64,000 nt of DNA from Roseburia rectibacter (lineage in GTDB: Bacteria > Bacillota > Clostridia > Lachnospirales > Lachnospiraceae). Every line of letters starts with the position of its first letter. Position 1 is the first letter of the stretch. The notes beneath the pieces are model-generated. The model did no database searches and was not told where the DNA came from. It saw nothing but the letters and a program-made list of their open reading frames with translations. Below are positions 1 through 64,000 of this stretch, piece by piece. The DNA is taken from positions 1,267,001-1,331,000 of the forward strand of contig NZ_CP092473.1 of NCBI RefSeq assembly GCF_014287515.2, given 5' to 3'. Position numbers and translations under genes: made by a program.

Positions 1-1
1 A

Positions 2-2218
2 GCGGACAATATTCCGGGTGTGCCTGGGATCGGTGAAAAGACGGCAACTGCGATCATTGCGCAATACGGAAGTATTGAAAATGCCTATGCGCATGTGGAT
101 GAATTAAAGCCGCCGCGTGCAAGCAAAAATTTAAAAGAATACTATGATCTTGCACAGATGAGCAAGACTCTTGCAACGATCGAGATCCATGCGGATATTG
201 ATTATGATCTTGCAGGAGCAAAGCTAAATGGAATTTCTGGACTGTATACGGAGGAGGCATACCTTCTCTGCAAACGTTTGGAATTTAAAAATCTTTTAAA
301 CCGGTTTGAGGTAGATACTCCGAAAAATCAGGCGGCAGAACATTTTAAATTTGTGGAAGACCGAAAGGAAGCAGAGAAAGTATTTGCGAAGCTGCGCGGA
401 AAAGACTGTGGTTTTTATATTGTTTTCGGAGATAAAAAGAAGGATAGCCACGAGGAAGCAGACGGGCAGATGAATCTGTTTGCGGCAGGAGATATGCCGG
501 GGGCAGACAGTGAGCCGTCCGGCATCGTTGAAAGCGCAGAAAATGATGCAGTGGAGTGTTGCATTGGTGCTGCCGTTTCAATTGGTGGGGAAGAAACCTT
601 TTTTATAAAAGCAGGAGAAAATCTTCCGGCAAAGCAGATCATGTCCATGCTTACCACGAGTGAAGCTTCATCCTATGCGACACTTGATTTAAAACCACAG
701 CTTGCAGCACTTGGTTTACTGGAACGTCAGAAAAATGGTAATATTGCTTTATCAGATCTTTTTGACGGAGTGATCGCAGCCTATCTTCTGAATCCGTTAA
801 AAAATGAATATCCATATGAAGATATTGCAAAAGACTATCTGGGACAGATGGTGCCGTCTAAGGCGGATCTTCTTGGAAAACAGACCATAGAGCAGGCAAT
901 GAAAAATGCGCCGGAAGCATTCCTAAGTTATGTATGCTACATGGCATATGTGGCGCAGGCATCAAAGAAGACACTCGAAGATGATCTGAAAGAAGAGGGC
1001 ATGGATCAGCTATTTTCCGAGATTGAGATGCCACTTGTATTTACTCTTGCAGATATGGAAAATGAGGGAATCATTGCATGCAGGGATGCGCTGATGGAGT
1101 ATGGAGATAAACTTGCAGTGCGTATCGCAGAACTGGAAAAACAGATTTATGAGGAGGCTGGGGAAGAATTTAATATCAATTCCCCAAAACAGCTTGGAGT
1201 AATTTTATTCGAGAAACTTTCCATGCCATATGGGAAGAAAACAAAGACCGGATACTCAACGGCAGCAGATGTGTTAGAACGGCTTGCACCGGAATACCCG
1301 ATCGTTTCCGATATTTTAGAATACCGTCAGCTTACCAAGTTAAAGTCCACCTATGCGGACGGACTGGTAAACTATATCGCAGAAGATGGCAGAATCCATA
1401 CCAGTTTTAATCAGACGATCACAGCTACCGGACGTTTGAGCAGTACGGAGCCGAATCTTCAGAATATTCCTATGCGGATCGAACTGGGAAGACTGATCCG
1501 TAAGGCGTTTGTGCCAAAAGAAGGATTTGAGTTTATGGATGCCGATTATTCGCAGATCGAACTTCGCGTTTTAGCGCACATGTCAGGGGACGAAAAGCTG
1601 ATCGAGGCATACCGGGAAGCACAGGATATTCACAGAATTACCGCATCCCAGGTATTTCACATTCCGTTCGACGAAGTGACGGATCTGCAGCGCCGCAATG
1701 CCAAGGCAGTAAATTTTGGAATCGTATACGGAATCAGTTCATTTGGACTGAGTCAGGATTTAAGCATCAGTAAGAAAGAGGCAGCAGAGTATATAGAGCG
1801 TTACTTTGAAACTTATCCGAAGATCAAGACATTTTTAGATGGACTTGTGACGGAGGCAAAAGAAAAAGGTTATGTGACGACTATGTTTGGAAGAAGGCGT
1901 CCGGTACCGGAACTTTCGAGCAGCAATTTTATGCAGCGTTCGTTTGGTGAACGTGTTGCCATGAACTCTCCGATTCAGGGAACGGCGGCAGACATTATCA
2001 AGATCGCAATGATACGTGTGCATGACAGACTGTTAAAAGAAAATTTAAGATCGCGTCTGATCTTAACAGTGCATGATGAACTGTTGGTGGAGACAGCGGT
2101 TGAGGAGGAAGATGCAGTCAAAAAGATTCTTGAAGAAGAAATGCATGGAGCAGCAGACCTTGCGGTAACGCTTGAGATTGATGCACATGTGGGAAAAAAC
2201 TGGTATGAAGCAAAATAA
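2..2218 (+). CDS. polA: DNA polymerase I, 5' end outside window
   Basis: Repair and Okazaki-fragment-processing polymerase. The reading frame is open from base 2, so the gene starts upstream; the GTG at 20 is internal. The first residues (NIPGVPGIGEKTA) are the helix-hairpin-helix of the 5'-3' exonuclease domain. A middle region (about 300-1000) takes the place of the 3'-5' exonuclease domain, but I do not see its acidic DEDD residues and it holds a low-complexity insert, so proofreading is probably absent, as in many Firmicute PolA proteins. The polymerase domain is complete: motif A DYSQIELRVLAHMSGD (about 1540), O-helix RRNAKAVNFGIVYG (about 1690) and motif C VHDEL (about 2070). coaE follows after 30 bases, so the two are probably co-transcribed. 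Confidence 0.97.
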   Translation, partial: ADNIPGVPGIGEKTATAIIAQYGSIENAYAHVDELKPPRASKNLKEYYDLAQMSKTLATIEIHADIDYDLAGAKLNGISGLYTEEAYLLCKRLEFKNLLNRFEVDTPKNQAAEHFKFVEDRKEAEKVFAKLRGKDCGFYIVFGDKKKDSHEEADGQMNLFAAGDMPGADSEPSGIVESAENDAVECCIGAAVSIGGEETFFIKAGENLPAKQIMSMLTTSEASSYATLDLKPQLAALGLLERQKNGNIALSDLFDGVIAAYLLNPLKNEYPYEDIAKDYLGQMVPSKADLLGKQTIEQAMKNAPEAFLSYVCYMAYVAQASKKTLEDDLKEEGMDQLFSEIEMPLVFTLADMENEGIIACRDALMEYGDKLAVRIAELEKQIYEEAGEEFNINSPKQLGVILFEKLSMPYGKKTKTGYSTAADVLERLAPEYPIVSDILEYRQLTKLKSTYADGLVNYIAEDGRIHTSFNQTITATGRLSSTEPNLQNIPMRIELGRLIRKAFVPKEGFEFMDADYSQIELRVLAHMSGDEKLIEAYREAQDIHRITASQVFHIPFDEVTDLQRRNAKAVNFGIVYGISSFGLSQDLSISKKEAAEYIERYFETYPKIKTFLDGLVTEAKEKGYVTTMFGRRRPVPELSSSNFMQRSFGERVAMNSPIQGTAADIIKIAMIRVHDRLLKENLRSRLILTVHDELLVETAVEEEDAVKKILEEEMHGAADLAVTLEIDAHVGKNWYEAK

Positions 2219-2248
2219 AATATTTCAGTTTCGGGGAGCACAGAACAG

Positions 2249-2854
2249 ATGAAATTTATAGGAATTACCGGCGGTGTCGGTGCGGGAAAATCAGAAATAC
2301 TTCATTATCTCGAAACAAAAGACGGCGTAAAAGTCATGCTGGCGGATGAGATCGCACACGAACTGATGCTTCCGGGAACAGATTGTTATCAGAAATTAAA
2401 AGACAGATTCCGGAATGAAGATATCTGGTCAGAGGATGGTTCGTTTGACCGGAAAAAGTTAGCAGCAGTTATTTTTTCAGATGGGGGAAAAAGAGAAACT
2501 TTAAATGGAATCGTGCATCCTGCAGTCAAGAGATACATCAGAACTGTTGCAGAAGCAGAGCGGGAAAAGGGAGAACTTAAGATCCTTGTTTTAGAGGCGG
2601 CACTTTTGATTGAAGAACATTATGATGAAATTTGTGACGAACTTTGGTATATTTATACCAGAGAGGATATAAGAAAAGAACGCCTTATGAGATCGCGCGG
2701 ATATTCCATGCAGAAAGTACAGCAGATTTTTGACAGTCAGTTAGAGGAATCTGTTTACCGGAAGTATTGTAAAGTGGTGATCGATAATAACGGAACGGTG
2801 GAAGAAGCAAGAAAGCAGATTGATTTGGCAATCACAAATATGGAGAACGAGTAG
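2249..2854 (+). CDS. coaE: Dephospho-CoA kinase
   Basis: Catalyses the last step of coenzyme A synthesis, ATP-dependent phosphorylation of the 3'-hydroxyl of dephospho-CoA, in the cytoplasm. The protein has 201 residues, the usual length. The P-loop GGVGAGKS lies at about residues 8-15, and the segment LVLEAALLIE near residue 115 fits the core strand of the family. The ATG at 2249 is preceded by GGGGAG about ten bases upstream. It sits between polA and an FtsA-like gene with short gaps, which suggests one transcript. Nothing unusual seen. Confidence 0.95.
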   Translation: MKFIGITGGVGAGKSEILHYLETKDGVKVMLADEIAHELMLPGTDCYQKLKDRFRNEDIWSEDGSFDRKKLAAVIFSDGGKRETLNGIVHPAVKRYIRTVAEAEREKGELKILVLEAALLIEEHYDEICDELWYIYTREDIRKERLMRSRGYSMQKVQQIFDSQLEESVYRKYCKVVIDNNGTVEEARKQIDLAITNMENE

Positions 2855-2866
2855 GAGATACTGCAG

Positions 2867-5308
2867 ATGAGTGACGGAAAAGACATGGAACAGTCATTGG
2901 TGTTCGGACTTGACATTGGTACAAGAAATGTAGTTGGAACTGTAGGTTACCGTACAGAGGATCAGTTTATCGTAACTGCACAGTATATCATGCAGCATGA
3001 TACAAGAGCGATGTTAGATGGACAGATCCATGATATCGGACGTGTATCAGGGACGATAAGAAAAGTAAAAGAACAGTTGGAAAAACAGATCGGAAAAACC
3101 CTGACGGAAGTATGTATTGCTGCCGCAGGACGTGTGCTTAAGACGGTTACAACAAGTATCAGTTACGATTATCCGGAGGAAAGCGTAGTCACCGGAGAAG
3201 ATATACATACACTTGATCTGCTTGGAATTGAAAAGGCACAGAAAATTTTACAGGAGATGAATGATACCAATTACAAATTTTATTGTGTCGGATATTCAGT
3301 GGTCAGATATTTTTTGAATGATGAGCCATTTTCAAACATTGAATCACATAAAGCAGACCGTATCGGCGAAGATATTATCGTAACATTTCTGCCGGAGGAT
3401 GTAGTGGACGGACTTTATGCGGCGGTAAATCAGGCAGGACTTGAAGTAGCAAATCTGACATTGGAGCCTATTGCTGCTATTAATGTTGCAATCCCTGAAA
3501 GCTATCGTCTGCTTAATATCGCACTGGTCGATATTGGAGCGGGAACATCCGATATTTCCATTACGAAAGACGGAAGCATCATTGCATACGGTATGATTCC
3601 TCTTGCAGGAGATGAACTGACAGAACTGATCGTGCAGAATTATCTGGTTGATTTTAAAACTGCCGAATATATCAAATTGCAGAGCACAACAGAGGATGAG
3701 ATCACCTATAAAGATATCATGCTGATCGAGCATACGATTCCGGCAAAAGAGGTATGGGAGCTGACTAAACCTGTAGTGGATGAGATGACAACCGCAGTAG
3801 CTGCCAAGATCAAAGAATTGAATGGTGATCAGACGGTCAGTGCAGCGTTTATCGTTGGTGGCGGTGGTAAGATCCATGGTTACACAAAAATGCTTGCAGA
3901 GAAATTAGATCTTCCGGACGTGCGTGTGGCACTGCGTGGCGAAGAGGTACTGCAGGAAGTTGTTTTTGAACAGCAGGATATCAAGAAAGATCCGCTGCTT
4001 GTAACACCGATCGGAATCTGCCTTAATTATTATGAGCAGAGAAATGGATTTATCATGGTGCGTTTCAATGGTGAGCGGCTTAAATTATATGATAATGAGG
4101 GATTAACGATCGTGGATGCCGCATTGCAGGCAGGTTTCCCGAACGAGGATCTTTTCCCAAAGAGGGGATCGGAACTTAACTTTTTTGTAAACGGTGCAAA
4201 ACGTATCATCCGCGGAGAACAGGGCGAGTCGGCAGCAGTTTATATGAATGACCGGCCGACAAACCTGAATGCCGCCTTAGAGCCTAACTGTGAGATCATA
4301 ATTGAGCCGTCCACAGCGGGAAAGCCGGCATCCTGCACGTTAGATCAGTTAGAGGAATATACTTCTGATTACGTGGCATTTGTAGTCAATGGAAATGTGA
4401 TAAGATGTCCGAAGTTCTTAGAGGTCAACGGTAATTTAGAGCTGCCTTCCTATCAGATCAAAGAGGGAGACCAGGTGGAGACCAAAAGTTTCTACACAGT
4501 AGGACAGCTTGCAGAATTTATGGATGTGGAAGTGAATGTTGAGCATGTGATCTTAGTAAATAATCGTCGTGCAACACTCGATTCCCTGATCTATGAAAAC
4601 TTCACGATCGAGTGGACCGTGCGTTCTTATGGTAAACCATCATTCCAGCCGTTAGAGCAGAAAGAAGTAAAGACACCGACTGTCGGGGAATACAAAGAAG
4701 AAGAGATACCGGATATTGTAGAGCCAAAGACAGAGGCACAGGATAGCGCAGATGCAGCAGTTTCGCATGATGACAGCAGTGCAAAGGAGAGTACAGCGGG
4801 GACAGATGATGCTGCCGCACCAGATGGAGATCAGGTAAATGCAGACAGCACAGAGGGAACAGACGATGTTACTGCATCAGAAGAAAATACGGCAGGATCA
4901 GACAGCATGGCTGCGTCAGATGAAGTCACAGTGAATGCCGGGAATGCAGCTGCGGCAACAGATGAGAACACGGTGAATGCAGAAGCGTCCCAGTCAGATT
5001 CAGTGTCAGACGCTGCAGCAGAAGATACAGCTGAAAATGTAACAGAACAGACAGAAGTACAGAGTGTACAGAACACGGATGAAAAACCGGAAGATGGCAA
5101 CGCGGTATTAGTATATATCAATGGTCAGCCGGTAAAACTTACCGGAAAACCACAGTATATATTTGTAGATATTTTTGATTTTTACGAATTTGATCTCACA
5201 GCTTCAAACGGCAGGGCAATCATTACCAATTTGAATGGTGAGAATGCATCGTATTCTGCAGTATTAAAGGCCGGAGATACGATCGAACTTAGATGGAAAG
5301 AGAATTAA
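2867..5308 (+). CDS. Long FtsA-like actin-fold ATPase
   Basis: An 813-residue protein whose first 400 residues carry the actin/Hsp70-like nucleotide motifs of FtsA: phosphate-1 FGLDIGTRNVVG (about 13-24), phosphate-2 VDIGAGTSD (about 220) and adenosine motif FIVGGGGKIHG (about 328). FtsA is normally 400-450 residues and links FtsZ to the membrane. Here the second half adds conserved segments and then a linker of about 120 residues made almost only of A, D, E, S and T (about 620-740). I see no amphipathic membrane-binding helix at the end. Segments containing VNG or ING (FFVNGAKRI, FVVNGNVIR, YINGQPVKL) look like repeats of one small beta-rich module. ftsZ is not nearby. A role in division or in a PilM-like assembly is inferred; the exact function is unknown. 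Confidence 0.8.
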   Translation: MSDGKDMEQSLVFGLDIGTRNVVGTVGYRTEDQFIVTAQYIMQHDTRAMLDGQIHDIGRVSGTIRKVKEQLEKQIGKTLTEVCIAAAGRVLKTVTTSISYDYPEESVVTGEDIHTLDLLGIEKAQKILQEMNDTNYKFYCVGYSVVRYFLNDEPFSNIESHKADRIGEDIIVTFLPEDVVDGLYAAVNQAGLEVANLTLEPIAAINVAIPESYRLLNIALVDIGAGTSDISITKDGSIIAYGMIPLAGDELTELIVQNYLVDFKTAEYIKLQSTTEDEITYKDIMLIEHTIPAKEVWELTKPVVDEMTTAVAAKIKELNGDQTVSAAFIVGGGGKIHGYTKMLAEKLDLPDVRVALRGEEVLQEVVFEQQDIKKDPLLVTPIGICLNYYEQRNGFIMVRFNGERLKLYDNEGLTIVDAALQAGFPNEDLFPKRGSELNFFVNGAKRIIRGEQGESAAVYMNDRPTNLNAALEPNCEIIIEPSTAGKPASCTLDQLEEYTSDYVAFVVNGNVIRCPKFLEVNGNLELPSYQIKEGDQVETKSFYTVGQLAEFMDVEVNVEHVILVNNRRATLDSLIYENFTIEWTVRSYGKPSFQPLEQKEVKTPTVGEYKEEEIPDIVEPKTEAQDSADAAVSHDDSSAKESTAGTDDAAAPDGDQVNADSTEGTDDVTASEENTAGSDSMAASDEVTVNAGNAAAATDENTVNAEASQSDSVSDAAAEDTAENVTEQTEVQSVQNTDEKPEDGNAVLVYINGQPVKLTGKPQYIFVDIFDFYEFDLTASNGRAIITNLNGENASYSAVLKAGDTIELRWKEN

Positions 5309-5312
5309 AGCA

Positions 5313-6110
5313 ATGGAATTATGCAGTATAGCAAGCGGCAGCAGCGGAAACTGTATCTGTGTCGGATCTGATGACTGTCATGTACTTATCGATGCGGGAA
5401 TCAGTGGAAAACGGATTGAAAACGGACTCAATTCAATTGATCTGAAAACGGAAGAAATGAAAGGCGTTCTCGTAACACATGAACATATCGATCATATATC
5501 TGGACTGGGCGTCATTGCCAGGCGTTACGGGCTTCCAATCTATGCCACGGAAGGTACGATAGATGCAATTTTGAATACAAAGTCTGTCGGAAAAATAGAT
5601 GAATCTTTATTTCATGCAATAACGCCGGAACAGCCCTTTGAAATCGGGGATCTTTTGATCGAACCGATCTCAATCTCACATGATGCGGCAGATCCGGTCG
5701 CCTACAAAATAAAAAATGAGGAAAAAACAGCTGCGGTAGTAACTGATCTTGGCACTTATGATGAAAATATCATTCATAAAATAAAAAATCTGGATGTACT
5801 TTTATTAGAGGCAAATCATGATGTACATATGCTGCAGGTCGGCAGTTATCCTTATCAGTTAAAACAGAGGATTCTTGGGGAAAAGGGACATCTTTCTAAT
5901 GAACTCTCTGGTCAGCTTTTAGGAGAAGTGCTTCATGATCATTTCAATACGGTTATTTTAGGCCATCTCAGCAAGGAAAATAATTATGCAGAGCTTGCAT
6001 ATGAGACAGTCCGGCTGGAGGTAACAATGGGAGAGAACCCTTATAAAGGTGATGATTTTCCGATGTATGTGGCAAAACGGGATGAGCCGTCAGAGCGTAT
6101 CGTTTTTTAA
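5313..6110 (+). CDS. MBL-fold metallo-hydrolase, WalJ/YycJ type
   Basis: Metallo-beta-lactamase-fold protein of 265 residues. The N-terminal ASGSSGNC and the metal-binding HEHIDH (in VTHEHIDHISG, about residue 56) are typical of the WalJ/YycJ (VicX) group. Later histidines (SHDAADPVAYKI, EANHDVHML, ILGHLSKENN) supply the other ligands. Family members have been linked to DNA repair and 5'-3' exonuclease activity and often sit beside walRK, which is not the case here. The start lies four bases after the FtsA-like stop codon, so translation is probably coupled. Confident on family, less so on substrate. Confidence 0.88.
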   Translation: MELCSIASGSSGNCICVGSDDCHVLIDAGISGKRIENGLNSIDLKTEEMKGVLVTHEHIDHISGLGVIARRYGLPIYATEGTIDAILNTKSVGKIDESLFHAITPEQPFEIGDLLIEPISISHDAADPVAYKIKNEEKTAAVVTDLGTYDENIIHKIKNLDVLLLEANHDVHMLQVGSYPYQLKQRILGEKGHLSNELSGQLLGEVLHDHFNTVILGHLSKENNYAELAYETVRLEVTMGENPYKGDDFPMYVAKRDEPSERIVF

Positions 6111-6252
6111 AAAATAATATTTCTAATGACATTTAGTAGAAAAATTTATAAATGCCAACACATTTAACAGTGGAAATTATAAATCACATATGATATGATT
6201 ATCCATAATATTTGCACTGATTTAGTAAAGCAGAAAAGTGAGGAGAGCAGAG

Positions 6253-6537
6253 ATGGAGAACACAGCAGACAAGACAATTATTACAGTAGTGGGTAAGGAT
6301 ACCGTTGGTATCATTGCAAAAGTATGTACTTATCTTTCCGAGAATGGTGTGAATGTACTTGATATTTCACAGACGATCGTTTCCGGATATTTCAATATGA
6401 TGATGATCGTTGACATGAACAGATCCACCAGATCATTTGTGGATTGTCAGAAAGATCTTGACGGGATTGGTGAACAGATCGGTGTATCCATCAAGTGCCA
6501 GAAAGCTGAGATTTTTGAAAAAATGCATCGTATTTAG
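6253..6537 (+). CDS. ACT domain protein, UPF0237 family
   Basis: A 94-residue single ACT domain: the strand-helix start [17 protein letters not shown] and the glycine-bearing turn are as expected for a regulatory amino-acid-binding domain. A GTG in frame at 6238 would add five residues, but AGGAGA at 6241-6246 lies in between and points to the ATG at 6253. The UPF0210 protein starts 14 bases downstream. These two families occur together in many Firmicutes, which suggests the ACT protein senses a ligand for its partner. The actual ligand is not known. Confidence 0.9.
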
Positions 6538-6551
6538 AGAGGAAAGCAGCA

Positions 6552-7916
6552 ATGATTAATATATTTGAAGTAAACGAGACCAACAACATGGTGGAACACG
6601 AAAATCTTGATGTCCGCACCATTACGATCGGTATCAGCCTGCTTTCATGCATTGATTCTGATCTGAAAAAATTAAATGAAAATATTTATAACCGTATCAC
6701 ATCCGTTGCAAAAGATCTTGCAAAAGTTGCAGGGGAGATTGAGGTAGAATATGGTATACCGATTGTTAATAAGCGTATTTCTGTTACTCCGATCGCACTG
6801 ATCGGTGGAGCAGCCTGCAAGACACCGGAAGATTTTGCGACGATCGCAGATACCATGGATCGTGCAGCGGAAGCAATCGGTGCTGATCTGATCGGCGGAT
6901 ATTCTGCACTGGTGTCAAAAGGCATGACAAAAGCGGATGAGATGCTGATACGTTCCATCCCGATGGCACTCTGCCGGACGAATCGTGTCTGCAGTTCCGT
7001 AAACCTTGCTTCCACAAAGACTGGTATCAATATGGATGCAGTGCGTCTGATGGGAGAGATTTTACTGGAAGTTGCTGAGCGTTCAAAAGACCGTGATTCT
7101 GTGGACTGCATGAAACTGGTCGTATTCTGCAATGCACCGGATGACAATCCATTTATGGCAGGAGCTTTTCATGGTGTGACAGAGGCGGACGCAGTGATCA
7201 ATGTCGGAGTCAGCGGACCGGGTGTTGTAAAGACAGCACTTGAAAAGGTACGTGGCGAGAATTTTGAAGTACTCTGTGAAACAATCAAAAAGACAGCGTT
7301 TAAGGTAACAAGAGTCGGACAGTTGGTTGCGCAGGAGGCATCCAGACGTCTCTCGATTCCGTTTGGTATCATTGACCTTTCCCTTGCACCAACTCCGGCA
7401 ATCGGTGATTCCGTTGCAGATATTCTCTGTGAGATTGGTCTGGAATATGCCGGTGCACCTGGTACAACCGCGGCACTCGCCATGTTAAATGATCAGGTTA
7501 AAAAGGGTGGTGTCATGGCATCGTCTTATGTCGGCGGCTTAAGTGGTGCTTTTATCCCTGTCAGTGAGGATCAGGGAATGATCGATTCCGTACAGGCAGG
7601 TGCGATCACTTTGGAAAAATTAGAGGCAATGACCTGTGTCTGCTCAGTAGGACTTGATATGATTGCCATTCCAGGTGATACAAAGGCAACTACGATCTCC
7701 GGTATGATCGCAGATGAGATGGCTCTTGGTATGGTAAACCAGAAAACAACAGCGGCACGTCTGATCCCGGTAATCGGCAAAGGTGTTGGCGATACGGTAG
7801 AGTTCGGTGGTCTGTTTGGTTATGCGCCGATCATGCCAGTTAATAAATATTCCTGTGATGACTTTATCAACCGTACCGGAAGAATCCCGGCACCGATCCA
7901 CAGCTTTAAAAACTGA
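6552..7916 (+). CDS. PFL family protein (UPF0210)
   Basis: A 454-residue protein of the UPF0210 family, also called the PFL family because of a structural likeness to pyruvate formate-lyase. I do not see a convincing glycyl-radical motif, so radical chemistry should not be assumed. Conserved glycine-rich segments include [13 protein letters not shown] and [12 protein letters not shown]. The ATG follows GAGGAAAG at good spacing. It forms a two-gene unit with the ACT protein. Biochemical function is unknown; length and start look normal. Confidence 0.9.
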
Positions 7917-8111
7917 TCTTAAAAAAATGAATGGGATCGTTCACAGGCGTGAGAAAAGTAAATAAGATTAAATTGCGATCAGGATTGTAATATAGAGCCT
8001 GCTCTGCGTCAGGGATTAGCATACGATGCAAAAATACCTGTCCGGGGCAGGATTTTTTGATTCATGGGAAATTGTATCCTGTGAATGAAAAAGAGGTGGA
8101 AGTATAAAAGT
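7917..8111. other. Intergenic stretch before glycosyltransferase
   Basis: No gene recognised. The stretch contains only a weak hairpin with a T-run (CCTG/CAGG then ATTTTTT near 8040-8058), too short to call a terminator with confidence. No clear promoter was found. Confidence 0.4.
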
Positions 8112-9305
8112 ATGAAAATAATTTTTATAAAAAACGCGGTAGAAACGTTAGGATATTTCTCGGAACAGTTAGCAGCAGCATTTCAGGAGCTGGGTTATGA
8201 TACTTATTTTGTGGATTATGATGATCTGGTAAATACAGTGGATGGTATCAGCCGGTTTGTAAAAGCCGGGGAAACATGGCTTTGTACGTTCAACTTTATA
8301 GGACTTTCCGGGGAAGAGATTTTTATTGAGGAAAACGGACGTTATATCTGGGAAAATCATGGGATAGCATGCATCAATATTCTGGTGGATCATCCGTTAT
8401 ATTATCATTCGAAACTGGCAGGACCTCCGGTGTCTGATATGCGGATCTTTTGTATTGACAGGGATCATGTGATATATATGAAGCGGTTTTATCCGGCATT
8501 GCAGGTGGATTTTCTGCCATTGGCGGGAAACTGCATTAAAAAACAGAACGGAAAAAAATGGGAACTTAAAAATATACCGTATCAGAATCGGAAATATGAT
8601 ATTGTTTTTACCGGAAACTATACGCCGGTGGAACATCTTTACCGGGAAATCGACAGACAGGGCGTAGAGTACCGGACGTTTTATTATGAGATCATGGAAG
8701 ATATGAAAGTGCATCCTGCGGTATCGGTCGATCAGATGTTAGAGACACATATCAGAAGGGATTTAGGAGAAGTGCCGGAAGAGGAGCTTCGTGCAGCGTT
8801 TGCGGGAATGGTTTTTATTGATATATGTATGCGGAGTTATTTTCGGGGGGAGATCATAAAATGCCTTGCAGAGCATAAAATCCCAGTGCATGTATTTGGA
8901 GCAAACTGGGAGAAACTTGACTGCGAAAATCAGGATTACATTATAAAAAATGGCAGGGAGGTGGATTCTGTGACTTGCGCAGAGGCGATAGCGGATGCTA
9001 AGATTTCGTTGAACATCATGCCCTGGTTTAAAGACGGAGCACATGACCGGGTATTTACAGCGATGTTACAGCATACACTTTCACTGACTGATGACAGCAG
9101 GTATCTAAAGGAAAATTTTACAGATAAAAAAGATCTGGTTTATTATTCGCTGGAAAAAAGAGAAGAACTGCCGGAGCTTGTAAATGAGCTTTTGCAAAAA
9201 CCGGACGCGTGTATGGAAATTGCAGAAAGAGGATACGGGAAAGCTGTCCGGGAACATACATGGAGACAGCGGGCGAATGAAATAATACTTCATATAATAT
9301 ATTAA
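8112..9305 (+). CDS. CgeB-like glycosyltransferase
   Basis: A 397-residue protein with the two-domain look of a GT-B glycosyltransferase. The N-terminal half opens with MKIIFIKNAVETLG. The C-terminal half has the pattern of the CgeB / glycosyl-transferase 1_2 domain: DAKISLNIMPWFKDGAHDRV, then a hydrophobic stretch and YYSLEKREELPELVNELL. An upstream in-frame ATG at 8085 would add nine residues but has no ribosome site; GAGGTGG at 8093-8099 precedes the ATG at 8112 by 12 bases, a little far. It stands alone, with no polysaccharide or flagellin genes nearby, so the acceptor cannot be guessed. Confidence 0.7.
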   Translation: MKIIFIKNAVETLGYFSEQLAAAFQELGYDTYFVDYDDLVNTVDGISRFVKAGETWLCTFNFIGLSGEEIFIEENGRYIWENHGIACINILVDHPLYYHSKLAGPPVSDMRIFCIDRDHVIYMKRFYPALQVDFLPLAGNCIKKQNGKKWELKNIPYQNRKYDIVFTGNYTPVEHLYREIDRQGVEYRTFYYEIMEDMKVHPAVSVDQMLETHIRRDLGEVPEEELRAAFAGMVFIDICMRSYFRGEIIKCLAEHKIPVHVFGANWEKLDCENQDYIIKNGREVDSVTCAEAIADAKISLNIMPWFKDGAHDRVFTAMLQHTLSLTDDSRYLKENFTDKKDLVYYSLEKREELPELVNELLQKPDACMEIAERGYGKAVREHTWRQRANEIILHIIY

Positions 9306-9348
9306 TATAACTTATAAAATTAAGTAAATAAATTCATGACGCTAATAA

Positions 9349-9377
9349 TTGTAAAAACAGGATCAAAATGATAAGAT
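9349..9377 (+). promoter_or_regulatory. Candidate promoter for purine genes
   Basis: TTGTAA at 9349 and TAAGAT at 9372 with a 17-base spacer, 40 bases upstream of the cyclohydrolase start. No PurR-like box was recognised. Confidence 0.45.
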
Positions 9378-9417
9378 AAATAAAAAGAGCAAAACAGCGC
9401 AAGAATTGGAGGATATC

Positions 9418-10131
9418 ATGGAGAAAATGTCATTAAAGAATGAACTTTCAGGCAATTCCTATCCTGGAAGAGGAATCATTATCGGAAAATCTGCAGACGG
9501 AAAACACGCTATTACAGCTTATTTTATTATGGGCAGAAGCGAGAACAGCCGTAACCGTGTGTTTGTTGAGGATGGCGAGGGTATCCGTACACAGGCGTTT
9601 GATCCTTCTAAACTGACAGATCCGAGCCTGATCATCTATGCGCCTGTCCGTGTGCTTGGCAATAAAACGATCGTGACAAACGGAGATCAGACAGATACGA
9701 TCTATAAACTGATGGATAAGCAGCAGACTTTTGAACAGGCACTGCGCACAAGAGAATTTGAGCCGGATGCACCAAATTATACACCTAGAATTTCCGGTAT
9801 CATGCATATTGAAAACGGTAAATTGAACTATGCGATGTCTATTTTAAAGAGTAACAACGGGGATCCATCCTCCTGCAACCGCTATACATTTGCATATGAG
9901 AATCCCACAGCAGGTGAAGCACATTTTATCCATACTTATATGGGGGACGGTAATCCGCTTCCAAGTTTTGAGGGAGAGCCGACACCGGTTGCGATCGAGG
10001 GTGATATTGATACATTTACATCATTTGTATGGGAAAATCTCAATGAGGATAACAAGGTTTCTTTATTTGTCCGCTATATTGATATTGAGACCGGAAAATA
10101 TGAGAGCAGAATCATAAATAAAAATAAGTAA
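9418..10131 (+). CDS. IMP cyclohydrolase, PurO-like
   Basis: Closes the purine ring: FAICAR to IMP, the last step of de novo synthesis. The 237-residue protein matches the stand-alone IMP cyclohydrolase family, with NSYPGRGIIIG near the start, the strand AITAYFIMGRSENSRNR and EGDIDTF later. A TTG at 9406 is in frame, but GGAGG at 9408-9412 is well placed for the ATG at 9418. The next gene encodes the preceding step, AICAR transformylase, ten bases downstream. The two replace the bifunctional PurH of most bacteria. Reaction assignment is by family and context. Confidence 0.85.
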   Translation: MEKMSLKNELSGNSYPGRGIIIGKSADGKHAITAYFIMGRSENSRNRVFVEDGEGIRTQAFDPSKLTDPSLIIYAPVRVLGNKTIVTNGDQTDTIYKLMDKQQTFEQALRTREFEPDAPNYTPRISGIMHIENGKLNYAMSILKSNNGDPSSCNRYTFAYENPTAGEAHFIHTYMGDGNPLPSFEGEPTPVAIEGDIDTFTSFVWENLNEDNKVSLFVRYIDIETGKYESRIINKNK

Positions 10132-10141
10132 AGGAGAACCC

Positions 10142-11320
10142 ATGAAAGAATTAGAATTAAAATATGGCTGTAACCCAAATCAGAAACCATCCAGAATCTA
10201 TATGGAAAATGGTGAGCTGCCAATCCAGGTATTAAACGGAAAACCAGGTTATATCAACTTTTTAGATGCATTTAACGGCTGGCAGTTAGTCAGTGAGTTA
10301 AAAAAGGCAACCGGACTTCCGGCAGCTACATCTTTTAAACATGTATCACCGGCTGGTGCAGCAGTGGGACTTCCACTCAGTGATGTGGAACGTAAGATCT
10401 ACTGGGTAGATGATATGGATATGGAGTTTACTCCGCTGGCAAATGCATATGCAAGAGCAAGAGGTGCAGACCGTATGTCTTCTTTTGGTGATTTTATTTC
10501 TTTATCGGATGTCTGTGATAAGGCGACCGCAATGATCATCAAAAGAGAAGTTTCTGATGGTGTGATCGCACCAGGCTATACAGATGAGGCATTAGAGATC
10601 TTAAAGGCAAAGAAAAAAGGCAATTATAATGTAATTCAGATCGATCCGGATTATGTGCCGGCAAAGGTCGAGCACAAAGAAGTATTTGGTATTACCTTTG
10701 AACAGGGAAGAAATGAATTAGTGATCGATGAGCACTTTTTTGACAATGTGGTAACTGAAAATAAAGAAATCCCGGATGCTGCAAAAAGAGATCTTGCAAT
10801 CGCTATGATCACTTTGAAATACACACAGTCCAACTCCGTATGTTATGTCAAAGACGGACAGGCAATCGGTATCGGTGCGGGACAGCAGTCACGTATCCAC
10901 TGTACCAGACTTGCAGGACAGAAAGCTGACAACTGGTGGCTGCGTCAGTCTCCGAAAGTATTGGGACTTCAGTTCCTCGATAAGATCGGACGTGCCGACA
11001 GAGACAATGCGATCGATCTTTATATCGGCGAGGATTATATGGATGTTTTAGCTGACGGTGCATGGGAAAATATCTTTAAAGTAAAACCGGAGGTATTTAC
11101 CGCAGAAGAAAAACGCGCCTGGTTAGATAAAAATACGAATGTTTCACTTGGTTCAGACGCATTCTTCCCATTTGGAGATAACATCGAGCGTGCACATAGA
11201 AGCGGTGTGGCATATGTGGCACAGCCGGGTGGATCTATCCGTGATGACAATGTTATCGAGACATGTAACAAATACAATATGGCAATGGCATTTACCGGAA
11301 TCCGTCTGTTCCATCATTGA
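10142..11320 (+). CDS. AICAR transformylase, stand-alone PurH C-terminal type
   Basis: Transfers a formyl group from 10-formyl-THF to AICAR. The 392 residues cover only the transformylase half of PurH: LKYGCNPNQKPSRIY at the start, TSFKHVSPAGAAVG (Lys-His catalytic pair) at about residue 62 and the C-terminal QPGGSIRDD. The MGS-like cyclohydrolase half found in normal PurH is missing. That activity is supplied by the upstream gene. The ribosome site AAGGAG precedes the start by seven bases. Its stop codon directly abuts the stop codon of the convergent tmcAL gene. Confidence 0.93.
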   Translation: MKELELKYGCNPNQKPSRIYMENGELPIQVLNGKPGYINFLDAFNGWQLVSELKKATGLPAATSFKHVSPAGAAVGLPLSDVERKIYWVDDMDMEFTPLANAYARARGADRMSSFGDFISLSDVCDKATAMIIKREVSDGVIAPGYTDEALEILKAKKKGNYNVIQIDPDYVPAKVEHKEVFGITFEQGRNELVIDEHFFDNVVTENKEIPDAAKRDLAIAMITLKYTQSNSVCYVKDGQAIGIGAGQQSRIHCTRLAGQKADNWWLRQSPKVLGLQFLDKIGRADRDNAIDLYIGEDYMDVLADGAWENIFKVKPEVFTAEEKRAWLDKNTNVSLGSDAFFPFGDNIERAHRSGVAYVAQPGGSIRDDNVIETCNKYNMAMAFTGIRLFHH

Positions 11321-12682
11321 TCAGATGCGGATAATCTGCTTACTGCATTCAGGGCAGGAAAAACAATCTTTTGTTTTTCCTGCTTTTTGCTGTTCATAGA
11401 GTTCTGCAGCAAAAATATCCTCCTCTAACATGTATTTTGCGGTGCCGTCAAAAGTGTGCAGGGATTTGGAAAGTTTTGATATGACAGGCACAGTCACGTT
11501 TTTTTTCAAAACAGAGAGCAGATCAGCAGAATCTTTGCGAAAACCGAGTATGCGCAGGTAAGGAATATAATCAGCTTCTTTATATCGTTTTACATCTGCG
11601 TCAGTTATCCGCAGGAGAAGATGCATAAGAATCCGGCTCATCCGTGTATAGGTAATATCACGGCTCTTGTTTTTTTCACTAAATTGTGTAAAATAGGAAA
11701 ACTGATATTTATTTTTTAGTATGCGGTTTGCAATTTCCGGTGTCATGTCAGAAATATCAAGCAGATCTTCTTTATTACATGACAAGATACGGTAACCGAG
11801 AATCGATGAAAAATCATCTGCGTTAAGAAAACTGCCGGATAGAATCTCATTTTGAAACAACGTAAAAGCAGGTTCTGGCATGGAAATGGCAATTTCACAA
11901 AGGGAAACCGGTGACTTATCTGCTGTCATAAAATCAGAAATTGCAGTCCGGATCGCAGAAGCCGATGCTGTTGGCTGGGAGTGCTGCTCATCTTCGGAAA
12001 AGTATAATTTTCCGGAAGGAGCATGTATGGCAGTGTCATGATATCCGCTACCGGCACGTGGGATCAGGATCGGAGTCATGACAGAATTGCGGCGTTTCAG
12101 AGCCTTTAGATATTCGATCGCAAGGATATTATTTGGAGTACTTAATGTGGAAATAAGTGACTCTATGGAATAATTTACAATAGAAGAAATCTCTTCTGTA
12201 CAAGAATAAAAAATTTGGAGGTTATTCTTAAAATAATCTGTCAGTGCAGCAACCCGTGCAGATGGAAATGTCATACCTTTTTTTAAATAGTAAGCAAGTG
12301 CAGATTTATAAGTATCCGGTTCCTCTGCGAGAATATCTGCAATGATCTTAAGCAAAGGAAGGTTGTCAGACTCTGCTCCAAAACAGATTCCATCAATACA
12401 GTTTATTTTATCGAAAAGGGTAACGCCTGCCATGGCAAAATCTTCTGCAGAGGAGACTGACCAGACGGTCGGAAGCTCTATGACAAGATCTACACCGCAT
12501 GAGAGAGCCATTTTGGCCCTGCAGTATTTATCGACAATGGCAGGGGCACCACGCTGGACAAAGTCACCGCTCATGGCGACGATGACAAAGTCGGCATTTG
12601 TTTTTTGTTTGAGTCTGGCGATCTGGTAGGCATGTCCGTTGTGGAAAGGGTTATATTCTGCAATGATTCCGATAACTTTCAT
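11321..12682 (-). CDS. tmcAL: tRNA(Met) cytidine acetate ligase
   Basis: Forms N4-acetylcytidine at the wobble position of elongator tRNA(Met), using acetate and ATP. The nucleotidyltransferase start IIAEYNPFHNGH holds the HxGH-like site (HNGH), followed by VAMSGDFVQRGAPAIVDKY, which is the YlbM/TmcAL signature. Length is 453 residues. The ATG at 12694 overlaps the ribosome site GGAGA, so the ATG at 12682 is the better start. The 3' end overlaps a strong terminator for the purine genes on the other strand. Acetate is also the product of the divergent acetate kinase gene, but a functional link is only a guess. Confidence 0.93.
   Translation of the reverse strand: MKVIGIIAEYNPFHNGHAYQIARLKQKTNADFVIVAMSGDFVQRGAPAIVDKYCRAKMALSCGVDLVIELPTVWSVSSAEDFAMAGVTLFDKINCIDGICFGAESDNLPLLKIIADILAEEPDTYKSALAYYLKKGMTFPSARVAALTDYFKNNLQIFYSCTEEISSIVNYSIESLISTLSTPNNILAIEYLKALKRRNSVMTPILIPRAGSGYHDTAIHAPSGKLYFSEDEQHSQPTASASAIRTAISDFMTADKSPVSLCEIAISMPEPAFTLFQNEILSGSFLNADDFSSILGYRILSCNKEDLLDISDMTPEIANRILKNKYQFSYFTQFSEKNKSRDITYTRMSRILMHLLLRITDADVKRYKEADYIPYLRILGFRKDSADLLSVLKKNVTVPVISKLSKSLHTFDGTAKYMLEEDIFAAELYEQQKAGKTKDCFSCPECSKQIIRI
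11354..11388 (+). terminator. Intrinsic terminator inside tmcAL coding end
   Basis: A perfect 13-bp stem (GCAGGAAAAACAA / TTGTTTTTCCTGC, loop TCTT) followed by T5, 34 bases after the AICAR transformylase stop. It lies within the last codons of the convergent tmcAL gene. Confidence 0.85.
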
Positions 12683-12738
12683 AAGGTTCTCCATTCAAAA
12701 AAATTAAAGAACATTTTTGTGAATAATATTCTGATTAA

Positions 12739-12767
12739 AGACTACCATATACAGTTTTTTTTCGCAA
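12739..12767 (-). promoter_or_regulatory. Candidate tmcAL promoter
   Basis: On the minus strand, TTGCGA (12767-12762) and TAGTCT (12744-12739) with a 17-base spacer, about 57 bases before the tmcAL start. Confidence 0.45.
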
Positions 12768-12857
12768 ATGTGAAAGAATGGTATTTGTTAAAAAAATAAC
12801 GTTAAAATTCTGTCAACCTGTTTTTCATTTTGTACAAAAAATCTCACTTTAAATACC

Positions 12858-12886
12858 TTGTGCGAACAGAGTTAGAGGCGTATACT
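12858..12886 (+). promoter_or_regulatory. Candidate ackA promoter
   Basis: TTGTGC at 12858 and TATACT at 12881 with a 17-base spacer. The leader to the ackA start is about 90 bases. The rest of the 299-base divergent region holds only AT-rich sequence. Confidence 0.55.
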
Positions 12887-12981
12887 AAAATTATATGCGG
12901 TTCGTATCAGTCGGACTGCCCATTTATCATTTAAGAAAAGAAAACTGCCATTCGAAAGCAGGCAGGGCATGGGAGGAAAAT

Positions 12982-14172
12982 ATGAACGTTTTAGTAGTAA
13001 ACTGCGGAAGTTCTTCACTGAAATATCAGCTTATCGATTCTGACAGTGAAGCAGTATTAGCAAAAGGACTTTGCGAGAGAATCGGTATTGACGGTAGACT
13101 GGTATACCAGAAGACCGGATCAGACAAAGAGATCACAGAAGCAGCAATGCCGACACACAAACAGGCAATCCAGATGGTACTTGATGCACTGGTAAATGAG
13201 AAAACTGGTGCGATCAAGAGCCTTGCTGAAATCGATGCAGTAGGTCACCGTGTGGTACATGGTGGAGAGAAGTTTGCTTCTTCTACCGTCTTAACACCAG
13301 AAGTATTAAAAGCAATCGAAGAGTGTAATGACCTTGCACCGCTTCACAACCCGGCAAACCTGATCGGTATCGATGCATGTAAAGAGCTGATGCCAGACGT
13401 GCCGATGGTAGGTGTATTTGATACAGCATTCCATCAGACAATGCCAAAGAAAGCATTCCTTTATGGTCTTCCATACGAATACTATGAAAAGTACAAAGTA
13501 AGAAGATATGGCTTCCATGGAACCAGCCACAGTTTTGTATCAAAACGTACTGCTGAATTCCTTGGAATGGATCTGAAAAATTCTAAGATCATTGTGGCTC
13601 ATCTTGGAAATGGTGCTTCTATCAGTGCCGTATTAAATGGTGAGTGTGTAGATACATCCATGGGTCTTACACCTTTAGAGGGACTTGTTATGGGAACACG
13701 TTCCGGCGATATTGATCCGGCAATCATGGAGTTCATTGCAAAGAAAGAGAACTTAGATATCGAAGGTGTCATGAATGTTTTGAATAAAAAGTCAGGTGTA
13801 CAGGGATTATCAAAATTATCAAGTGATTTCCGTGATCTTGAGGCTGCAGCCAATGAAGGAAATGAGCTTGCAATCGGTGCTATCGACGTATTTTGCTACC
13901 GTGTTGCAAAATATATCGGTGCATATGTGGCAGCAATGAATGGTGTGGATGCGATTGCATTTACTGCAGGTATTGGAGAAAATACAACGATCGTCAGAGC
14001 AAAGGTACTTGAGTATCTTGGATATCTTGGAATTACAGTAGATGCACAGGCAAACGAAGTACACGGAGAGGAAAAAGTGATCTCCACAGCAGATTCCAAA
14101 GTAAAAGTCTGTGTGATCCCGACCAACGAGGAGCTTGCAATCGCAAGAGAGACGGTTGCACTTGTAAAATAG
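12982..14172 (+). CDS. ackA: Acetate kinase
   Basis: Converts acetyl phosphate and ADP to acetate and ATP, the energy-yielding end of mixed-acid fermentation. Family signatures are clear: VVNCGSSSLKYQL at the N-terminus, FHGTSH in the middle and MGTRSGDIDPA in the nucleotide-binding region. Length is 396 residues. The open frame extends back to 12895, but GGGAGG at 12971-12976 fits the ATG at 12982 and the extra residues do not look like the family. Phosphotransacetylase, often adjacent, is not here. Confidence 0.97.
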   Translation: MNVLVVNCGSSSLKYQLIDSDSEAVLAKGLCERIGIDGRLVYQKTGSDKEITEAAMPTHKQAIQMVLDALVNEKTGAIKSLAEIDAVGHRVVHGGEKFASSTVLTPEVLKAIEECNDLAPLHNPANLIGIDACKELMPDVPMVGVFDTAFHQTMPKKAFLYGLPYEYYEKYKVRRYGFHGTSHSFVSKRTAEFLGMDLKNSKIIVAHLGNGASISAVLNGECVDTSMGLTPLEGLVMGTRSGDIDPAIMEFIAKKENLDIEGVMNVLNKKSGVQGLSKLSSDFRDLEAAANEGNELAIGAIDVFCYRVAKYIGAYVAAMNGVDAIAFTAGIGENTTIVRAKVLEYLGYLGITVDAQANEVHGEEKVISTADSKVKVCVIPTNEELAIARETVALVK

Positions 14173-14251
14173 GCAGAGACAACGCATTTTTATGGGCTGA
14201 AATCGTTGCTGACTGCACATGTGTAAATAGCAGCAGATTCGCGAAGATAAA

Positions 14252-14306
14252 AAAACAGGGTTGTCAAGAAAAAATACTTGACAAACCTGTTTTCACTATG
14301 TATAAT
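14252..14306 (+). promoter_or_regulatory. yceD-rpmF promoter overlapped by a palindrome
   Basis: TTGACA (14278-14283), a 17-base spacer and TATAAT (14301-14306) form a near-perfect sigma-A promoter. The -35 box is the right half of an inverted repeat, TTGTCAAG-8-CTTGACAA (14261-14284), extended by AAAACAGG / CCTGTTTT to 14252-14293. It could be a repressor site, or also the ackA terminator. The core recurs upstream of ylxM. Confidence 0.8.
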
Positions 14307-14369
14307 CATTTAGGTGTGAAAAGCCTAGATAAAAGGTTTGATTCACAAAAAAAGATATAGGAGAATGCC

Positions 14370-14894
14370 GTGATTATAGATATTTCAGACATTTTATCTT
14401 GTGAGAACAAGGAAGAAACGAAACAGGTTCAGATCGAACTTGCGTCTTTTGTATCAAAGTTAGGGGAATTTCCTATTATCAGTGCAGCACCGATAGAACT
14501 GCATATCGCAAACCGGGAGAACAAGCGGCTGCTTATCCAGGGTGATGTTGATCTGCGTGTATCGATTCCGTGCAGCCGTTGTCTGGAGGAAGTTCCGACA
14601 GATATCCACTTTTCGATTGACAAGGATATCAAATTAGAAGATTCTGTTGTTCATGATGAAGATGTGGAAGATAATGACTACCTGATTGGATTTAATCTGG
14701 ATATAGATAGACTTATCTATGGAGAGATTTTGGTGAACTGGCCGATGAAAGTTCTGTGCAGGGATGATTGCAAAGGAATTTGCAAAGTGTGCGGAATGAA
14801 CCTGAACAAAGGGGAATGCAACTGCCAGAGAACAGAACTGGATCCAAGAATGGCAGCAATCCAAGATGTCTTTAACAAATTTAAGGAGGTGTGA
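14370..14894 (+). CDS. YceD/DUF177 family protein
   Basis: A 174-residue DUF177 (YceD) protein, which in most bacteria lies directly before rpmF and is linked to 23S rRNA or ribosome assembly. Two CxxC-like pairs are visible: CSRC near residue 70, and CKGICKVCGMNLNKGECNC near the C-terminus, possibly a metal site. The start is a GTG at 14370 with AGGAGA five bases upstream; the nearby ATG at 14365 runs into a stop at once. rpmF begins four bases after its stop codon. Confidence 0.88.
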   Translation: MIIDISDILSCENKEETKQVQIELASFVSKLGEFPIISAAPIELHIANRENKRLLIQGDVDLRVSIPCSRCLEEVPTDIHFSIDKDIKLEDSVVHDEDVEDNDYLIGFNLDIDRLIYGEILVNWPMKVLCRDDCKGICKVCGMNLNKGECNCQRTELDPRMAAIQDVFNKFKEV

Positions 14895-14898
14895 GAAT

Positions 14899-15078
14899 AT
14901 GTCAATTTGTCCAAAGAATAAATCTTCCAAAGGAAGAAGAGATAAAAGAAGAGCAAACTGGAAAATGACTGCTCCGGCATTAGTAAAATGCAGCAAATGT
15001 GGAGAGTTAATGATGCCTCATAGAGTATGTAAAAACTGTGGCTCTTACAACAAAAAAGAAATCATCCCTCAGGACTAA
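14899..15078 (+). CDS. rpmF: Ribosomal protein bL32
   Basis: Large-subunit protein of 59 residues. MSICPKNKSSKGRRDKRRANW is the standard bL32 start. The zinc-binding form is present: CSKC and CKNC, separated by nine residues (C+ paralogue type). AAGGAGGTG lies just upstream of the ATG, overlapping the yceD end, so the pair is co-translated. A longer frame starting at 14866 is just read-in from the yceD end. Confidence 0.97.
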   Translation: MSICPKNKSSKGRRDKRRANWKMTAPALVKCSKCGELMMPHRVCKNCGSYNKKEIIPQD

Positions 15079-15178
15079 TCCTTACGGGATACAGGAAGAT
15101 CAAGGGTGGAACGGTAAGTTTCCTCTTGGTCTTTTTGTTTTTATGGGTGATCTGGATCAAAATAAGGAAGTGAAAAAA

Positions 15179-15601
15179 TTGAATGTATGTGTAGCTGTAG
15201 ATGATAACATGGGAATGATGTTTAACAGGCGCAGGCAGAGTCAGGATAAGCTGCTGAGAAAACACCTGATAGAATTAGTACAGGGGGAAAGACTCTGGAT
15301 CAATCATTATACTGCCAGACAATTTGAAGATCCTTTGCCGGATAATATTATAGTGGATGATGAATTTTTGAAGAAGGCAGAAGACTCTGATTTTTGTTTT
15401 GTGGAAAATCTTCCATTGACAGAATATCAGAATAAGATAAAAAGAATTTTTCTTTTCAGATGGAACAGAAGTTATCCTGCAGATATATATCTGGATATTT
15501 CAATGTTACAGAATGAGTGGAAAATGATATCTGTTTCTGAATTTGAGGGGAGTTCACATAGAAAAATTACGTTAGAGGAGTGGAAACATGAGGATATTTA
15601 A
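15179..15601 (+). CDS. Conserved hypothetical protein
   Basis: I do not recognise a named family with confidence. The protein is about 140 residues, starting LNVCVAVDDNMGMMFNRRRQSQD, with a charged, mixed alpha/beta composition, no signal peptide and no membrane segment. The frame is open back to 15038, inside rpmF, and includes an ATG at 15143 without a ribosome site. A TTG at 15179 preceded by AAGGAAG is the most plausible start. It overlaps the next gene by 14 bases, so the two are probably co-translated. Confidence 0.6.
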   Translation: MNVCVAVDDNMGMMFNRRRQSQDKLLRKHLIELVQGERLWINHYTARQFEDPLPDNIIVDDEFLKKAEDSDFCFVENLPLTEYQNKIKRIFLFRWNRSYPADIYLDISMLQNEWKMISVSEFEGSSHRKITLEEWKHEDI

Positions 15602-16979
15602 TTGGATTTTTGCAGTTTTTTGCATGTTATGTCTGCCGGTATATGGATTTCATCCAGGGGCTGTTTTGATGTTCCTGCTTGGTATTGCATCATTGCCGGT
15701 AAAACCTGTCAGAAAAATATGGAAAAAACTTCCGAAAAGCAAAGTTTTAAGACCCGTACTGCTGGGTGTTTTGTTTTTCGTATTTTGCAGTATGATCCCT
15801 ACGGGGAGTAACCCGGCCGGTCAGACTGCGGAATTGTCAACAGAATCCGTGGTGGCGATAGAAGAGTCTGTAAATAAACAGGCTAAGATCCAGGAAACGG
15901 AAAAACAGGAACCCGGAATTCCGGAAATTGTAACGGAAGAAACTGAAAGTGAAACAGAAACCGAAAGTGAAACAGAGACTGAGACAGAACAGACCATAGC
16001 GGTACAGACTCAGCCATCAACAGAGGTAACGATCTTAGCATCTGATATTCCGGTTTATTCCGGAAAACCATATGTTGAGATCAATGACAATGTACCGTAC
16101 TTCCGGGAAACGGATCTATCAGTATCATCTTATGAATATTACAGTGACTTAGACGATCTTGGCCGTTGTGGTGTCGTGTATGCATGTATTGGAACCGATC
16201 TGATGCCAACGGAAGAACGCGGAAATATCGGGGCAGTAAAACCTACCGGATGGCATACTGTAAAATATGATGTTGTAGATGGAAAATATCTGTATAACCG
16301 TTGTCATCTGATCGGATACCAGCTTTCGGGTGAAAATGCGAATACAAAGAATCTGATCACGGGTACACGTTACTTAAATGTGGATGGTATGCTGCCGTTT
16401 GAAAATATGGTGGCGGATTATGTGAAAGAGACCGGAAACCATGTGATGTACCGTGCGACACCTGTTTTTGAGGGTGATAATCTGCTTGCCAGTGGAGTGC
16501 AGATCGAAGCGGAATCTGTGGAGGATAAAGGGGAAGGAATCCTTTTTAATGTATATTGTTATAATGTACAGCCGGATGTGGAAATCGATTATGCGACCGG
16601 TGACAGCAGTCTTTTGGCAGATGCAGCCGTGCAGAGTGACAGTACGGATTCATCCGGGCAGAAAGCGGCTGTTACATCGGATGAATCTGTTGAGACAGAA
16701 AAGAGCACTGTTTCGGCAGGTGATGGTATTACAGATTCCGGAAATACAGGTTCGGAAAATGAAAGTATGTCGTCAGGATCAGATGCAAGTGGAAGTGTAA
16801 CGAATGACACTGGATCAGGTTCAGGTGGCTCAGATACATTAATGGTCTGGAAATCTGCAACAGGATCAAAGTATCACAGCATTAATAATTGCGGAAATAT
16901 GAATCCTGATAAGGCAACACAGATCACAGAGGCGCAGGCAATCAGTCAGGGACTGGGCAAATGCAGCAAGTGCTGGTAA
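15588..16979 (+). CDS. Membrane-anchored DNA/RNA non-specific endonuclease
   Basis: A 463-residue exported nuclease. Residues 1-75 hold two hydrophobic stretches (IFAVFCMLCLPVYGF and VLLGVLFFVFCSMIP), so it is probably membrane-tethered. A TE-rich linker (about 115-140) is followed by the nuclease domain (about 155-330): RCGVVYACIG, then YNRCHLIGYQLSG with the catalytic His, and NLITGTRYLN, as in the NucA/EndA-like EndoNS_2 family. A Ser/Asp-rich linker leads to a C-terminal module (YHSINNCGNM ... GKCSKCW) with three cysteines and a histidine, a probable metal-binding or surface domain also seen on other Firmicute exported proteins. Likely roles are DNA uptake, nucleotide scavenging or extracellular DNA degradation. 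Confidence 0.85.
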   Translation: MRIFNWIFAVFCMLCLPVYGFHPGAVLMFLLGIASLPVKPVRKIWKKLPKSKVLRPVLLGVLFFVFCSMIPTGSNPAGQTAELSTESVVAIEESVNKQAKIQETEKQEPGIPEIVTEETESETETESETETETEQTIAVQTQPSTEVTILASDIPVYSGKPYVEINDNVPYFRETDLSVSSYEYYSDLDDLGRCGVVYACIGTDLMPTEERGNIGAVKPTGWHTVKYDVVDGKYLYNRCHLIGYQLSGENANTKNLITGTRYLNVDGMLPFENMVADYVKETGNHVMYRATPVFEGDNLLASGVQIEAESVEDKGEGILFNVYCYNVQPDVEIDYATGDSSLLADAAVQSDSTDSSGQKAAVTSDESVETEKSTVSAGDGITDSGNTGSENESMSSGSDASGSVTNDTGSGSGGSDTLMVWKSATGSKYHSINNCGNMNPDKATQITEAQAISQGLGKCSKCW

Positions 16980-17014
16980 AGAACCGGGTAAACAAATAAT
17001 TCACAAATTAGCGG

Positions 17015-17043
17015 TTGCATAATCGTTGCCAACAGAATAAAAT
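17015..17043 (+). promoter_or_regulatory. Candidate promoter for YesL-like gene
   Basis: TTGCAT (17015) and TAAAAT (17038), 17-base spacer, 34 bases before the start codon. Confidence 0.5.
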
Positions 17044-17076
17044 GGTAGAATAATGTTTTAACAAAGGAGTAGGGCA

Positions 17077-17799
17077 ATGGGAGATATTTTTAATCTGGAC
17101 AATAAGTTTTTTCAGGCACTTGGAAAGGGTGTCGACTGTGTATGTTTAAGTCTGTTGTGGATGATATGCTGCATACCGCTTGCATTTGGAATTTATGTGG
17201 CATATGTGACAAAAGCGATCATTTTAGCACTGCCGTGTATCGTACTGGCAGTTCCGGCTGGAATTGCAACAACAGCACTTTATTATGCAGTAAACAAGGT
17301 GATCCGGCACAGCAGAGGATACCTTTGGAGTTCTTTCTGGCATTCTTTTAGATCAAATATGAAGCAGGGAGCATTGGTAACGCTTATTGTGGCAGCAGCA
17401 GTTGTTCTCGTAGGTCTCGATGGCTACATTATGTATCAGTTTGCAAAAGCAGGTGAAAAATCAGGTGCGCTTTATGTAGTTTTCTTTGTGCTGATGCTTG
17501 TGGTCATTGCATGGGCAGTGTATGTATTTCCATATATGGCGCGCTTTGAAAATACAACGAAAATGATCCTTAAAAATTCTGCACTGATGGCGATCGGTAA
17601 TCTGCCAAAAACATTTATGGCATTGATGTTTTTCCTTGCATGCTGCATCGGAACATACCTTTTGCCGGTTGTTGCCATTATTTCACCGGCTTTAGCGACA
17701 CTGTTACTTAATTACATATTAGAAGGTGTGTTTGAGCGTTATATGTCTGATGAAGACCGTGAAGCAGAAAATGAAAGAAATCAGGAATTTTATAACTAA
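17077..17799 (+). CDS. YesL-like (DUF624) membrane protein
   Basis: A 240-residue integral membrane protein with about five hydrophobic helices; the N-terminal DIFNLDNKFFQALGKGVDCV and CIPLAFG pattern suggest the YesL/DUF624 family. Such proteins usually accompany sugar transport or YesMN regulators, but none is adjacent here. AAGGAG lies 12 bases before the ATG. The C-terminal tail is short and charged (DEDREAENERNQ). Function unknown. Confidence 0.7.
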   Translation: MGDIFNLDNKFFQALGKGVDCVCLSLLWMICCIPLAFGIYVAYVTKAIILALPCIVLAVPAGIATTALYYAVNKVIRHSRGYLWSSFWHSFRSNMKQGALVTLIVAAAVVLVGLDGYIMYQFAKAGEKSGALYVVFFVLMLVVIAWAVYVFPYMARFENTTKMILKNSALMAIGNLPKTFMALMFFLACCIGTYLLPVVAIISPALATLLLNYILEGVFERYMSDEDREAENERNQEFYN

Positions 17800-17817
17800 T
17801 GACAAGCGATTTTTATA

Positions 17818-17846
17818 TTGATTTATAGAAAGAGTTATAGTATATT
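17818..17846 (+). promoter_or_regulatory. Candidate plsX-acpP promoter
   Basis: TTGATT (17818) and TATATT (17841), 17-base spacer, about 54 bases before plsX. No FapR-type operator was recognised. Confidence 0.5.
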
Positions 17847-17899
17847 TCAATATAGACGTGAAGGGAGAGCCCTAAACGTATCAGAATGGAGAAGTAATT

Positions 17900-18940
17900 A
17901 TGCAGCAGAATCAATCACTTGAGATTACGAAAGTTGTCTTAGATGCAATGGGTGGAGATTATGCTCCTGCCGAACCTGTAAAGGGTGCTGTGGATGCGGT
18001 CAATGCGAGAAGGGATATTAAGATTCTTCTGGTTGGACAGGAGGATGTGGTCCGCAAGGAACTTGAAAAATACACTTATCCGACAGAGCAGATCGAGGTT
18101 ATACATGCTGAGGAAGTTATCGAGACGGCAGAACCGCCGGTAAATGCGATCCGCAAGAAAAAACAGTCATCGATCGTTGTCGGCATGAATATGGTAAAAC
18201 AAAAAGAAGCGGATGCATTTGTATCGGCAGGAAGTTCGGGTGCCATATTAGTCGGCGGACAGGTTATTGTAGGCAGGATCAAAGGAATCGAGAGACCACC
18301 GTTAGCACCGCTTATTCCGACAGAAAAGGGCGTGTCACTTCTGATCGACTGCGGGGCGAATGTAGATGCAAGGGCATCACATCTTGTTCAGTTTGCAAAG
18401 ATGGGTTCCATTTATATGGAGAATGTACTTGGAATCAAAAATCCGAGAGTAGCGATCGTTAATATCGGTGCAGAGGAAGAAAAAGGAAATGCACTGGTAA
18501 AAGAGACATTTCCGCTTTTGAAAGAATGTACGGATATTAATTTTGTGGGCAGTATTGAGGCTCGTGAGATCCCGCATGGAGAGGCAGATGTGATCGTTTG
18601 TGAGGCATTTGTTGGAAATGTAATTTTAAAGCTGTATGAAGGGTTAGCAGGAACGCTTGTCGGAGCAATAAAAAAAGGCATGATGAGTACCGTAAGAAGT
18701 AAAATCGGTGCGGCACTTGCACTTCCGGCATTAAAGTCAACATTAAAAGCGTTTGATGCAACTCAGTATGGCGGCGCTCCTTTATTAGGACTGAATGGAC
18801 TTGTGGTAAAGACTCATGGAAGTGCGAAAGCAGTTGAGATTACCAATTCCATTTTTCAATGTGTGACGTTCAAAGAGCAGGACATCAACGGAAAAATCAG
18901 AAAAAATATTATAAGTTCAACGGAACAGGAAGGAATGTAA
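17900..18940 (+). CDS. plsX: Phosphate acyltransferase PlsX
   Basis: Makes acyl-phosphate from acyl-ACP, the entry step of phospholipid synthesis in Firmicutes. 346 residues; the family start [12 protein letters not shown] is present, as are [12 protein letters not shown] and the C-terminal [17 protein letters not shown] precedes the ATG at good spacing. acpP starts four bases after the stop, so enzyme and carrier are made together. Confidence 0.97.
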
Positions 18941-18944
18941 AGTT

Positions 18945-19175
18945 ATGGAATTTGAAAAACTGAAAAAAATCATTGCAGAGGTATTAAATGTAGATGAGGA
19001 GGAGATCACAATGGATACCACTTTTGTGGATGATCTTGGAGCTGACTCCCTTGATATTTTTCAGATCATTATGGGAATTGAAGAAGAATTCGATATCGAG
19101 ATCGCAAATGAGGATGCTGAGCATATCGTGACAGTTGCAGATGCAGTTGAGCAGATCAAAAATGCTTTAAACTAA
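18945..19175 (+). CDS. acpP: Acyl carrier protein
   Basis: A 76-residue acidic protein carrying growing fatty acids. The phosphopantetheine site is Ser35 in GADSLDI, and the surrounding helices ([22 protein letters not shown]) are standard. It is tightly coupled to plsX and followed by a strong terminator. Confidence 0.97.
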
Positions 19176-19192
19176 ATAAAAGGATAACGTAT

Positions 19193-19232
19193 GCCCTTGT
19201 TGAAGACAAAATCTTGTCAGGCAAGGGCTTTT
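19193..19232 (+). terminator. Terminator after acpP
   Basis: GCCCTTG / CAAGGGC (19193-19199 and 19222-19228) with an inner GACAA/TTGTC stem, followed by TTTT. Confidence 0.8.
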
Positions 19233-19320
19233 CCGTTATTATAATAAAAAACAGAGTCTTTTTTATATTTTGCTGGACGGACAGTAAGGTAGAAAAAAGC
19301 CCCTGACTAGGGAGGATGAA

Positions 19321-20007
19321 ATGTCAAAGTTACAGGAATTGCAGAATCGGATAGGATATACATTTGAGAAAGAAGGTTTATTGCGTCAGGCACTGACACA
19401 CAGTTCATATGCCAATGAAAAGCATATGAAAAAACATTCTGACAATGAGCGGCTGGAGTTTTTAGGGGATGCAGTTTTAGAGATCGTATCGAGTGATTTT
19501 CTGTACCGCAATTATCCGGATCTGCCGGAGGGGGATCTGACAAAACTTCGCGCAAGTATCGTTTGTGAGCCGACACTTGCACTTTGCACCAGAGAGATGG
19601 ATCTTGGTGATTATCTGTTGCTTGGCAAAGGTGAGAACCAGACAGGTGGAAGAAAGCGTAAGTCAATTTTATCAGATGCATTAGAGTCTGTGATCGGAGC
19701 CATTTATTTAGACGGTGGTTTTGAGCCGGCGAAAAAGTTTATACATAAATTTATCCTGACAGATATTGAACACAAAAAGCTGTTTTATGACAGCAAGACT
19801 ATTTTACAGGAGGTTGTGCAGGGCAATTATAAGGAGAGTCTGCATTACGAACTGATTTCAGAAGAAGGACCGGATCATGATAAAAAGTTTTCGGTCGAAG
19901 CACGCATCGGAGATAAAGTGATCGGGGAGGGATGCGGTCACACGAAAAAAGCGGCAGAGCAGGAAGCTGCCTACCAGGCACTTTTGCTTTTGAAACCAAA
20001 ACTGTAA
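19321..20007 (+). CDS. rnc: Ribonuclease III
   Basis: Double-strand-specific endoribonuclease that processes rRNA and structured mRNAs. 228 residues: the RNase III signature NERLEFLGDAVLE (about residues 41-53) with catalytic acidic residues, and a C-terminal dsRNA-binding domain ending in GCGHTKKAAEQEAAYQAL. GGGAGG precedes the ATG. smc follows at once, the common rnc-smc-ftsY order in Firmicutes. Confidence 0.97.
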   Translation: MSKLQELQNRIGYTFEKEGLLRQALTHSSYANEKHMKKHSDNERLEFLGDAVLEIVSSDFLYRNYPDLPEGDLTKLRASIVCEPTLALCTREMDLGDYLLLGKGENQTGGRKRKSILSDALESVIGAIYLDGGFEPAKKFIHKFILTDIEHKKLFYDSKTILQEVVQGNYKESLHYELISEEGPDHDKKFSVEARIGDKVIGEGCGHTKKAAEQEAAYQALLLLKPKL

Positions 20008-20022
20008 AGAATGAGGTTTAGT

Positions 20023-23000
20023 ATGTATCTGAAAAGTATTGAAGTGCAGGGATTTAAATCATTTGCGAATAAGATCGTTTTTGATTTTCATAACGGGATC
20101 ACAGGAATTGTGGGACCAAACGGCAGTGGTAAGAGCAATGTCGGAGATGCGGTGCGCTGGGTTCTTGGTGAACAGAGTGCAAAGCAGCTTCGTGGTGCCA
20201 GCATGCAGGATATTATTTTTGCGGGAACGGAAAACCGTAAGCCGCTCAGTTATGCCTATGTTGCGATCACACTTGACAATGCGGATCATAAACTTCCTGT
20301 AGATTATGAGGAAGTTACGGTCGCAAGGCGTGTGTACCGCTCCGGGGAGAGTGAGTACCTGCTCAACGGCAATACCTGCCGTCTGAAAGATGTGACCGAG
20401 CTGTTTTATGATACCGGTATCGGAAAAGAAGGATATTCCATTATCGGACAGGGACAGATCGAGAAAATCCTAAACGGTAAACCGGAAGAACGGCGAGAGC
20501 TGTTTGACGAGGCTGCCGGAATTGTAAAATATAAAAAGCGCAAGGCAACTGCGCAGAAAAAGTTAGAGAATGAGCGTGAAAATCTGGTTCGTGTCAATGA
20601 TATCTTAAGTGAACTGGAGCGCCAGGTTGGTCCACTTCAAAAACAGGCAGAAAAAGCGCATGTTTATTTAAAGAAAAAAGAAGAATTAAAAACATATGAT
20701 GTCAATATGTTTCTGATGGAGATGACACGTATTGACGCACAGCTTCGTGAGGTAGAAGAAAAGTGCGGCATTGCCAATGCACAGCTGAATGAGTCAAAAG
20801 ATTCTTATGAGCAGGTCAAAACGGAATATGAGCGCATGGAATCAGAGATTGAACAGTTAGAGCAGGCAATCACCGCAGTGCGTGATAACCTGAGCGGTTC
20901 TACTGTTTTAAAAGGAAAATTAGAAGGTCAGATCAATGTCTTAAAAGAGCAGATCCATACAGCGGAGATGACGGACGAGCATTTAAAAAACAGGCTGGAT
21001 TCCATCGAAAAAGACAGACAGGAGCGCATCGGACAGAAAGAAGTTTATGGCAGGGAACGGGAAGAACTCTTAGAGGCATTAGCCGGGATCTCTGAGAGAA
21101 AGCAGGCTGCCGAAAAAGAATTAGAAGATCTGCGAAATGGAATGAAAGAATGCAGTGATGGGATTGAACGTGGAAAGAGCGAGATCATCGAACTTCTTAA
21201 TAACAAGGCATCCATCAAGGCGAGACAGCAGCGTTTTGATACGATGGCAGAGCAGATCAATATCCGTAAAGCGAAACTTACACAGAGACTTCTTGCCAGA
21301 AAGACAGAGGAAGAAGATTTAGATAATGTGCTGTCTGCGTATCAGCAGGAATTAGATGATGTCAATGAAACGATCCGCGGGTTGAAAGAAGTGACGGCTG
21401 CAATGGAAGAAAAGAACCGCGAGTGGCGCAGAAAGTATTCCGGGACCAGTCAGAAACTAGAGCAGGATGTTACCAGATACCATAAAGAACAGTCCAGATT
21501 AGAAACCTTAAAAAATATCGCAGAACGTTACGATGGGTATGGAAACAGTATCCGTCGTGTAATGGAGCAGAAAGACAGACACAGAGGAATTTTAGGTGTA
21601 GTATCAGATCTGATCCAGGTTGAGAAAAAATATGAAGTTGCGATCGAGACTGCATTAGGCGGAAGTATCCAGAATATTGTCACAGAGGATGAAGATACAG
21701 CAAAGCAGATGATCGCTTATCTGAAGCAGAACCGTTATGGAAGGGCAACATTTCTTCCTCTTACGAGCGTGAACGGCAGCGGTGGTTTTAAAAATCAGGA
21801 AGCATTGCGTGAACGTGGTGTCATAGGACTTGCAAGTACGCTGGTAAAAAATGATGCAAGATATGATGGTGTGACGAATTATCTGCTTGGCAGGGTAGTT
21901 GTTGCGGAGACGATTGATGATGCCATTGCATTAGCAAGAAAATACCGCTACTCTTTTCGCATCGTAACGCTTGAGGGTGAGTGCTTAAATCCGGGTGGTT
22001 CCATGACCGGTGGTGCATTTAAAAATACCAGTAATCTTCTTGCAAGAAGACGTGAAGTGGAAGAACTTGAAACACTTGTAGCTACACTGCAAAGCCAGAT
22101 CAAAGAGTCGAGAGACCGCCTGGAAGATATCAAAACAGCACAATCGCTGTTAGAAGAAGACATGGAAAGCAGTAAGGAAAAACTGCAGGAACAGTATATT
22201 TTACAGAATACGGCAAAAATGAACTTAGATCGTGCCACAGAGCAGAAAAACGAGAGGGAATCTGTTTTTGCAGGTCTTAATGCAGAGAGAACTGAGATCG
22301 AGGAGCAGCTTGCAGAACTTGAACAAAATAAAGTACAGATCGTGGCTGAGATCGAGAATGCAGCAGTCCGTGAAAAAGAGATCGAACAGGAAAATGAAGA
22401 GTTTGGAAAGCGTTTAGAGGAATATCAGACGAAGGAGAAAGAAGCGGCAGAGCTAGTTTCAAAGATCGCTTTAGAGGAAGCTGGTATCCGGCAGAAGGCA
22501 GAATTTGCGCAGTCTAATATTTCACGTATCCTAAGTGAAATCACAAGATTTTCACAGGAAAGAGAGCAGTTAGTCACACAGGCAGGAGAGGCGAAAGAAG
22601 AGGCAAAGCAGAAAACGCTTGAGATCGAGGAGCTGAAAAAGACGATTCTTGCTTCGGATGATACACATGCCGGTTTAGAACAGCAGCTTAACGATTATAC
22701 GCAGAAGAAAGAAGAGATGTCGGCTGCACAGAAAGGATTTTTCCGGAAAAGGGAGGAAATGTCAGATCAGATCGCTGATCTCGACAAAGAAGTGTTCCGA
22801 TTGAACAGCCAGCATGAAAAGCTCGATGAAGCGAGAGAATATCAGACGAATTATATGTGGCAGGAATATGAGCTGACACTTCATGCTGCGATGGATCTTA
22901 GGGATGATTCTTATGCTGATCCTGCAGCATTAAAGAAAATGATCACACAGATCAAAGACGATATCCGGAGACTCGGTGATGTCAATGTCAATGCGATCGA

Positions 23001-23583
23001 GGATTATAAAGAGATATCGGAACGTTATGAGTTTTTAAAAACGCAGCATGATGATCTGATCGAGGCGGAGAAAACGCTGCTCGGTATCATTGAGGAACTC
23101 GATACAGGAATGCGTAAACAGTTCATGGAAAAATTTGCAGAGATCCAGAAACAGTTTGATACGGTATTTAAAGAACTGTTCGGTGGTGGAAAAGGTACAC
23201 TTGAACTGGTGGAAGATGAGGATATCCTAGAGTGCGGTATCCGTATCATTGCACAGCCGCCCGGAAAGAAACTGCAGAATATGATGCAGATGTCCGGTGG
23301 AGAAAAGTCACTGACAGCGATCGCTCTGTTATTTGCGATCCAGAATTTAAAGCCATCGCCGTTTTGTCTGTTAGATGAGATTGAGGCGGCACTTGATGAC
23401 TCAAACGTAACAAGGTTTGCAAAGTATCTGCATAAGCTGACAAAGAACACACAGTTTATTGTGATCACGCACAGACGTGGTACAATGGCTGCAGCAGACC
23501 GTCTTTACGGTATCACGATGCAGGAAAAAGGTGTTTCAACACTGGTTTCCGTTAATCTGATCGAAAACGATTTAGATAAATAA
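20023..23583 (+). CDS. smc: Chromosome segregation SMC protein
   Basis: Condensin ATPase that organises and segregates the chromosome with ScpA/ScpB. 1186 residues: Walker [11 protein letters not shown] near the N-terminus, two long coiled coils around a hinge (about 510-680), and the C-terminal signature [13 protein letters not shown] with Walker [14 protein letters not shown]. An ATG at 20011 is in frame, but GAGG at 20013-20016 favours the ATG at 20023, giving the usual [14 protein letters not shown] start. Confidence 0.97.
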
Positions 23584-23612
23584 TATTTGGACAAATAAGA
23601 AAGGCAGGATGT

Positions 23613-24554
23613 ATGGGAGAAGAAAAAAAAGGATTCTGGAGCCGTCTGGTCTCCGGACTCAGCAAGACGAGAGATAACATCGTATCCGGGATCGATTCGA
23701 TCTTCAGCGGATTTTCCAGTATTGATGATGATTTTTATGAAGAAATCGAAGAAATCCTGATCATGGGGGATATCGGTGTCAATGCGACGGAGTCGATCAT
23801 TGAGAATCTCAAAGAAAAAGTAAAAGAAAATAAGATCAAAGATCCGGCAGAGTGCAAGGAACTTCTTATCAACAGTATCAAAGAACAGATGGATGTCGGA
23901 GAAACTGCGTACCGGTTTGAAAATGAAAAGTCTGTGGTACTTGTCATCGGTGTAAACGGTGTAGGAAAGACGACTTCCGTTGGAAAACTGGCTGGCAAAT
24001 TAAAAGATCAAGGGAAAAAGGTTGTTCTTGCAGCAGCCGACACGTTCCGTGCAGCAGCAGGTGACCAGTTGTTAGAATGGGCAAACCGTGCCGGTGTTGA
24101 GATGATCGGTGGACAGGAAGGGGCAGATCCGGCGGCAGTCGTATATGATGCGGTCGCAGCAGCAAAAGCGAGAAATGCGGATGTACTGCTCTGCGATACG
24201 GCTGGACGTCTCCATAATAAGAAAAATCTCATGGAAGAATTAAAGAAAATCAACCGTATTCTGGAAAAAGAATATCCGGATGCATACCGTGAGACTCTGG
24301 TGGTCTTAGATGCAACAACAGGTCAGAATGCACTTGCCCAGGCAAGACAATTTTCGGAAGTAGCAGAAATTACGGGTATCATTTTAACAAAGATGGATGG
24401 CACCGCCAAAGGTGGTATCGCTGTTGCAATCCATTCAGAACTTGGAATCCCGGTCAAATATATCGGTGTCGGAGAGACGATCGAGGATCTGCAGAAGTTT
24501 GATTCCAATGAATTTGTAAATGCACTTTTTGATGTAAAAGATCAGGCAGAATAA
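23613..24554 (+). CDS. ftsY: Signal recognition particle receptor FtsY
   Basis: GTPase that docks SRP-ribosome complexes at the membrane. 313 residues; the short N-terminal region has no long acidic domain, as usual in Firmicutes. NG-domain motifs are present: GVNGVGKTTSVGKLA (G1), DTAGRLHNK (G3) and TKMDGTAKGG (G4). It follows smc closely; its partner ffh is about 2.4 kb downstream. Confidence 0.97.
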   Translation: MGEEKKGFWSRLVSGLSKTRDNIVSGIDSIFSGFSSIDDDFYEEIEEILIMGDIGVNATESIIENLKEKVKENKIKDPAECKELLINSIKEQMDVGETAYRFENEKSVVLVIGVNGVGKTTSVGKLAGKLKDQGKKVVLAAADTFRAAAGDQLLEWANRAGVEMIGGQEGADPAAVVYDAVAAAKARNADVLLCDTAGRLHNKKNLMEELKKINRILEKEYPDAYRETLVVLDATTGQNALAQARQFSEVAEITGIILTKMDGTAKGGIAVAIHSELGIPVKYIGVGETIEDLQKFDSNEFVNALFDVKDQAE

Positions 24555-24577
24555 TAAACAGATGAAGGAGAAAATAA

Positions 24578-25789
24578 ATGTTAACATTAGACAAGTTTGA
24601 GGAAGCTAGTGAAAAAGTAAAAGAAGTCACTTTAGAGACAAAACTGGTATACTCTGATTTCTTAAGTGAACAGACAGGAAACAAAGTATATTTAAAACCG
24701 GAGAATATGCAGTTTACCGGTGCGTACAAAGTGCGTGGCGCTTATTATAAGATCAGCACGTTGACGGAGGCAGAACGTAAGAAAGGACTCATCACTGCAT
24801 CAGCAGGAAATCATGCGCAGGGTGTTGCCTACGCTGCAAAATGCTATGGCTGCAAAGCTGTCATCGTGATGCCGACAACAACACCTTTGATCAAAGTAAA
24901 CCGTACCAAGAGCTATGGCGCTGAGGTTGTTCTCTATGGAGATGTTTATGATGAGGCATGCCAGAAGGCATATGAGTTAGCAGAGGAAAAAGGATATACA
25001 TTCATTCATCCGTTTGATGATCTTGCAGTGGCAACCGGACAGGGAACGATCGCAATGGAAATCTTTAAAGAACTTCCGCTTGTGGAATATATCTTAGTTC
25101 CGATCGGTGGAGGCGGACTTGCAACAGGTGTATCTACACTTGCAAAACTGTTAAATCCAAAGATCAAGGTGATCGGTGTGGAACCGGCAGGTGCAAACTG
25201 TATGCAGGCTTCTTTTAAAGCAGGAAAAGTAACGACACTGCCAAGTGTCAACACGATCGCAGACGGTACTGCAGTAAAGACACCGGGCAGCAAGATATTC
25301 CCATATATCAAAAAGAACTTAGACGATATCATTACGGTTGAGGATGATGAGCTTGTTGTTGCATTCCTCGATATGGTGGAAAACCATAAAATGGTTGTGG
25401 AAAACTCGGGCCTTCTTACGGTAGCAGCGTTGAAACATCTTGGTGTAAAAGATAAACGTGTCGTATCAATCTTAAGTGGTGGTAACATGGATGTGATCAC
25501 AATGTCTTCCGTGGTACAGCAGGGACTTATCTTCCGTGACCGTATCTTTACGGTATCTGTACTTCTTCCGGATAAGCCGGGCGAATTGTCAAAAGTAGCC
25601 GCAACGATTGCAGCAGAGCAGGGAAATGTGATTAAGTTAGAGCATAATCAGTTTATCAGCACAAACCGCAATGCAGCCGTGGAGCTTCGTATCACTTTAG
25701 AGTGCTTTGGTACCGATCACAAAAATCAGATCATCAAAGCATTAGAGAAAAATGGTTATAAACCGAAATTAGTCAGAGCAAGTCTGTAA
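24578..25789 (+). CDS. ilvA: Threonine ammonia-lyase
   Basis: PLP enzyme converting threonine to 2-oxobutanoate and ammonia, first step toward isoleucine or catabolic. 403 residues; the PLP lysine is Lys51 in FTGAYKVRGAYY, the glycine loop is GGGGLATG, and an ACT-like domain fills the last 75 residues. Length and single ACT domain fit the catabolic/TdcB-like or short IlvA group. AAGGAG precedes the start. The gene ends in a strong bidirectional terminator. Confidence 0.93.
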   Translation: MLTLDKFEEASEKVKEVTLETKLVYSDFLSEQTGNKVYLKPENMQFTGAYKVRGAYYKISTLTEAERKKGLITASAGNHAQGVAYAAKCYGCKAVIVMPTTTPLIKVNRTKSYGAEVVLYGDVYDEACQKAYELAEEKGYTFIHPFDDLAVATGQGTIAMEIFKELPLVEYILVPIGGGGLATGVSTLAKLLNPKIKVIGVEPAGANCMQASFKAGKVTTLPSVNTIADGTAVKTPGSKIFPYIKKNLDDIITVEDDELVVAFLDMVENHKMVVENSGLLTVAALKHLGVKDKRVVSILSGGNMDVITMSSVVQQGLIFRDRIFTVSVLLPDKPGELSKVAATIAAEQGNVIKLEHNQFISTNRNAAVELRITLECFGTDHKNQIIKALEKNGYKPKLVRASL

Positions 25790-25800
25790 GATTCTAAAAA

Positions 25801-25843
25801 AATAAGGAATTTCGTTAAAAGAAAACGAAATTCCTTATTTTGA
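25801..25843. terminator. Bidirectional terminator
   Basis: A perfect 16-bp stem (25801-25816 with 25824-25839; AATAAGGAATTTCGTT on the left) with a 7-base loop and T-rich ends on both strands, between convergent ilvA and the gene ending at 25899. Confidence 0.9.
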
Positions 25844-25898
25844 TCTATGCAATAAATCTGCTTCTGATATTACATGAGAGCATATGCAGTTAAATCTG

Positions 25899-26291
25899 CT
25901 ATGATACCGTGTAAGACTGACCTGTCATTGTAAGACTGTCAATACTTGCACCGGAGTGGTTTAAATGGATACCGAGTGTGAGATCAGAACCGGAATTCGG
26001 ATCAAAAATCAGTTTCACGGAATTGCCGGAGATTGAGGTGGATGCTGTATATCCTGCAACCTCAACCTGGTCGATCGAGTTATTGAAAGAAAGCGTCAGG
26101 GTAACACTGCCGGTCACATTGCTCCAATTTACGGCAACCAGACCTTTTCCGCCACCGTCCCATCTGTCCCATACACCTATGTAGGTCGCAGTTACGGAAC
26201 CGGCTGCGGCATTTGAACCACTTGCAAGGTAAATGCCTTCTGTATGTTCTGGTGTCAGATAAATTGCAGGTTTCTGATATTTATTTTTCAT
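25899..26291 (-). CDS. Unknown small beta-rich protein
   Basis: A 130-residue protein I cannot place in a named family. It begins MKNKYQKPAIYLTPEHTEG, then GIYLASGS, then a Gly/Ser/Thr/Val-rich, beta-strand-like body (VWDRWDGGGKGL, VTLTLSFNNS) resembling a carbohydrate-binding or surface-layer fold. There is no ordinary signal peptide. The ATG at 26303 overlaps GGAGG, so the ATG at 26291 is chosen. The gene has a strong promoter and a structured leader on the minus strand, so it is probably well expressed. Confidence 0.65.
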   Translation of the reverse strand: MKNKYQKPAIYLTPEHTEGIYLASGSNAAAGSVTATYIGVWDRWDGGGKGLVAVNWSNVTGSVTLTLSFNNSIDQVEVAGYTASTSISGNSVKLIFDPNSGSDLTLGIHLNHSGASIDSLTMTGQSYTVS

Positions 26292-26342
26292 TGGAACCTC
26301 CATTCCTGCGCAGTTTTGCGCAAGTACAAAACAGGTTTATTT

Positions 26343-26444
26343 CATGTGGTACTTTAGTCCGCAATGCATGCCGGAAAAGAGCCTGCAAGCAGTCTTTTTT
26401 GTCATTTCCATGTTTGGCATTGCTCATTGCTTACGCATATTATA
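26343..26444 (-). repeat. Structured leader/repeat, copy 2
   Basis: Read on the minus strand this stretch matches the leader at 60560-60774 in three blocks: the 29 bases from TATAAT to TGCC (26444-26416, 27 identical), CTGCTTGCAG (26392-26383), and TTTTCCGG..TGCATTGCGGA (26378-26358), then ACCACATG (26350-26343). GCAATGC can pair with GCATTGC. It lies between the promoter and start of the 25899-26291 gene. Confidence 0.7.
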
Positions 26445-26468
26445 AACAGCAGAAAAAAGAATTGTCAA
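26439..26468 (-). promoter_or_regulatory. Promoter of the small beta-rich protein gene
   Basis: On the minus strand, TTGACA (26468-26463), an 18-base spacer and TATAAT (26444-26439). The -10 box is the first block of the leader repeat. Confidence 0.8.
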
Positions 26469-26513
26469 GATTGATATAGGAAAAAAGTCTTGTTTTAAGA
26501 AAAAATAAATACT

Positions 26514-26560
26514 GGTGTCAAGAAAAAATGCTTGACACCTATTCTTTTTTATGATAATCT
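26514..26560 (+). promoter_or_regulatory. ylxM-ffh promoter overlapped by a palindrome
   Basis: TTGACA (26532-26537), 17-base spacer, TAATCT (26555-26560). The -35 box lies in the right arm of GGTGTCAAG / CTTGACACC (26514-26522 and 26531-26539). The 22-base core (26516-26537) matches the yceD palindrome at 21 positions. A T-rich stretch follows, so it could also act as a hairpin terminator. Confidence 0.75.
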
Positions 26561-26600
26561 ATGCAAGGTGCTGATGTGAGAGTACAGATTGGGATATAAA

Positions 26601-26945
26601 ATGGAAGAAAAGATTGAACAGGCGTATCTCTATGATTTCTATGGAGAGCTTTTAAACGAACATCAGAGAAAGATATACGAGGATTTTGTGTTCAATGATC
26701 TCTCACTCGGTGAGATCGCAGATGAAGAGGGAATCAGCCGTCAGGGTGTACATGATATGGTAAAGAGATGTACGAAGACTCTGGAAGGATATGAGAGTAA
26801 ACTTCATCTGATCGAGAAGTTCCAGACCGCAAGAGGTATGGTAACAAAGATTCATGCATTGACAAAAGAGTTCTATAAGAATCATGACGAGGCAGTATTA
26901 GAAGAGATCGAGCAGATCTCCAACCAGATATTAGAGGAGCTATAG
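26601..26945 (+). CDS. ylxM: YlxM/UPF0122 SRP-associated HTH protein
   Basis: A 114-residue helix-turn-helix protein resembling sigma-70 region 4 ([23 protein letters not shown]). In streptococci YlxM binds SRP and modulates Ffh. A TTG at 26589 is in frame, but the ATG at 26601 gives the usual [18 protein letters not shown] start. Its stop codon directly abuts the ffh start, so translation is coupled. Confidence 0.92.
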
Positions 26946-28292
26946 ATGGCATTTGACAGTTTATCCGAAAAACTCCAGAATGTATTTAAGAACCTGAGAA
27001 GCAAAGGTCGTTTGACAGAAGATGATGTGAAGGCTGCTTTAAAGGAAGTTAAGATGGCTCTTTTAGAGGCCGATGTCAATTTCAAAGTGGTCAAACAATT
27101 TGTAAAAGACGTGCAGGAGCGCGCGATCGGGCAGGACGTGATGAACGGACTGAATCCGGGACAGATGGTCATTAAGATCGTAAACGAAGAGATGGTTCGC
27201 CTGATGGGGTCTGAGACAACAGAAATCGCACTTCGTCCGGGCAAAGAACTGACGATCATTATGATGGCAGGTCTTCAGGGTGCCGGTAAAACGACCACAA
27301 CAGCAAAGATTGCCGGAAAGTTAAAAGCCAAAGGCAAGAAGGTGCTGCTTGCCGCCTGTGATGTTTATCGCCCGGCAGCAATCGAACAGCTGCAGATCAA
27401 TGGTGAAAAACAGGGTGTGGAAGTATTCTCCATGGGAGATAAGAACACTCCTGTAAATATTGCAAAGGCTGCGGTAGAGCATGCCACAAAGAATGATTTT
27501 AATGTGCTGATCATCGATACAGCAGGACGTCTTCATGTAGATGAAGACATGATGGCTGAATTGATTCAGATAAAAGAAAATGTTGCGGTATCACAGACAA
27601 TATTAGTTGTTGATGCCATGACAGGACAGGATGCCGTTAATGTTGCGAAGACCTTCGATGAGAAGATCGGAATTGACGGTGTGGTACTTACCAAACTTGA
27701 TGGTGACACCAGAGGTGGTGCGGCGCTTTCCATAAGGGCAGTGACCGGAAAACCGATTCTTTACGCAGGTATGGGAGAAAAACTTTCTGATTTAGAGCAG
27801 TTTTATCCTGACCGTATGGCATCAAGGATTCTTGGAATGGGTGATGTGCTGACTCTCATTGAGAAAGCACAGAGTGAAATCGACGAGGAAAAAGCCAAAA
27901 AGCTCGAAGAAAAGATGCGCAAGAATGAGTTTGACTTTGAGATGTATTTAGAATCTATGAGTCAGATGAAAAAAATGGGCGGTCTTTCCAGTATTCTTGG
28001 TATGATGCCGGGACTTGGCGGTGGCAAGATGCCTGAGATTGACGAGGGAGCGGCTGAAAAGAATATGGCGCGTACCGAGGCGATCATCTTTTCGATGACA
28101 GTCGAGGAGAGACAGAACCCTTCATTGCTCAATCCGAGCAGAAAGCGTAGGATCGCACAGGGAGCAGGCGTTGATATTGCGGAAGTAAACCGTCTTGTAA
28201 AGCAGTTTGACCAGGCAAAGAAAATGATGAAACAGATGCCTGGCATGATGAAAAAAGGTAAAAAGGGAATGTTTAAAGGACTTCCTTTTTAA
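26946..28292 (+). CDS. ffh: Signal recognition particle protein
   Basis: SRP54 GTPase that binds signal peptides on ribosomes and SRP RNA. 448 residues: N domain, G1 [15 protein letters not shown] (about residue 105), [11 protein letters not shown] (G3), [10 protein letters not shown] (G4), then a methionine-rich M domain ending [15 protein letters not shown]. First member of an ffh-rpsP-khpA-rimM-trmD order typical of Firmicutes. Confidence 0.98.
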
Positions 28293-28327
28293 TAAATGAA
28301 CAGCAAAAATTTAAGGAGGTGAAAGTA

Positions 28328-28573
28328 ATGGCAGTAAAGATCAGATTAAGAAGAATGGGACAGAAGAAAGCACCTTTCTATCGTATCGTAGTTTCTGATT
28401 CCAGATCCCCGAGAGATGGAAAGTTCATCGAAGAGATTGGAACATATGATCCGACTAAAGATCCAAGCGAGTATCATGTAAATGAGGACTTAGCAAAGAA
28501 ATGGTTAGCAAACGGAGCTCAGCCAACAGATACCGTAGCAAGAATTTTCAAAAATGCTGGTATTGAGAAATAG
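28328..28573 (+). CDS. rpsP: Ribosomal protein bS16
   Basis: Small-subunit protein of 81 residues starting [19 protein letters not shown], with [17 protein letters not shown] typical of bS16. AAGGAGGTG lies at 28313-28320; a GTG at 28319 inside it is in frame, but the ATG at 28328 is the proper start. Confidence 0.98.
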
Positions 28574-28591
28574 GATCAGTGAGGTGGACCT

Positions 28592-28822
28592 ATGAAAGAA
28601 TTAGTAGAAGTAATTGCCAAGGCACTTGTTGATTGCCCGGATGAAGTTGTTGTAACTGAGACCGAGAATGAAAAAGCGATCGTATTAGAGTTGCGCGTTG
28701 CACAGTCTGATATGGGTAAGGTAATCGGCAAACAGGGACGTATTGCGAAAGCGATCCGTTCTGTTGTAAAGGCTGCTGCCTCAAAAGAAGAGAAAAAAGT
28801 GATTGTGGAGATTATGCAGTAA
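28592..28822 (+). CDS. khpA: KH-domain RNA-binding protein KhpA
   Basis: A 76-residue single KH domain (YlqC). The RNA-binding loop GKQGRIAKAIRSVV follows the GxxG pattern. KhpA pairs with KhpB in Firmicutes and affects cell elongation and RNA. GAGGTGG precedes the ATG. A terminator follows. Confidence 0.93.
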   Translation: MKELVEVIAKALVDCPDEVVVTETENEKAIVLELRVAQSDMGKVIGKQGRIAKAIRSVVKAAASKEEKKVIVEIMQ

Positions 28823-28832
28823 TCTTCACAGT

Positions 28833-28873
28833 AAACCGGCGTGATCATGAACATGGTGCAGCCGGTTTTTTTT
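28833..28873 (+). terminator. Terminator after khpA
   Basis: AAACCGGC (28833-28840) pairs with GCCGGTTT (28861-28868), inner CATG repeats, followed by T-rich sequence. Confidence 0.8.
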
Positions 28874-28902
28874 CTATCAGGGAAGGAAGAGAGGGAATAA
28901 GA

Positions 28903-29640
28903 ATGAGAGGTATTGCAAAAAAGTGTTGTATATTTTTAATGACATTCCTGTTAGCTATACAGATGCCGGTAATGGCAAGTGCTGCTGAAAGATTAACGGA
29001 CACAGGGAATGATACCGTATTTATCGAAGAAAATGTGCTGGATGGGACAGAAGGCATCGTAAATGAATCCTATAAAGGTGCTTATACAAAAATGCGTTTT
29101 AGCGGAAAACTCACGCAGGTATATTGCCCGAAAAACAAAAGGACATACGTATATAAAGTAGGAAATATGCCGTCAAACGGAAGAATCACAAAAGTGAGCA
29201 GCTCAAATGGAAAAGTGGCAAAGATTGCCATAGGTGACAATAATGTCCGGATCAAACCATTAAAGGCTGGAACCTCAACAATCAAAGTGACGGTAAAAAC
29301 AGGCAGGTTATTGACAACTTTTACGTCAAAACTGACTGTTTATAAATGGAGCAATCCGGCTGCAAGTTACAAAATTGGAAATAAACAATTAAAAAATCAG
29401 TTTAAAAATACAAATATTTATGATTACAAATCTGCAAATAATAAAACATTAAAGTTTGACGTGAAAGCGAAAACAGGATGGAAGATCACGTCATTTACTT
29501 ATTATGATAAGAACTGGAAAAGTACGTCTTATCTGAATTCGGCAAAAAAGATCAAAGTACAAAAAGGCGGTTCCGTGCAGATTAATTTTACAAATCAGAA
29601 AACAGGTCTGGTCGAGAATGTTGTGATCAGGATTAAATGA
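28903..29640 (+). CDS. Secreted Big2-like domain protein
   Basis: A 245-residue exported protein. Residues 1-27 form a signal peptide (KKCCIFLMTFLLAIQMPVMASA, cut after ASA). A segment at about 98-135 (VSSSNGKVAKIAIGD, LKAGTSTIKVTVKTG) matches the bacterial Ig-like (Big2) pattern. The C-terminal half is basic and beta-rich. It interrupts the khpA-rimM order of the core cluster. GAGAGG precedes the ATG. Role unknown, probably cell-surface. Confidence 0.72.
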   Translation: MRGIAKKCCIFLMTFLLAIQMPVMASAAERLTDTGNDTVFIEENVLDGTEGIVNESYKGAYTKMRFSGKLTQVYCPKNKRTYVYKVGNMPSNGRITKVSSSNGKVAKIAIGDNNVRIKPLKAGTSTIKVTVKTGRLLTTFTSKLTVYKWSNPAASYKIGNKQLKNQFKNTNIYDYKSANNKTLKFDVKAKTGWKITSFTYYDKNWKSTSYLNSAKKIKVQKGGSVQINFTNQKTGLVENVVIRIK

Positions 29641-29655
29641 CAGAATGGAGGATTT

Positions 29656-30189
29656 ATGGAGAGTTTACTTCAGGTAGGTGTTATTACAACGACACATGGT
29701 GTGCGTGGGGAAGTGAAAGTATTTCCGACCACAGATGATGCAGCACGCTTTAAAAAATTAAAACAGGTAATCTTAGACACTGGAAAAGAAAACCTTACAC
29801 TCGAAATTGCCGGGGTAAAGTTCTTCAAAAATATGGTGATACTCAAATTCAAAGGATATGACAACATCAATGATGTGGAGAGGTTTCGAAAAAAAAGTTT
29901 GTATGTCACCAGGGAAAATGCGGTAAAGTTGAAGAAAAATGAGTATTTTATTGCAGATCTCATTGGACTTAAAGTAACATCGGATGAGGGCGAAGATTTA
30001 GGAGAACTGACGGATGTGCTGCAGACAGGTGCAAATGATGTCTATGTAATCAGCAAAGAAGGTGCAGATGATATTTTACTTCCTGCGATCAGAGACTGTG
30101 TAAAACAGGTGGATATCGAAGGTGGTACGATGCAGGTTCACCTGCTTGATGGATTAAGAGACTTAAACAGCAGGCGGGAGGAAGCATGA
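29656..30189 (+). CDS. rimM: Ribosome maturation factor RimM
   Basis: Helps assemble the 30S head with protein uS19. 177 residues: the N-terminal barrel begins [18 protein letters not shown], and a PRC-barrel occupies the C-terminal part ([17 protein letters not shown]). GGAGG precedes the ATG. The last four bases overlap the trmD start (ATGA). Confidence 0.96.
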
Positions 30190-30905
30190 ATTTTTACATT
30201 TTGACATTGTTTCCGGATATGGTCATGCAGGGATTAAACACCAGTATTATCGGCAGAGCCGCCGAGAAGGGACTGCTCTCGATCGAAGCGGTAAATATCC
30301 GGGATTATACGATCAATAAACATAAAAAAGTAGATGATTATCCATATGGCGGTGGGGCTGGAATGTTGATGCAGGCGCAGCCTGTTTATGATGCCTGGAA
30401 ATCGATCGTTGATAAGATTGGTGCAAAACCGCGTACTATTTACCTTACACCACAGGGACCGACTTTTACCCAGCAGGCTGCAAAGTCGTTTGCGAAGGAG
30501 GAGAATCTGATTTTTCTGTGTGGACATTATGAGGGAATTGATGAGCGCGTCTTAGAGGAGATCGTGACGGATTATGTTTCGATCGGTGACTATGTACTGA
30601 CGGGAGGCGAACTTCCGGCGATGGTCATGGTGGATGCGATTTCCCGCATGGTACCTGGAGTGCTGACAAACGATGAATCCGGTTCTACGGAGTCGTTTGA
30701 GGGAGATCTGTTAGAGTATCCGCAGTATAGCCGGCCGGAGGAGTGGATGGGTAAAAAAGTTCCGCCGGTACTCTTGTCAGGCAATCATAAACTTGTAGAC
30801 GAGTGGCGCAGGGAGCAATCTATTATAAGGACGAAAGAAAGAAGACCGGATCTGTTTGCAAGGGCAGTGCTGACAGAAAAGGAACAGAAAAAGTGGAGAC
30901 CATAA
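30186..30905 (+). CDS. trmD: tRNA (guanine37-N1)-methyltransferase
   Basis: Methylates G37 next to the anticodon to prevent frameshifting. 239 residues; the SPOUT knot is visible in [21 protein letters not shown], and [18 protein letters not shown] is the typical start. Starts by four-base overlap with rimM. rplS, which usually follows directly, is displaced by about 4.9 kb. Confidence 0.97.
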
Positions 30906-30933
30906 ATGAGCCGTTGCAAACGGCTCATTTTAT
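30904..30933 (+). terminator. Terminator after trmD
   Basis: AAATGAGCCGTT (30904-30915), 3-base loop, AACGGCTCATTT (30919-30930), then TATG. It closes the upstream cluster and overlaps the -35 box of the next promoter. Confidence 0.8.
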
Positions 30934-30941
30934 GTTATAAT
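30914..30941 (+). promoter_or_regulatory. Promoter nested in trmD terminator
   Basis: TTGCAA (30914) lies at the terminator loop and TATAAT (30936) follows after 16 bases, about 40 bases upstream of the 30982 start. Confidence 0.6.
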
Positions 30942-30981
30942 AGGTTAGCTGAATCTAACGATAAGTAGGGGAGACTATCGG

Positions 30982-31764
30982 ATGACAGACAAAAGAAAAC
31001 ATGAAAAAGAAGATTATTTAAAGGCGATGTATCTGTTAAAGCGGAGAAAGGATCAGGTTACGAGATCAGATCTGGAACGTTATTTTGAGGCATCAGCAAA
31101 CAAAGTTAACCGTGTTGTGGATAGTCTTTTAGAAGAGGGGTATTTATACAGGGATGATAAACGCCATATATATCTTACGGCAATTGGTATAAACAAAGGA
31201 AAGGAATATCTGGAAAAATATCGTATTCTTACGGAGTTTTTAATGATGATATCCGGGATTGACCAGCAGTCGGCAGAACGGAATGCGAAAGAAATTGAAT
31301 ATGTGATCGATGGTGAGGTTTATATGGGGATTCGGATGTTTTTGAAAAACCGTCATGTTTTTTCATATTCTATGAGTGGAAATGATTTAAATTTTCTTTT
31401 CCCATACGGAGAGAGGGAGATGCCGATTGCAATTTATACCAAAGAGAGCAGATGTCCAAGGACACTGGCAAAGGAATATAAGGTGTTTAAGAAGAAAGTA
31501 AAAGTGAAAATCTGTGATGAGAGTTATCTTTACCTGGAGTTAGAGCAGAAAAGGAATGAACCAAAGGTCTTTTATTATTATGGGGAAGAATGGCGTGTGG
31601 CAAAAAGACAGGATGGAAGATATGCAATATTAACGGAGGCGCTTGAATGTAATGTGCAGCGGAGCGACCTGATATCAGAAGGAACCGTTGCATTGATCGT
31701 TCAGATGAAAGATGAGGAACCGAAAGAGGATGATATCTGTATCCTTACCGTTTCCCTGATCTGA
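30982..31764 (+). CDS. DtxR/MntR-like regulator, diverged
   Basis: A 260-residue protein. Residues 1-65 are a winged helix in the DtxR/MntR style (EDYLKAMYLLKRR, VTRSDLERYFEASANKVNRVVDSLLEEGYLYRDD), followed by a dimerisation-like helix region (KEIEYVIDGEVY). The metal ligands expected in that region (EH pair) are changed to EY. The C-terminal 120 residues are not recognised. GGGGAG precedes the ATG. It is followed by a second protein of similar plan, so the two may act as a pair. Confidence 0.65.
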   Translation: MTDKRKHEKEDYLKAMYLLKRRKDQVTRSDLERYFEASANKVNRVVDSLLEEGYLYRDDKRHIYLTAIGINKGKEYLEKYRILTEFLMMISGIDQQSAERNAKEIEYVIDGEVYMGIRMFLKNRHVFSYSMSGNDLNFLFPYGEREMPIAIYTKESRCPRTLAKEYKVFKKKVKVKICDESYLYLELEQKRNEPKVFYYYGEEWRVAKRQDGRYAILTEALECNVQRSDLISEGTVALIVQMKDEEPKEDDICILTVSLI

Positions 31765-31808
31765 TCGTGAAAATGGCTGTGTAATTGCGAAAAAGGAGTT
31801 TACAGGAA

Positions 31809-32666
31809 ATGTTTATCAGTGAAATTGAAGAGTGCAGACCAACAATGTTTCAACTGCAATGTCTGAAAAGATTAAGAAAACAGCAGCAGGATGGGGCAGG
31901 CTGTAATGAAGCGGAAATTGCAAGGAGTCTTTCTGTGAATCGATCTACGGTCTCAAGATGTTTAAAACGCAGCGTGGAACTTGGTATTCTGACGGAAAAT
32001 GGATATGAATTTACGAAAAAAGGAAATGAAGTTTTAGAATATTATCTGGATGTAGAAAAGGAATTAATTTATTATTTTGAGCGGATCGGTGTGGAAAAGG
32101 AGGCACGTTATCAGGCGGTAGCAGGAATGCTTGATGCAGTTGATATCAAAACGATCCAGACAATATGCCAGAGAGAAAAAATGCATTTGCAGTATGAAAA
32201 TATCGGGCAGAAAAATCTGGGGCAGATGCTGGATGATCCACAGGAAAATGCAGGAGTGGTACTGCCATATGGTACATATGAGGTTGATTTTTCTATTTAC
32301 CGGCAGGGCAGGGAATGTAAGAAACTTTCCATGGCAGATCGTGGATTTGAAAAACCGGCAAAGTTATATGTGTGTCAAAAAGAGTCATGTCTCGAACTTT
32401 GTATCAGGGAGGTTACTGCATATTCGGGCAACAATCATCGGATGCTGCTGCACGGCCATTTGCAGACAATCAAATGTAAGTGCAGGGATGATGGATTGAA
32501 AAAATTGCCGATTGAGAATGGTATTGTGCGGATACCATTTGATGAGATCTGTTTAGAATCGCTTCCGAATGGAAAAATAACCGGTCAGATACAACTGACG
32601 ATGACATGCAGTGTCGGTGTTTTACATATGCCGGAAAGTATTGCTACACTGGTTCTTAGAATGTAG
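31809..32666 (+). CDS. DtxR-like HTH protein, second copy
   Basis: A 285-residue protein with an N-terminal winged helix (CNEAEIARSLSVNRSTVSRCLKRSVELGIL) and a helical segment resembling the DtxR dimer region, then an unrecognised C-terminal domain rich in beta strands and cysteines. Organisation resembles the gene before it, though identity is low. An upstream in-frame TTG (31785) lacks a ribosome site; GGAG at 31795 favours the ATG at 31809. Likely co-transcribed with the first. Confidence 0.6.
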   Translation: MFISEIEECRPTMFQLQCLKRLRKQQQDGAGCNEAEIARSLSVNRSTVSRCLKRSVELGILTENGYEFTKKGNEVLEYYLDVEKELIYYFERIGVEKEARYQAVAGMLDAVDIKTIQTICQREKMHLQYENIGQKNLGQMLDDPQENAGVVLPYGTYEVDFSIYRQGRECKKLSMADRGFEKPAKLYVCQKESCLELCIREVTAYSGNNHRMLLHGHLQTIKCKCRDDGLKKLPIENGIVRIPFDEICLESLPNGKITGQIQLTMTCSVGVLHMPESIATLVLRM

Positions 32667-32943
32667 CAAACTTCCTGCAGAACATTGAAATAAGATAAAT
32701 TGAAATAGGGGAACGATATATTTATTTAAAACTTGTCAAAAACACTACAATTGTGATAATATATATTCATATGAAAAATCCGTTCGGACATTCTATTGTC
32801 CGGACAAGGCTCTTATCATGGAGCACACTCATATTTTAAATCCGGCGTTTCGCCAAAATTTCAACAATAAAGATCGTGAAATGAATCAAAAAAGTAAAAA
32901 ATCAAAATTCAAAATGAAAAAGAAGGAGTAGAGGAGACTGCCT
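32667..32943 (+). promoter_or_regulatory. Leader region of the PD-(D/E)XK gene
   Basis: A candidate promoter TTGTCA (32733) with TAATAT (32757) is followed by a long leader containing two hairpins: CGGACA-6-TGTCCG (32785-32802) and GGCG-3-CGCC near 32845. No gene seen. Confidence 0.5.
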
Positions 32944-33861
32944 ATGGCAAAAGAAGAAAAACAAGTACGTGCATCTTACCTTGAAGCGACAGGACGCATT
33001 GATTATGGAATGACCAATGATTACATGTTCCGTGCAATATTACAGAGAAATGAAAAAGTATTAAAGGGACTGATCTGCTCTCTGTTACATTTAAAACCAG
33101 AAGAAATAACATCAGTCAGGATCACGAATCCGATCGAACCTGGGGACAATTATGATGCAAAAGAGTTCATACTGGATATTGTGGTACTGTTGAATGATAC
33201 CACACTGATCAATCTGGAAATGCAGATGGAGAATGAATTGAACTGGGAAGACCGTTCCTTAAGTTATCTGTGCCGCTCTTACGACCAGCTTTGCCGGGGA
33301 GAGGAATATACAATGGCAAAACCGGTGATACATATCGGATTTCTAAACTTTCCACCATTTGCAGGAAGCCGGGAATTTAATGCATCCTATAAACTTATGA
33401 ATGTAAAAAATCATCGTATATATAGTGACAAATTTATTTTGAATGTGATAGACTTAACACAGATAGAACAGGCAACTGCGGAGGATAAAGCCAGCCGAAT
33501 AGACTACTGGGGGAAGCTGTTCACCGCAACCACATGGGAGGAGATCAGAATGCTTGCAAAGAAAAGTAAAACAATGGAAGAAGCATCCAAAGCATTATAT
33601 GAATTAAATGCAGATGAGATCACACGCCAGAAATGCCGCGCAAGGGATGACTATTACAGACTGCAGAACACGATAAACAAAAAGATGGAAGAACTTACGG
33701 AAGAAAATCAAAGCCTGACAGCCGAGAAAGAAAGCCTGACAGCGAAAAACCAGAATTTGACAGCAGAGAAAGAAAAACTGGAGTTAGAGAAGCAGGCTTT
33801 GGAAAAACTTCTTACCGAACATGGAATCTCATATCCTGTGCACACAGATGAAGTACTTTGA
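32944..33861 (+). CDS. PD-(D/E)XK nuclease family transposase-like protein
   Basis: A 305-residue member of the Rpn/PF12784 group of putative recombination-promoting nucleases. The nuclease core shows EFILDIVVLLND (Asp) and LINLEMQ (E-x-Q), the usual active-site residues. The start DYGMTNDYMFRAIL is typical. Residues about 236-290 are a coiled coil made of repeated heptads (LTAEKES, LTAKNQN, LTAEKEK). Such genes are often multi-copy in gut Firmicutes. GAGGAG precedes the ATG. Together with the IS it marks an insertion-prone region. Confidence 0.85.
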   Translation: MAKEEKQVRASYLEATGRIDYGMTNDYMFRAILQRNEKVLKGLICSLLHLKPEEITSVRITNPIEPGDNYDAKEFILDIVVLLNDTTLINLEMQMENELNWEDRSLSYLCRSYDQLCRGEEYTMAKPVIHIGFLNFPPFAGSREFNASYKLMNVKNHRIYSDKFILNVIDLTQIEQATAEDKASRIDYWGKLFTATTWEEIRMLAKKSKTMEEASKALYELNADEITRQKCRARDDYYRLQNTINKKMEELTEENQSLTAEKESLTAKNQNLTAEKEKLELEKQALEKLLTEHGISYPVHTDEVL

Positions 33862-33892
33862 TTTCATAAAACAAAAGTTTATACCACAGTAA

Positions 33893-33937
33893 CACCATCT
33901 GTATCAAGGAAGAACTGCATAACCGATACAGGTGGTG
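33893..33937. repeat. Inverted repeat after the nuclease gene
   Basis: CACCATCTGTATC (33893-33905) pairs with GATACAGGTGGTG (33925-33937). No T-run follows, so a terminator function is uncertain. The rest of 33862-34081 holds only AT-rich sequence. Confidence 0.5.
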
Positions 33938-34081
33938 CCAACATTTAATGATAAGATTTTCTCAACACATCAAAAAACGTTGCATGTCTGCAACACACAA
34001 TTTCCCCAATAAAAACAAGCTATACAAGGAAAACGGAATAAAAAAACAGAGATAAAATTGTAAACTTTCCACCAAAAACAC

Positions 34082-35654
34082 CTTGAGTTTCCGCAAAATG
34101 TAATCAAAACATGATTACATCTTCCCAAAGCACCAATCTGTCAGTTTTTTTGATATTTTAGATTGACAGTTCTATGAGTAGAGGCACTTTAATAAGCCCC
34201 ACCGGAATCGGGCTTTGGGAGATGTATTCTTTTATCTATCTAAGCGGTCAGCTTAAGGCAGAGTTGACGATATGCCGGACGTTTTGTCCGAAACCACAGC
34301 CTGACGCCTTCTTTTGCATATGATAGTATGCCGGAGATACCTTTGGCTAACCGGTAATAGCAGAAATGTACTTTTTCCTTTACAGGGTCTGCTTTTTGTA
34401 TGATTGCAACCTTTAGGGCATGCGTTTCTGGTTTCATGGACATATGTGCCAGAAATGCCATGCACAGGGTAATATAAAAATTCAGGGCATTGATTGCAGC
34501 GAGCTTCCTCACACGGAAGTTTTCAAACTGAAACATCTGCTTCTTACAGCGGAAATATTCCTCAATGCGCCATCTGGAAAAGTAAGTCAGGGCGATATTT
34601 ACCACGTCTTCTTTGGATTTGATTTTCTTATTGGTTGCAAGCATCATGGGATGTTCTGTAATGCCGTAAACCAGTACGAGATAAATATCTTTCTTTGAAG
34701 CGGTAATCTGTACTTTCACATGAGAAAGATAGGCATCATGCTTTTTACCCTTGTATGTCAGGGCAGTTTTAATCTTACCCTTTCTCTGATTACGAAGCTG
34801 TGTGGCAGGAACCCATTTTCCATGGAAGAAGAGTTTCCTTTTGGCAGTAAGACGGATGACATAGTCCTGTTCCAGTTCATCAAGTTTCAGAAACATCTTG
34901 TTGTCATCGTAGCCTCTGTCCATGGCAAAGGTTGCTTTGCCAAAGAGAGCTGCACCACGTTCCATTGCAGAAAAAGTAACATCATTTATAGAGGTAAAAT
35001 GTTTTTCTTTTGAAGAATGAATTTCTGAAAAAATACTGACAGGATGATTATTTTTAGTGAGAACACAGGCTTCTGTTACATGATATCCTTTTTCATAAAC
35101 TGTTTTGGAAGCAGTACTTTTAGAGCCATCTCTGACAAGTCCGAGAGCTTCAAATTTGTAACCATCAGGCTTTACAACATCGCTGTCATCAATGTGTATG
35201 ACAGGTTCTTGCGGAGCCCATTTACGGATGGCAGTAAGATAAGATTTAAGCGTGGTGGAGGAAATGCCATTGTTTAAATGTCTGGTCAGCCGTTCAACAG
35301 AATTGACCTTTTTGGAATCTTCGTGAAGCTGATCCACAACATCGGTTAAAAGACAGCTTCTGGAGGCAAGCATACCATAAGTCATCTCGGCAGAAAACTT
35401 TTTGTCCGGCTTGGACAGGTGTTTTGAAATTTTATTTGAAAAAGTTAAAATTTCCCGTTTCAAAGTATAAGTATTTGTTGTAGAATTAAGCATAAGGAGT
35501 CCTCCTGATTTTTGTTTAGTATCTTTTTGATTAGACACCTTAATTTTACTACAAAACAGGAAAGGATTCCTTATATTTTGGGCATTTTTTGAAAGTTGTT
35601 TATGACGATGATTATGAAAACGGGGCTTTGTGGATAAAAGTACGGAAACTCAAG
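34082..35654. mobile_element. IS4-type insertion sequence
   Basis: A 1.57-kb element bounded by perfect 12-bp inverted repeats, CTTGAGTTTCCG (34082-34093) and CGGAAACTCAAG (35643-35654), holding one transposase gene on the minus strand. A subterminal hairpin (ATGTAATC / GATTACAT) lies inside the left end. No clear target duplication is visible, so the exact outer edges may be off by a few bases. Confidence 0.82.
34240..35538 (-). CDS. IS4-family DDE transposase
   Basis: A full-length, 432-residue transposase. Catalytic residues appear in VIHIDDSDVV (first Asp), TFAMDRGYDD (second Asp) and the signature YFSRWRIEEYFRCKKQ (Glu, with the Y-R-E-K spacing of IS4-like enzymes). The start used is the first ATG; an internal start at MLNSTTNTYTL (residue 16, 35493) is preceded by AGGAGG and is a strong alternative. 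No frameshift or stop seen, so the element may be active. Confidence 0.9.
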   Translation of the reverse strand: MSNQKDTKQKSGGLLMLNSTTNTYTLKREILTFSNKISKHLSKPDKKFSAEMTYGMLASRSCLLTDVVDQLHEDSKKVNSVERLTRHLNNGISSTTLKSYLTAIRKWAPQEPVIHIDDSDVVKPDGYKFEALGLVRDGSKSTASKTVYEKGYHVTEACVLTKNNHPVSIFSEIHSSKEKHFTSINDVTFSAMERGAALFGKATFAMDRGYDDNKMFLKLDELEQDYVIRLTAKRKLFFHGKWVPATQLRNQRKGKIKTALTYKGKKHDAYLSHVKVQITASKKDIYLVLVYGITEHPMMLATNKKIKSKEDVVNIALTYFSRWRIEEYFRCKKQMFQFENFRVRKLAAINALNFYITLCMAFLAHMSMKPETHALKVAIIQKADPVKEKVHFCYYRLAKGISGILSYAKEGVRLWFRTKRPAYRQLCLKLTA

Positions 35655-35665
35655 TAAAAAATATC

Positions 35666-35694
35666 TTTACAATCACAAATTTATGTGATAAGAT
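35666..35694 (+). promoter_or_regulatory. rplS promoter
   Basis: TTTACA (35666) and TAAGAT (35689) with a 17-base spacer, only 11 bases from the right end of the IS. A second AT box, TATAAT, overlaps at 35694. Confidence 0.55.
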
Positions 35695-35699
35695 ATAAT

Positions 35700-35776
35700 A
35701 GTTGTGAGTAAAAATAGATGGTCCTCTGTTACGAATTCGCGTATTAAGAACATCCAAATTATCAGGAGGTCACAAA
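35700..35776 (+). ncRNA. Candidate L19 leader RNA
   Basis: The 5' leader of rplS contains short complementary segments (GATGG with CCA/ACATC, ACG with CGT around GAATTCG) before AGGAGG. Low-GC Gram-positive bacteria often have an autoregulatory L19 leader here. Assignment rests on position and a weak fold, not on a model match. Confidence 0.4.
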
Positions 35777-36130
35777 ATGAACGCAAGTGAAATCATTAAG
35801 AACATTGAAACAGCACAGTTAAAAGCAGAAGTACCGGAGTTCCGTGTTGGTGATACTGTAAAAGTTTACGGTAAGATCAAAGAGGGTAACCGTGAGAGAA
35901 TCCAGGTATTCGAGGGTACTGTACTTAAAAAACAGGGTGGAAGCAACCGTGAGACATTTACTGTAAGAAAAATCTCTAACGGTGTCGGCGTAGAAAAAAC
36001 ATGGCCGTTACATTCTCCGAACGTTGAGAAAGTAGAAGTAGTTCGTCAGGGTAAAGTAAGACGTGCTAAATTATTCTACTTAAGAGATCGCGTTGGTAAG
36101 AAAGCAAAAGTAAAAGAGTTAGTAAAATAG
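35777..36130 (+). CDS. rplS: Ribosomal protein bL19
   Basis: Large-subunit protein at the subunit interface; 117 residues with [26 protein letters not shown] and [30 protein letters not shown] precedes the ATG. Normally directly after trmD, it here has its own promoter downstream of an insertion block. Confidence 0.98.
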
Positions 36131-36147
36131 TAGATGTAAAAGAAAAG

Positions 36148-36174
36148 CTGCAGTGGAAACACTGCAGTTTTTTA
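36148..36174 (+). terminator. Terminator after rplS
   Basis: CTGCAGTG-GAAA-CACTGCAG (36148-36167) followed by T6. Confidence 0.85.
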
Positions 36175-36480
36175 ATTTTTCGGACGTGCACTGCGGACTA
36201 AAGTACTTATGGTACAATAAGTAACATGAACTTCTGCATCGGTCAAAGGGATCGCTTTCCGGTCTTTCATGGGCTGGTTTAAGGGTGTTGCGATACTGGT
36301 GGAAAAACATAACAATGAGGAGTTCCGGACCAGTTCCTCAAACTCAAATTCATCTGTCTGTATCAGAAAACGTGATGCAGGCATTTTTTGTTTTACCAGT
36401 TCAGTCCAGAAACCGATCTGGTCACGGAGAAGGCAGTTAAAGCCATTGAGCTGCGTGAGACTTAACTCGGCGTTATCTAT
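36172..36480 (-). pseudogene. LysR regulator, C-terminal remnant
   Basis: On the minus strand the frame encodes about 100 residues matching the end of a LysR effector-binding domain: LLRDQIGFWTELVKQKMPASR, FEFEELVRNSSLLCFSTS, IPLTDAEVHVTY. The DNA-binding half is missing. After VTYC the last residues read through a repeat fragment (36176-36206), so the natural stop is also gone. Upstream it runs directly into an aldo/keto reductase remnant on the other strand. Confidence 0.7.
36176..36206 (+). repeat. Leader-repeat fragment, copy 3
   Basis: TTTTTCGG, a short variable stretch, TGCACTGCGGA and CTAAAGTAC match the 3' block of the leader repeats at 60734-60755 and 26358-26378 (with CTAAAGTAC shared with the latter). 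No 5' block is seen here, so it is a fragment. Confidence 0.55.
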
Positions 36481-36756
36481 AAAAACGATTTCTTCAACAT
36501 TCCGGTACTCAAAGAAATCGGAACAAAATATGGAAAGAGTGTAGCTCAGGTAGCACTCCGCTTCCTGCTTCAGAATGGGGTAGTTGTCATCCCGAAATCT
36601 ACCCACGAAGAAAGAATGCAGGAAAACTTCAATGTGTTTGATTTTTCACTGACCGATGAGGAAATGAAGCAGATCGAAGCACTTGATACAGGAGAAAGTT
36701 TATTCTTTTCACATTATTCACCGGAAACCGTGGAATGGTTTATGAGTATTGTATAG
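36481..36756 (+). pseudogene. Aldo/keto reductase, C-terminal remnant
   Basis: The frame reads [34 protein letters not shown] and [19 protein letters not shown] to a stop at 36756, the last 90 residues of an aldo/keto reductase, including the NADPH-binding IPKS motif. The catalytic N-terminal two thirds are gone; a stop codon (TAA) interrupts the frame at 36463. A hairpin terminator follows. Confidence 0.8.
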
Positions 36757-36770
36757 ATAACAGGCTTGTA

Positions 36771-36811
36771 AAAGCGTATTGCAGTTTATGGAAGCTGCAA
36801 TACGCTTTTCG
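36771..36811 (+). terminator. Terminator after reductase remnant
   Basis: AAAGCGTATTGCAG (36771-36784), 10-base loop, CTGCAATACGCTTT (36795-36808), then TT. Confidence 0.75.
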
Positions 36812-36986
36812 TGTATAATAGGGAAAAATCGTCGCATTATGGAACATCAATAATTCCAATGAAAATAGCATTTACTTCTTTATAGTGCTGTGGTAAAGTA
36901 TTTAAAGATATATTATAAATACACTTCTTTCAGTGGGATTTGTGTGATCTGCAACAACAGAAATGTATACGAATGGAGATAGAATT
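36812..36986. other. Intergenic stretch before aminotransferase
   Basis: AT-rich, with several TATAAT-like boxes (near 36815 and 36912) but no pair that is clearly a promoter. No gene seen. Confidence 0.4.
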
Positions 36987-38195
36987 ATGGTTTCAAAAAG
37001 AATACAAAAGGCTTTACTCGGAAATTCTGCGATCCGTGCAATGTTTGTAGAAGGAAAAGCAATGGCAGAAAAATATGGTGCAGAGAATGTCTATGATTTT
37101 TCTCTTGGCAATCCAGCAACACCGGCTCCGGCAGCGTTAAATAACAGTATCCGTGATCTGTTAGACGAGGCAGATAAAAAAGGTGCATCAGGTTCTCTGG
37201 AATTACACGGATATATGGAAAATGCCGGCTATAAAGATGTGCGTGAAGCGATCGCAGAGAACTTAAACAAACGTTTTGGTACTGCATTTGATGGTCAAAA
37301 TATTGTAATGACAGTCGGTGCAGCAGGCGGTCTTAATATAATTTTTAAGACAATTTTAGATCCGGGAGATGAGGTGATCGTGTTTGCACCATTTTTCGGT
37401 GAGTATCGTCAGTATGCAGCTAATTTTGATGCGGATATTGTAACGGTAAATCCGGATCTTCGGACATTTCAGCCGGATTTAGCTGACTTTGCGGCAAAGA
37501 TCACAGGAAAAACAAAGGCACTTATCGTCAATACACCAAATAATCCGACAGGTGTGATTTACAAACCTGAGACGATGCAGGCAATCGCTGCTATCTTAGA
37601 AAAGAAACAGGAAGAATACGGACATGACATTTATCTGATATCAGATGAGCCTTATCGTGAGCTGGTTTATGATGGAAATAAAGAAGATTTTCTGACAAAA
37701 TATTATAAAAATACGATCGTTGGATATTCTTTCAGCAAATCATTATCACTGCCGGGAGAACGTATCGGTTATGTGGTAGTTCCAAATGAGGCATCTGATG
37801 CCGAAGATCTGATACGCGGTATTGAGATATCAAACCGTACGCTTGGATTTGTCAATGCACCATCTTTGATCCAGAAAGCAGTTGCAAGATGTTTAGATGA
37901 AAAAACAGATGTTTCTTTTTATGATGAAAACCGAAAGATGTTATACGATGGCTTAACGAATCTTGGCTTTACCTGTATCAAGCCGGAAGGAGCATTTTAC
38001 CTGTGGGTGAAATCTCCGGTCGCCAATGAAGAAGAGTTTGTAGAAGAGGGCAAAAAGCTGCATCTTCTGATGGTAAAAGGAAGTGCATTTGGATGTGGCG
38101 GATTTGTACGCCTTGCTTATTGTGTTTCTCATGAGACAATCAAAAATTCACTTCCTGCATTTGCAAAATTAGCAGAAGTGTATGGACTGAATTAG
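36987..38195 (+). CDS. Class I/II aminotransferase
   Basis: A 402-residue PLP aminotransferase, probably aspartate/aromatic type. VYDFSLGNPATPAPAAL is the N-terminal substrate-loop pattern, NTPNNPTGVIY is the conserved NxPxNPTG segment, and the PLP lysine lies in GYSFSKSLSLPGERIGY. An ATG at 36963 is in frame, but GGAG at 36974 favours the ATG at 36987. hisC follows 13 bases downstream, so this enzyme may serve amino-acid synthesis in the same unit; substrate not resolvable. Confidence 0.88.
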   Translation: MVSKRIQKALLGNSAIRAMFVEGKAMAEKYGAENVYDFSLGNPATPAPAALNNSIRDLLDEADKKGASGSLELHGYMENAGYKDVREAIAENLNKRFGTAFDGQNIVMTVGAAGGLNIIFKTILDPGDEVIVFAPFFGEYRQYAANFDADIVTVNPDLRTFQPDLADFAAKITGKTKALIVNTPNNPTGVIYKPETMQAIAAILEKKQEEYGHDIYLISDEPYRELVYDGNKEDFLTKYYKNTIVGYSFSKSLSLPGERIGYVVVPNEASDAEDLIRGIEISNRTLGFVNAPSLIQKAVARCLDEKTDVSFYDENRKMLYDGLTNLGFTCIKPEGAFYLWVKSPVANEEEFVEEGKKLHLLMVKGSAFGCGGFVRLAYCVSHETIKNSLPAFAKLAEVYGLN

Positions 38196-38208
38196 TAGGA
38201 GGCATAGA

Positions 38209-39267
38209 ATGGGTAACTGGGAATCTTATGTAAGAAAAGTAGTACCTTATGTTCCGGGAGAGCAGCCACAGGAACAGCGTATGATCAAATTAAATACAAA
38301 TGAAAATCCGTATCCACCGGCACCAGGAGTGATCCGTGCACTGAAAGAGTTCGATACAGACCGGCTCAGATTATATCCGGAGCCGGCCTGTAAAGTTCTT
38401 GTCGATGCGATCGCAGAGTATTATGGTTTAAAGAGCAGTCAGGTTTTTGTGGGTGTTGGATCTGATGATGTACTTGCAATGATCTTTATGACGTTCTTTA
38501 ATTCTAAAACACCGATCTGGTTTCCGGATATTACGTATTCGTTTTATGATGTGTGGGCAGATATGCTTCGGATACCATATGAGGTAAAAACGTTAGACGA
38601 TAATTTCCAGATCGTAAAAGAAGATTATTATGGCGAAAATGGAGGCGTAGTTTTTCCAAATCCAAATGCACCGACAGGAATTTTAATGCCACTTTCAGAA
38701 ATTGAGGATATCATAAAGCATAATCAGGATGTGATTGTGGTTGTGGATGAGGCATATATCGATTTTGGAGGGGAGAGTACACTTCCTCTGATTGAGAAAT
38801 ATGATAATTTGCTGGTGGTCCAGACTTTTTCAAAGTCACGTTCCATGGCAGGCATGCGTATCGGCTATGCAATGGGAAATGAAAAACTTATTAAATATAT
38901 TAATGATGTGAAGTACTCATTTAATTCCTATACGATGAATCAGACAGCACTTGCACTTGGTGTGGAAGCAATAAAGGACAAGGACTACTTCGAAGAGACC
39001 AGACAGCGTGTAATAGCGACCCGTGAATGGACAAAGAAAGAGCTTGCAAAACTTGGTTTTTCATTTGGAGATTCCATGAGTAATTTTATCTTTGCAACAC
39101 ATGAGCGTGTGCCGGCAAAAGAATTGTTTGAGGCTTTGAAAAAAGAACATATTTTTGTGCGGTATTTTTCAAAAGAACGAATCAGCAATTATCTGAGGAT
39201 CAGTATCGGAACAAAAGAAGAGATGGAAGAACTGATTCGTTTCCTGAAAAATCATCTGCAGAGATGA
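38209..39267 (+). CDS. hisC: Histidinol-phosphate aminotransferase
   Basis: Transfers an amino group from glutamate to imidazole acetol phosphate in histidine synthesis. 352 residues: IKLNTNENPYPP is the HisC substrate loop, PNPNAPTG the cofactor segment, and the PLP lysine is in TFSKSRSMAGMRIGY. AGGAGG precedes the ATG. It is apart from other his genes, and HisC-like enzymes can also act on aromatic amino acids. Confidence 0.9.
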   Translation: MGNWESYVRKVVPYVPGEQPQEQRMIKLNTNENPYPPAPGVIRALKEFDTDRLRLYPEPACKVLVDAIAEYYGLKSSQVFVGVGSDDVLAMIFMTFFNSKTPIWFPDITYSFYDVWADMLRIPYEVKTLDDNFQIVKEDYYGENGGVVFPNPNAPTGILMPLSEIEDIIKHNQDVIVVVDEAYIDFGGESTLPLIEKYDNLLVVQTFSKSRSMAGMRIGYAMGNEKLIKYINDVKYSFNSYTMNQTALALGVEAIKDKDYFEETRQRVIATREWTKKELAKLGFSFGDSMSNFIFATHERVPAKELFEALKKEHIFVRYFSKERISNYLRISIGTKEEMEELIRFLKNHLQR

Positions 39268-39276
39268 AACCGGACG

Positions 39277-40185
39277 TTAATTGAATGGAGGAAAAGTATC
39301 ATATCCCGTATTTTCAAGTGGCAGAATAGACATTTGTTTTTGAACCATGCGGTTTGATCCAAAATGGAAGAGGACAAAACCGCATGAGATACAGATCACT
39401 CCTGTGGCAAAATAAAGGATGAAAAAGAGTGCACTGCTGCCGGTTGGTAAAATGCTGCTTATGACGGTTCCCCAGAAGTTAAATAACATGTGAAACAGGA
39501 TAGACTGATAAATACTGCCACCTCTTTCACAGATGTAACCCAGAATCATACCGAGGAAAAATGCATAGATTCCCTGTATCATATTCATGTGGAAAACTCC
39601 GAATAAAAGTGCCTGCATGATGTTTGCTGCCCAGAACGGAAATACTTTTTTTGCCTGATGCATGGTAACACCGCGAAAGAGAAGTTCTTCACCGATTGGG
39701 GCAAGCAGGACGGAGTAAAAGAACATGGATACGGTCAGCCCATTTGTCATTCCTGCAGTGTCCATAAGTTTTTCATAGGCTTTCATCCACTGTGGAAACA
39801 AAGATGCCAGGAAAGAGACCAGATAGGTCGACAGACACTGTGTACCAGGTACTAAAAGGATGATCCCAATAACGGAAAGCGGATGGAAAATCTTTCCCGG
39901 GTGAACCAGATAAATCCCATGATATCCGGCATGGTACCATAGACCGAATGCTCCGATACAGAGCAGGGAAAATACGATCATGATCATGGTATTTACGCGC
40001 GTTGAGGACCAAAGGTTTAAAGTATTGTTCCAAAGCTCTGTATAGACATGGCTGGAAGAAAAAATATAGCGGATATGTTCATAAAACAGGGCTACTCCCA
40101 TTACAAAAAACATGGCAAGGTACTGGAATGCTATCGCAAGCAAAAATGGTATAAAAGTAAAGAAAAATGAGCCTATTTTTTTCAT
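39277..40185 (-). CDS. CPBP intramembrane metalloprotease
   Basis: A 302-residue multi-pass protein of the CAAX-protease/bacteriocin-processing family. The three motifs are in order: EELLFRG (EExxxR), FGVFHMN (FxxxH) and FHMLFNFWG (HxxxN). About eight hydrophobic helices are visible. Members process peptides, confer bacteriocin self-immunity or act in signalling. AAGGAG precedes the ATG. Its promoter is overlaid by an operator-like palindrome. Confidence 0.9.
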   Translation of the reverse strand: MKKIGSFFFTFIPFLLAIAFQYLAMFFVMGVALFYEHIRYIFSSSHVYTELWNNTLNLWSSTRVNTMIMIVFSLLCIGAFGLWYHAGYHGIYLVHPGKIFHPLSVIGIILLVPGTQCLSTYLVSFLASLFPQWMKAYEKLMDTAGMTNGLTVSMFFYSVLLAPIGEELLFRGVTMHQAKKVFPFWAANIMQALLFGVFHMNMIQGIYAFFLGMILGYICERGGSIYQSILFHMLFNFWGTVISSILPTGSSALFFILYFATGVICISCGFVLFHFGSNRMVQKQMSILPLENTGYDTFPPFN

Positions 40186-40229
40186 GTGGAATGCTCCTTT
40201 ACAGGGTAAAATATTTGTTGGTAAAAAAT

Positions 40230-40258
40230 ATTATAGCAAACATATGTTTGAAAATCAA
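40230..40258 (-). promoter_or_regulatory. CPBP promoter with internal palindrome
   Basis: On the minus strand, TTGATT (40258-40253), 17-base spacer, TATAAT (40235-40230). The spacer contains the perfect palindrome CAAACATATGTTTG (40237-40250). Confidence 0.75.
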
Positions 40259-40271
40259 TAGAAAAGAAATA

Positions 40272-40297
40272 AAAATCAGAACAAATGTTCTGATTTT
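40272..40297. promoter_or_regulatory. LexA-like palindrome
   Basis: An 11-4-11 perfect palindrome, centred on AGAACAAATGTTCT, lies upstream of the CPBP -35 box, 41 bases from the centre of the promoter palindrome. GAAC-N4-GTTC is the Gram-positive SOS box core. Could also form a hairpin. Confidence 0.5.
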
Positions 40298-40467
40298 GTA
40301 AACCGATATATTTCATTGCATTTACATGGAGAAAATGATATAATAACGATCTGCGAAAAAAATAAAATAACAAAAATATCTATTTACTTTAAAACTTTAA
40401 TATGCTAAAATGCAACATAGATGTATAGCGCACATAGCGTGCAATCAATAAAAAAGGAGAAAGGATT

Positions 40468-40767
40468 ATGAGCAAGAAACTTAGGACAGAGGCAGTGGAT
40501 CATCTGTTTGATGCTATTTTAAGCCTCCAGAACAAGGAAGAATGTTATACATTTTTTGAAGATGTATGTACTGTGAATGAGCTGCTTTCTTTATCACAGA
40601 GATTTGAAGTTGCGAAGATGCTTAGAGATCAGAAGACATATCTTGATATCGCAGAAAAGACCGGTGCTTCCACTGCAACGATCAGTCGTGTAAACCGTTC
40701 ATTGAATTATGGCAATGACGGATATGATATGGTTTTCTCAAGACTTCAGGAAAAAGATAAAGAATAG
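40468..40767 (+). CDS. YerC/TrpR-related HTH protein
   Basis: A 99-residue protein of the YerC/YecD family, related to the TrpR repressor fold: FFEDVCTVNELLSLSQRFEVAKML then the HTH YLDIAEKTGASTATISRVNRSL. A tryptophan role is not established for this branch. In many Firmicutes it lies directly before pcrA, as here apart from one convergent gene. AAGGAG precedes the ATG. Confidence 0.9.
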   Translation: MSKKLRTEAVDHLFDAILSLQNKEECYTFFEDVCTVNELLSLSQRFEVAKMLRDQKTYLDIAEKTGASTATISRVNRSLNYGNDGYDMVFSRLQEKDKE

Positions 40768-40775
40768 AAATAAAA

Positions 40776-40848
40776 AGAACCGCTATTCTGGCAGACAGGT
40801 GTATATGCAAATATATGATCATCTGTCTTATCAGAAATAGCGGTTCTT
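40776..40848. terminator. Bidirectional terminator, cruciform type
   Basis: AAGAACCGCTATT pairs with AATAGCGGTTCTT over the whole gap between convergent genes; an inner GACAG/CTGTC stem gives a branched fold. T-rich sequence on the far side. Confidence 0.75.
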
Positions 40849-40851
40849 CTA

Positions 40852-41463
40852 TTATTTTTTGGATGGTTTTGTGTCCGGATCTTTTGAAGCCATCTGGTCG
40901 ATCATTTTTTCAATCAGAGTTTTTTTGATGTATACGTCATAACTGAGCATACAGATAAAACTGAACGTATGCAAAAGATCGGCTTCTTCTTCCGATGCAT
41001 CCGGGAATGTTTTCATGGAAGTGTTGAATTTCTTTGCAAGATCTTTCATGAGGTTCTGTGTTTCCGGATGTTCTAAACTGAAAACTTCTTTATAGATATC
41101 TTCGAGACTGTAGTGCTCGTCATTGCCGAAGTATTTTTCTGTGATCGGATTTAAAATCCCCTGGATATCGCTGATACTTAAAATACTCTTCAGATAATAA
41201 ATAAAGATCAGAACCAGTACATGTTCTTTGGTATATTTCTTCTTTTCCGGTGGAGGAAGAAGGTTGTTTTTTGCATAATTGTTGATCATTGTCTTAGTCA
41301 GGATTTTGTCGTCATCATGACGCTTGGAAGCTGCAAGCTGTGAATCCATAAATGTGGTTACCTGATCCATATATAAATCAATATTCGGAATATCTTCCGG
41401 TTTGACGTAATCAATCTGCTGTAAGGAATCTAAGATTGAACGTAAAAATTGTTTCGTATCCAT
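40852..41463 (-). CDS. DUF1836 family protein
   Basis: A 203-residue DUF1836 protein. The first half holds a likely helix-turn-helix region (LTKTMINNYAKNNLLPPPEKKKYTKEHVLVLIFIYYLKSILSI is the family core, near residues 55-95), followed by a helical C-terminal half. An upstream in-frame start at 41484 lacks support; AGAGGTGA lies just before the ATG at 41463. Possibly a regulator; function unknown. Confidence 0.85.
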   Translation of the reverse strand: MDTKQFLRSILDSLQQIDYVKPEDIPNIDLYMDQVTTFMDSQLAASKRHDDDKILTKTMINNYAKNNLLPPPEKKKYTKEHVLVLIFIYYLKSILSISDIQGILNPITEKYFGNDEHYSLEDIYKEVFSLEHPETQNLMKDLAKKFNTSMKTFPDASEEEADLLHTFSFICMLSYDVYIKKTLIEKMIDQMASKDPDTKPSKK

Positions 41464-41561
41464 ATTTGTGTCACCTCTTATCACATTATATAGTAATGAA
41501 AACTAGATGACAAGATATAAATGAAAAAATAATTTAACAAAATAATTCAAGATAGGTTTTA

Positions 41562-41591
41562 TTGCACGAAAAGTACATGTTATAGTATAAT
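41562..41591 (+). promoter_or_regulatory. pcrA promoter
   Basis: TTGCAC (41562) and TATAAT (41586) with an 18-base spacer, 33 bases before the start codon. Confidence 0.7.
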
Positions 41592-41624
41592 AGCAATCAA
41601 TGAAAGAAAAGGAAAATAATAAAT

Positions 41625-43868
41625 ATGAGTATATACGATACACTGAATGAACAGCAGAGGGAAGCAGTATATCAGACGGAGGGACCGGTGCTGATCTTAG
41701 CGGGAGCAGGTTCCGGGAAAACGCGTGTGCTGACACACCGTACTGCTTATTTAATAGAAGAAAAGGGAGTTAATCCCTATCATATCATGGCGATCACTTT
41801 TACCAACAAGGCAGCTGGGGAGATGCGGGAGCGGATTGATAAAATTGTTGGATTCGGTTCGGAAAGTATCTGGGTATCGACCTTTCATTCAAGTTGTGTG
41901 AGAATCCTGCGCCGTCATATTGACCGGATCGGATTTGATACCAATTTTACGATCTACGATGCGGATGATTCAAAATCCCTGATGAAAGATATCTGTAAGC
42001 GTTTAGAGATCGATACTAAGATTTATAAAGAGAAAAGTTTTTTAGCAGCAATCTCGTCAGCGAAAGACGAACTGATCACACCGACAGAACTGATGCAGCG
42101 TGCACTGACATCTTCTGATTATGCAAAACGCAGACAGGCGGAGGTATACCGGGAGTATCAGGATGCATTACATAAGAACAATGCGCTTGATTTCGATGAT
42201 CTGATCATGAAAACGGTAGAACTTTTACAGTCGGATCCTGAAGTGAAAAATTATTATCAGGAGCGTTTCCATTATATTATGGTAGACGAGTATCAGGATA
42301 CCAATACAGCACAGTTTGAACTGATCCGTCTTCTGGCGGGAAAGTATCAGAATCTTTGTGTAGTAGGTGATGATGACCAGTCTATTTATAAGTTCCGTGG
42401 GGCGAATATTTATAATATTTTAAATTTTGAAAAACATTTTCCAGATGCAAAAACAATCAAATTAGAGCAGAATTACCGTTCCACCCAGAATATTTTAAAT
42501 GCAGCAAACAGCGTGATCGCAAACAATGTCGGCAGAAAATCAAAGACACTCTGGACTGCAAATGAAGAAGGTAAGAAGATTGATTTTGAACAGTTTAATA
42601 CCGGTTATGAGGAAGCTGATTTTATCGCATGTGATATTGCAGGTGATGTAAAGAACGGAGCTTATCATTATGGGGATCATGCTGTTTTATACCGTACAAA
42701 TGCGCAGTCACGACTGTTTGAGGAGCGTTTTATCGTATCAAATATTCCGTATAAGATCGTCGGTGGTGTAAACTTTTATGCCAGAAAAGAAGTGAAGGAT
42801 CTTCTTGCTTATTTAAAGACGATTGACAATGCACGTGATGATCTTGCGGTGCGTCGTATTTTAAATGTTCCAAAACGTGGCATTGGCGCAACGACTGTAA
42901 ACCGTGTGACTGATTATGCTGGGGCATATGATATCAGCTTTTATGATGCATTAAAGCGTGCAGATGAAATCCCGTCCATTGGAAAAGCAGCATCAAAAGT
43001 AAAGCCATTCGTAAATCTTATTCAGGTGTTCCGGAGTAAACTGGAGTTTATCAGCATTTCAGAGCTGCTTCGTGAAGTGATCGAGGAAACAGGATATGTT
43101 AAGGAACTTCAGGCGGAAGGTACCGATGAAGCTGAGGCAAGGATCGAGAATATCGATGAGCTTTTAAGTAAGGTTGTAAGCTATGAGGAAAGCGAGGAAC
43201 ATCCGACACTGAGCGGTTTTCTGGAAGAAGTAGCACTGGTGGCAGACATTGACAGCCTGGAAGATGACAGCGACTATGTTGTCTTGATGACGCTGCACAG
43301 TGCAAAGGGACTGGAATTTCCTAAAGTGTATTTAGCAGGTATGGAGGATGGTCTGTTCCCAAGCTATATGTCGATCACGTCGGATGATTCAAGTGAGCAG
43401 TTAGAGGAAGAACGCCGCCTTGCTTATGTGGGTATTACCCGTGCAATGAAAGAATTGACGATCACCTGTGCAAGGCAGAGAATGATCCGAGGTGAGACAC
43501 AGTACAATAAAGTTTCACGATTTGTCAAAGAAATTCCTGCAGAACTTTTAGATGGAAAAGAAACAGTTCCTGCAAGAAAGGAAGCGGGTACTTCAACTGG
43601 AAATGAATGGAGTGCAAAATCAAAACGGATGAACATGAAACAGCAGCCTTCCGGACAGAGCATGCAGGCGCGTGCATTTGCGTCTGTTCATACGAAAGCG
43701 GAAAAACTGCCATATGATATTGCTGACCGTGTTTTACATACAAGGTTTGGAGAAGGCACTGTAGTTGCGATCGTAGAAGGTGGACGGGACTATGAAGTCA
43801 CGGTTCAGTTTGATACAGTGGGCATCAAAAAAATGTTTGCTTCTTTTGCAAAATTAAAAAAGATATAA
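41625..43868 (+). CDS. pcrA: UvrD/PcrA-type DNA helicase
   Basis: SF1A 3'-5' helicase for repair and rolling-circle replication. 747 residues with all motifs: Q-motif LNEQQREAV, Walker A GAGSGKTRVL, motif II DEYQDTN, motif III GDDDQSIYKFRGA, motif V/VI LMTLHSAKGLEFP and ERRLAYVGITRA. The C-terminal Tudor-like tail (GDRV-type: ADRVLHTRFGEGTV) binds RNA polymerase in PcrA. Confidence 0.96.
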   Translation: MSIYDTLNEQQREAVYQTEGPVLILAGAGSGKTRVLTHRTAYLIEEKGVNPYHIMAITFTNKAAGEMRERIDKIVGFGSESIWVSTFHSSCVRILRRHIDRIGFDTNFTIYDADDSKSLMKDICKRLEIDTKIYKEKSFLAAISSAKDELITPTELMQRALTSSDYAKRRQAEVYREYQDALHKNNALDFDDLIMKTVELLQSDPEVKNYYQERFHYIMVDEYQDTNTAQFELIRLLAGKYQNLCVVGDDDQSIYKFRGANIYNILNFEKHFPDAKTIKLEQNYRSTQNILNAANSVIANNVGRKSKTLWTANEEGKKIDFEQFNTGYEEADFIACDIAGDVKNGAYHYGDHAVLYRTNAQSRLFEERFIVSNIPYKIVGGVNFYARKEVKDLLAYLKTIDNARDDLAVRRILNVPKRGIGATTVNRVTDYAGAYDISFYDALKRADEIPSIGKAASKVKPFVNLIQVFRSKLEFISISELLREVIEETGYVKELQAEGTDEAEARIENIDELLSKVVSYEESEEHPTLSGFLEEVALVADIDSLEDDSDYVVLMTLHSAKGLEFPKVYLAGMEDGLFPSYMSITSDDSSEQLEEERRLAYVGITRAMKELTITCARQRMIRGETQYNKVSRFVKEIPAELLDGKETVPARKEAGTSTGNEWSAKSKRMNMKQQPSGQSMQARAFASVHTKAEKLPYDIADRVLHTRFGEGTVVAIVEGGRDYEVTVQFDTVGIKKMFASFAKLKKI

Positions 43869-44034
43869 AAATGTTTAATTTATAAATTTTTAATAGGCGA
43901 AATGGGAAACATATGATATAATATTAACATGTAATGAATTTACATTGCGGAATGTAATACGCATAATATTAGAATCATCAGGTAACATATGACTGTGAGA
44001 TACAGCAGTCTGAAAATAGAAGGAGGGGAGCCCT

Positions 44035-44331
44035 ATGAACAAGATGGACGATTTAAAAGATTTAGTTAACATTTCAAGATTAAACGAACTGCTGAATAAA
44101 AAAGAAGCAGAGGAAGAGAAGAAAGCTTCCAAAGTTGTCTGGGTATTTGCGATTATCGGAATTATTGCCGCAGTGGCAGCAGCAGTTTATGGAATTTATC
44201 GTTTCTTTGCACCGGATTATCTGGAAGATTTTGAGGATGACTTCGAGGATGATTTTGATGATGATTTCTTTGAAGACGAAGAAGATGACGACAAAGCAGA
44301 AGAGCCGGCAGAGGAAAAAACAGAAGAGTAA
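44035..44331 (+). CDS. Small membrane protein with acidic tail
   Basis: A 98-residue protein of unknown function. A coiled N-terminal region (LVNISRLNELLNKKEAEEEKK), one membrane helix (VVWVFAIIGIIAAVAAAVYGIY, about 35-56), then a tail of nearly pure Asp, Glu and Phe (DFEDDFEDDFDDDFFED). GGAGG precedes the ATG and a terminator follows, so it is a single-gene unit. Topology suggests the tail faces outside, but this is an inference. Confidence 0.75.
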   Translation: MNKMDDLKDLVNISRLNELLNKKEAEEEKKASKVVWVFAIIGIIAAVAAAVYGIYRFFAPDYLEDFEDDFEDDFDDDFFEDEEDDDKAEEPAEEKTEE

Positions 44332-44344
44332 GAAATATCTTAGG

Positions 44345-44369
44345 GGGCTGCAGTGTTGCAGCCCTTTTT
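44345..44369 (+). terminator. Terminator after small membrane protein
   Basis: GGGCTGCA-GTGT-TGCAGCCC (44345-44364) followed by T5. Confidence 0.85.
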
Positions 44370-44403
44370 AGTTTGTGTTAATAGAAAAAGAAAGGAACTG
44401 GTT

Positions 44404-46089
44404 ATGAAAAAAGGGCAGATCGTAGAAGGAATCATTGAAAGGGTGGATTTCCCGAATAAAGGAATTTTAAGAACGGAAGATGGTACACGTGTGATCGTAA
44501 AAAATGCGATCATGGGACAGAAAGTATCAGCAGCAGTCAATAAGGTCAGAAAAGGAAAATGCGAAGGACGACTGCTTGAAATATTGGAAAAATCTGCACT
44601 GGAGCTGCCGGAACCTGGATGTGTTCATTATGGGATCTGTGGTGGCTGTACATTCCAGAGCCTTCCATATGAGGAACAGCTTAAGATGAAAGAAAAGCAG
44701 GTCAAAGACCTGATCGACGCAGTCATCACTGAAGAAAATAAGGGATATGAGTTTTTACCAATCAAAGCAAGTCCAAGACCAAAAGCATACCGCAACAAGA
44801 TGGAGTTTTCATTTGGAGATGAATATAAGGATGGTCCGTTGGCACTTGGAATGCACAAACGCGGCAGTTTTTATGATATCGTAAATGTAGGAGAGTGCCA
44901 GATCGTAGACGAAGATTTCCGTCGTGTGCTTAAGATCACGTTGGAATATTTTAAGGAAAAACAGATTTCATTTTATCATAAACTCCGTCACACCGGGTAC
45001 CTCCGTCATTTTCTTGTGAGAAAAGCAGCAAAAACAGGAGAGATTTTAGTTGACCTTGTGACAACTACACAGATGGAGGAACTTAGTGGGGAAAATGAAA
45101 GTGCATTATTAGAAGGCTGGGTGAAAAAACTTTGTGAGGAAAAATATGACGGTGTGCTAAAAGGAATCCTTCATACAAAAAATGACAGCGTTGCCGATAC
45201 GATCAAAAATGAGGGGACAGATATTTTATTTGGACAGGACTTCTTTTATGAGGAACTGCTTGGTCTGAAGTTTAAAATCACGCCATTTTCCTTTTTCCAG
45301 ACAAATTCCCTTGGTGCAGAAGTACTCTATCAGACTGCACGTGAATTTATCGGGGATGCGCTCGACGATGAGGCGAATCAGACAGTATTTGACCTGTATT
45401 CCGGAACCGGAACAATCGCACAGATACTTTCTCCGGTTGCAAAGAAAGTGATCGGTGTGGAGATCGTGGAGGAAGCTGTTGTGGCTGCAAGGGAGAATGC
45501 AGCTTTAAACGGACTTACCAACTGCGAATTTATCGCGGGAGATGTATTAAAAGTGATCGATACGATCGGGGAAAAACCGGATTATATCGTACTTGATCCG
45601 CCAAGAGATGGAATCCATCCGAAAGCACTGGAGAAAATCATCCGCTATAATGTGCCGCAGATGGTCTATATTTCCTGTAAACCGACCAGCTTAGCAAGAG
45701 ATCTTGAAGTGCTGCAGGCGAGAGGTTATCAGGTGAAGAAAGTGCAGTGCGTGGACATGTTCCCTGCGACGGGAAATTGTGAGACGGTTGTCTTGCTTTC
45801 CAAGGGCGAGGTCGACTCGAAAAAGATTCGGGTTGAGTTCTCTTTGGAAGATATGGATATGTCGGAGTTCCAAGATGGGGCAACCTACACGCAGATCAAG
45901 GACTATGTACTGGAACATAGCGGATTAAAGGTATCCAACCTCTATATCTCACAGATTAAACGGAAATGTGGGATTGAGGTAGGCAAAAACTATAATCTGC
46001 CGAAATCCGAGGATTCCAGACAGCCCCAGTGTCCGCCGGAAAAAGAGAAAGCAATCCGAGAAGCATTCAAATATTTTGGGATGATCTAA
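44404..46089 (+). CDS. rlmD: 23S rRNA (uracil-C5)-methyltransferase with exchanged C-terminus
   Basis: RlmD/RumA-type enzyme that methylates a uracil of 23S rRNA using SAM. Residues 1-60 form a TRAM domain; CVHYGICGGC carries iron-sulphur ligands; DLYSGTGTIAQ binds SAM; the catalytic Cys is in SCKPTSLARD. The family normally ends soon after DMFPxTxxxETVVLLS. Here the frame continues for about 100 residues (SLEDMDMSEFQDGATYTQ, SNLYISQIKRKCGIE, KYFGMI) that are not part of RlmD. GAGACGGT at 45781 is the mobile-element junction. The open frame begins earlier (44353), but the ATG at 44404 has a ribosome site. Enzyme activity of the hybrid is unknown. Confidence 0.9.
   Translation: MKKGQIVEGIIERVDFPNKGILRTEDGTRVIVKNAIMGQKVSAAVNKVRKGKCEGRLLEILEKSALELPEPGCVHYGICGGCTFQSLPYEEQLKMKEKQVKDLIDAVITEENKGYEFLPIKASPRPKAYRNKMEFSFGDEYKDGPLALGMHKRGSFYDIVNVGECQIVDEDFRRVLKITLEYFKEKQISFYHKLRHTGYLRHFLVRKAAKTGEILVDLVTTTQMEELSGENESALLEGWVKKLCEEKYDGVLKGILHTKNDSVADTIKNEGTDILFGQDFFYEELLGLKFKITPFSFFQTNSLGAEVLYQTAREFIGDALDDEANQTVFDLYSGTGTIAQILSPVAKKVIGVEIVEEAVVAARENAALNGLTNCEFIAGDVLKVIDTIGEKPDYIVLDPPRDGIHPKALEKIIRYNVPQMVYISCKPTSLARDLEVLQARGYQVKKVQCVDMFPATGNCETVVLLSKGEVDSKKIRVEFSLEDMDMSEFQDGATYTQIKDYVLEHSGLKVSNLYISQIKRKCGIEVGKNYNLPKSEDSRQPQCPPEKEKAIREAFKYFGMI
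45781..45788 (+). other. attL core of the mobile element
   Basis: GAGACGGT within rlmD codons 460-462; GC-rich element sequence begins on its right. The same 8 bases recur at 60453. Confidence 0.75.
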
Positions 46090-46113
46090 CATCCAGCAAA
46101 GTGGAGGTTTCTT

Positions 46114-46359
46114 ATGGATAGATTGATTTCTTGTGAGTTTAACATGGATACCGCTTGTGTGGAACTGAAATTTTTAGATGGCAGCATGATTGCCATTGAT
46201 ACCATCGCCGTGGAGAATGAGGTTGCTGACAATATGTATCAACGGTCAGAACTGGATTATCTAATCTACAATGATCCGGTTGGATATGCAGACTTGATCT
46301 TGAACGGTGATCCCGAAATTTATCTAAAAACTGTAACTGAATGTAAACCCTTAGATTAA
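46114..46359 (+). CDS. Small element protein, DUF6061-like
   Basis: An 81-residue acidic protein (RLISCEFNMDTACVELKF, AIDTIAVENEVADNM, LDYLIYNDPVGYADLILNG) that resembles small proteins often found beside the left end of Firmicute mobile elements. GGAGG precedes the ATG and a strong terminator follows. Function unknown; family name is from memory of the motif. Confidence 0.7.
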   Translation: MDRLISCEFNMDTACVELKFLDGSMIAIDTIAVENEVADNMYQRSELDYLIYNDPVGYADLILNGDPEIYLKTVTECKPLD

Positions 46360-46366
46360 AACTCAG

Positions 46367-46400
46367 CCCTCTGCCTTTTCCTTGGCAGAGGGCCGTTTTT
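46367..46400 (+). terminator. Terminator at element left side
   Basis: CCCTCTGCC-8-GGCAGAGGG (46367-46392) then CCGTTTTTT. Confidence 0.88.
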
Positions 46401-46410
46401 TGCTTAACAG

Positions 46411-49056
46411 TTATTGAGCATCCCTTAATTGCTCTACAACACTGCATTTCGCTGCATTGTCATACATCATGCAAGGAATCAGCCACCCCAGCAGAAGAAA
46501 TACCGGAATTGTCAGCAGGACAGGCAGAATGGTGAATCGATACTCAAAGAACCAGAACATACTGCCCAGCATTTTTCCTGCAAGAGGTCCCACCGCCAGC
46601 GACAGAATAAAGGCCGCCGATACGGAGGACATTGCGTAAAACAATCCCTCGTAGATCAGCATGGTTTTGAGCTGCCGGTTCGTCATTCCTACAGCCTGAA
46701 GCACAGCAAATTCACGGCGGCGGGAAAGAATACTGGTCATCATGGCGTTGAAGAAATTTAAGAGTCCCACCAGCCCGATGATAGCACAGAGGATACCACC
46801 TACCAGAAGGAACATCTGCCGGAACTGAGCAAACTCAGAGCGAGCCGTGGCCTTGCTTTCATACATCAAGGGTGAAAACTCACCGGCAGTGAGCTTCGAT
46901 AGATATTGCTCTGCTTCGGCCTCGTCTGCGTCGTCTGCTGTGTCGAACAGGTAGAGCATCGGAATGGCCGCACCGCCGCTGTCCCTCTGTGCGGTATCCA
47001 CAGACAAAACTGTCTCATATCCAATACCACCATAACGATAACTCATGGAATACGGAAGCTCTACCAAGGCGCAGACCGTGTACTCTACATCTCTGGCTCC
47101 ATACAGTTTTTCCTGAAAGTACTCCTCCGGTGTATCTTCGGTGCGGAGTTCCCCGGTGCGGCTGTCGATATATTTCACATCGTCCGCATAGGTGGCGGTG
47201 ATCGTGTCTCCCACCTTGGGGTAGTATTCAGGATTGGGCAGATTACCGTAGTCATCTAAGGAAACCGCAATGGCAATAGCGTTATTGTTTGGCTCCAGCA
47301 TAGGAGAAATATCTCCGTCGAACACTTGCAGCTTGTCAAACAGGCTGTTATCCAGAGCCTCGATTCTGGTATCTCCCATCACCATATCGCCCCGGTGCTC
47401 CATGCGGCTCATATGGCTGTCCAACTGCTCAGCACTTTCGTACCTTGCATAGTCCTGCCGCAGAGCATCCTCCGTCATCCAAAGATATACGGGTTTTCGC
47501 ACAGCATATCCCGTGCCGGAAAGACTGGACTTTGTGTTTGCTGCGATCTCTTCGATCTGTTCCGGCGTGATGAATTCATCTGCCGGGTTGTAACGGAAAT
47601 AGTCGGGCGTGCTGACGATAAAATCGGCGCAGGTCATGAAGGATACATACTTCTCCATGCTGAAGCCGCCCACAAAGGCACACAGTGCATTGAACAGCGT
47701 CACCGACAGTGCCAGAGACACCACCACCAGCACCGTCTTTTTTTTGTTTCGTCCCAGATTGGCAAAGGCCATCTGATGGAGCTTCGCTCCCCGGGTGCTG
47801 CGCTGTTTTTTCTTGGTCTGCATCGCATCTGTATATTTGGTAGCCTCCACCGGAGAAACCCTGGCTGCCATTTTCCCGGGCTTGGAGCAGGACAAAAGCA
47901 CCGTCAGCAGGGCAAACAGCACGGAGCCAACAAAGATCACAGGCGAAGTGCTGATGGTGGTGATGCCTGCATCCAACTGGGTGGAGCGCAAGACAACAGG
48001 CACCAGAACAGCGCCAATGCCATAGCCCAACAGCAGCCCCGCCGGAATGCCGATCAGACAAAGCAGAAGTGCCTGCTGGCGAATGATGCGTTTGAGCTGC
48101 CGGGGCGTTGTGCCAATGGTTTTCAGAAGCCCGTAAAACCGGATATCCCCCGCAACAGAGATCTGGAAAATGTTATAGATGATAAGATACCCGGTGAAAA
48201 TCACCAGCAGCAAAAAAGCTGCTATGGCGATCACAAGTTCCGGATCGAGATGCGACTCCAGCTGGGATGAGGTATATCCCCAGTTGACGCCGATCCGGAC
48301 GCTGTTGGGATCGGTATAGCTGTCCCATGTGTAGCCGAGATCGGTATCCACCTGCTCCATCTGCCCTTGAATGTTTGTACTGGAAGCCATCATGACATTC
48401 AAATCGGTGCGGAAAGGCTGTAAACCTGTTTTCACTGCCTGCGCTTCGATGTCATCTGCGTAATCACGGCTGATGTTGATGTAATGAACAGGCATTAGTT
48501 CATCATAGTCCCAATAGCCCACCAGCGTAAAGGTATCTGTTACAGTAAAGGCGGTTTGATCCTTGTCCGTAATGGAATAGGAAACCGTGACCTCGGCGCC
48601 CAGCTCCGGCGTTACGCCAAGCAGCCGCAACGCTGCCGTATCCATGGCTACCTCTTTGCCGCTTTCGGGCATCCGTCCGGTAGTAGGGGTTGCATAGCTC
48701 CATTTAGTGCAGTTGGCATCCATGTAGCTGATCTCTGCAGGGGTTTTGGAAAAGACACCCTCCGCAGTGATACCGATTACCTTCCGTACCCCCGCAGCCT
48801 TCACCTTTGGGTGGGCAGCGATACGTTCCGCCTGCTCGGGGGAAACATCCTTAAAGGTACCGTGTGCATAGCCACCTACCTGCCGAAACTGGTAGGTTTC
48901 ATAACTGGCGTTCAACGACAAGACAATGGTGAACATGGACGTAAATAGCAGCGTTGTCAGCGCAATGGCAAAAATAGCGATCAGATTGCGGCGACGGTTC
49001 GCATAAAGAGATTTTAAGCTGAGCTTTCGAATACATTTTCTGTTTTTGACATTCAT
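46411..49056 (-). CDS. ABC transporter permease, FtsX type
   Basis: An 881-residue permease with two FtsX-like membrane regions. One N-terminal helix (about 25-45), a large external domain, then helices near residues 265-400; a second external domain (about 470-740) is followed by the last three helices (LLVGGILCAIIGLVGLLNF onward). This layout fits MacB/Vex/BceB-like transporters of peptides or lipids. GTG at 49065 lies inside the ribosome site GGGAGG, so the ATG at 49056 is used. Paired with the upstream ATPase gene and a two-component system: probable antimicrobial-peptide defence or signalling exporter. Substrate unknown. Confidence 0.85.
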   Translation of the reverse strand: MNVKNRKCIRKLSLKSLYANRRRNLIAIFAIALTTLLFTSMFTIVLSLNASYETYQFRQVGGYAHGTFKDVSPEQAERIAAHPKVKAAGVRKVIGITAEGVFSKTPAEISYMDANCTKWSYATPTTGRMPESGKEVAMDTAALRLLGVTPELGAEVTVSYSITDKDQTAFTVTDTFTLVGYWDYDELMPVHYINISRDYADDIEAQAVKTGLQPFRTDLNVMMASSTNIQGQMEQVDTDLGYTWDSYTDPNSVRIGVNWGYTSSQLESHLDPELVIAIAAFLLLVIFTGYLIIYNIFQISVAGDIRFYGLLKTIGTTPRQLKRIIRQQALLLCLIGIPAGLLLGYGIGAVLVPVVLRSTQLDAGITTISTSPVIFVGSVLFALLTVLLSCSKPGKMAARVSPVEATKYTDAMQTKKKQRSTRGAKLHQMAFANLGRNKKKTVLVVVSLALSVTLFNALCAFVGGFSMEKYVSFMTCADFIVSTPDYFRYNPADEFITPEQIEEIAANTKSSLSGTGYAVRKPVYLWMTEDALRQDYARYESAEQLDSHMSRMEHRGDMVMGDTRIEALDNSLFDKLQVFDGDISPMLEPNNNAIAIAVSLDDYGNLPNPEYYPKVGDTITATYADDVKYIDSRTGELRTEDTPEEYFQEKLYGARDVEYTVCALVELPYSMSYRYGGIGYETVLSVDTAQRDSGGAAIPMLYLFDTADDADEAEAEQYLSKLTAGEFSPLMYESKATARSEFAQFRQMFLLVGGILCAIIGLVGLLNFFNAMMTSILSRRREFAVLQAVGMTNRQLKTMLIYEGLFYAMSSVSAAFILSLAVGPLAGKMLGSMFWFFEYRFTILPVLLTIPVFLLLGWLIPCMMYDNAAKCSVVEQLRDAQ

Positions 49057-49071
49057 CGTAGCCACCTCCCG

Positions 49072-49743
49072 TTAGTTCTGGGAGACGATCCGACCATCTT
49101 CGATACGGATAATGCGGTCTGCCATCTGCGCAATTTCTTCGTTGTGAGTGATCATTACGATTGTCTGGGCGAACTTTTGACTGGTGACTTTCAAAAGGCT
49201 CAATACATCCTGGCTGGTTTTGGAATCCAGATTGCCGGTGGGTTCATCTGCCAGAATGATAGCGGGTGCTGCCGCCAGCGCACGGGCAATGGCTACTCGC
49301 TGCTGCTGACCGCCGGAGAGCTGATTGGGCAGGGCATCCAGACGATCATCCAGCCCAAGTGTCTGTACAATTTGCTGTACGAAATCCTTATTGACCTTGC
49401 CACCGTCCAGCTCAATGGGTAGAACAATATTTTCATACACATTCAGCACCGGAACAAGATTATATGCTTGGAACACAAAGCCGATTTTCCTGCGGCGGAA
49501 GATGGTCAGCGCTTCCTCCTTCAGGGAGAAAATATCCTGTCCGTCCACCATGACCGTGCCACTTGTAGGGCGATCCAGCCCGCCCAGCATGTGCAGCAGC
49601 GTGGATTTGCCGGAGCCGGATGTGCCGACAATTGCAACAAATTCGCCCTTCTTTACACTTAAATCAACTCCATCCAACGCATGAACTGCGTTATTGCCGG
49701 AGCCATAAATCTTTTTCAGGTTTTTTGCCTGTAAAACTTCCAT
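49072..49743 (-). CDS. ABC transporter ATP-binding protein
   Basis: A 223-residue ATPase of the LolD/MacB type. Walker [10 protein letters not shown] (about residue 40), Q-loop [12 protein letters not shown], signature [15 protein letters not shown] and Walker [13 protein letters not shown]. The open frame starts at 49830, but ATGGAGG upstream shows that GGAGG serves the ATG at 49743. It abuts the permease gene (15-base gap). A hairpin with a T-run sits in its leader. Confidence 0.93.
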
Positions 49744-49760
49744 AAATGAGTACCTCCATG

Positions 49761-49807
49761 AAAAAATCTGTATGTATGAAAGGAAATCATCCTTTGATAC
49801 ATACAGA
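49761..49807 (-). terminator. Hairpin with T6 in the ABC leader
   Basis: On the minus strand, TCTGTATGTAT / ATACATACAGA arms (with inner AAAGGA/TCCTTT) at 49807-49767 are followed by T6 at 49766-49761, then the ribosome site. It can terminate kinase transcripts or act as an attenuator for the ABC genes. Confidence 0.7.
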
Positions 49808-49839
49808 TTATCGCATAGGAATCTTTCCACATTCTTTCC
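49807..49839 (-). promoter_or_regulatory. Candidate regulated promoter of ABC genes
   Basis: A -10 box GATAAT (49812-49807) directly precedes the hairpin; the -35 is poor. Two direct repeats GGAAAGA (49839-49833 and 49828-49822), 11 bases apart, overlap the -35 position, as OmpR-type regulators bind. Confidence 0.5.
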
Positions 49840-49878
49840 GGCGGAAAATGAAATCTAACAGTTTTGATAGAATTGTTG

Positions 49879-50778
49879 TTATTTCGGCAGAAATATGGAA
49901 AACGTACTTCCTTTTCCCGGAACGGAAGCAATCTTGATATAACCTCCCTCGCCGGATATGATCTGTCGGGCAAGGTATAAGCCGATGCCGACCCCTTCCT
50001 GCTCCTGAACCGCCTTTGAGCGGTAAAAGCGAGCAAATATCTTCGCTTGCTCAGTTTCCGGTATGCCTGAACCGGTATCCGATATATCGATCCTTGCAAA
50101 CATTTCGTAACTTACGGCAGAAATCCTGATTGTGCCATGCTCTGTATATTTGATGGCGTTGTCTACGATATTCGCCAGCGCTTCCGCTGTCCATTTGAAG
50201 TCGAATACAGCAAAAGCATCTGTATCCTGCATTTGCAAAGACAATCCTTTTTCAGAAGCCTTGGCAGTATATTGTTCTACCACACTTTCAAGCAGCGGCT
50301 GCAGCGCTGCTTGCTGAGGGGAGAGTGAAATGATCCCGTTTTCCAGTCTGGAAAGCTTTACGAGAGAATCAATCAGAAATCGCAGCTTTTCCGATTGTTT
50401 GTACAGCGCCTCCACATTTGCCTTCGCCGATGCAGGCATAGTTTCCTCCATCAGAAGCTCGCTGTATAACAGCAGGTTTGCAATCGGCGTTTTTGTCTGG
50501 TGGGAGATGTCCGCAATCAAGGTTTTGATTTTGTCTTTTTCCTGCGCTATGTTTTGAGAAGATGCTTCTGCGGCGGAAAGATAGTGCGCAAACTTCGTTT
50601 CCAATGCAGATAGCCGGCTTTCATCAAAATTGGTTTCAGAAAAGGAGCCGGTCATGGCAGCGTCCAGCATCCTTTCGATTTCTTCCATCGTTTTTCTGAT
50701 CTTCCTCCGCTCCCATAATACAGCAGCTATCGCCGCCAGAAAACATAGCAGTATGATCACAATGCCGGTTTTATTCAT
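49879..50778 (-). CDS. Sensor histidine kinase
   Basis: A 299-residue kinase with a single N-terminal membrane helix (GIVIILLCFLAAIAAVLW) and no sizeable sensor domain. The phosphoacceptor is in ADISHQTKTPIANL; N box ALANIVDNAIKYT; G boxes DTGSGIPE and GVGIGLYL. Kinases this small usually sense through a partner transporter. Its start overlaps the regulator's stop region by eight bases. Acts with the response regulator and ABC transporter. Confidence 0.9.
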   Translation of the reverse strand: MNKTGIVIILLCFLAAIAAVLWERRKIRKTMEEIERMLDAAMTGSFSETNFDESRLSALETKFAHYLSAAEASSQNIAQEKDKIKTLIADISHQTKTPIANLLLYSELLMEETMPASAKANVEALYKQSEKLRFLIDSLVKLSRLENGIISLSPQQAALQPLLESVVEQYTAKASEKGLSLQMQDTDAFAVFDFKWTAEALANIVDNAIKYTEHGTIRISAVSYEMFARIDISDTGSGIPETEQAKIFARFYRSKAVQEQEGVGIGLYLARQIISGEGGYIKIASVPGKGSTFSIFLPK

Positions 50779-51448
50779 CTTTTGTCACCCAGCTATAACC
50801 GATTCCGTAGATGGTTTTAATGTATTTCTGTGCGCCAAGCTTATCCCTCAGACGCTTGATCGTAACAGACAAAGCATTTTCATCCACATATTCTGCGCCA
50901 TCTGTCCAGATCCGGTCGACAAGGTCTCCACGGGTCATGGTTCGACCACGGTTTTCAACAAGCAGACGCAGTAATTTTTGTTCTGTTTTACTCAATTCCA
51001 CTTTTGAATCTCCCACATAAAAGGTCATAGACTCAAAGTCAAAGTGAAATAGATCCATATGGAACGGCGCATTTTTATGGTTTGACGCTTGCTTTCGCAG
51101 TTGGGTATTCACCCTTGCACGCAAAACCGAAAGAGAAAAGGGCTTGGTAATATAATCATCAGCGCCTCTCTCCAGTCCGTCTACGATGTCCAGATCGGTG
51201 TCGTTGGCAGTCAGCAGAATAACAGGAATTCCGGGCAGGTTTTCCTTGACCTCCCGAAGCAGCTCAAGCCCGCTGCCATCCGGCAGATTGATATCCAGCA
51301 GGATCAGGGATACACCGCCGCAAAGAAGCTGTTCCTTCGCCGTTTTTAGGTCTTGGCAGGATATAATCTGACGGTCATCTGCTTTCAGTGCTTTACTTAA
51401 ACCCTGATTCAACCCTATATCATCTTCAATAATCAATAATTGTTCCAT
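50771..51448 (-). CDS. OmpR-family response regulator
   Basis: A 225-residue regulator: receiver domain with acidic pocket IIEDD and phospho-Asp in LILLDINLPDGSG, conserved Lys in DDYITKPF, then a winged-helix DNA-binding domain (SKTEQKLLRLLVEN, VDENALSVTIKRLRDKLG). An upstream in-frame start (51472) is less likely than the ATG at 51448, which follows GAGGGAG. Probably drives the ABC genes through the repeats at 49822-49839. Confidence 0.92.
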   Translation of the reverse strand: MEQLLIIEDDIGLNQGLSKALKADDRQIISCQDLKTAKEQLLCGGVSLILLDINLPDGSGLELLREVKENLPGIPVILLTANDTDLDIVDGLERGADDYITKPFSLSVLRARVNTQLRKQASNHKNAPFHMDLFHFDFESMTFYVGDSKVELSKTEQKLLRLLVENRGRTMTRGDLVDRIWTDGAEYVDENALSVTIKRLRDKLGAQKYIKTIYGIGYSWVTKDE

Positions 51449-51464
51449 GTATCTCACTCCCTCG

Positions 51465-51560
51465 TTATTCAAAGGCCACCATTATTTCCTTGGGTAATTT
51501 TTCGTTCTCACAGTTCAGAAGATAGGCGATTGCTCTGCTTGCAAATTTGTTTGTTTTCAC
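51465..51560 (-). CDS. 31-residue small protein
   Basis: A short frame of 31 codons: VKTNKFASRAIAYLLNC then ENEKLPKEIMVAFE. Its GTG start overlaps the TGA stop of the sigma-like gene (GTGA), and the response regulator starts 16 bases after its stop. The tight coupling and amphipathic, protein-like composition support a real gene. Function unknown. Confidence 0.5.
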   Translation of the reverse strand: MKTNKFASRAIAYLLNCENEKLPKEIMVAFE

Positions 51561-52636
51561 TGTATCCCAATCGGCAAGCAAAAGACCTCTGCCTTTCCGT
51601 TCTCAAAATCTAATGATATTTCGCCCCATTCGCCGTCGCAGTCTGCCTGATATTCGTAGATTGCGGCGGCGATTTTCTTTTTTCGCTTGGTCTTGGATTT
51701 CTGTTTTAGCCGGACTGCATGGATTGCGCCCTCGGCAACCAACAATTCCGTCAACTTGTCCACTGCTTTTCGGTAGGCTCGTTCTGCACCGCTGGCTGTA
51801 CTGCCCTCAAACATAACCGCCAGTTCTTCAAAGGTGGGGCGGTCTTTCCATGAGCTGACACGCCCACAAGTCATGCAAATTGCTAACCGTTTTTCGAGCA
51901 AGGTCTGTTCCCGGTAATTCAGTTTCTCAAATGCCTGCTGCACCTTTTCTGCTTGTATGCCGTTCCAGAGGATATCGGTATAGTTCCAGCTATCGTCAAG
52001 GGCTACATCCTCGCCTGTTTCCTCGCCGTTCTCGTCTGTCACATAGAATGGCTGCTGATTGCGGATTCCACGGACAACTTTCAGATATTCTTCCGCAAGG
52101 GCAAGATCGCAGTTGTATTTCTTGGAAAATTCGTTGACCGCATCCTTGGTATTGTGGAACAGCCAAGCCATTGACCGCACCATTTTGTAATTGGTCAGAG
52201 AGGACACCGACCATTTTTCTTCGCCCATGCGAAAACGGAGCATAGCATCCCGGATGAACGGGAAAATGTATGTAGCATACTCTGCACCCTTGGCAAGGTC
52301 ATAGTCCATCAGCTTTTGGAGCATTTGCTCCCGGCAGGAGAGCTTTATATCTATAAATCGGTCTGTGTCATACAGATCGCCGCCATCCACACCGAGAAAG
52401 TCTTTGATGCGCTTGTTAAGTTGCGGCTCGTAGTAGTGTAGGAAGAATGAGAAATATATCAAATTCTTTTCCTGCAAGGCAGACAGGATATATTCGTTCA
52501 GATTGCCTACCGCTGGAGGCTCCGGTTCCAGTTGGAAGATGCGCTCTGCCGCATAAGGAATGATGCCGTCACCGTGCGGATTGACAGCGTGTTTTGGTAT
52601 GTATCCGGTCATGTCCCATGAAAAATCACTCAGCAT
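51557..52636 (-). CDS. Sigma-70-like element protein
   Basis: A 359-residue protein. The middle (about 75-175) recalls sigma-70 region 2 (RFIDIKLSCREQML, KGAEYATYIFPFIRDAMLRFRM, WSVSSLTNYKMVRS), and the C-terminal region (LTYREQTLLEKRL-like NYREQTLLEKRLAICMTCGRV, TFEELAVMFEGST) resembles region 4. Similar genes occur on Firmicute conjugative and mobilizable elements. GGAGGTG precedes the ATG. It may direct transcription of element genes; this is inferred. Confidence 0.6.
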   Translation of the reverse strand: MLSDFSWDMTGYIPKHAVNPHGDGIIPYAAERIFQLEPEPPAVGNLNEYILSALQEKNLIYFSFFLHYYEPQLNKRIKDFLGVDGGDLYDTDRFIDIKLSCREQMLQKLMDYDLAKGAEYATYIFPFIRDAMLRFRMGEEKWSVSSLTNYKMVRSMAWLFHNTKDAVNEFSKKYNCDLALAEEYLKVVRGIRNQQPFYVTDENGEETGEDVALDDSWNYTDILWNGIQAEKVQQAFEKLNYREQTLLEKRLAICMTCGRVSSWKDRPTFEELAVMFEGSTASGAERAYRKAVDKLTELLVAEGAIHAVRLKQKSKTKRKKKIAAAIYEYQADCDGEWGEISLDFENGKAEVFCLPIGIQ

Positions 52637-52680
52637 AGCGCACCTCCTTTCGGTTCTTTCTCTATCAATATCGACAGTAA

Positions 52681-53313
52681 TTATGCATCGAACTTTTTGT
52701 TAGTAGTATTATTTTCGTCGTCCATCATATCACTTAGCACGGCAAAAGCTTGGCTCAGCGGCACAGCCTTAGAAGTCCAGTTTTTCAAACTAAACAAGTT
52801 GGAAGATTCATCAAACACATCAAATTCGTCTGTCCCATCAGTGATTTTCTTCAAGTACAACATTTCTATCAAATACAAAGCTCCCAAGATATTTAGTACA
52901 TTCTCCTGCTTTGCTTGCTTCAACTGCTCATAGCGGTTGTGCTTGACATCTGTAAATGCTCCCCACCATTGCAACGACTGTGCGGGCTGGGTAATATCCC
53001 AATTCATAAACGGTTGTATTTCGATATCGTATTCCTGTACACTGATTTTTTGATTTTTTATATCCGGTGTGTTGGTCAAAATATACTGTGCATAGTCTGC
53101 AACCGTTTTTCGATCCGTTGTATTGAAACCGCAAAACTCTTTGAATACAGTATCCAACTCTGCCCCTATGGCTTGAATTAAGAGGGCATATCCGTTAGAA
53201 AATGCATCAAAATTGTCCTCATGTAGTTCTACAAACTCTATTGATTCAACAAAACGCTTTTCGAGCATTAAGTAGTATTTCCAATGATTCTGACTAAGTT
53301 CTTTTCTATTCAT
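52681..53313 (-). CDS. Unknown cargo protein, AT-rich
   Basis: A 210-residue, mostly helical protein of unknown family. A tryptophan-rich segment (QSLQWWGAFTDVKHNRYEQL) followed by ENVLNILGALYLIEMLYL is its most notable part and recalls HEPN-like or abortive-infection proteins, without a clear match. Base composition is visibly lower in G+C than its neighbours. Its ATG overlaps the stop of the gene before it by eight bases (ATGAATAG), so translation is coupled. An in-frame start at 53343 is not needed. Confidence 0.6.
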   Translation of the reverse strand: MNRKELSQNHWKYYLMLEKRFVESIEFVELHEDNFDAFSNGYALLIQAIGAELDTVFKEFCGFNTTDRKTVADYAQYILTNTPDIKNQKISVQEYDIEIQPFMNWDITQPAQSLQWWGAFTDVKHNRYEQLKQAKQENVLNILGALYLIEMLYLKKITDGTDEFDVFDESSNLFSLKNWTSKAVPLSQAFAVLSDMMDDENNTTNKKFDA

Positions 53314-54433
53314 GTTTGTCCCTTTCTTTGTATATTTTTGCACTTGCTTCCTTTTTCAAAGCCGCCTGGTCCATTTCTTTTTCATAAGCTCCCTTGGCAT
53401 AGGCTACATTGCTCAATGCCCGGAGCATCTTATCTTTTGCCAGCTTTTTCATAACCTCTGCAAGATCAGCGTCCAGAGTACCACGCTTCACATAGCGGTT
53501 TATGGTGTTCAGCCGTTTCTCATAAATCTGTTTCACCGGATGATCGTCCGCAAGCTCCCGTTGTTCTCTGCCTTTCAGGTTGCCGATCTGCCGACAGGTG
53601 CGGTGCAGCTTGTCCCCCGGTGCATAGCCGCCACAGTATTTGGCGTGCCGTGCGTTGGTGGTCAGAAACCACTTGCCGCAGATTTTGCATTTCTTCGGTG
53701 CATGACCAACACACAGGCCCTCAAAGAGATCAGACCGGAACATCCCTACAAAGGATACATAGTGCATCCGCTTGACCAGCTTCGCAACTTTTTCGCCGGG
53801 ACGGATGACGGATACATACTGAACGGAATTGTTCAGGGTAGACATCCAGGCATTGCCTTCCGTGATGGAAAACTCCGGCGGGAAATAGCTGCCGAACATT
53901 TTTGCAAAACCCTCTGCGGTGCGGTCTGCTTCGTTGCCGTCTGTTTTTTCTGCAAAATCAAGCATGGCCGTTTGGTATTCCCCAAGGGAGTATGCCAGAT
54001 GCCCGAAAACTGCGGTATAGCGTTGGAGCATCATCGCATCGGTAAAGTTCTGGATTTCTTCAAATTGCAAAGAATTGGTTGCGGCTTTTATGGCAAACTC
54101 CACATATTTCAGCGCATTGTCCACAGTAAAGACTTTTTCAATCCGTTCTCTGTGCTTTGAGATATTCATATAGGAGAACGGCGGTGTTTGACTGAGAATA
54201 TCGAGCATCGTCAGAGCAGCTTCCTTTGCAATAGGACAGAGTGCAGAAGCATCCTGTCCGGCGTTTAATATTCCAAGCAGCAGATTGATTTTCTCGCATT
54301 GCTCGTTTATTTTTGCAATGGTATTCACAGGAACATTCAGTGCATCACAGGCAAGTGTACCGACAGGAAATGTTTTGCTCTCATATATGACCGTATCCTG
54401 CCAGAAATCCAATGTCATCAATTCTTGATTCAT
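53306..54433 (-). CDS. DUF6076-like element protein with zinc-finger motif
   Basis: A 375-residue protein, helical in its first 230 residues, then a Cys/His cluster (CKICGKWFLTTNARHAKYC, later TC) typical of a zinc ribbon, and a basic C-terminal tail rich in Lys and Ala. Such proteins are common on Clostridia mobile elements and are of unknown function. GGAGGG precedes the ATG at 54433; an upstream start at 54460 is less likely. Divergent from the primase gene. Confidence 0.65.
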   Translation of the reverse strand: MNQELMTLDFWQDTVIYESKTFPVGTLACDALNVPVNTIAKINEQCEKINLLLGILNAGQDASALCPIAKEAALTMLDILSQTPPFSYMNISKHRERIEKVFTVDNALKYVEFAIKAATNSLQFEEIQNFTDAMMLQRYTAVFGHLAYSLGEYQTAMLDFAEKTDGNEADRTAEGFAKMFGSYFPPEFSITEGNAWMSTLNNSVQYVSVIRPGEKVAKLVKRMHYVSFVGMFRSDLFEGLCVGHAPKKCKICGKWFLTTNARHAKYCGGYAPGDKLHRTCRQIGNLKGREQRELADDHPVKQIYEKRLNTINRYVKRGTLDADLAEVMKKLAKDKMLRALSNVAYAKGAYEKEMDQAALKKEASAKIYKERDKHE

Positions 54434-54447
54434 GCTTGCCCTCCTGT

Positions 54448-54562
54448 CCTGTTTTTTCATTTTTCTAATTATATCATGTAAATGTGAAGAAATCTACGTC
54501 CTCAGATAAGTTGTCCTGTTTTTTGAAACAGGCTTGTCCTGTCATTAGCCTGTTTTTTGAAA
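54448..54562. repeat. Direct repeats in primase upstream region
   Basis: CCTGTTTTTT occurs at 54448, 54515 and 54549; the last two extend to CCTGTTTTTTGAAA with 34-base spacing. Candidate iteron-like or regulatory repeats. Confidence 0.5.
54468..54496 (-). promoter_or_regulatory. Candidate promoter for element minus-strand genes
   Basis: On the minus strand, TAGATT (54496-54491) and TATAAT (54473-54468), 17-base spacer, 35 bases before the DUF6076-like start. Confidence 0.45.
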
Positions 54563-54589
54563 AATCCGTCATAACCATAATAGAAGGAG

Positions 54590-54621
54590 CGAAGCACCTG
54601 CCAATCACGGCGGGTGCTTCG
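54590..54621. repeat. Hairpin upstream of primase gene
   Basis: CGAAGCACC (54590-54598) pairs with GGTGCTTCG (54613-54621). No T-run follows; might be part of an origin or a leader structure. Confidence 0.45.
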
Positions 54622-54655
54622 TGCTTTCCAGAATATTATGAACGGAGGGTTTTCT

Positions 54656-55276
54656 ATGACAATCTATGAAACCATCAAGGCGGCAATCAGCGTCAAGCAA
54701 GCCGCCGAACACTACGGGCTGAAAGTGAGCCACAACGGCATGGCTTGCTGCCCGTTCCACAACGACAGGCATCCGAGCTTGAAGCTGAATGAGGACTATT
54801 TTTTCTGCTTCGGCTGCGGAGCCAAAGGGGATGTGATCGACCTTGTGGCAAGGCTGTTCAATCTGAGCAGTTATGAAGCAGCGCAAAAGCTGGCTTTGGA
54901 CTTCGGGCTTGACCCGAAACCGCCCACTGCCGCAGCTATGGTCAAGCCGAAGCGTCCCTATATCCGTCAGTTCCGGGAGGATGAAATGCTGTGCTTCCGG
55001 GTGCTGACGGATTATTTGCATCTGTTGGAAGATTGGAAAGTGCGCTATGCTCCCAAGACACCGGAAGATGCTCTGGATGACCGTTTTGTGGAAGCCTGCC
55101 AGATGCACTGCCATATCGAATATATGGCAGATGTGCTGACGGTGGGTGATCTGGAAGAACGGGTGGCATTGGTGGACAAGCTGATGCAGGACGGCAAAAT
55201 TGCTTTTCTGCAAGAGTATACCGCACGAAAGAAAAAGGAGGTGGCGCACCATGGCGAAGAACCGGAAAACGCCTGA
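54656..55276 (+). CDS. CHC2 zinc-finger primase-like protein
   Basis: A 206-residue protein whose first 80 residues form a DnaG-type CHC2 zinc finger: CCPFHNDRHPSLKL then FFCFGCGAKGDVIDL. There is no TOPRIM catalytic core, so it is only the DNA-binding part of a primase. The open frame extends to 54614, but GGAGGG lies just before the ATG at 54656. It overlaps the helicase gene by 26 bases. Together they likely replicate the excised element. Confidence 0.85.
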   Translation: MTIYETIKAAISVKQAAEHYGLKVSHNGMACCPFHNDRHPSLKLNEDYFFCFGCGAKGDVIDLVARLFNLSSYEAAQKLALDFGLDPKPPTAAAMVKPKRPYIRQFREDEMLCFRVLTDYLHLLEDWKVRYAPKTPEDALDDRFVEACQMHCHIEYMADVLTVGDLEERVALVDKLMQDGKIAFLQEYTARKKKEVAHHGEEPENA

Positions 55277-56642
55277 TATGAACTTGCCCATGTGGTTTGA
55301 CGGGCAGAACATCAACGAAGCTCTGTTTTGTGAAGAATTTCTGCAAGAGCGCAGGATCATCTTCGCAAACGGAGCTTTTTTCACGCCCGATGGTCGAGTG
55401 ACGGACGATCTTCCTCTGCGTGGGGAGATTTACGACAAGCTGAAATTCTGTGCCGTAAACAATATCCCCCGGAAGATCACCAACATTCTGGAAGTGCTGA
55501 AACTGGAAGCGCAAGTGCCGGACTTTCCACCGGAGCAGGATCGGATTCATTTGTCCAACGGTACGCTGCTATTGAACGGCACATTTACCGAGGGCAGACC
55601 GGCTATCGTGCGGAGCCGTTTGCCGGTTGCTTACAATCCCGATGCTACTGCGCCGGTGATCTGGCTGAACTTTCTGGATGGGTTGCTTTACGCCGAGGAC
55701 ATTCCAACTTTGCAGGAGTTTATCGGCTATTGCCTGATTCCCTCCAACAAGGGGCAGCGCATGATGGTGATTAAAGGCAACGGCGGCGAGGGTAAATCTC
55801 AAATCGGTGCGGTACTGTCTACCATCTTCGGCACGAATATGAAAGACGGCAGCATCGGCAAGATTTCTGAAAACCGCTTCGCCCGTGCCGATTTGGAACA
55901 CATTCTCCTGTGCGTGGATGATGATATGCGGATGGAAGCTCTGCGCCAGACCAACTATGTAAAATCCATTGTCACCGCACAGGGCAAGATGGATTTGGAA
56001 CGCAAAGGCAAGCAGAGTTATCAGGGTTGGATGTTCGCCCGATTGCTGGCATTCAGCAACGGTGATCTGCAAGCCTTGTATGACCGCAGTGACGGATTTT
56101 ATCGCAGACAGCTTGTGCTGACCACCAAGGAAAAGCCAGTGGACAGAGCTGACGATCCCGACCTTGCGGAGAAGATGAAAGCCGAATCCGAGGGTATCTT
56201 CCTGTGGGCATTTGAAGGCTTACAGCGGCTTGTTGCCAACAACTTTAAGTTTACGGAGAGTGAGCGTATCCGGGAAAACCGGGAAGCGGTCAAGCGTGAC
56301 AACAACAATATCTTTGATTTCATGGATTCCGAGGGATACATCCAGCGTAAAGCGGATGCGTCCATCAGTTCCAAGGATTTCTATGAAATCTACCGGATGT
56401 GGTGCGAAGAAAATTCCCTTGCACCGCTGAAAGCCCGCAGCTTCAGCGACGCCATGATTGCCAATGCCGGGAGATTCAATCTGGAACATTGCAACAATAT
56501 CACCAACTCTGCCGGACGGCGGGTTTGGGGATTCATGGGAGTGGAAGCCATTGCACGACCTCATATAAATGGGTTTTACGGAGATTCGCCGTGTACGTAC
56601 GTACCGGAGGACATTCCGAAGGAATGGCGGCAGGTCGAGTAA
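55251..56642 (+). CDS. P4/D5-type primase-helicase
   Basis: A 463-residue SF3-like helicase of the phage/plasmid P4 family. D5_N-like region at about 60-150, Walker A KGNGGEGKSQIG (about 175), Walker B HILLCVDDDMRME (about 222) and a C-terminal winged helix. GGAGGTG sits before the ATG at 55251; an upstream start at 55200 is out of context. Works with the CHC2 protein in element DNA replication. Confidence 0.85.
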   Translation: MAKNRKTPDMNLPMWFDGQNINEALFCEEFLQERRIIFANGAFFTPDGRVTDDLPLRGEIYDKLKFCAVNNIPRKITNILEVLKLEAQVPDFPPEQDRIHLSNGTLLLNGTFTEGRPAIVRSRLPVAYNPDATAPVIWLNFLDGLLYAEDIPTLQEFIGYCLIPSNKGQRMMVIKGNGGEGKSQIGAVLSTIFGTNMKDGSIGKISENRFARADLEHILLCVDDDMRMEALRQTNYVKSIVTAQGKMDLERKGKQSYQGWMFARLLAFSNGDLQALYDRSDGFYRRQLVLTTKEKPVDRADDPDLAEKMKAESEGIFLWAFEGLQRLVANNFKFTESERIRENREAVKRDNNNIFDFMDSEGYIQRKADASISSKDFYEIYRMWCEENSLAPLKARSFSDAMIANAGRFNLEHCNNITNSAGRRVWGFMGVEAIARPHINGFYGDSPCTYVPEDIPKEWRQVE

Positions 56643-57020
56643 ATCCCATTGCTGGTACGTATGTACGCAGCAAAAGAGCGTGAAACGCTCGTTATAGAAA
56701 CAGCACACATCCTCTCGTTCGGGCTGTTTCTATGTCCACAGGCTTTTGAAAAAGTGTCTGTGGACATCGGCTGCAAGAGGAAGTTGACACAGAACAGCTT
56801 CATGCAGACGGGGCTGACCATGGGAAAAGGCGCAGACATTTTCGCCTTGGTCAGCAGAGGTCACCGCAGTGACCGCATTCCCCCTCGGGAGAGCCCTCGG
56901 AGAGCCCACGGCACTTTGCAGCCAGTATGGATGAAAGTGTCATAGTGGGTTATTACACTTTGAAAAAGTGCCTCTCCGTAGTTCTCCGCTGTCTGCAAAT
57001 CTCAAAGAAAGGAAACGCCA
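56643..57020 (+). other. Region between helicase and relaxase, with oriT
   Basis: A 98-codon open frame at 56649-56945 has no ribosome site, runs into oriT and looks non-coding. The only clear signal is the oriT at 56934-56970; the relaxase ribosome site (AAAGGAAA) lies near 57011. Confidence 0.6.
56934..56970 (+). other. oriT of pMV158/MobV type
   Basis: AAAGTGT and ACACTTT (56934-56940, 56955-56961) flank ATAGTGGGTTAT, which contains the MobV nick pattern TAGTGNG/TTA; the cut is expected between 56949 and 56950. A second, alternative hairpin is CACTTT-GAA-AAAGTG (56956-56970). It lies just upstream of the relaxase gene. Confidence 0.8.
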
Positions 57021-58310
57021 ATGGCAAGAAACGATGGAATAGACCGTACCGTAGCCAGAAATCAGGACTTGGGAAACCCGGCAGATGTGGCAAAGGTACA
57101 GGAACACAATGAGCGTGAAAAGGACAGCTACAGCAATCAGGACATCGTGCCGGAACGCACTTCTCTGAACGTCCATTTCAAAGCACCCACGGACGATTAT
57201 GTAAAAATGTTTGAGCAGATGGAACAAGACGGCGTGATCTCCACCAGAGGTCTGAAACCGGATGCCGTCAAATACGGTGAGTTGGTATTTGATGTGAACT
57301 CCGCTTATTTCTACAACTACGGCGGCTATGAATTTGCGAAACAGTTTTATGCCGATGCCTATAAAGCCGCCGTGGAGATTGTGGGTGGTGAGCAGTATAT
57401 CCTCTCCGCTGTGATGCACGCCGATGAGCGCAACCGGGCAATGTCCGAAGCTCTGGGCGAGGATGTGTACCACTACCACCTCCATGTGGTCTATATCCCG
57501 GTGGTGGAAAAGCAGATCCTTTGGTCGAAGCGATGCAAGGATGAAGCCCTCCGGGGAACCGTTAAGGAGGTCATCACACAGGTCAGCCGCAGCAAGAAAT
57601 GGGAGTCCAAGCCGGTGCTTGGCGAGGACGGAAATCCCATGCTCAACGCAAAAGGGAAAAAGATTTTGAAGTCATCCTACAGTGTGTTGCAGGATGACTT
57701 TTTCAATTTCATGCGAAACGCCGGTTATACCGATGTGGAGCGTGGAGAGCGTGGCAGTACAGAGGAACATCTGACTGTGACCCAGTTCAAGGTGCAGGCA
57801 GAACAGCAGCGGCTGGAAGCTGTGACCGGGCAGGTGGCACAGGCAGAACAGAATTTGGAGGATGCCAAAGCTGCCACAGCAAAACAGAAAAAGAAACTGG
57901 AATCTTTGCAAAAGGAAACCAAGGCGGCAAAGACCATTGCGCTGACAGTGCAGGACATTGAAGTAATGGGCAAAAAAGCCACATTCGGAAACAATATCAC
58001 GCTGACACCGGATGAATGCGACACACTCAAACGCCATGCGGTCAATGGCATTATCGTCAATGCTGACAACAAGCGTCTGAAAGAAAAACTGGCTTCCGCA
58101 GAAAAGACGGTTTCCATCTGGAAGCAGCGGTATGAAGCGGTAAACGAAAAATATATGGAACTCAAACAGAAAGCCCAACCCTTTCTGGATGCACTGGAAA
58201 TCGCATCCGAAAGGGTTCGGGCTTTTCTTGATGTTGTCCTCAGCAGAGGAAAAAAAACGCAGGAGCACGAACACACTGCCCGGAAGCGTGGACAGGATAT
58301 GGAACTTTGA
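57021..58310 (+). CDS. MobV-family relaxase (Pre/Mob)
   Basis: A 429-residue relaxase that nicks oriT and pilots the strand into a recipient. N-terminal residues contain HYHLHVVYIPV (metal-binding His cluster) and the upstream AVMHADERN; the spacing is longer than in pMV158 MobM because of an insertion. The C-terminal part is a coiled coil (AEQQRLEAVTGQVAQAEQNL onward). Located 50 bases downstream of oriT. The element needs a helper conjugation system. Confidence 0.9.
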   Translation: MARNDGIDRTVARNQDLGNPADVAKVQEHNEREKDSYSNQDIVPERTSLNVHFKAPTDDYVKMFEQMEQDGVISTRGLKPDAVKYGELVFDVNSAYFYNYGGYEFAKQFYADAYKAAVEIVGGEQYILSAVMHADERNRAMSEALGEDVYHYHLHVVYIPVVEKQILWSKRCKDEALRGTVKEVITQVSRSKKWESKPVLGEDGNPMLNAKGKKILKSSYSVLQDDFFNFMRNAGYTDVERGERGSTEEHLTVTQFKVQAEQQRLEAVTGQVAQAEQNLEDAKAATAKQKKKLESLQKETKAAKTIALTVQDIEVMGKKATFGNNITLTPDECDTLKRHAVNGIIVNADNKRLKEKLASAEKTVSIWKQRYEAVNEKYMELKQKAQPFLDALEIASERVRAFLDVVLSRGKKTQEHEHTARKRGQDMEL

Positions 58311-58325
58311 TGGAGGAATCGCCTA

Positions 58326-58511
58326 TTGAAGAAATATTATGAGGAAGCGAAATATAATGCGGCATTTGACCGCTGTGTGGATGTTATGAGTCAGATGCTC
58401 CAAAAATATGGACATCAGGTTTTGGATAAATTGGAACAGGACGCTCCGCAGGAAGTGGAGTATTCCGAGGAAAGTAATCAAGCGCAGCTTCTGACGGATA
58501 AGGCTGCGTAA
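58326..58511 (+). CDS. Small element protein
   Basis: A 61-residue, helical, charged protein (YYEEAKYNAAFDRCVDVMSQML). The start is a TTG with GGAGG nine bases upstream; no ATG is available. Unknown function. It lies between the relaxase and HTH genes and could be a small mobilization accessory. Confidence 0.5.
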   Translation: MKKYYEEAKYNAAFDRCVDVMSQMLQKYGHQVLDKLEQDAPQEVEYSEESNQAQLLTDKAA

Positions 58512-58523
58512 AATTTGCAATTT

Positions 58524-58572
58524 ACACGTTGCGTATTCACTATGGCTATGCTATAATGATTACGCAACGTGT
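58524..58572 (+). promoter_or_regulatory. Promoter flanked by inverted repeat operator
   Basis: TTGCGT (58529-58534), 17-base spacer, TATAAT (58552-58557). A perfect 12-base inverted repeat, ACACGTTGCGTA (58524-58535) and TACGCAACGTGT (58561-58572), overlaps the -35 box and lies just after the -10 box. Confidence 0.8.
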
Positions 58573-58600
58573 ATTTTTTGCTTTTGTGGAGAAAAGACGG

Positions 58601-58831
58601 ATGGATTGTAAAAACAGAATTATAAAGTTGCGGGAAAGCACAGGACTGAATCGGAAAGATTTTTGCAAGCTCGTCCATATTCCTTACCGGACTATGACTG
58701 AATGGGAATTGGACAACCGCCATGCACCGGATTATGTGCTGTGGCTTTTGGAGTATTATATCCGCAACGAGGGACTTATGGTAAAAGGAAGGAATGAGGG
58801 AGGTGGAGATTCTGAAAAAGAAACAACTTAA
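58601..58831 (+). CDS. HTH protein before recombinase
   Basis: A 76-residue helix-turn-helix protein (LRESTGLNRKDFCKLVHIPYRTMTEWELDNR). The frame opens at 58529, but that part lies in the promoter; the ATG at 58601 is the better start. It overlaps the recombinase start by 38 bases, so they are co-transcribed. It is well placed to bind the palindromic operator and control excision. Confidence 0.75.
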   Translation: MDCKNRIIKLRESTGLNRKDFCKLVHIPYRTMTEWELDNRHAPDYVLWLLEYYIRNEGLMVKGRNEGGGDSEKETT

Positions 58832-60479
58832 ATGCTATCTTTATACAAGAGTGTCCACCTCGATGCAGGTTGACGGATACAGCTTGGATGCCCAGCGTGA
58901 CAAGCTGCGGAAGTATGCGGCATACGAGGATATGATCGTTGCCGGGGAGTATTCTGACGAGGGCTTTTCTGGAAAGAACATTCAAGGGCGGCAGGAGTTT
59001 CAACGGATGCTGAATGACATCCAGGACGGCAAAGATGATGTTTCTTATGTGTTGGTCTTTAAGCTGTCCCGATTTGGCAGAAATGCAGCGGACGTTCTGA
59101 ACTCTTTGCAACTCATGCAGGATTTCGGTGTCAATCTGATCTGCGTGGAGGATGGCATTGACAGCTCCAAGGATGCAGGAAAGCTGATGATCTCTGTGCT
59201 GTCTGCGGTGGCAGAGATTGAGCGAGAAAATATCCGCACACAGACAATGGCAGGACGTGAGCAAAAGGCTCGTGAGGGCAAATGGAACGGCGGTTTCGCT
59301 CCATATGGATACAAACTGGAAAATGGAAACCTTGTCATTGCAGAGGATGAAGTGGAAGTAATTCGTGTCATTTATGACCGCTACATTCACACTAATGAGG
59401 GTGTTGCAGGAGTTGCAAAATATCTGAACCGCAATGGTTATACTAAGAAACTAAGACAGAATAATACCATTCCGGGATTTTCAAGAGATTTTGTGAAAAA
59501 TGTATTGTACAATCCTGTTTATATGGGAAAGATTGCTTACGGCAGACGAAGAACAGAAAAGAAACAGGGTACAAGAAACGAGATGCACGTGGTTGAGCAG
59601 TCGGAGTTCCCGGTTTATGAAGGACAACACGAAGCTATCATTTCCGAAGAGGATTGGTATCTGGCACAGGAAAAGCGCAAGATCAATTCCTTTAAGCGGG
59701 AAAAGGTTAACAATCCAGACCACGCACACATCCTGTCCGGTATCTTGAAATGCCCATGCTGCGGAAAGAGTATGTATGGCAATATCGCCAAGGCGCACAG
59801 CAAGGACAAGAAAACACGGTATTATTACTACTGCAAAAATACGGTTACACCGACAGGGCATGAGTGCAGTTTCCGTCTGAATATCGAGCAGACGGAAATC
59901 AACAAATTTGTGGCGAAGGTTATCTCCGCTATGGTCAACAATCCACGATTTGTAGAAGCAATTCAGGCGAAAATCGGAACAGCAGTTGATACAGAAGATA
60001 TGGAAAAGCAGATTGCTGTCCTACAAGGGCGGCTAAAGCAAGCCTTTGGAACGAAAAGCCGCTTGGAGCGTCAGATGGATACCTTGGACCTCAATGATGC
60101 CCACTATGACAGAAAGATTTTGGACTTGCAGCGCCGCTATGATGAGCAGTATGATACCATAGAGGAAATCGAAGTTCAGATTGGCGAATTGCAAAGTCAG
60201 ATCCGCAGCATCCAGCAGGAGAAGATTTCCGGAGACAATATCTATCGCTTGTTACTGGCATTTGATGAAGTCTACCATTCCGCAACGGAAGCGGAGCAGA
60301 AGGAGTTTATGAAGGCCTTTATCGAGCGAATTGAGATGTTCCCGGAGAAAAGGAAAGACGGAAGCTGGATAAAGAAGATCGTATTCAATTTTCCTGTGCC
60401 TGTTGATGGTGAGGAAGTGAAAGAACTTCCCTTGGAAACTGAAACAACTGTCGAGACGGTGTGTTTATTATCAAAATAG
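58794..60479 (+). CDS. Large serine recombinase with host-derived tail
   Basis: A 561-residue TnpX-like site-specific recombinase that integrates and excises the element. Catalytic Ser21 in YTRVSTSMQ; resolvase domain (about 12-150) with FKLSRFGRNAADVLNSLQ and ERENIRTQT; recombinase domain (about 170-290, GFAPYGYKL, VKNVLYNPVYMGK); zinc ribbon (CPCCGKSM, YYYYCKN, HECSF); coiled coil (about 390-480). AAGGAAGGA precedes the ATG. Codons 554-561 (ETVCLLSK) lie at the att core and are the old rlmD end; in the excised circle the frame would continue into the about 100 residues now on rlmD. Confidence 0.92.
   Translation: MREVEILKKKQLKCYLYTRVSTSMQVDGYSLDAQRDKLRKYAAYEDMIVAGEYSDEGFSGKNIQGRQEFQRMLNDIQDGKDDVSYVLVFKLSRFGRNAADVLNSLQLMQDFGVNLICVEDGIDSSKDAGKLMISVLSAVAEIERENIRTQTMAGREQKAREGKWNGGFAPYGYKLENGNLVIAEDEVEVIRVIYDRYIHTNEGVAGVAKYLNRNGYTKKLRQNNTIPGFSRDFVKNVLYNPVYMGKIAYGRRRTEKKQGTRNEMHVVEQSEFPVYEGQHEAIISEEDWYLAQEKRKINSFKREKVNNPDHAHILSGILKCPCCGKSMYGNIAKAHSKDKKTRYYYYCKNTVTPTGHECSFRLNIEQTEINKFVAKVISAMVNNPRFVEAIQAKIGTAVDTEDMEKQIAVLQGRLKQAFGTKSRLERQMDTLDLNDAHYDRKILDLQRRYDEQYDTIEEIEVQIGELQSQIRSIQQEKISGDNIYRLLLAFDEVYHSATEAEQKEFMKAFIERIEMFPEKRKDGSWIKKIVFNFPVPVDGEEVKELPLETETTVETVCLLSK
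60453..60460 (+). other. attR core of the mobile element
   Basis: GAGACGGT at codons 554-556 of the recombinase, same reading phase as the attL core; AT-rich host sequence follows. Confidence 0.75.
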
Positions 60480-60559
60480 AATAAATTTGCACTATTTTAA
60501 GAATTTATATTATTTTGCTTTCTTTCTTTTCATTCCTTTTTCCCATGTGATTTAGATGG

Positions 60560-60774
60560 TATAATGTGCGTAAGCAATGAGCAGTGCCACATGAGAGTAA
60601 AATAAAAAATGGCTGCTTGCAGACACTTTTTTGTTTTATTCTCATGTGATAGGGTGGTGCTAGGTGCCGGTGGCACCTGTTTAGCACGGACCGAAGTGGA
60701 ATGTAGATGCCCGTCAGTCCGGAAAATCTCTGATTTTCCGGATATGCACTGCGGAGTTTAATTAACACCACATG
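60560..60774 (+). repeat. Structured leader/repeat, copy 1
   Basis: Starts at a TATAAT box (60560) and reaches almost to the start of the YesN gene. Contains GCAGTGC (60581-60587) pairing with GCACTGC (60746-60752), CACATGAGA/TCTCATGTG (60588-60596, 60640-60648), a GGTGCC/GGCACC hairpin near 60663-60677 and TCCGGAAAATC/GATTTTCCGGA near 60718-60742. Related to the leader at 26343-26444. No gene otherwise in 60480-60787. Confidence 0.7.
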
Positions 60775-60787
60775 GGGAGAAGGATAT

Positions 60788-62314
60788 ATGATTCGGGTTT
60801 TGATCGTTGATGATGAATATATTATGCGGCAGGGATTAAAATATATGATCCACTGGGAGCAGGAAGGCTATGAAATTGTCGGGGAAGCGACCAATGGAAA
60901 TGAAGCACTGCGGCTTACAGAAGAGTTAAAGCCGCATATTATCATCAGCGATATTGTGATGTCTGTGATGGATGGAGTTGCATTTACGGAGATGGTGCAT
61001 AAGATTTATCCGGATATTGCCATCATTATTTTAAGCGGATATGATAAGTTTGAATATGTGAAAAAAACGCTGACAAATGGTGCCATAGATTATATTTTAA
61101 AACCGACATTGAATGAGGAAGAACTGTTAAACGTATTAGAGAAAGCAGCGCAGAAAATTCCGGGTTATAAAAGGAAAGAAAAGAGTGAAGGAATCAATTA
61201 TGCTGCGGAGATGGAGCGTTATCTGATCGGGATGTCACAGGAATTAGATGAGGTGGCTTTCAGCCAGATTTTTCCATATTCCCATTTTCATATTTTCGGG
61301 ATGCGGATCAAAAATGAGAATGAGATTCCACCGAATGTATCTGAACTCCTGTATCAGAAAATAAAAAAGGATGTCGCTGATTTTGAAGCTGCCAATGGAA
61401 TGGTCATGATCCTGCAGGAAGAACTGGTCATTGTAGTAATGTGTGCGAAACCGGCAAATGATGCGCAGATGATCCGTTTTTTTGAACAGATGACAGCGGA
61501 GTTAGCGGTACTTTCTGAATATATTCTTGGAGTGTGCAGCAGGGCGTTTGATGGAATGAGACTAATCAGGCAGTATTATCAGCAGGATATTTTAGCATAT
61601 GCAGATAAGGTATTTTATTATAAAGACCTTAAATTTATTCTGGCAGATGAAATGACGGAAAAAGAAAAGATACCTGCTGTAAAATTTGATTTTTTTAAGT
61701 ATAATAAATTTTTATCCATGAAGGAGTATGGGGAAGCACTGCGTCTGCTTGAGGAATATAATACAAAGGCATTGCAGAGTGAAATTGATATTGCATCGCT
61801 GAAAAACCAGATTAAAAACATGGTCTATTATTTATTAGATCAGCTTGATCTGACAGAAGAACAGAAAGATGCAGAGCGGTATGAGTATTTCAGGGAGATT
61901 TCGATGGCGCATTACGAGCAGGATTATAAAGAAGTGATGCGTCAGATATTGGAAAAAATCACTGCACAGATCGGAGTTACACAGAAAACTGTAGATGACA
62001 GGATTCTAAGGATGTTAGCTTTTATTGAAAAAAATTATGAGCAGGATTTAAGACTTGAGGATATGGCAGAAGAGTTTAATTTTAATTATCATTATCTTTC
62101 GGCGTATTTTCATCAGCATATGAAGGAAGGGTTCAGTGATTATCTAAATGAGATCCGGACGGCTAAAGCATGTGAGCTACTGGAGAATACAGATCTGTCA
62201 ATTGCCCAGATCAGCGAAAAGGTAGGATATTCGGAGCACAGCTATTTTTGCAGGGTATTTAAAAAAGTTACGGGAAAGACACCGTCAGTCTATCGAAGGA
62301 AGAATCATGGATAA
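60788..62314 (+). CDS. YesN-type response regulator with AraC domain
   Basis: A 508-residue regulator: receiver domain (LIVDDEYIMRQGLK, phospho-Asp in IIISDIVMSVMDG, Lys in YILKPTLNEE), a long central part, and a C-terminal AraC domain (LEDMAEEFNFNYHYLSAYFHQ, ISEKVGYSEHSYFCRVFKKVTGKTPS). GGGGAGAAGG precedes the ATG. Its stop overlaps the kinase start by eight bases. Such pairs control sugar-uptake genes. Confidence 0.94.
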   Translation: MIRVLIVDDEYIMRQGLKYMIHWEQEGYEIVGEATNGNEALRLTEELKPHIIISDIVMSVMDGVAFTEMVHKIYPDIAIIILSGYDKFEYVKKTLTNGAIDYILKPTLNEEELLNVLEKAAQKIPGYKRKEKSEGINYAAEMERYLIGMSQELDEVAFSQIFPYSHFHIFGMRIKNENEIPPNVSELLYQKIKKDVADFEAANGMVMILQEELVIVVMCAKPANDAQMIRFFEQMTAELAVLSEYILGVCSRAFDGMRLIRQYYQQDILAYADKVFYYKDLKFILADEMTEKEKIPAVKFDFFKYNKFLSMKEYGEALRLLEEYNTKALQSEIDIASLKNQIKNMVYYLLDQLDLTEEQKDAERYEYFREISMAHYEQDYKEVMRQILEKITAQIGVTQKTVDDRILRMLAFIEKNYEQDLRLEDMAEEFNFNYHYLSAYFHQHMKEGFSDYLNEIRTAKACELLENTDLSIAQISEKVGYSEHSYFCRVFKKVTGKTPSVYRRKNHG

Positions 62315-64000
62315 GATAAAAAGCCGTTTTAATAGTTTTTCAGGAAAGATCACACTGATCGTAATGCTTGGGATCAGCCTGATCGCCGTTACCGTCAGTT
62401 TTGTAGTGCTTGTTATGTCGAGGCAGGTTTTTACAAAAAATTACGGGGATTCCCAGGAAAAGGTTTTTGAACAGATCGAAAAAGAATTTAATGATTTTCA
62501 TGATCATATCCAGAATGTTTTTGATGCGATAGATTCAAGCTGGGCATTCCGGCTTTATTTTAATGAAACGTCGGAACTCGATAATACGCAGACATTTCAG
62601 AATGTTTATCAGATGGAGCAGGATTTAGAGAAGAGTAAATCTGCAGATATGGAGCGGCTGAACATTCTTGTTGTTGGATATAATGGTAAACATTATCTGT
62701 CGCGAACGGAAAATATCTGCGTTACAGATCAGGAAATCTTACAATCAGAACCGGCCAAAAAAGCATTAAGTGATCCGGATGTCATCCATTATACTTACAC
62801 TGGTCAGGCTTATACGACCACATCGAGAAATGCTGATACACTGATCATTTCAAAAGCCCTGTATTATCATGAAAGCAGGGAAGTTTATGCGATTGCTTTT
62901 GTGACGCTTACGATGGAGGAGTTAAAGCAGTATTACAATTATTTTGTATCAGATACAACGTCCTTTTATCTTGTGGATGACCATGAAATCGTTCTATGCA
63001 GCGACAGACCGGGCATCACAGGGACGCATTTACAGGAAGAATGGTTTGAAAAAATTAAAAATGCGGATGAACTGCGTATGGAATTAAAGCAGGACAGTAC
63101 CGTGTATACTTTGATGAAACGGATACTGCCATATCAGAAGTGTGCGATTTATGCGCTGATCGATAATGATGTGGCGTTGCAGGATCTTTATAATATGCCG
63201 TTTCTGATCGCAAGCTGCAGTGCAATAGGAATCTTTATTCTGATGGCATGTCTGTTTTATACGCATAAGACCATGCGGCCGTTAGCAAAGCTGATCGGAA
63301 AAATGTCTGCGATCCGGGAAGGGAATTTTTCAGAATATATGACAGTGGAGGGAACTACGGAAGTGCAGGAGTTAGCTTCCACCTATAATTATATGTTAGA
63401 TGATCTGAAACACTATGTGGATGAACTGGTGCAGACGCAGAAAAAGCAGAGACAGGCGGAGATCAGTGCATTGCAGATGCAGATCAATCCGCATTATATT
63501 TATAATACGCTTGCAAGCATCAAATGGCTGGTATATCAGAATGATACAGCAAAAACGGTACGGACGATCGATGCGTTTATCAGTCTTTTGCGTAATACGA
63601 TCAGTAACTCGGATGAATTTATTCCGGTGAGACAGGAAATGATCAATATCCAGAATTATATCCTGATCAACCAGACGAGATATGGGGACAGTATACAGGT
63701 AGAATATTATGTTTCGAGAGTATGTGAGGAATATCTTCTGCCGAAAATGATCTTACAGCCTTTCATTGAAAATACATTTTTCCACGCGTATCCGGAAGGC
63801 AGATGCGGAACGATTCAGATCGTGGTAAAACAGAAAGAGGAAAAATTAGAGATCCAGATCATTGATGATGGTGTCGGAATGACGAAGGAAAAAGTTTTAA
63901 AAATTATGAATGAACCAACCGGAAAAGAGCATTATTCCGGAATCGGAGTCCACAATGTGCAGGAGCGGTTAAAACTTCTATATGGAGACGACTATGGGAT
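62307..64000 (+). CDS. YesM-type sensor histidine kinase, 3' end outside window
   Basis: Open from the ATG at 62307 to the window edge, at least 564 residues. N-terminal helix (ITLIVMLGISLIAVTVSFVV), extracellular sensor (about 45-295), second helix (FLIASCSAIGIFILMACLFY), HAMP-like segment, the His_kinase motif QMQINPHYIYNTL with phosphoacceptor His, N box ENTFFHAY and G boxes DDGVGM and GIGVHNVQERL. Overlaps the regulator stop (ATGGATAA). The reading frame is not closed within the window. Confidence 0.93.
   Translation, partial: MDKIKSRFNSFSGKITLIVMLGISLIAVTVSFVVLVMSRQVFTKNYGDSQEKVFEQIEKEFNDFHDHIQNVFDAIDSSWAFRLYFNETSELDNTQTFQNVYQMEQDLEKSKSADMERLNILVVGYNGKHYLSRTENICVTDQEILQSEPAKKALSDPDVIHYTYTGQAYTTTSRNADTLIISKALYYHESREVYAIAFVTLTMEELKQYYNYFVSDTTSFYLVDDHEIVLCSDRPGITGTHLQEEWFEKIKNADELRMELKQDSTVYTLMKRILPYQKCAIYALIDNDVALQDLYNMPFLIASCSAIGIFILMACLFYTHKTMRPLAKLIGKMSAIREGNFSEYMTVEGTTEVQELASTYNYMLDDLKHYVDELVQTQKKQRQAEISALQMQINPHYIYNTLASIKWLVYQNDTAKTVRTIDAFISLLRNTISNSDEFIPVRQEMINIQNYILINQTRYGDSIQVEYYVSRVCEEYLLPKMILQPFIENTFFHAYPEGRCGTIQIVVKQKEEKLEIQIIDDGVGMTKEKVLKIMNEPTGKEHYSGIGVHNVQERLKLLYGDDYG

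Follow-up and report, generated by a model that had tools for sequence, protein, structure and literature searches.

Results

An element in rlmD carries its own recombinase and relaxase

The window, i.e. the whole stretch of 64,000 nucleotides of Roseburia rectibacter DNA analysed here, contains a 14.7-kb element at positions 45781-60460 that, by sequence, sits in rlmD and encodes its own recombinase and relaxase (Table 1). A sequence-only reading of this DNA had described the same core in rlmD and in the recombinase gene, and we confirmed that GAGACGGT is present at 45781 and 60453, where the reading is GAG ACG GTN in both genes. GAGACGGT occurs three times in the window versus 1.04 times expected, and 8 of 100 shuffles give three copies; by itself, its recurrence is not improbable. 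The third copy lies at 14149. The element layout is considered real because the same arrangement recurs in 26 elements with both ends available. The exchange of C-termini between RlmD and the recombinase, which the reading had proposed, is found in these 26 elements and is also published for streptococcal ICEs in rumA.

Table 1. Features of the element and its host gene in the window
Feature	Position	Strand	Basis or remark
Host rlmD (rumA) up to att core	44398..45780	+	TIGR00479; relatives with and without tail
attL core GAGACGGT	45781..45788	+	GA common to both junctions, 26/26 elements
Element-encoded tail, 102 aa + stop	45781..46089	+	ETVVLLSK, then linker, then helical domain
DUF6061 ORF adjoining tail	46114..46359	+	Pfam PF19537
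Cargo: FtsX-like ABC permease and ABC ATPase	46411..49830	-	Pfam
Cargo: histidine kinase and response regulator	49879..51472	-	Pfam
Weakly sigma-factor-like ORF, element backbone	51557..52636	-	NCBIfam E 0.003, far below cut-off
DUF6076 protein	53306..54460	-	Pfam PF19553
CHC2 zinc-finger protein and P4-type primase/helicase	54614..56642	+	Family search
Mob_Pre relaxase (MobV-like)	57021..58310	+	PF01076 E 7e-31
Small helix-turn-helix protein, overlaps recombinase start	58529..58831	+	PHROG transcription-regulator matches
Large serine recombinase: 553 residues to core, then host-encoded ETVCLLSK	58794..60479	+	Pfam; fold matches
attR core GAGACGGT	60453..60460	+	Sequence repeat
Host rlmD 3' end, displaced (ETVCLLSK, stop), now recombinase end	60453..60479	+	Tail-less relatives

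The element may be an IME: a recombinase and a Mob_Pre relaxase are present, and no transfer-apparatus family was found among the 13 element ORFs and the tail in Pfam and NCBIfam. The relaxase scored 50.4 bits against NCBIfam MobV, under the cut-off of 100, and a Pfam search with the sigma-factor-like ORF gave no match. Of 26 related element loci, 20 match the DUF6061 ORF along more than 80% of its length and 6 contain the FtsX-like permease. The small helix-turn-helix protein is a candidate directionality factor.

The left end of the element restores the end of RlmD and adds a tail

Up to the first core, the protein encoded is RlmD (TIGR00479, 291.8 bits). The left end of the element restores its last residues as ETVVLLSK and adds 94 more. 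RlmD ends were available for 9 of 12 relative loci, of which six were without tail and three with tail; among the tail-less proteins, those of L084, L087 and L091 end in ETVCLLSRKDK, ETVCLFSKK and ETVCLMSKVK, respectively, while that of L092 is different. Moreover, the alignment with the PDB relative 5xj1 runs to residue 450 of 454, with ETVALLSK. The comparison of rlmD in related genomes thus upholds the earlier proposal that the undisturbed gene ended near ETVCLLSK; the proposed length of about 467 residues is corrected to a predicted 469, counted from the ATG at 44398. Among the 120 close homologues of the window rlmD listed, none was a tail-less copy; all were tailed, with a shortened tail in three, and the window gene 3' of the element was not found behind rlmD in 18 relatives fetched. 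Because no same-species empty site was found, the empty site is deduced from more distant relatives. L214 has one weak match, on the other strand, to the gene following the element.

The junctions are in frame and share GA

We attempted 28 pairs of element ends, inspecting the far element end for each paired element, and used 26. The recombinase and the tail reach the core in the same frame in 26 of 28 pairs, for a selection that needed in-frame protein patterns, and in one more by eye: this pair, G411, was missed by the pattern (tail VEAVVLLSK) and has both ends in frame on inspection. The other pair, G407, was left out as its recombinase departs from the usual sequence ahead of the core. Compared at the level of sequence rather than of reaction, the two junctions share GA in every one of the 26 elements. 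The data do not support a fixed crossover extending beyond GA, as core bases from position 3 onward can differ between the two junctions. The remainder of GAGACGGT would be common to both window junctions because the tail imitates the RlmD end.

The recombinase fold is complete ahead of the core in a predicted model

The integrated recombinase has 561 residues with resolvase, recombinase and zinc-ribbon domains (PF00239, PF07508 and PF13408, all above cut-offs), gives fold matches to serine integrases and ends in VETVCLLSK. It was considered earlier whether a recombinase family might naturally end in ETVCLLSK; this is not so, because the end of the recombinase depends on the site. In alignments to solved serine integrases, which are loose over the whole chain, the match stops at residues 532-540. 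In the predicted structure of a tailed relative (mean pLDDT 72.8, pTM 0.34), the recombinase fold extends to approximately residue 546, followed by a low-confidence stretch at 550-578 and helices at 581-651. The att core falls in the linker between a complete recombinase body and the tail domain. In the circle form, the recombinase is predicted from the layout to have 553+102 = 655 residues, as the sequence-only reading had suggested. Integrated recombinases keep an open reading frame of full length and evolve under purifying selection; across one set of 18 elements, dN/dS was 0.032 for the recombinase versus 0.047 for the tail.

The tail follows the recombinase and not RlmD

The last 92 residues of the tail had no match in Pfam or NCBIfam at E 0.1; there is no named family for the tail, and PHROG 27283 (function unknown) is the sole match. 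The conserved part of the tail comprises approximately 70 residues for which helices are predicted; the tail was modelled without a confident fold (pLDDT 64.9) and gave no strong match in a structure search. The window-type tail is under strong purifying selection (median dN/dS 0.048; 1108 pairs; 55 distinct DNA versions).

In 24 elements, the identity matrices of tail and recombinase were strongly correlated (r=0.972; 0 of 5000 permutations as high), in contrast to those of tail and host RlmD (r=0.004; 2131 of 5000) and of recombinase and RlmD (r=0.001; 2343 of 5000). Covariation of tail and recombinase is expected too from the neighbourhood of both in the circle, and among the 19 window-like elements alone it was weaker (r=0.57; 26 of 5000). 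In 18 window-like elements, the median identity was 96% for the tails versus 38% for the RlmDs. The elements at L164 and L165, with QQKPDD tails and recombinase identities of 0.56, have only the tail and the recombinase in common with the window element, except for weak matches of the ABC ATPase and two-component genes; no homologue of its MobV, primase or helix-turn-helix protein was found (tblastn, E 1e-4).

RlmD lies upstream of the tail in 67 of 80 loci and, in a second set, in 28 of 38. For the second set we fetched 40 loci, i.e. the first 49 rows of the list of tail-bearing genomes minus 9 already seen, and classified 38, L192 and L213 being without the tail pattern. In 9 of these 38 loci, the tail stands behind a mere short reading frame and may not be made.

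Related recombinases carry the tail domain permanently

Matching the tail to other large serine recombinases, as had been proposed, identified six sisters. In the two-recombinase loci L238, L241, L242, L244, L247 and L142, the tail domain is permanently fused to the first recombinase, with 49-59% identity to the window tail over 69 residues and no ETVVLLSK core at the junction. The alignment of the L238 tail scored 204 versus a maximum of 45 among 500 shuffles. In a tree that took five of the six (the first recombinase of L244 was left out), the permanently tailed recombinases form one group with 100/100 support beside the swapped ones. In L247, the first recombinase retains the tail and the second terminates in NDVETVTLLVRKP followed by a stop. 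As assigned from its sequence, the tail is a conserved domain belonging to the recombinase; a literature search, which covers few subscription journals, found no published account of it as a recombinase domain.

Among the 120 fusions of the window recombinase listed, the tail is of its own type in 5 and of another type in 115; 24 proteins without pattern match were judged by eye, and 23 of them belong to the 115. In tandem arrays, the recombinase carries the tail of the neighbouring element. Any switch must therefore tolerate or misread foreign tails.

Discussion

The C-terminal exchange itself is already known from streptococcal ICEs with a single serine integrase in rumA, in which the C-termini are exchanged reciprocally (PMC4701971), and a hybrid RumA has been described for CTn5 (PMC4320837); IMEs with a single serine integrase are also described in streptococcal rumA (PMC5357655). 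As in the window element, the att core of the streptococcal ICEs lies within rumA and the integrase gene, and the integrase end differs when the element is excised; however, the exchange changes the frame of both proteins, whereas the frame is kept at both window junctions, and the part of that account available to us does not treat the tail as a domain (PMC4701971). CTn5, which possesses a serine integrase (PMC4701971), fuses rumA of Clostridioides difficile 630delta-erm to the small ORF CD1844A, as happens to RlmD in the window, and CD1844A resembles the C-terminus of another rumA homologue (PMC4320837). Unlike the window element, CTn5 is conjugative, and the portion of the CTn5 account consulted does not discuss the recombinase end (PMC4320837).

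Attachment sites inside a gene of the element are known elsewhere. In phage Mx8, attP lies within the integrase gene and integration replaces a 112-residue C-terminus by 13 residues, giving a less active product, but this integrase is a tyrosine integrase and the window enzyme a serine recombinase (as retold in PMC4701971). Suicidal archaeal integrases of the SSV type also contain the target site inside the integrase gene; however, these tyrosine recombinases are split into inactive parts (PMC8371274), whereas the 561-residue window recombinase keeps its catalytic, recombinase and zinc-ribbon domains and its body stays whole. In mycobacteriophage BPs, integration comparably changes the C-terminus and activity of a protein encoded by a regulatory gene containing attP, but this protein is the repressor and not the recombinase, and the part lost is an ssrA-like tag (PMC4557955).

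The sequences themselves show the exchange and its frames, the purifying selection, the pairing of the tail with the recombinase and the permanently tailed relatives. We consider it probable that the recombinase natively ends in the tail as a C-terminal domain of its own, that this domain is removed by the enzyme's own reaction and that its loss signals the integrated state. We infer that the tail promotes integration and that tail loss alters activity or direction. The tailed enzyme encoded by the excised circle would carry out attP x attB recombination in a new recipient, and it must do so, being the sole form that a circle can make for itself on entry. Integration would transfer the tail to RlmD and, because the tail restores the final RlmD residues, the host enzyme would stay intact. 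The recombinase left behind, i.e. 553 residues plus a few host residues, would be informed of integration by the loss: its activity might be lower, or it might favour attL x attR when a helper is present, and it would most likely be restrained or set for excision. More tentatively, the DNA reaction could itself fix the direction in the protein, such that the enzyme made from the circle has its native C-terminal control domain and is competent for integration, integration cuts this domain off, parks it on a housekeeping rRNA methyltransferase and leaves an excision-set enzyme, and in two-recombinase relatives one paralogue keeps the domain while the other loses it.

Alternatively, no reaction might proceed without the tail, which would serve in DNA binding or synapsis; integration would then cripple the enzyme, and excision would rely on another element to provide a tailed recombinase in trans, a scheme already put forward for suicidal archaeal integrases. 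Candidate donors lie nearby, both among the tailed recombinases of other elements and among the permanently tailed first recombinases; related integrases rescue suicidal ones in trans (PMC8371274), and the shortened Mx8 integrase offers a precedent (PMC4701971). However, the fold is complete ahead of the core in the model, integrated recombinases stay under purifying selection, and a faint band of intact rumA is reported for CTn5 in rumA (PMC4320837), whose tail may be of another kind; we therefore regard this explanation as unlikely. Less likely still is that the tail serves RlmD by keeping or tuning the methyltransferase. ETVVLLSK does restore the natural RlmD end, and RlmD precedes the tail at most loci; the first eight residues thus agree with the earlier suggestion that the tail keeps RlmD functional. 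The remainder speaks against it, as it diverges independently of RlmD, remains near-identical on diverged RlmDs, is lacking from the RlmDs of several relatives and is permanently fused to recombinases; as it tracks the recombinase, a role there is favoured.

A stability signal, which would mark the circle recombinase for degradation or protect it, is about equally improbable: in BPs, only the longer repressor form has a degradation tag (PMC4557955), but the conserved stretch of the tail is a helical region of some 70 residues and not a short terminal tag, and a tag would be put on RlmD too. We give slightly less credence again to the RlmD-fused tail acting in trans, as a directionality factor that is produced continuously and serves the tail-less recombinase. 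By the layout, RlmD-tail is the sole tail product of a single integrated element, and attL x attR is activated when a serine integrase is fused to an RDF (PMC5737554); however, the domain would then counteract circle integration when present in cis, and constant supply from a housekeeping gene would destabilise the element.

The switch of serine integrases from integration to excision usually depends on a separate RDF (PMC5737554). Here, tailed and tail-less natural forms of one enzyme would arise by the recombination reaction itself, and the permanently tailed sisters are natural controls with which it can easily be tested whether the domain controls direction or activity. Designed integrase-RDF fusions, in which a small fused protein sets the direction as proposed for the tail, are artificial and favour excision in the fused form, a polarity opposite to that proposed here (PMC5737554).

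The element-borne tail explains an annotation puzzle, i.e. RlmD with an unexplained tail of approximately 95 residues in gut Clostridia. Counting all locations and not RlmD alone, 178 of 397 genomes in the family to which the E. ramulus genome G005 belongs, taken to be Lachnospiraceae, contain the tail. No proven free circle was present among IMG/VR contigs, for which completeness is not given. In addition, the tail is present in one plasmid of a plasmid collection and in 11 records of a phage collection, including the S. suis phage record YS162, a rumA-tail fusion with 47% identity to the window tail.

The rlmD element and its cargo

The 14.7-kb element is bounded by two GAGACGGT cores, one in rlmD and one in the recombinase gene, both translated in the same frame (GAG ACG GTN); on its own this 8-mer is not rare, with three copies in the window against 1.04 expected. 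Besides the cargo, its genes specify DUF6061 and DUF6076 proteins, a large serine recombinase, a Mob_Pre relaxase, a P4-type primase, a CHC2 zinc-finger protein and a small HTH protein. From a scan of its larger ORFs for families, it is probably best classed as an integrative mobilizable element. Because the ABC permease is present in just 6 of 26 related element loci, the ABC/two-component block is exchangeable cargo.

Coordinates of features in the window and in related loci
Feature	Location	Strand	Remarks
Left core	window 45781		in rlmD
PHROG 27283 match	window 45883-46086		69 residues, function unknown
Cargo: ABC permease, ABC ATPase, histidine kinase, response regulator	window 46411-51472		
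ORF	window 51557-52636		weak sigma-factor-like NCBIfam match; in 20 of 26 related element loci
Right core	window 60453		in the recombinase gene
Adjacent serine recombinase pair	L238:1399-5309		
Adjacent serine recombinase pair	L241:1376-5306		
Adjacent serine recombinase pair	L242:1376-5045		
Adjacent serine recombinase pair	L244:1352-5300		
Adjacent serine recombinase pair	L247:3282-6964		
Adjacent serine recombinase pair	L142, 5001-base locus	minus	
Related recombinase, plasmid pAPRE01	L172:13107-14783		end VEAIALIQKM

An RlmD 100% identical to that of the window is P0169, from Roseburia sp. AM23-20 according to the source record; among 120 listed homologues, no tail-less copy of the window's exact rlmD was found. 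RlmD ends were compared for nine relatives, six of which lack the tail and end in ETVCLLSRKDK, ETVCLFSKK, ETVCLMSKVK and similar sequences, with that at locus L092 quite different. The alignment to the solved relative 5xj1 reaches residue 450 of 454 and includes ETVALLSK. The most likely reading of the ETVVLLSK that opens the 102-residue tail on the window's RlmD is that it copies the RlmD end and so spares the host.

The reading frame is kept at both ends

A left tail and a right recombinase were paired on the same contig for 26 elements. Both reach the core in frame in 26 of the 28 attempted pairs, 28 being the fair denominator since the pairing patterns themselves require an in-frame core; the pair G411 is in frame by eye (the 27th), and the pair G407 is not. 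GA is all that the two junctions share in every one of the 26 elements.

Unless another tail comes next, the last residues of the recombinase vary by site (ETVVLMSRK, ETVARLERS, EVVILMRNCGKQA). They are the host gene's displaced end or, in a few cases, e.g. loci L099 and L106, seem to be left over from an older tail. Recombinases in tandem arrays are instead joined to the tail of the following element. Among 120 listed fusions of this recombinase with a tail, 24 of them typed by eye, 5 carry their own tail type and 115 another type, these counts being database clusters and not independent events. Tandem arrays of different rlmD elements were observed at L159, L164 (genome G006, contig 41), L161, L151 and L157, with each inner recombinase bearing a tail of another type, that of the element after it.

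Sequence comparisons support the tail as a recombinase domain

The strongest point for the tail as a recombinase domain, as judged from sequence, is a set of side-by-side recombinase pairs in five IMG/VR contigs and one genome. The first recombinase of each pair has the same domain permanently fused, 49-59% identical to the window tail over 69 residues, and ETVVLLSK is absent at the junction. The second recombinase has the att core; its tail is complete in L238, L241 and L244, truncated early in L242 and L142, and missing in L247. In a tree, the permanently tailed recombinases (5 of 6 placed) form one group with 100/100 support adjoining the swapped ones.

Selection on the window-type tail is strongly purifying (median dN/dS 0.048, 55 versions); in the same 18 elements, dN/dS is alike for tail (0.047) and recombinase (0.032). 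Across 24 elements, tail divergence follows that of the recombinase (r=0.972) and not that of the host RlmD (r=0.004); since linkage in the circle also predicts the former correlation, the comparison does more to rule out a tail driven by RlmD than to establish a joint function. Within 19 window-like elements the tail-recombinase correlation is r=0.57 (26 of 5000 permutations). Moreover, the only backbone genes that the elements at L164 and L165 have in common with the window element are the tail and the recombinase. A structure model of a tailed relative has the recombinase fold extending to near residue 546, followed by a low-confidence stretch (550-578) and then the tail helices, the predicted fold of the tail being uncertain; alignments to serine integrases bound to DNA or to a recombination directionality factor (RDF) are loose and stop at 532-540.

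According to PMC4701971, rumA and the serine integrase swap their 3' ends in streptococcal ICEs, which gives the integrase a different C-terminus, and perhaps a different function, once excised. For CTn5, PMC4320837 describes a RumA-CD1844A hybrid. Literature searches returned no description of the tail as a recombinase domain, of permanently fused sisters or of the kept frame, and we consider these, with the accompanying numbers, to be new here.

A proposed role in directionality

A circle entering a new cell can itself encode the tailed enzyme only, so that the tailed form must be capable of integration unless it is assisted by another element. An element integrated singly produces the tail-less enzyme only, so that any self-driven excision must fall to that form. 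Both statements follow from the layout. We infer a role of the tail in promoting integration, and a restraint or a change of direction of the enzyme when the tail is lost. Mx8, as recounted in PMC4701971, and the integration-dependent change in the BPs repressor (PMC4557955) are in line with this. Designed integrase-RDF fusions show that the direction of recombination can be determined by a fused partner, though with a polarity opposite to that proposed here (PMC5737554). No complete free circle was found among the records searched.

Distribution and fusion partners of the tail

A search with the rlmD tail yielded 7979 proteins of 7990 scored; among 120 listed matches were RlmD of many hosts, ten recombinases or pieces thereof, and one LacI-family protein (P0007), probably a secondary insertion site. 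At 80 genome loci (of 337 found), the gene upstream of the tail is RlmD in 67, a full recombinase in 4 and neither in 9, two of which are cut by a contig end. The tail is present in 178 of 397 genomes of the family of G005, an E. ramulus genome, and 38 classified loci of this family have it on RlmD (28), on a recombinase (1) or behind a short frame (9). At 27 IMG/VR loci, it is found on a recombinase in 11, on RlmD in 3 and behind short or cut frames in 13. Near-identical rlmD genes occur with several different tails. PHROG 27283 aligns with the tail's helical part, so phage copies of the domain exist. The streptococcal phage record YS162 has a RumA-tail fusion of the same tail family.

At L189, L206, L139 and L136 the tail comes after a short frame that recurs with an end like CVPMLVTTHV and probably marks a secondary site used repeatedly; a long frame lies upstream in L136 and L139. 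Finally, the Anaerococcus prevotii plasmid pAPRE01 (L172) carries a tail at about 4102, behind an RlmD-like fragment.
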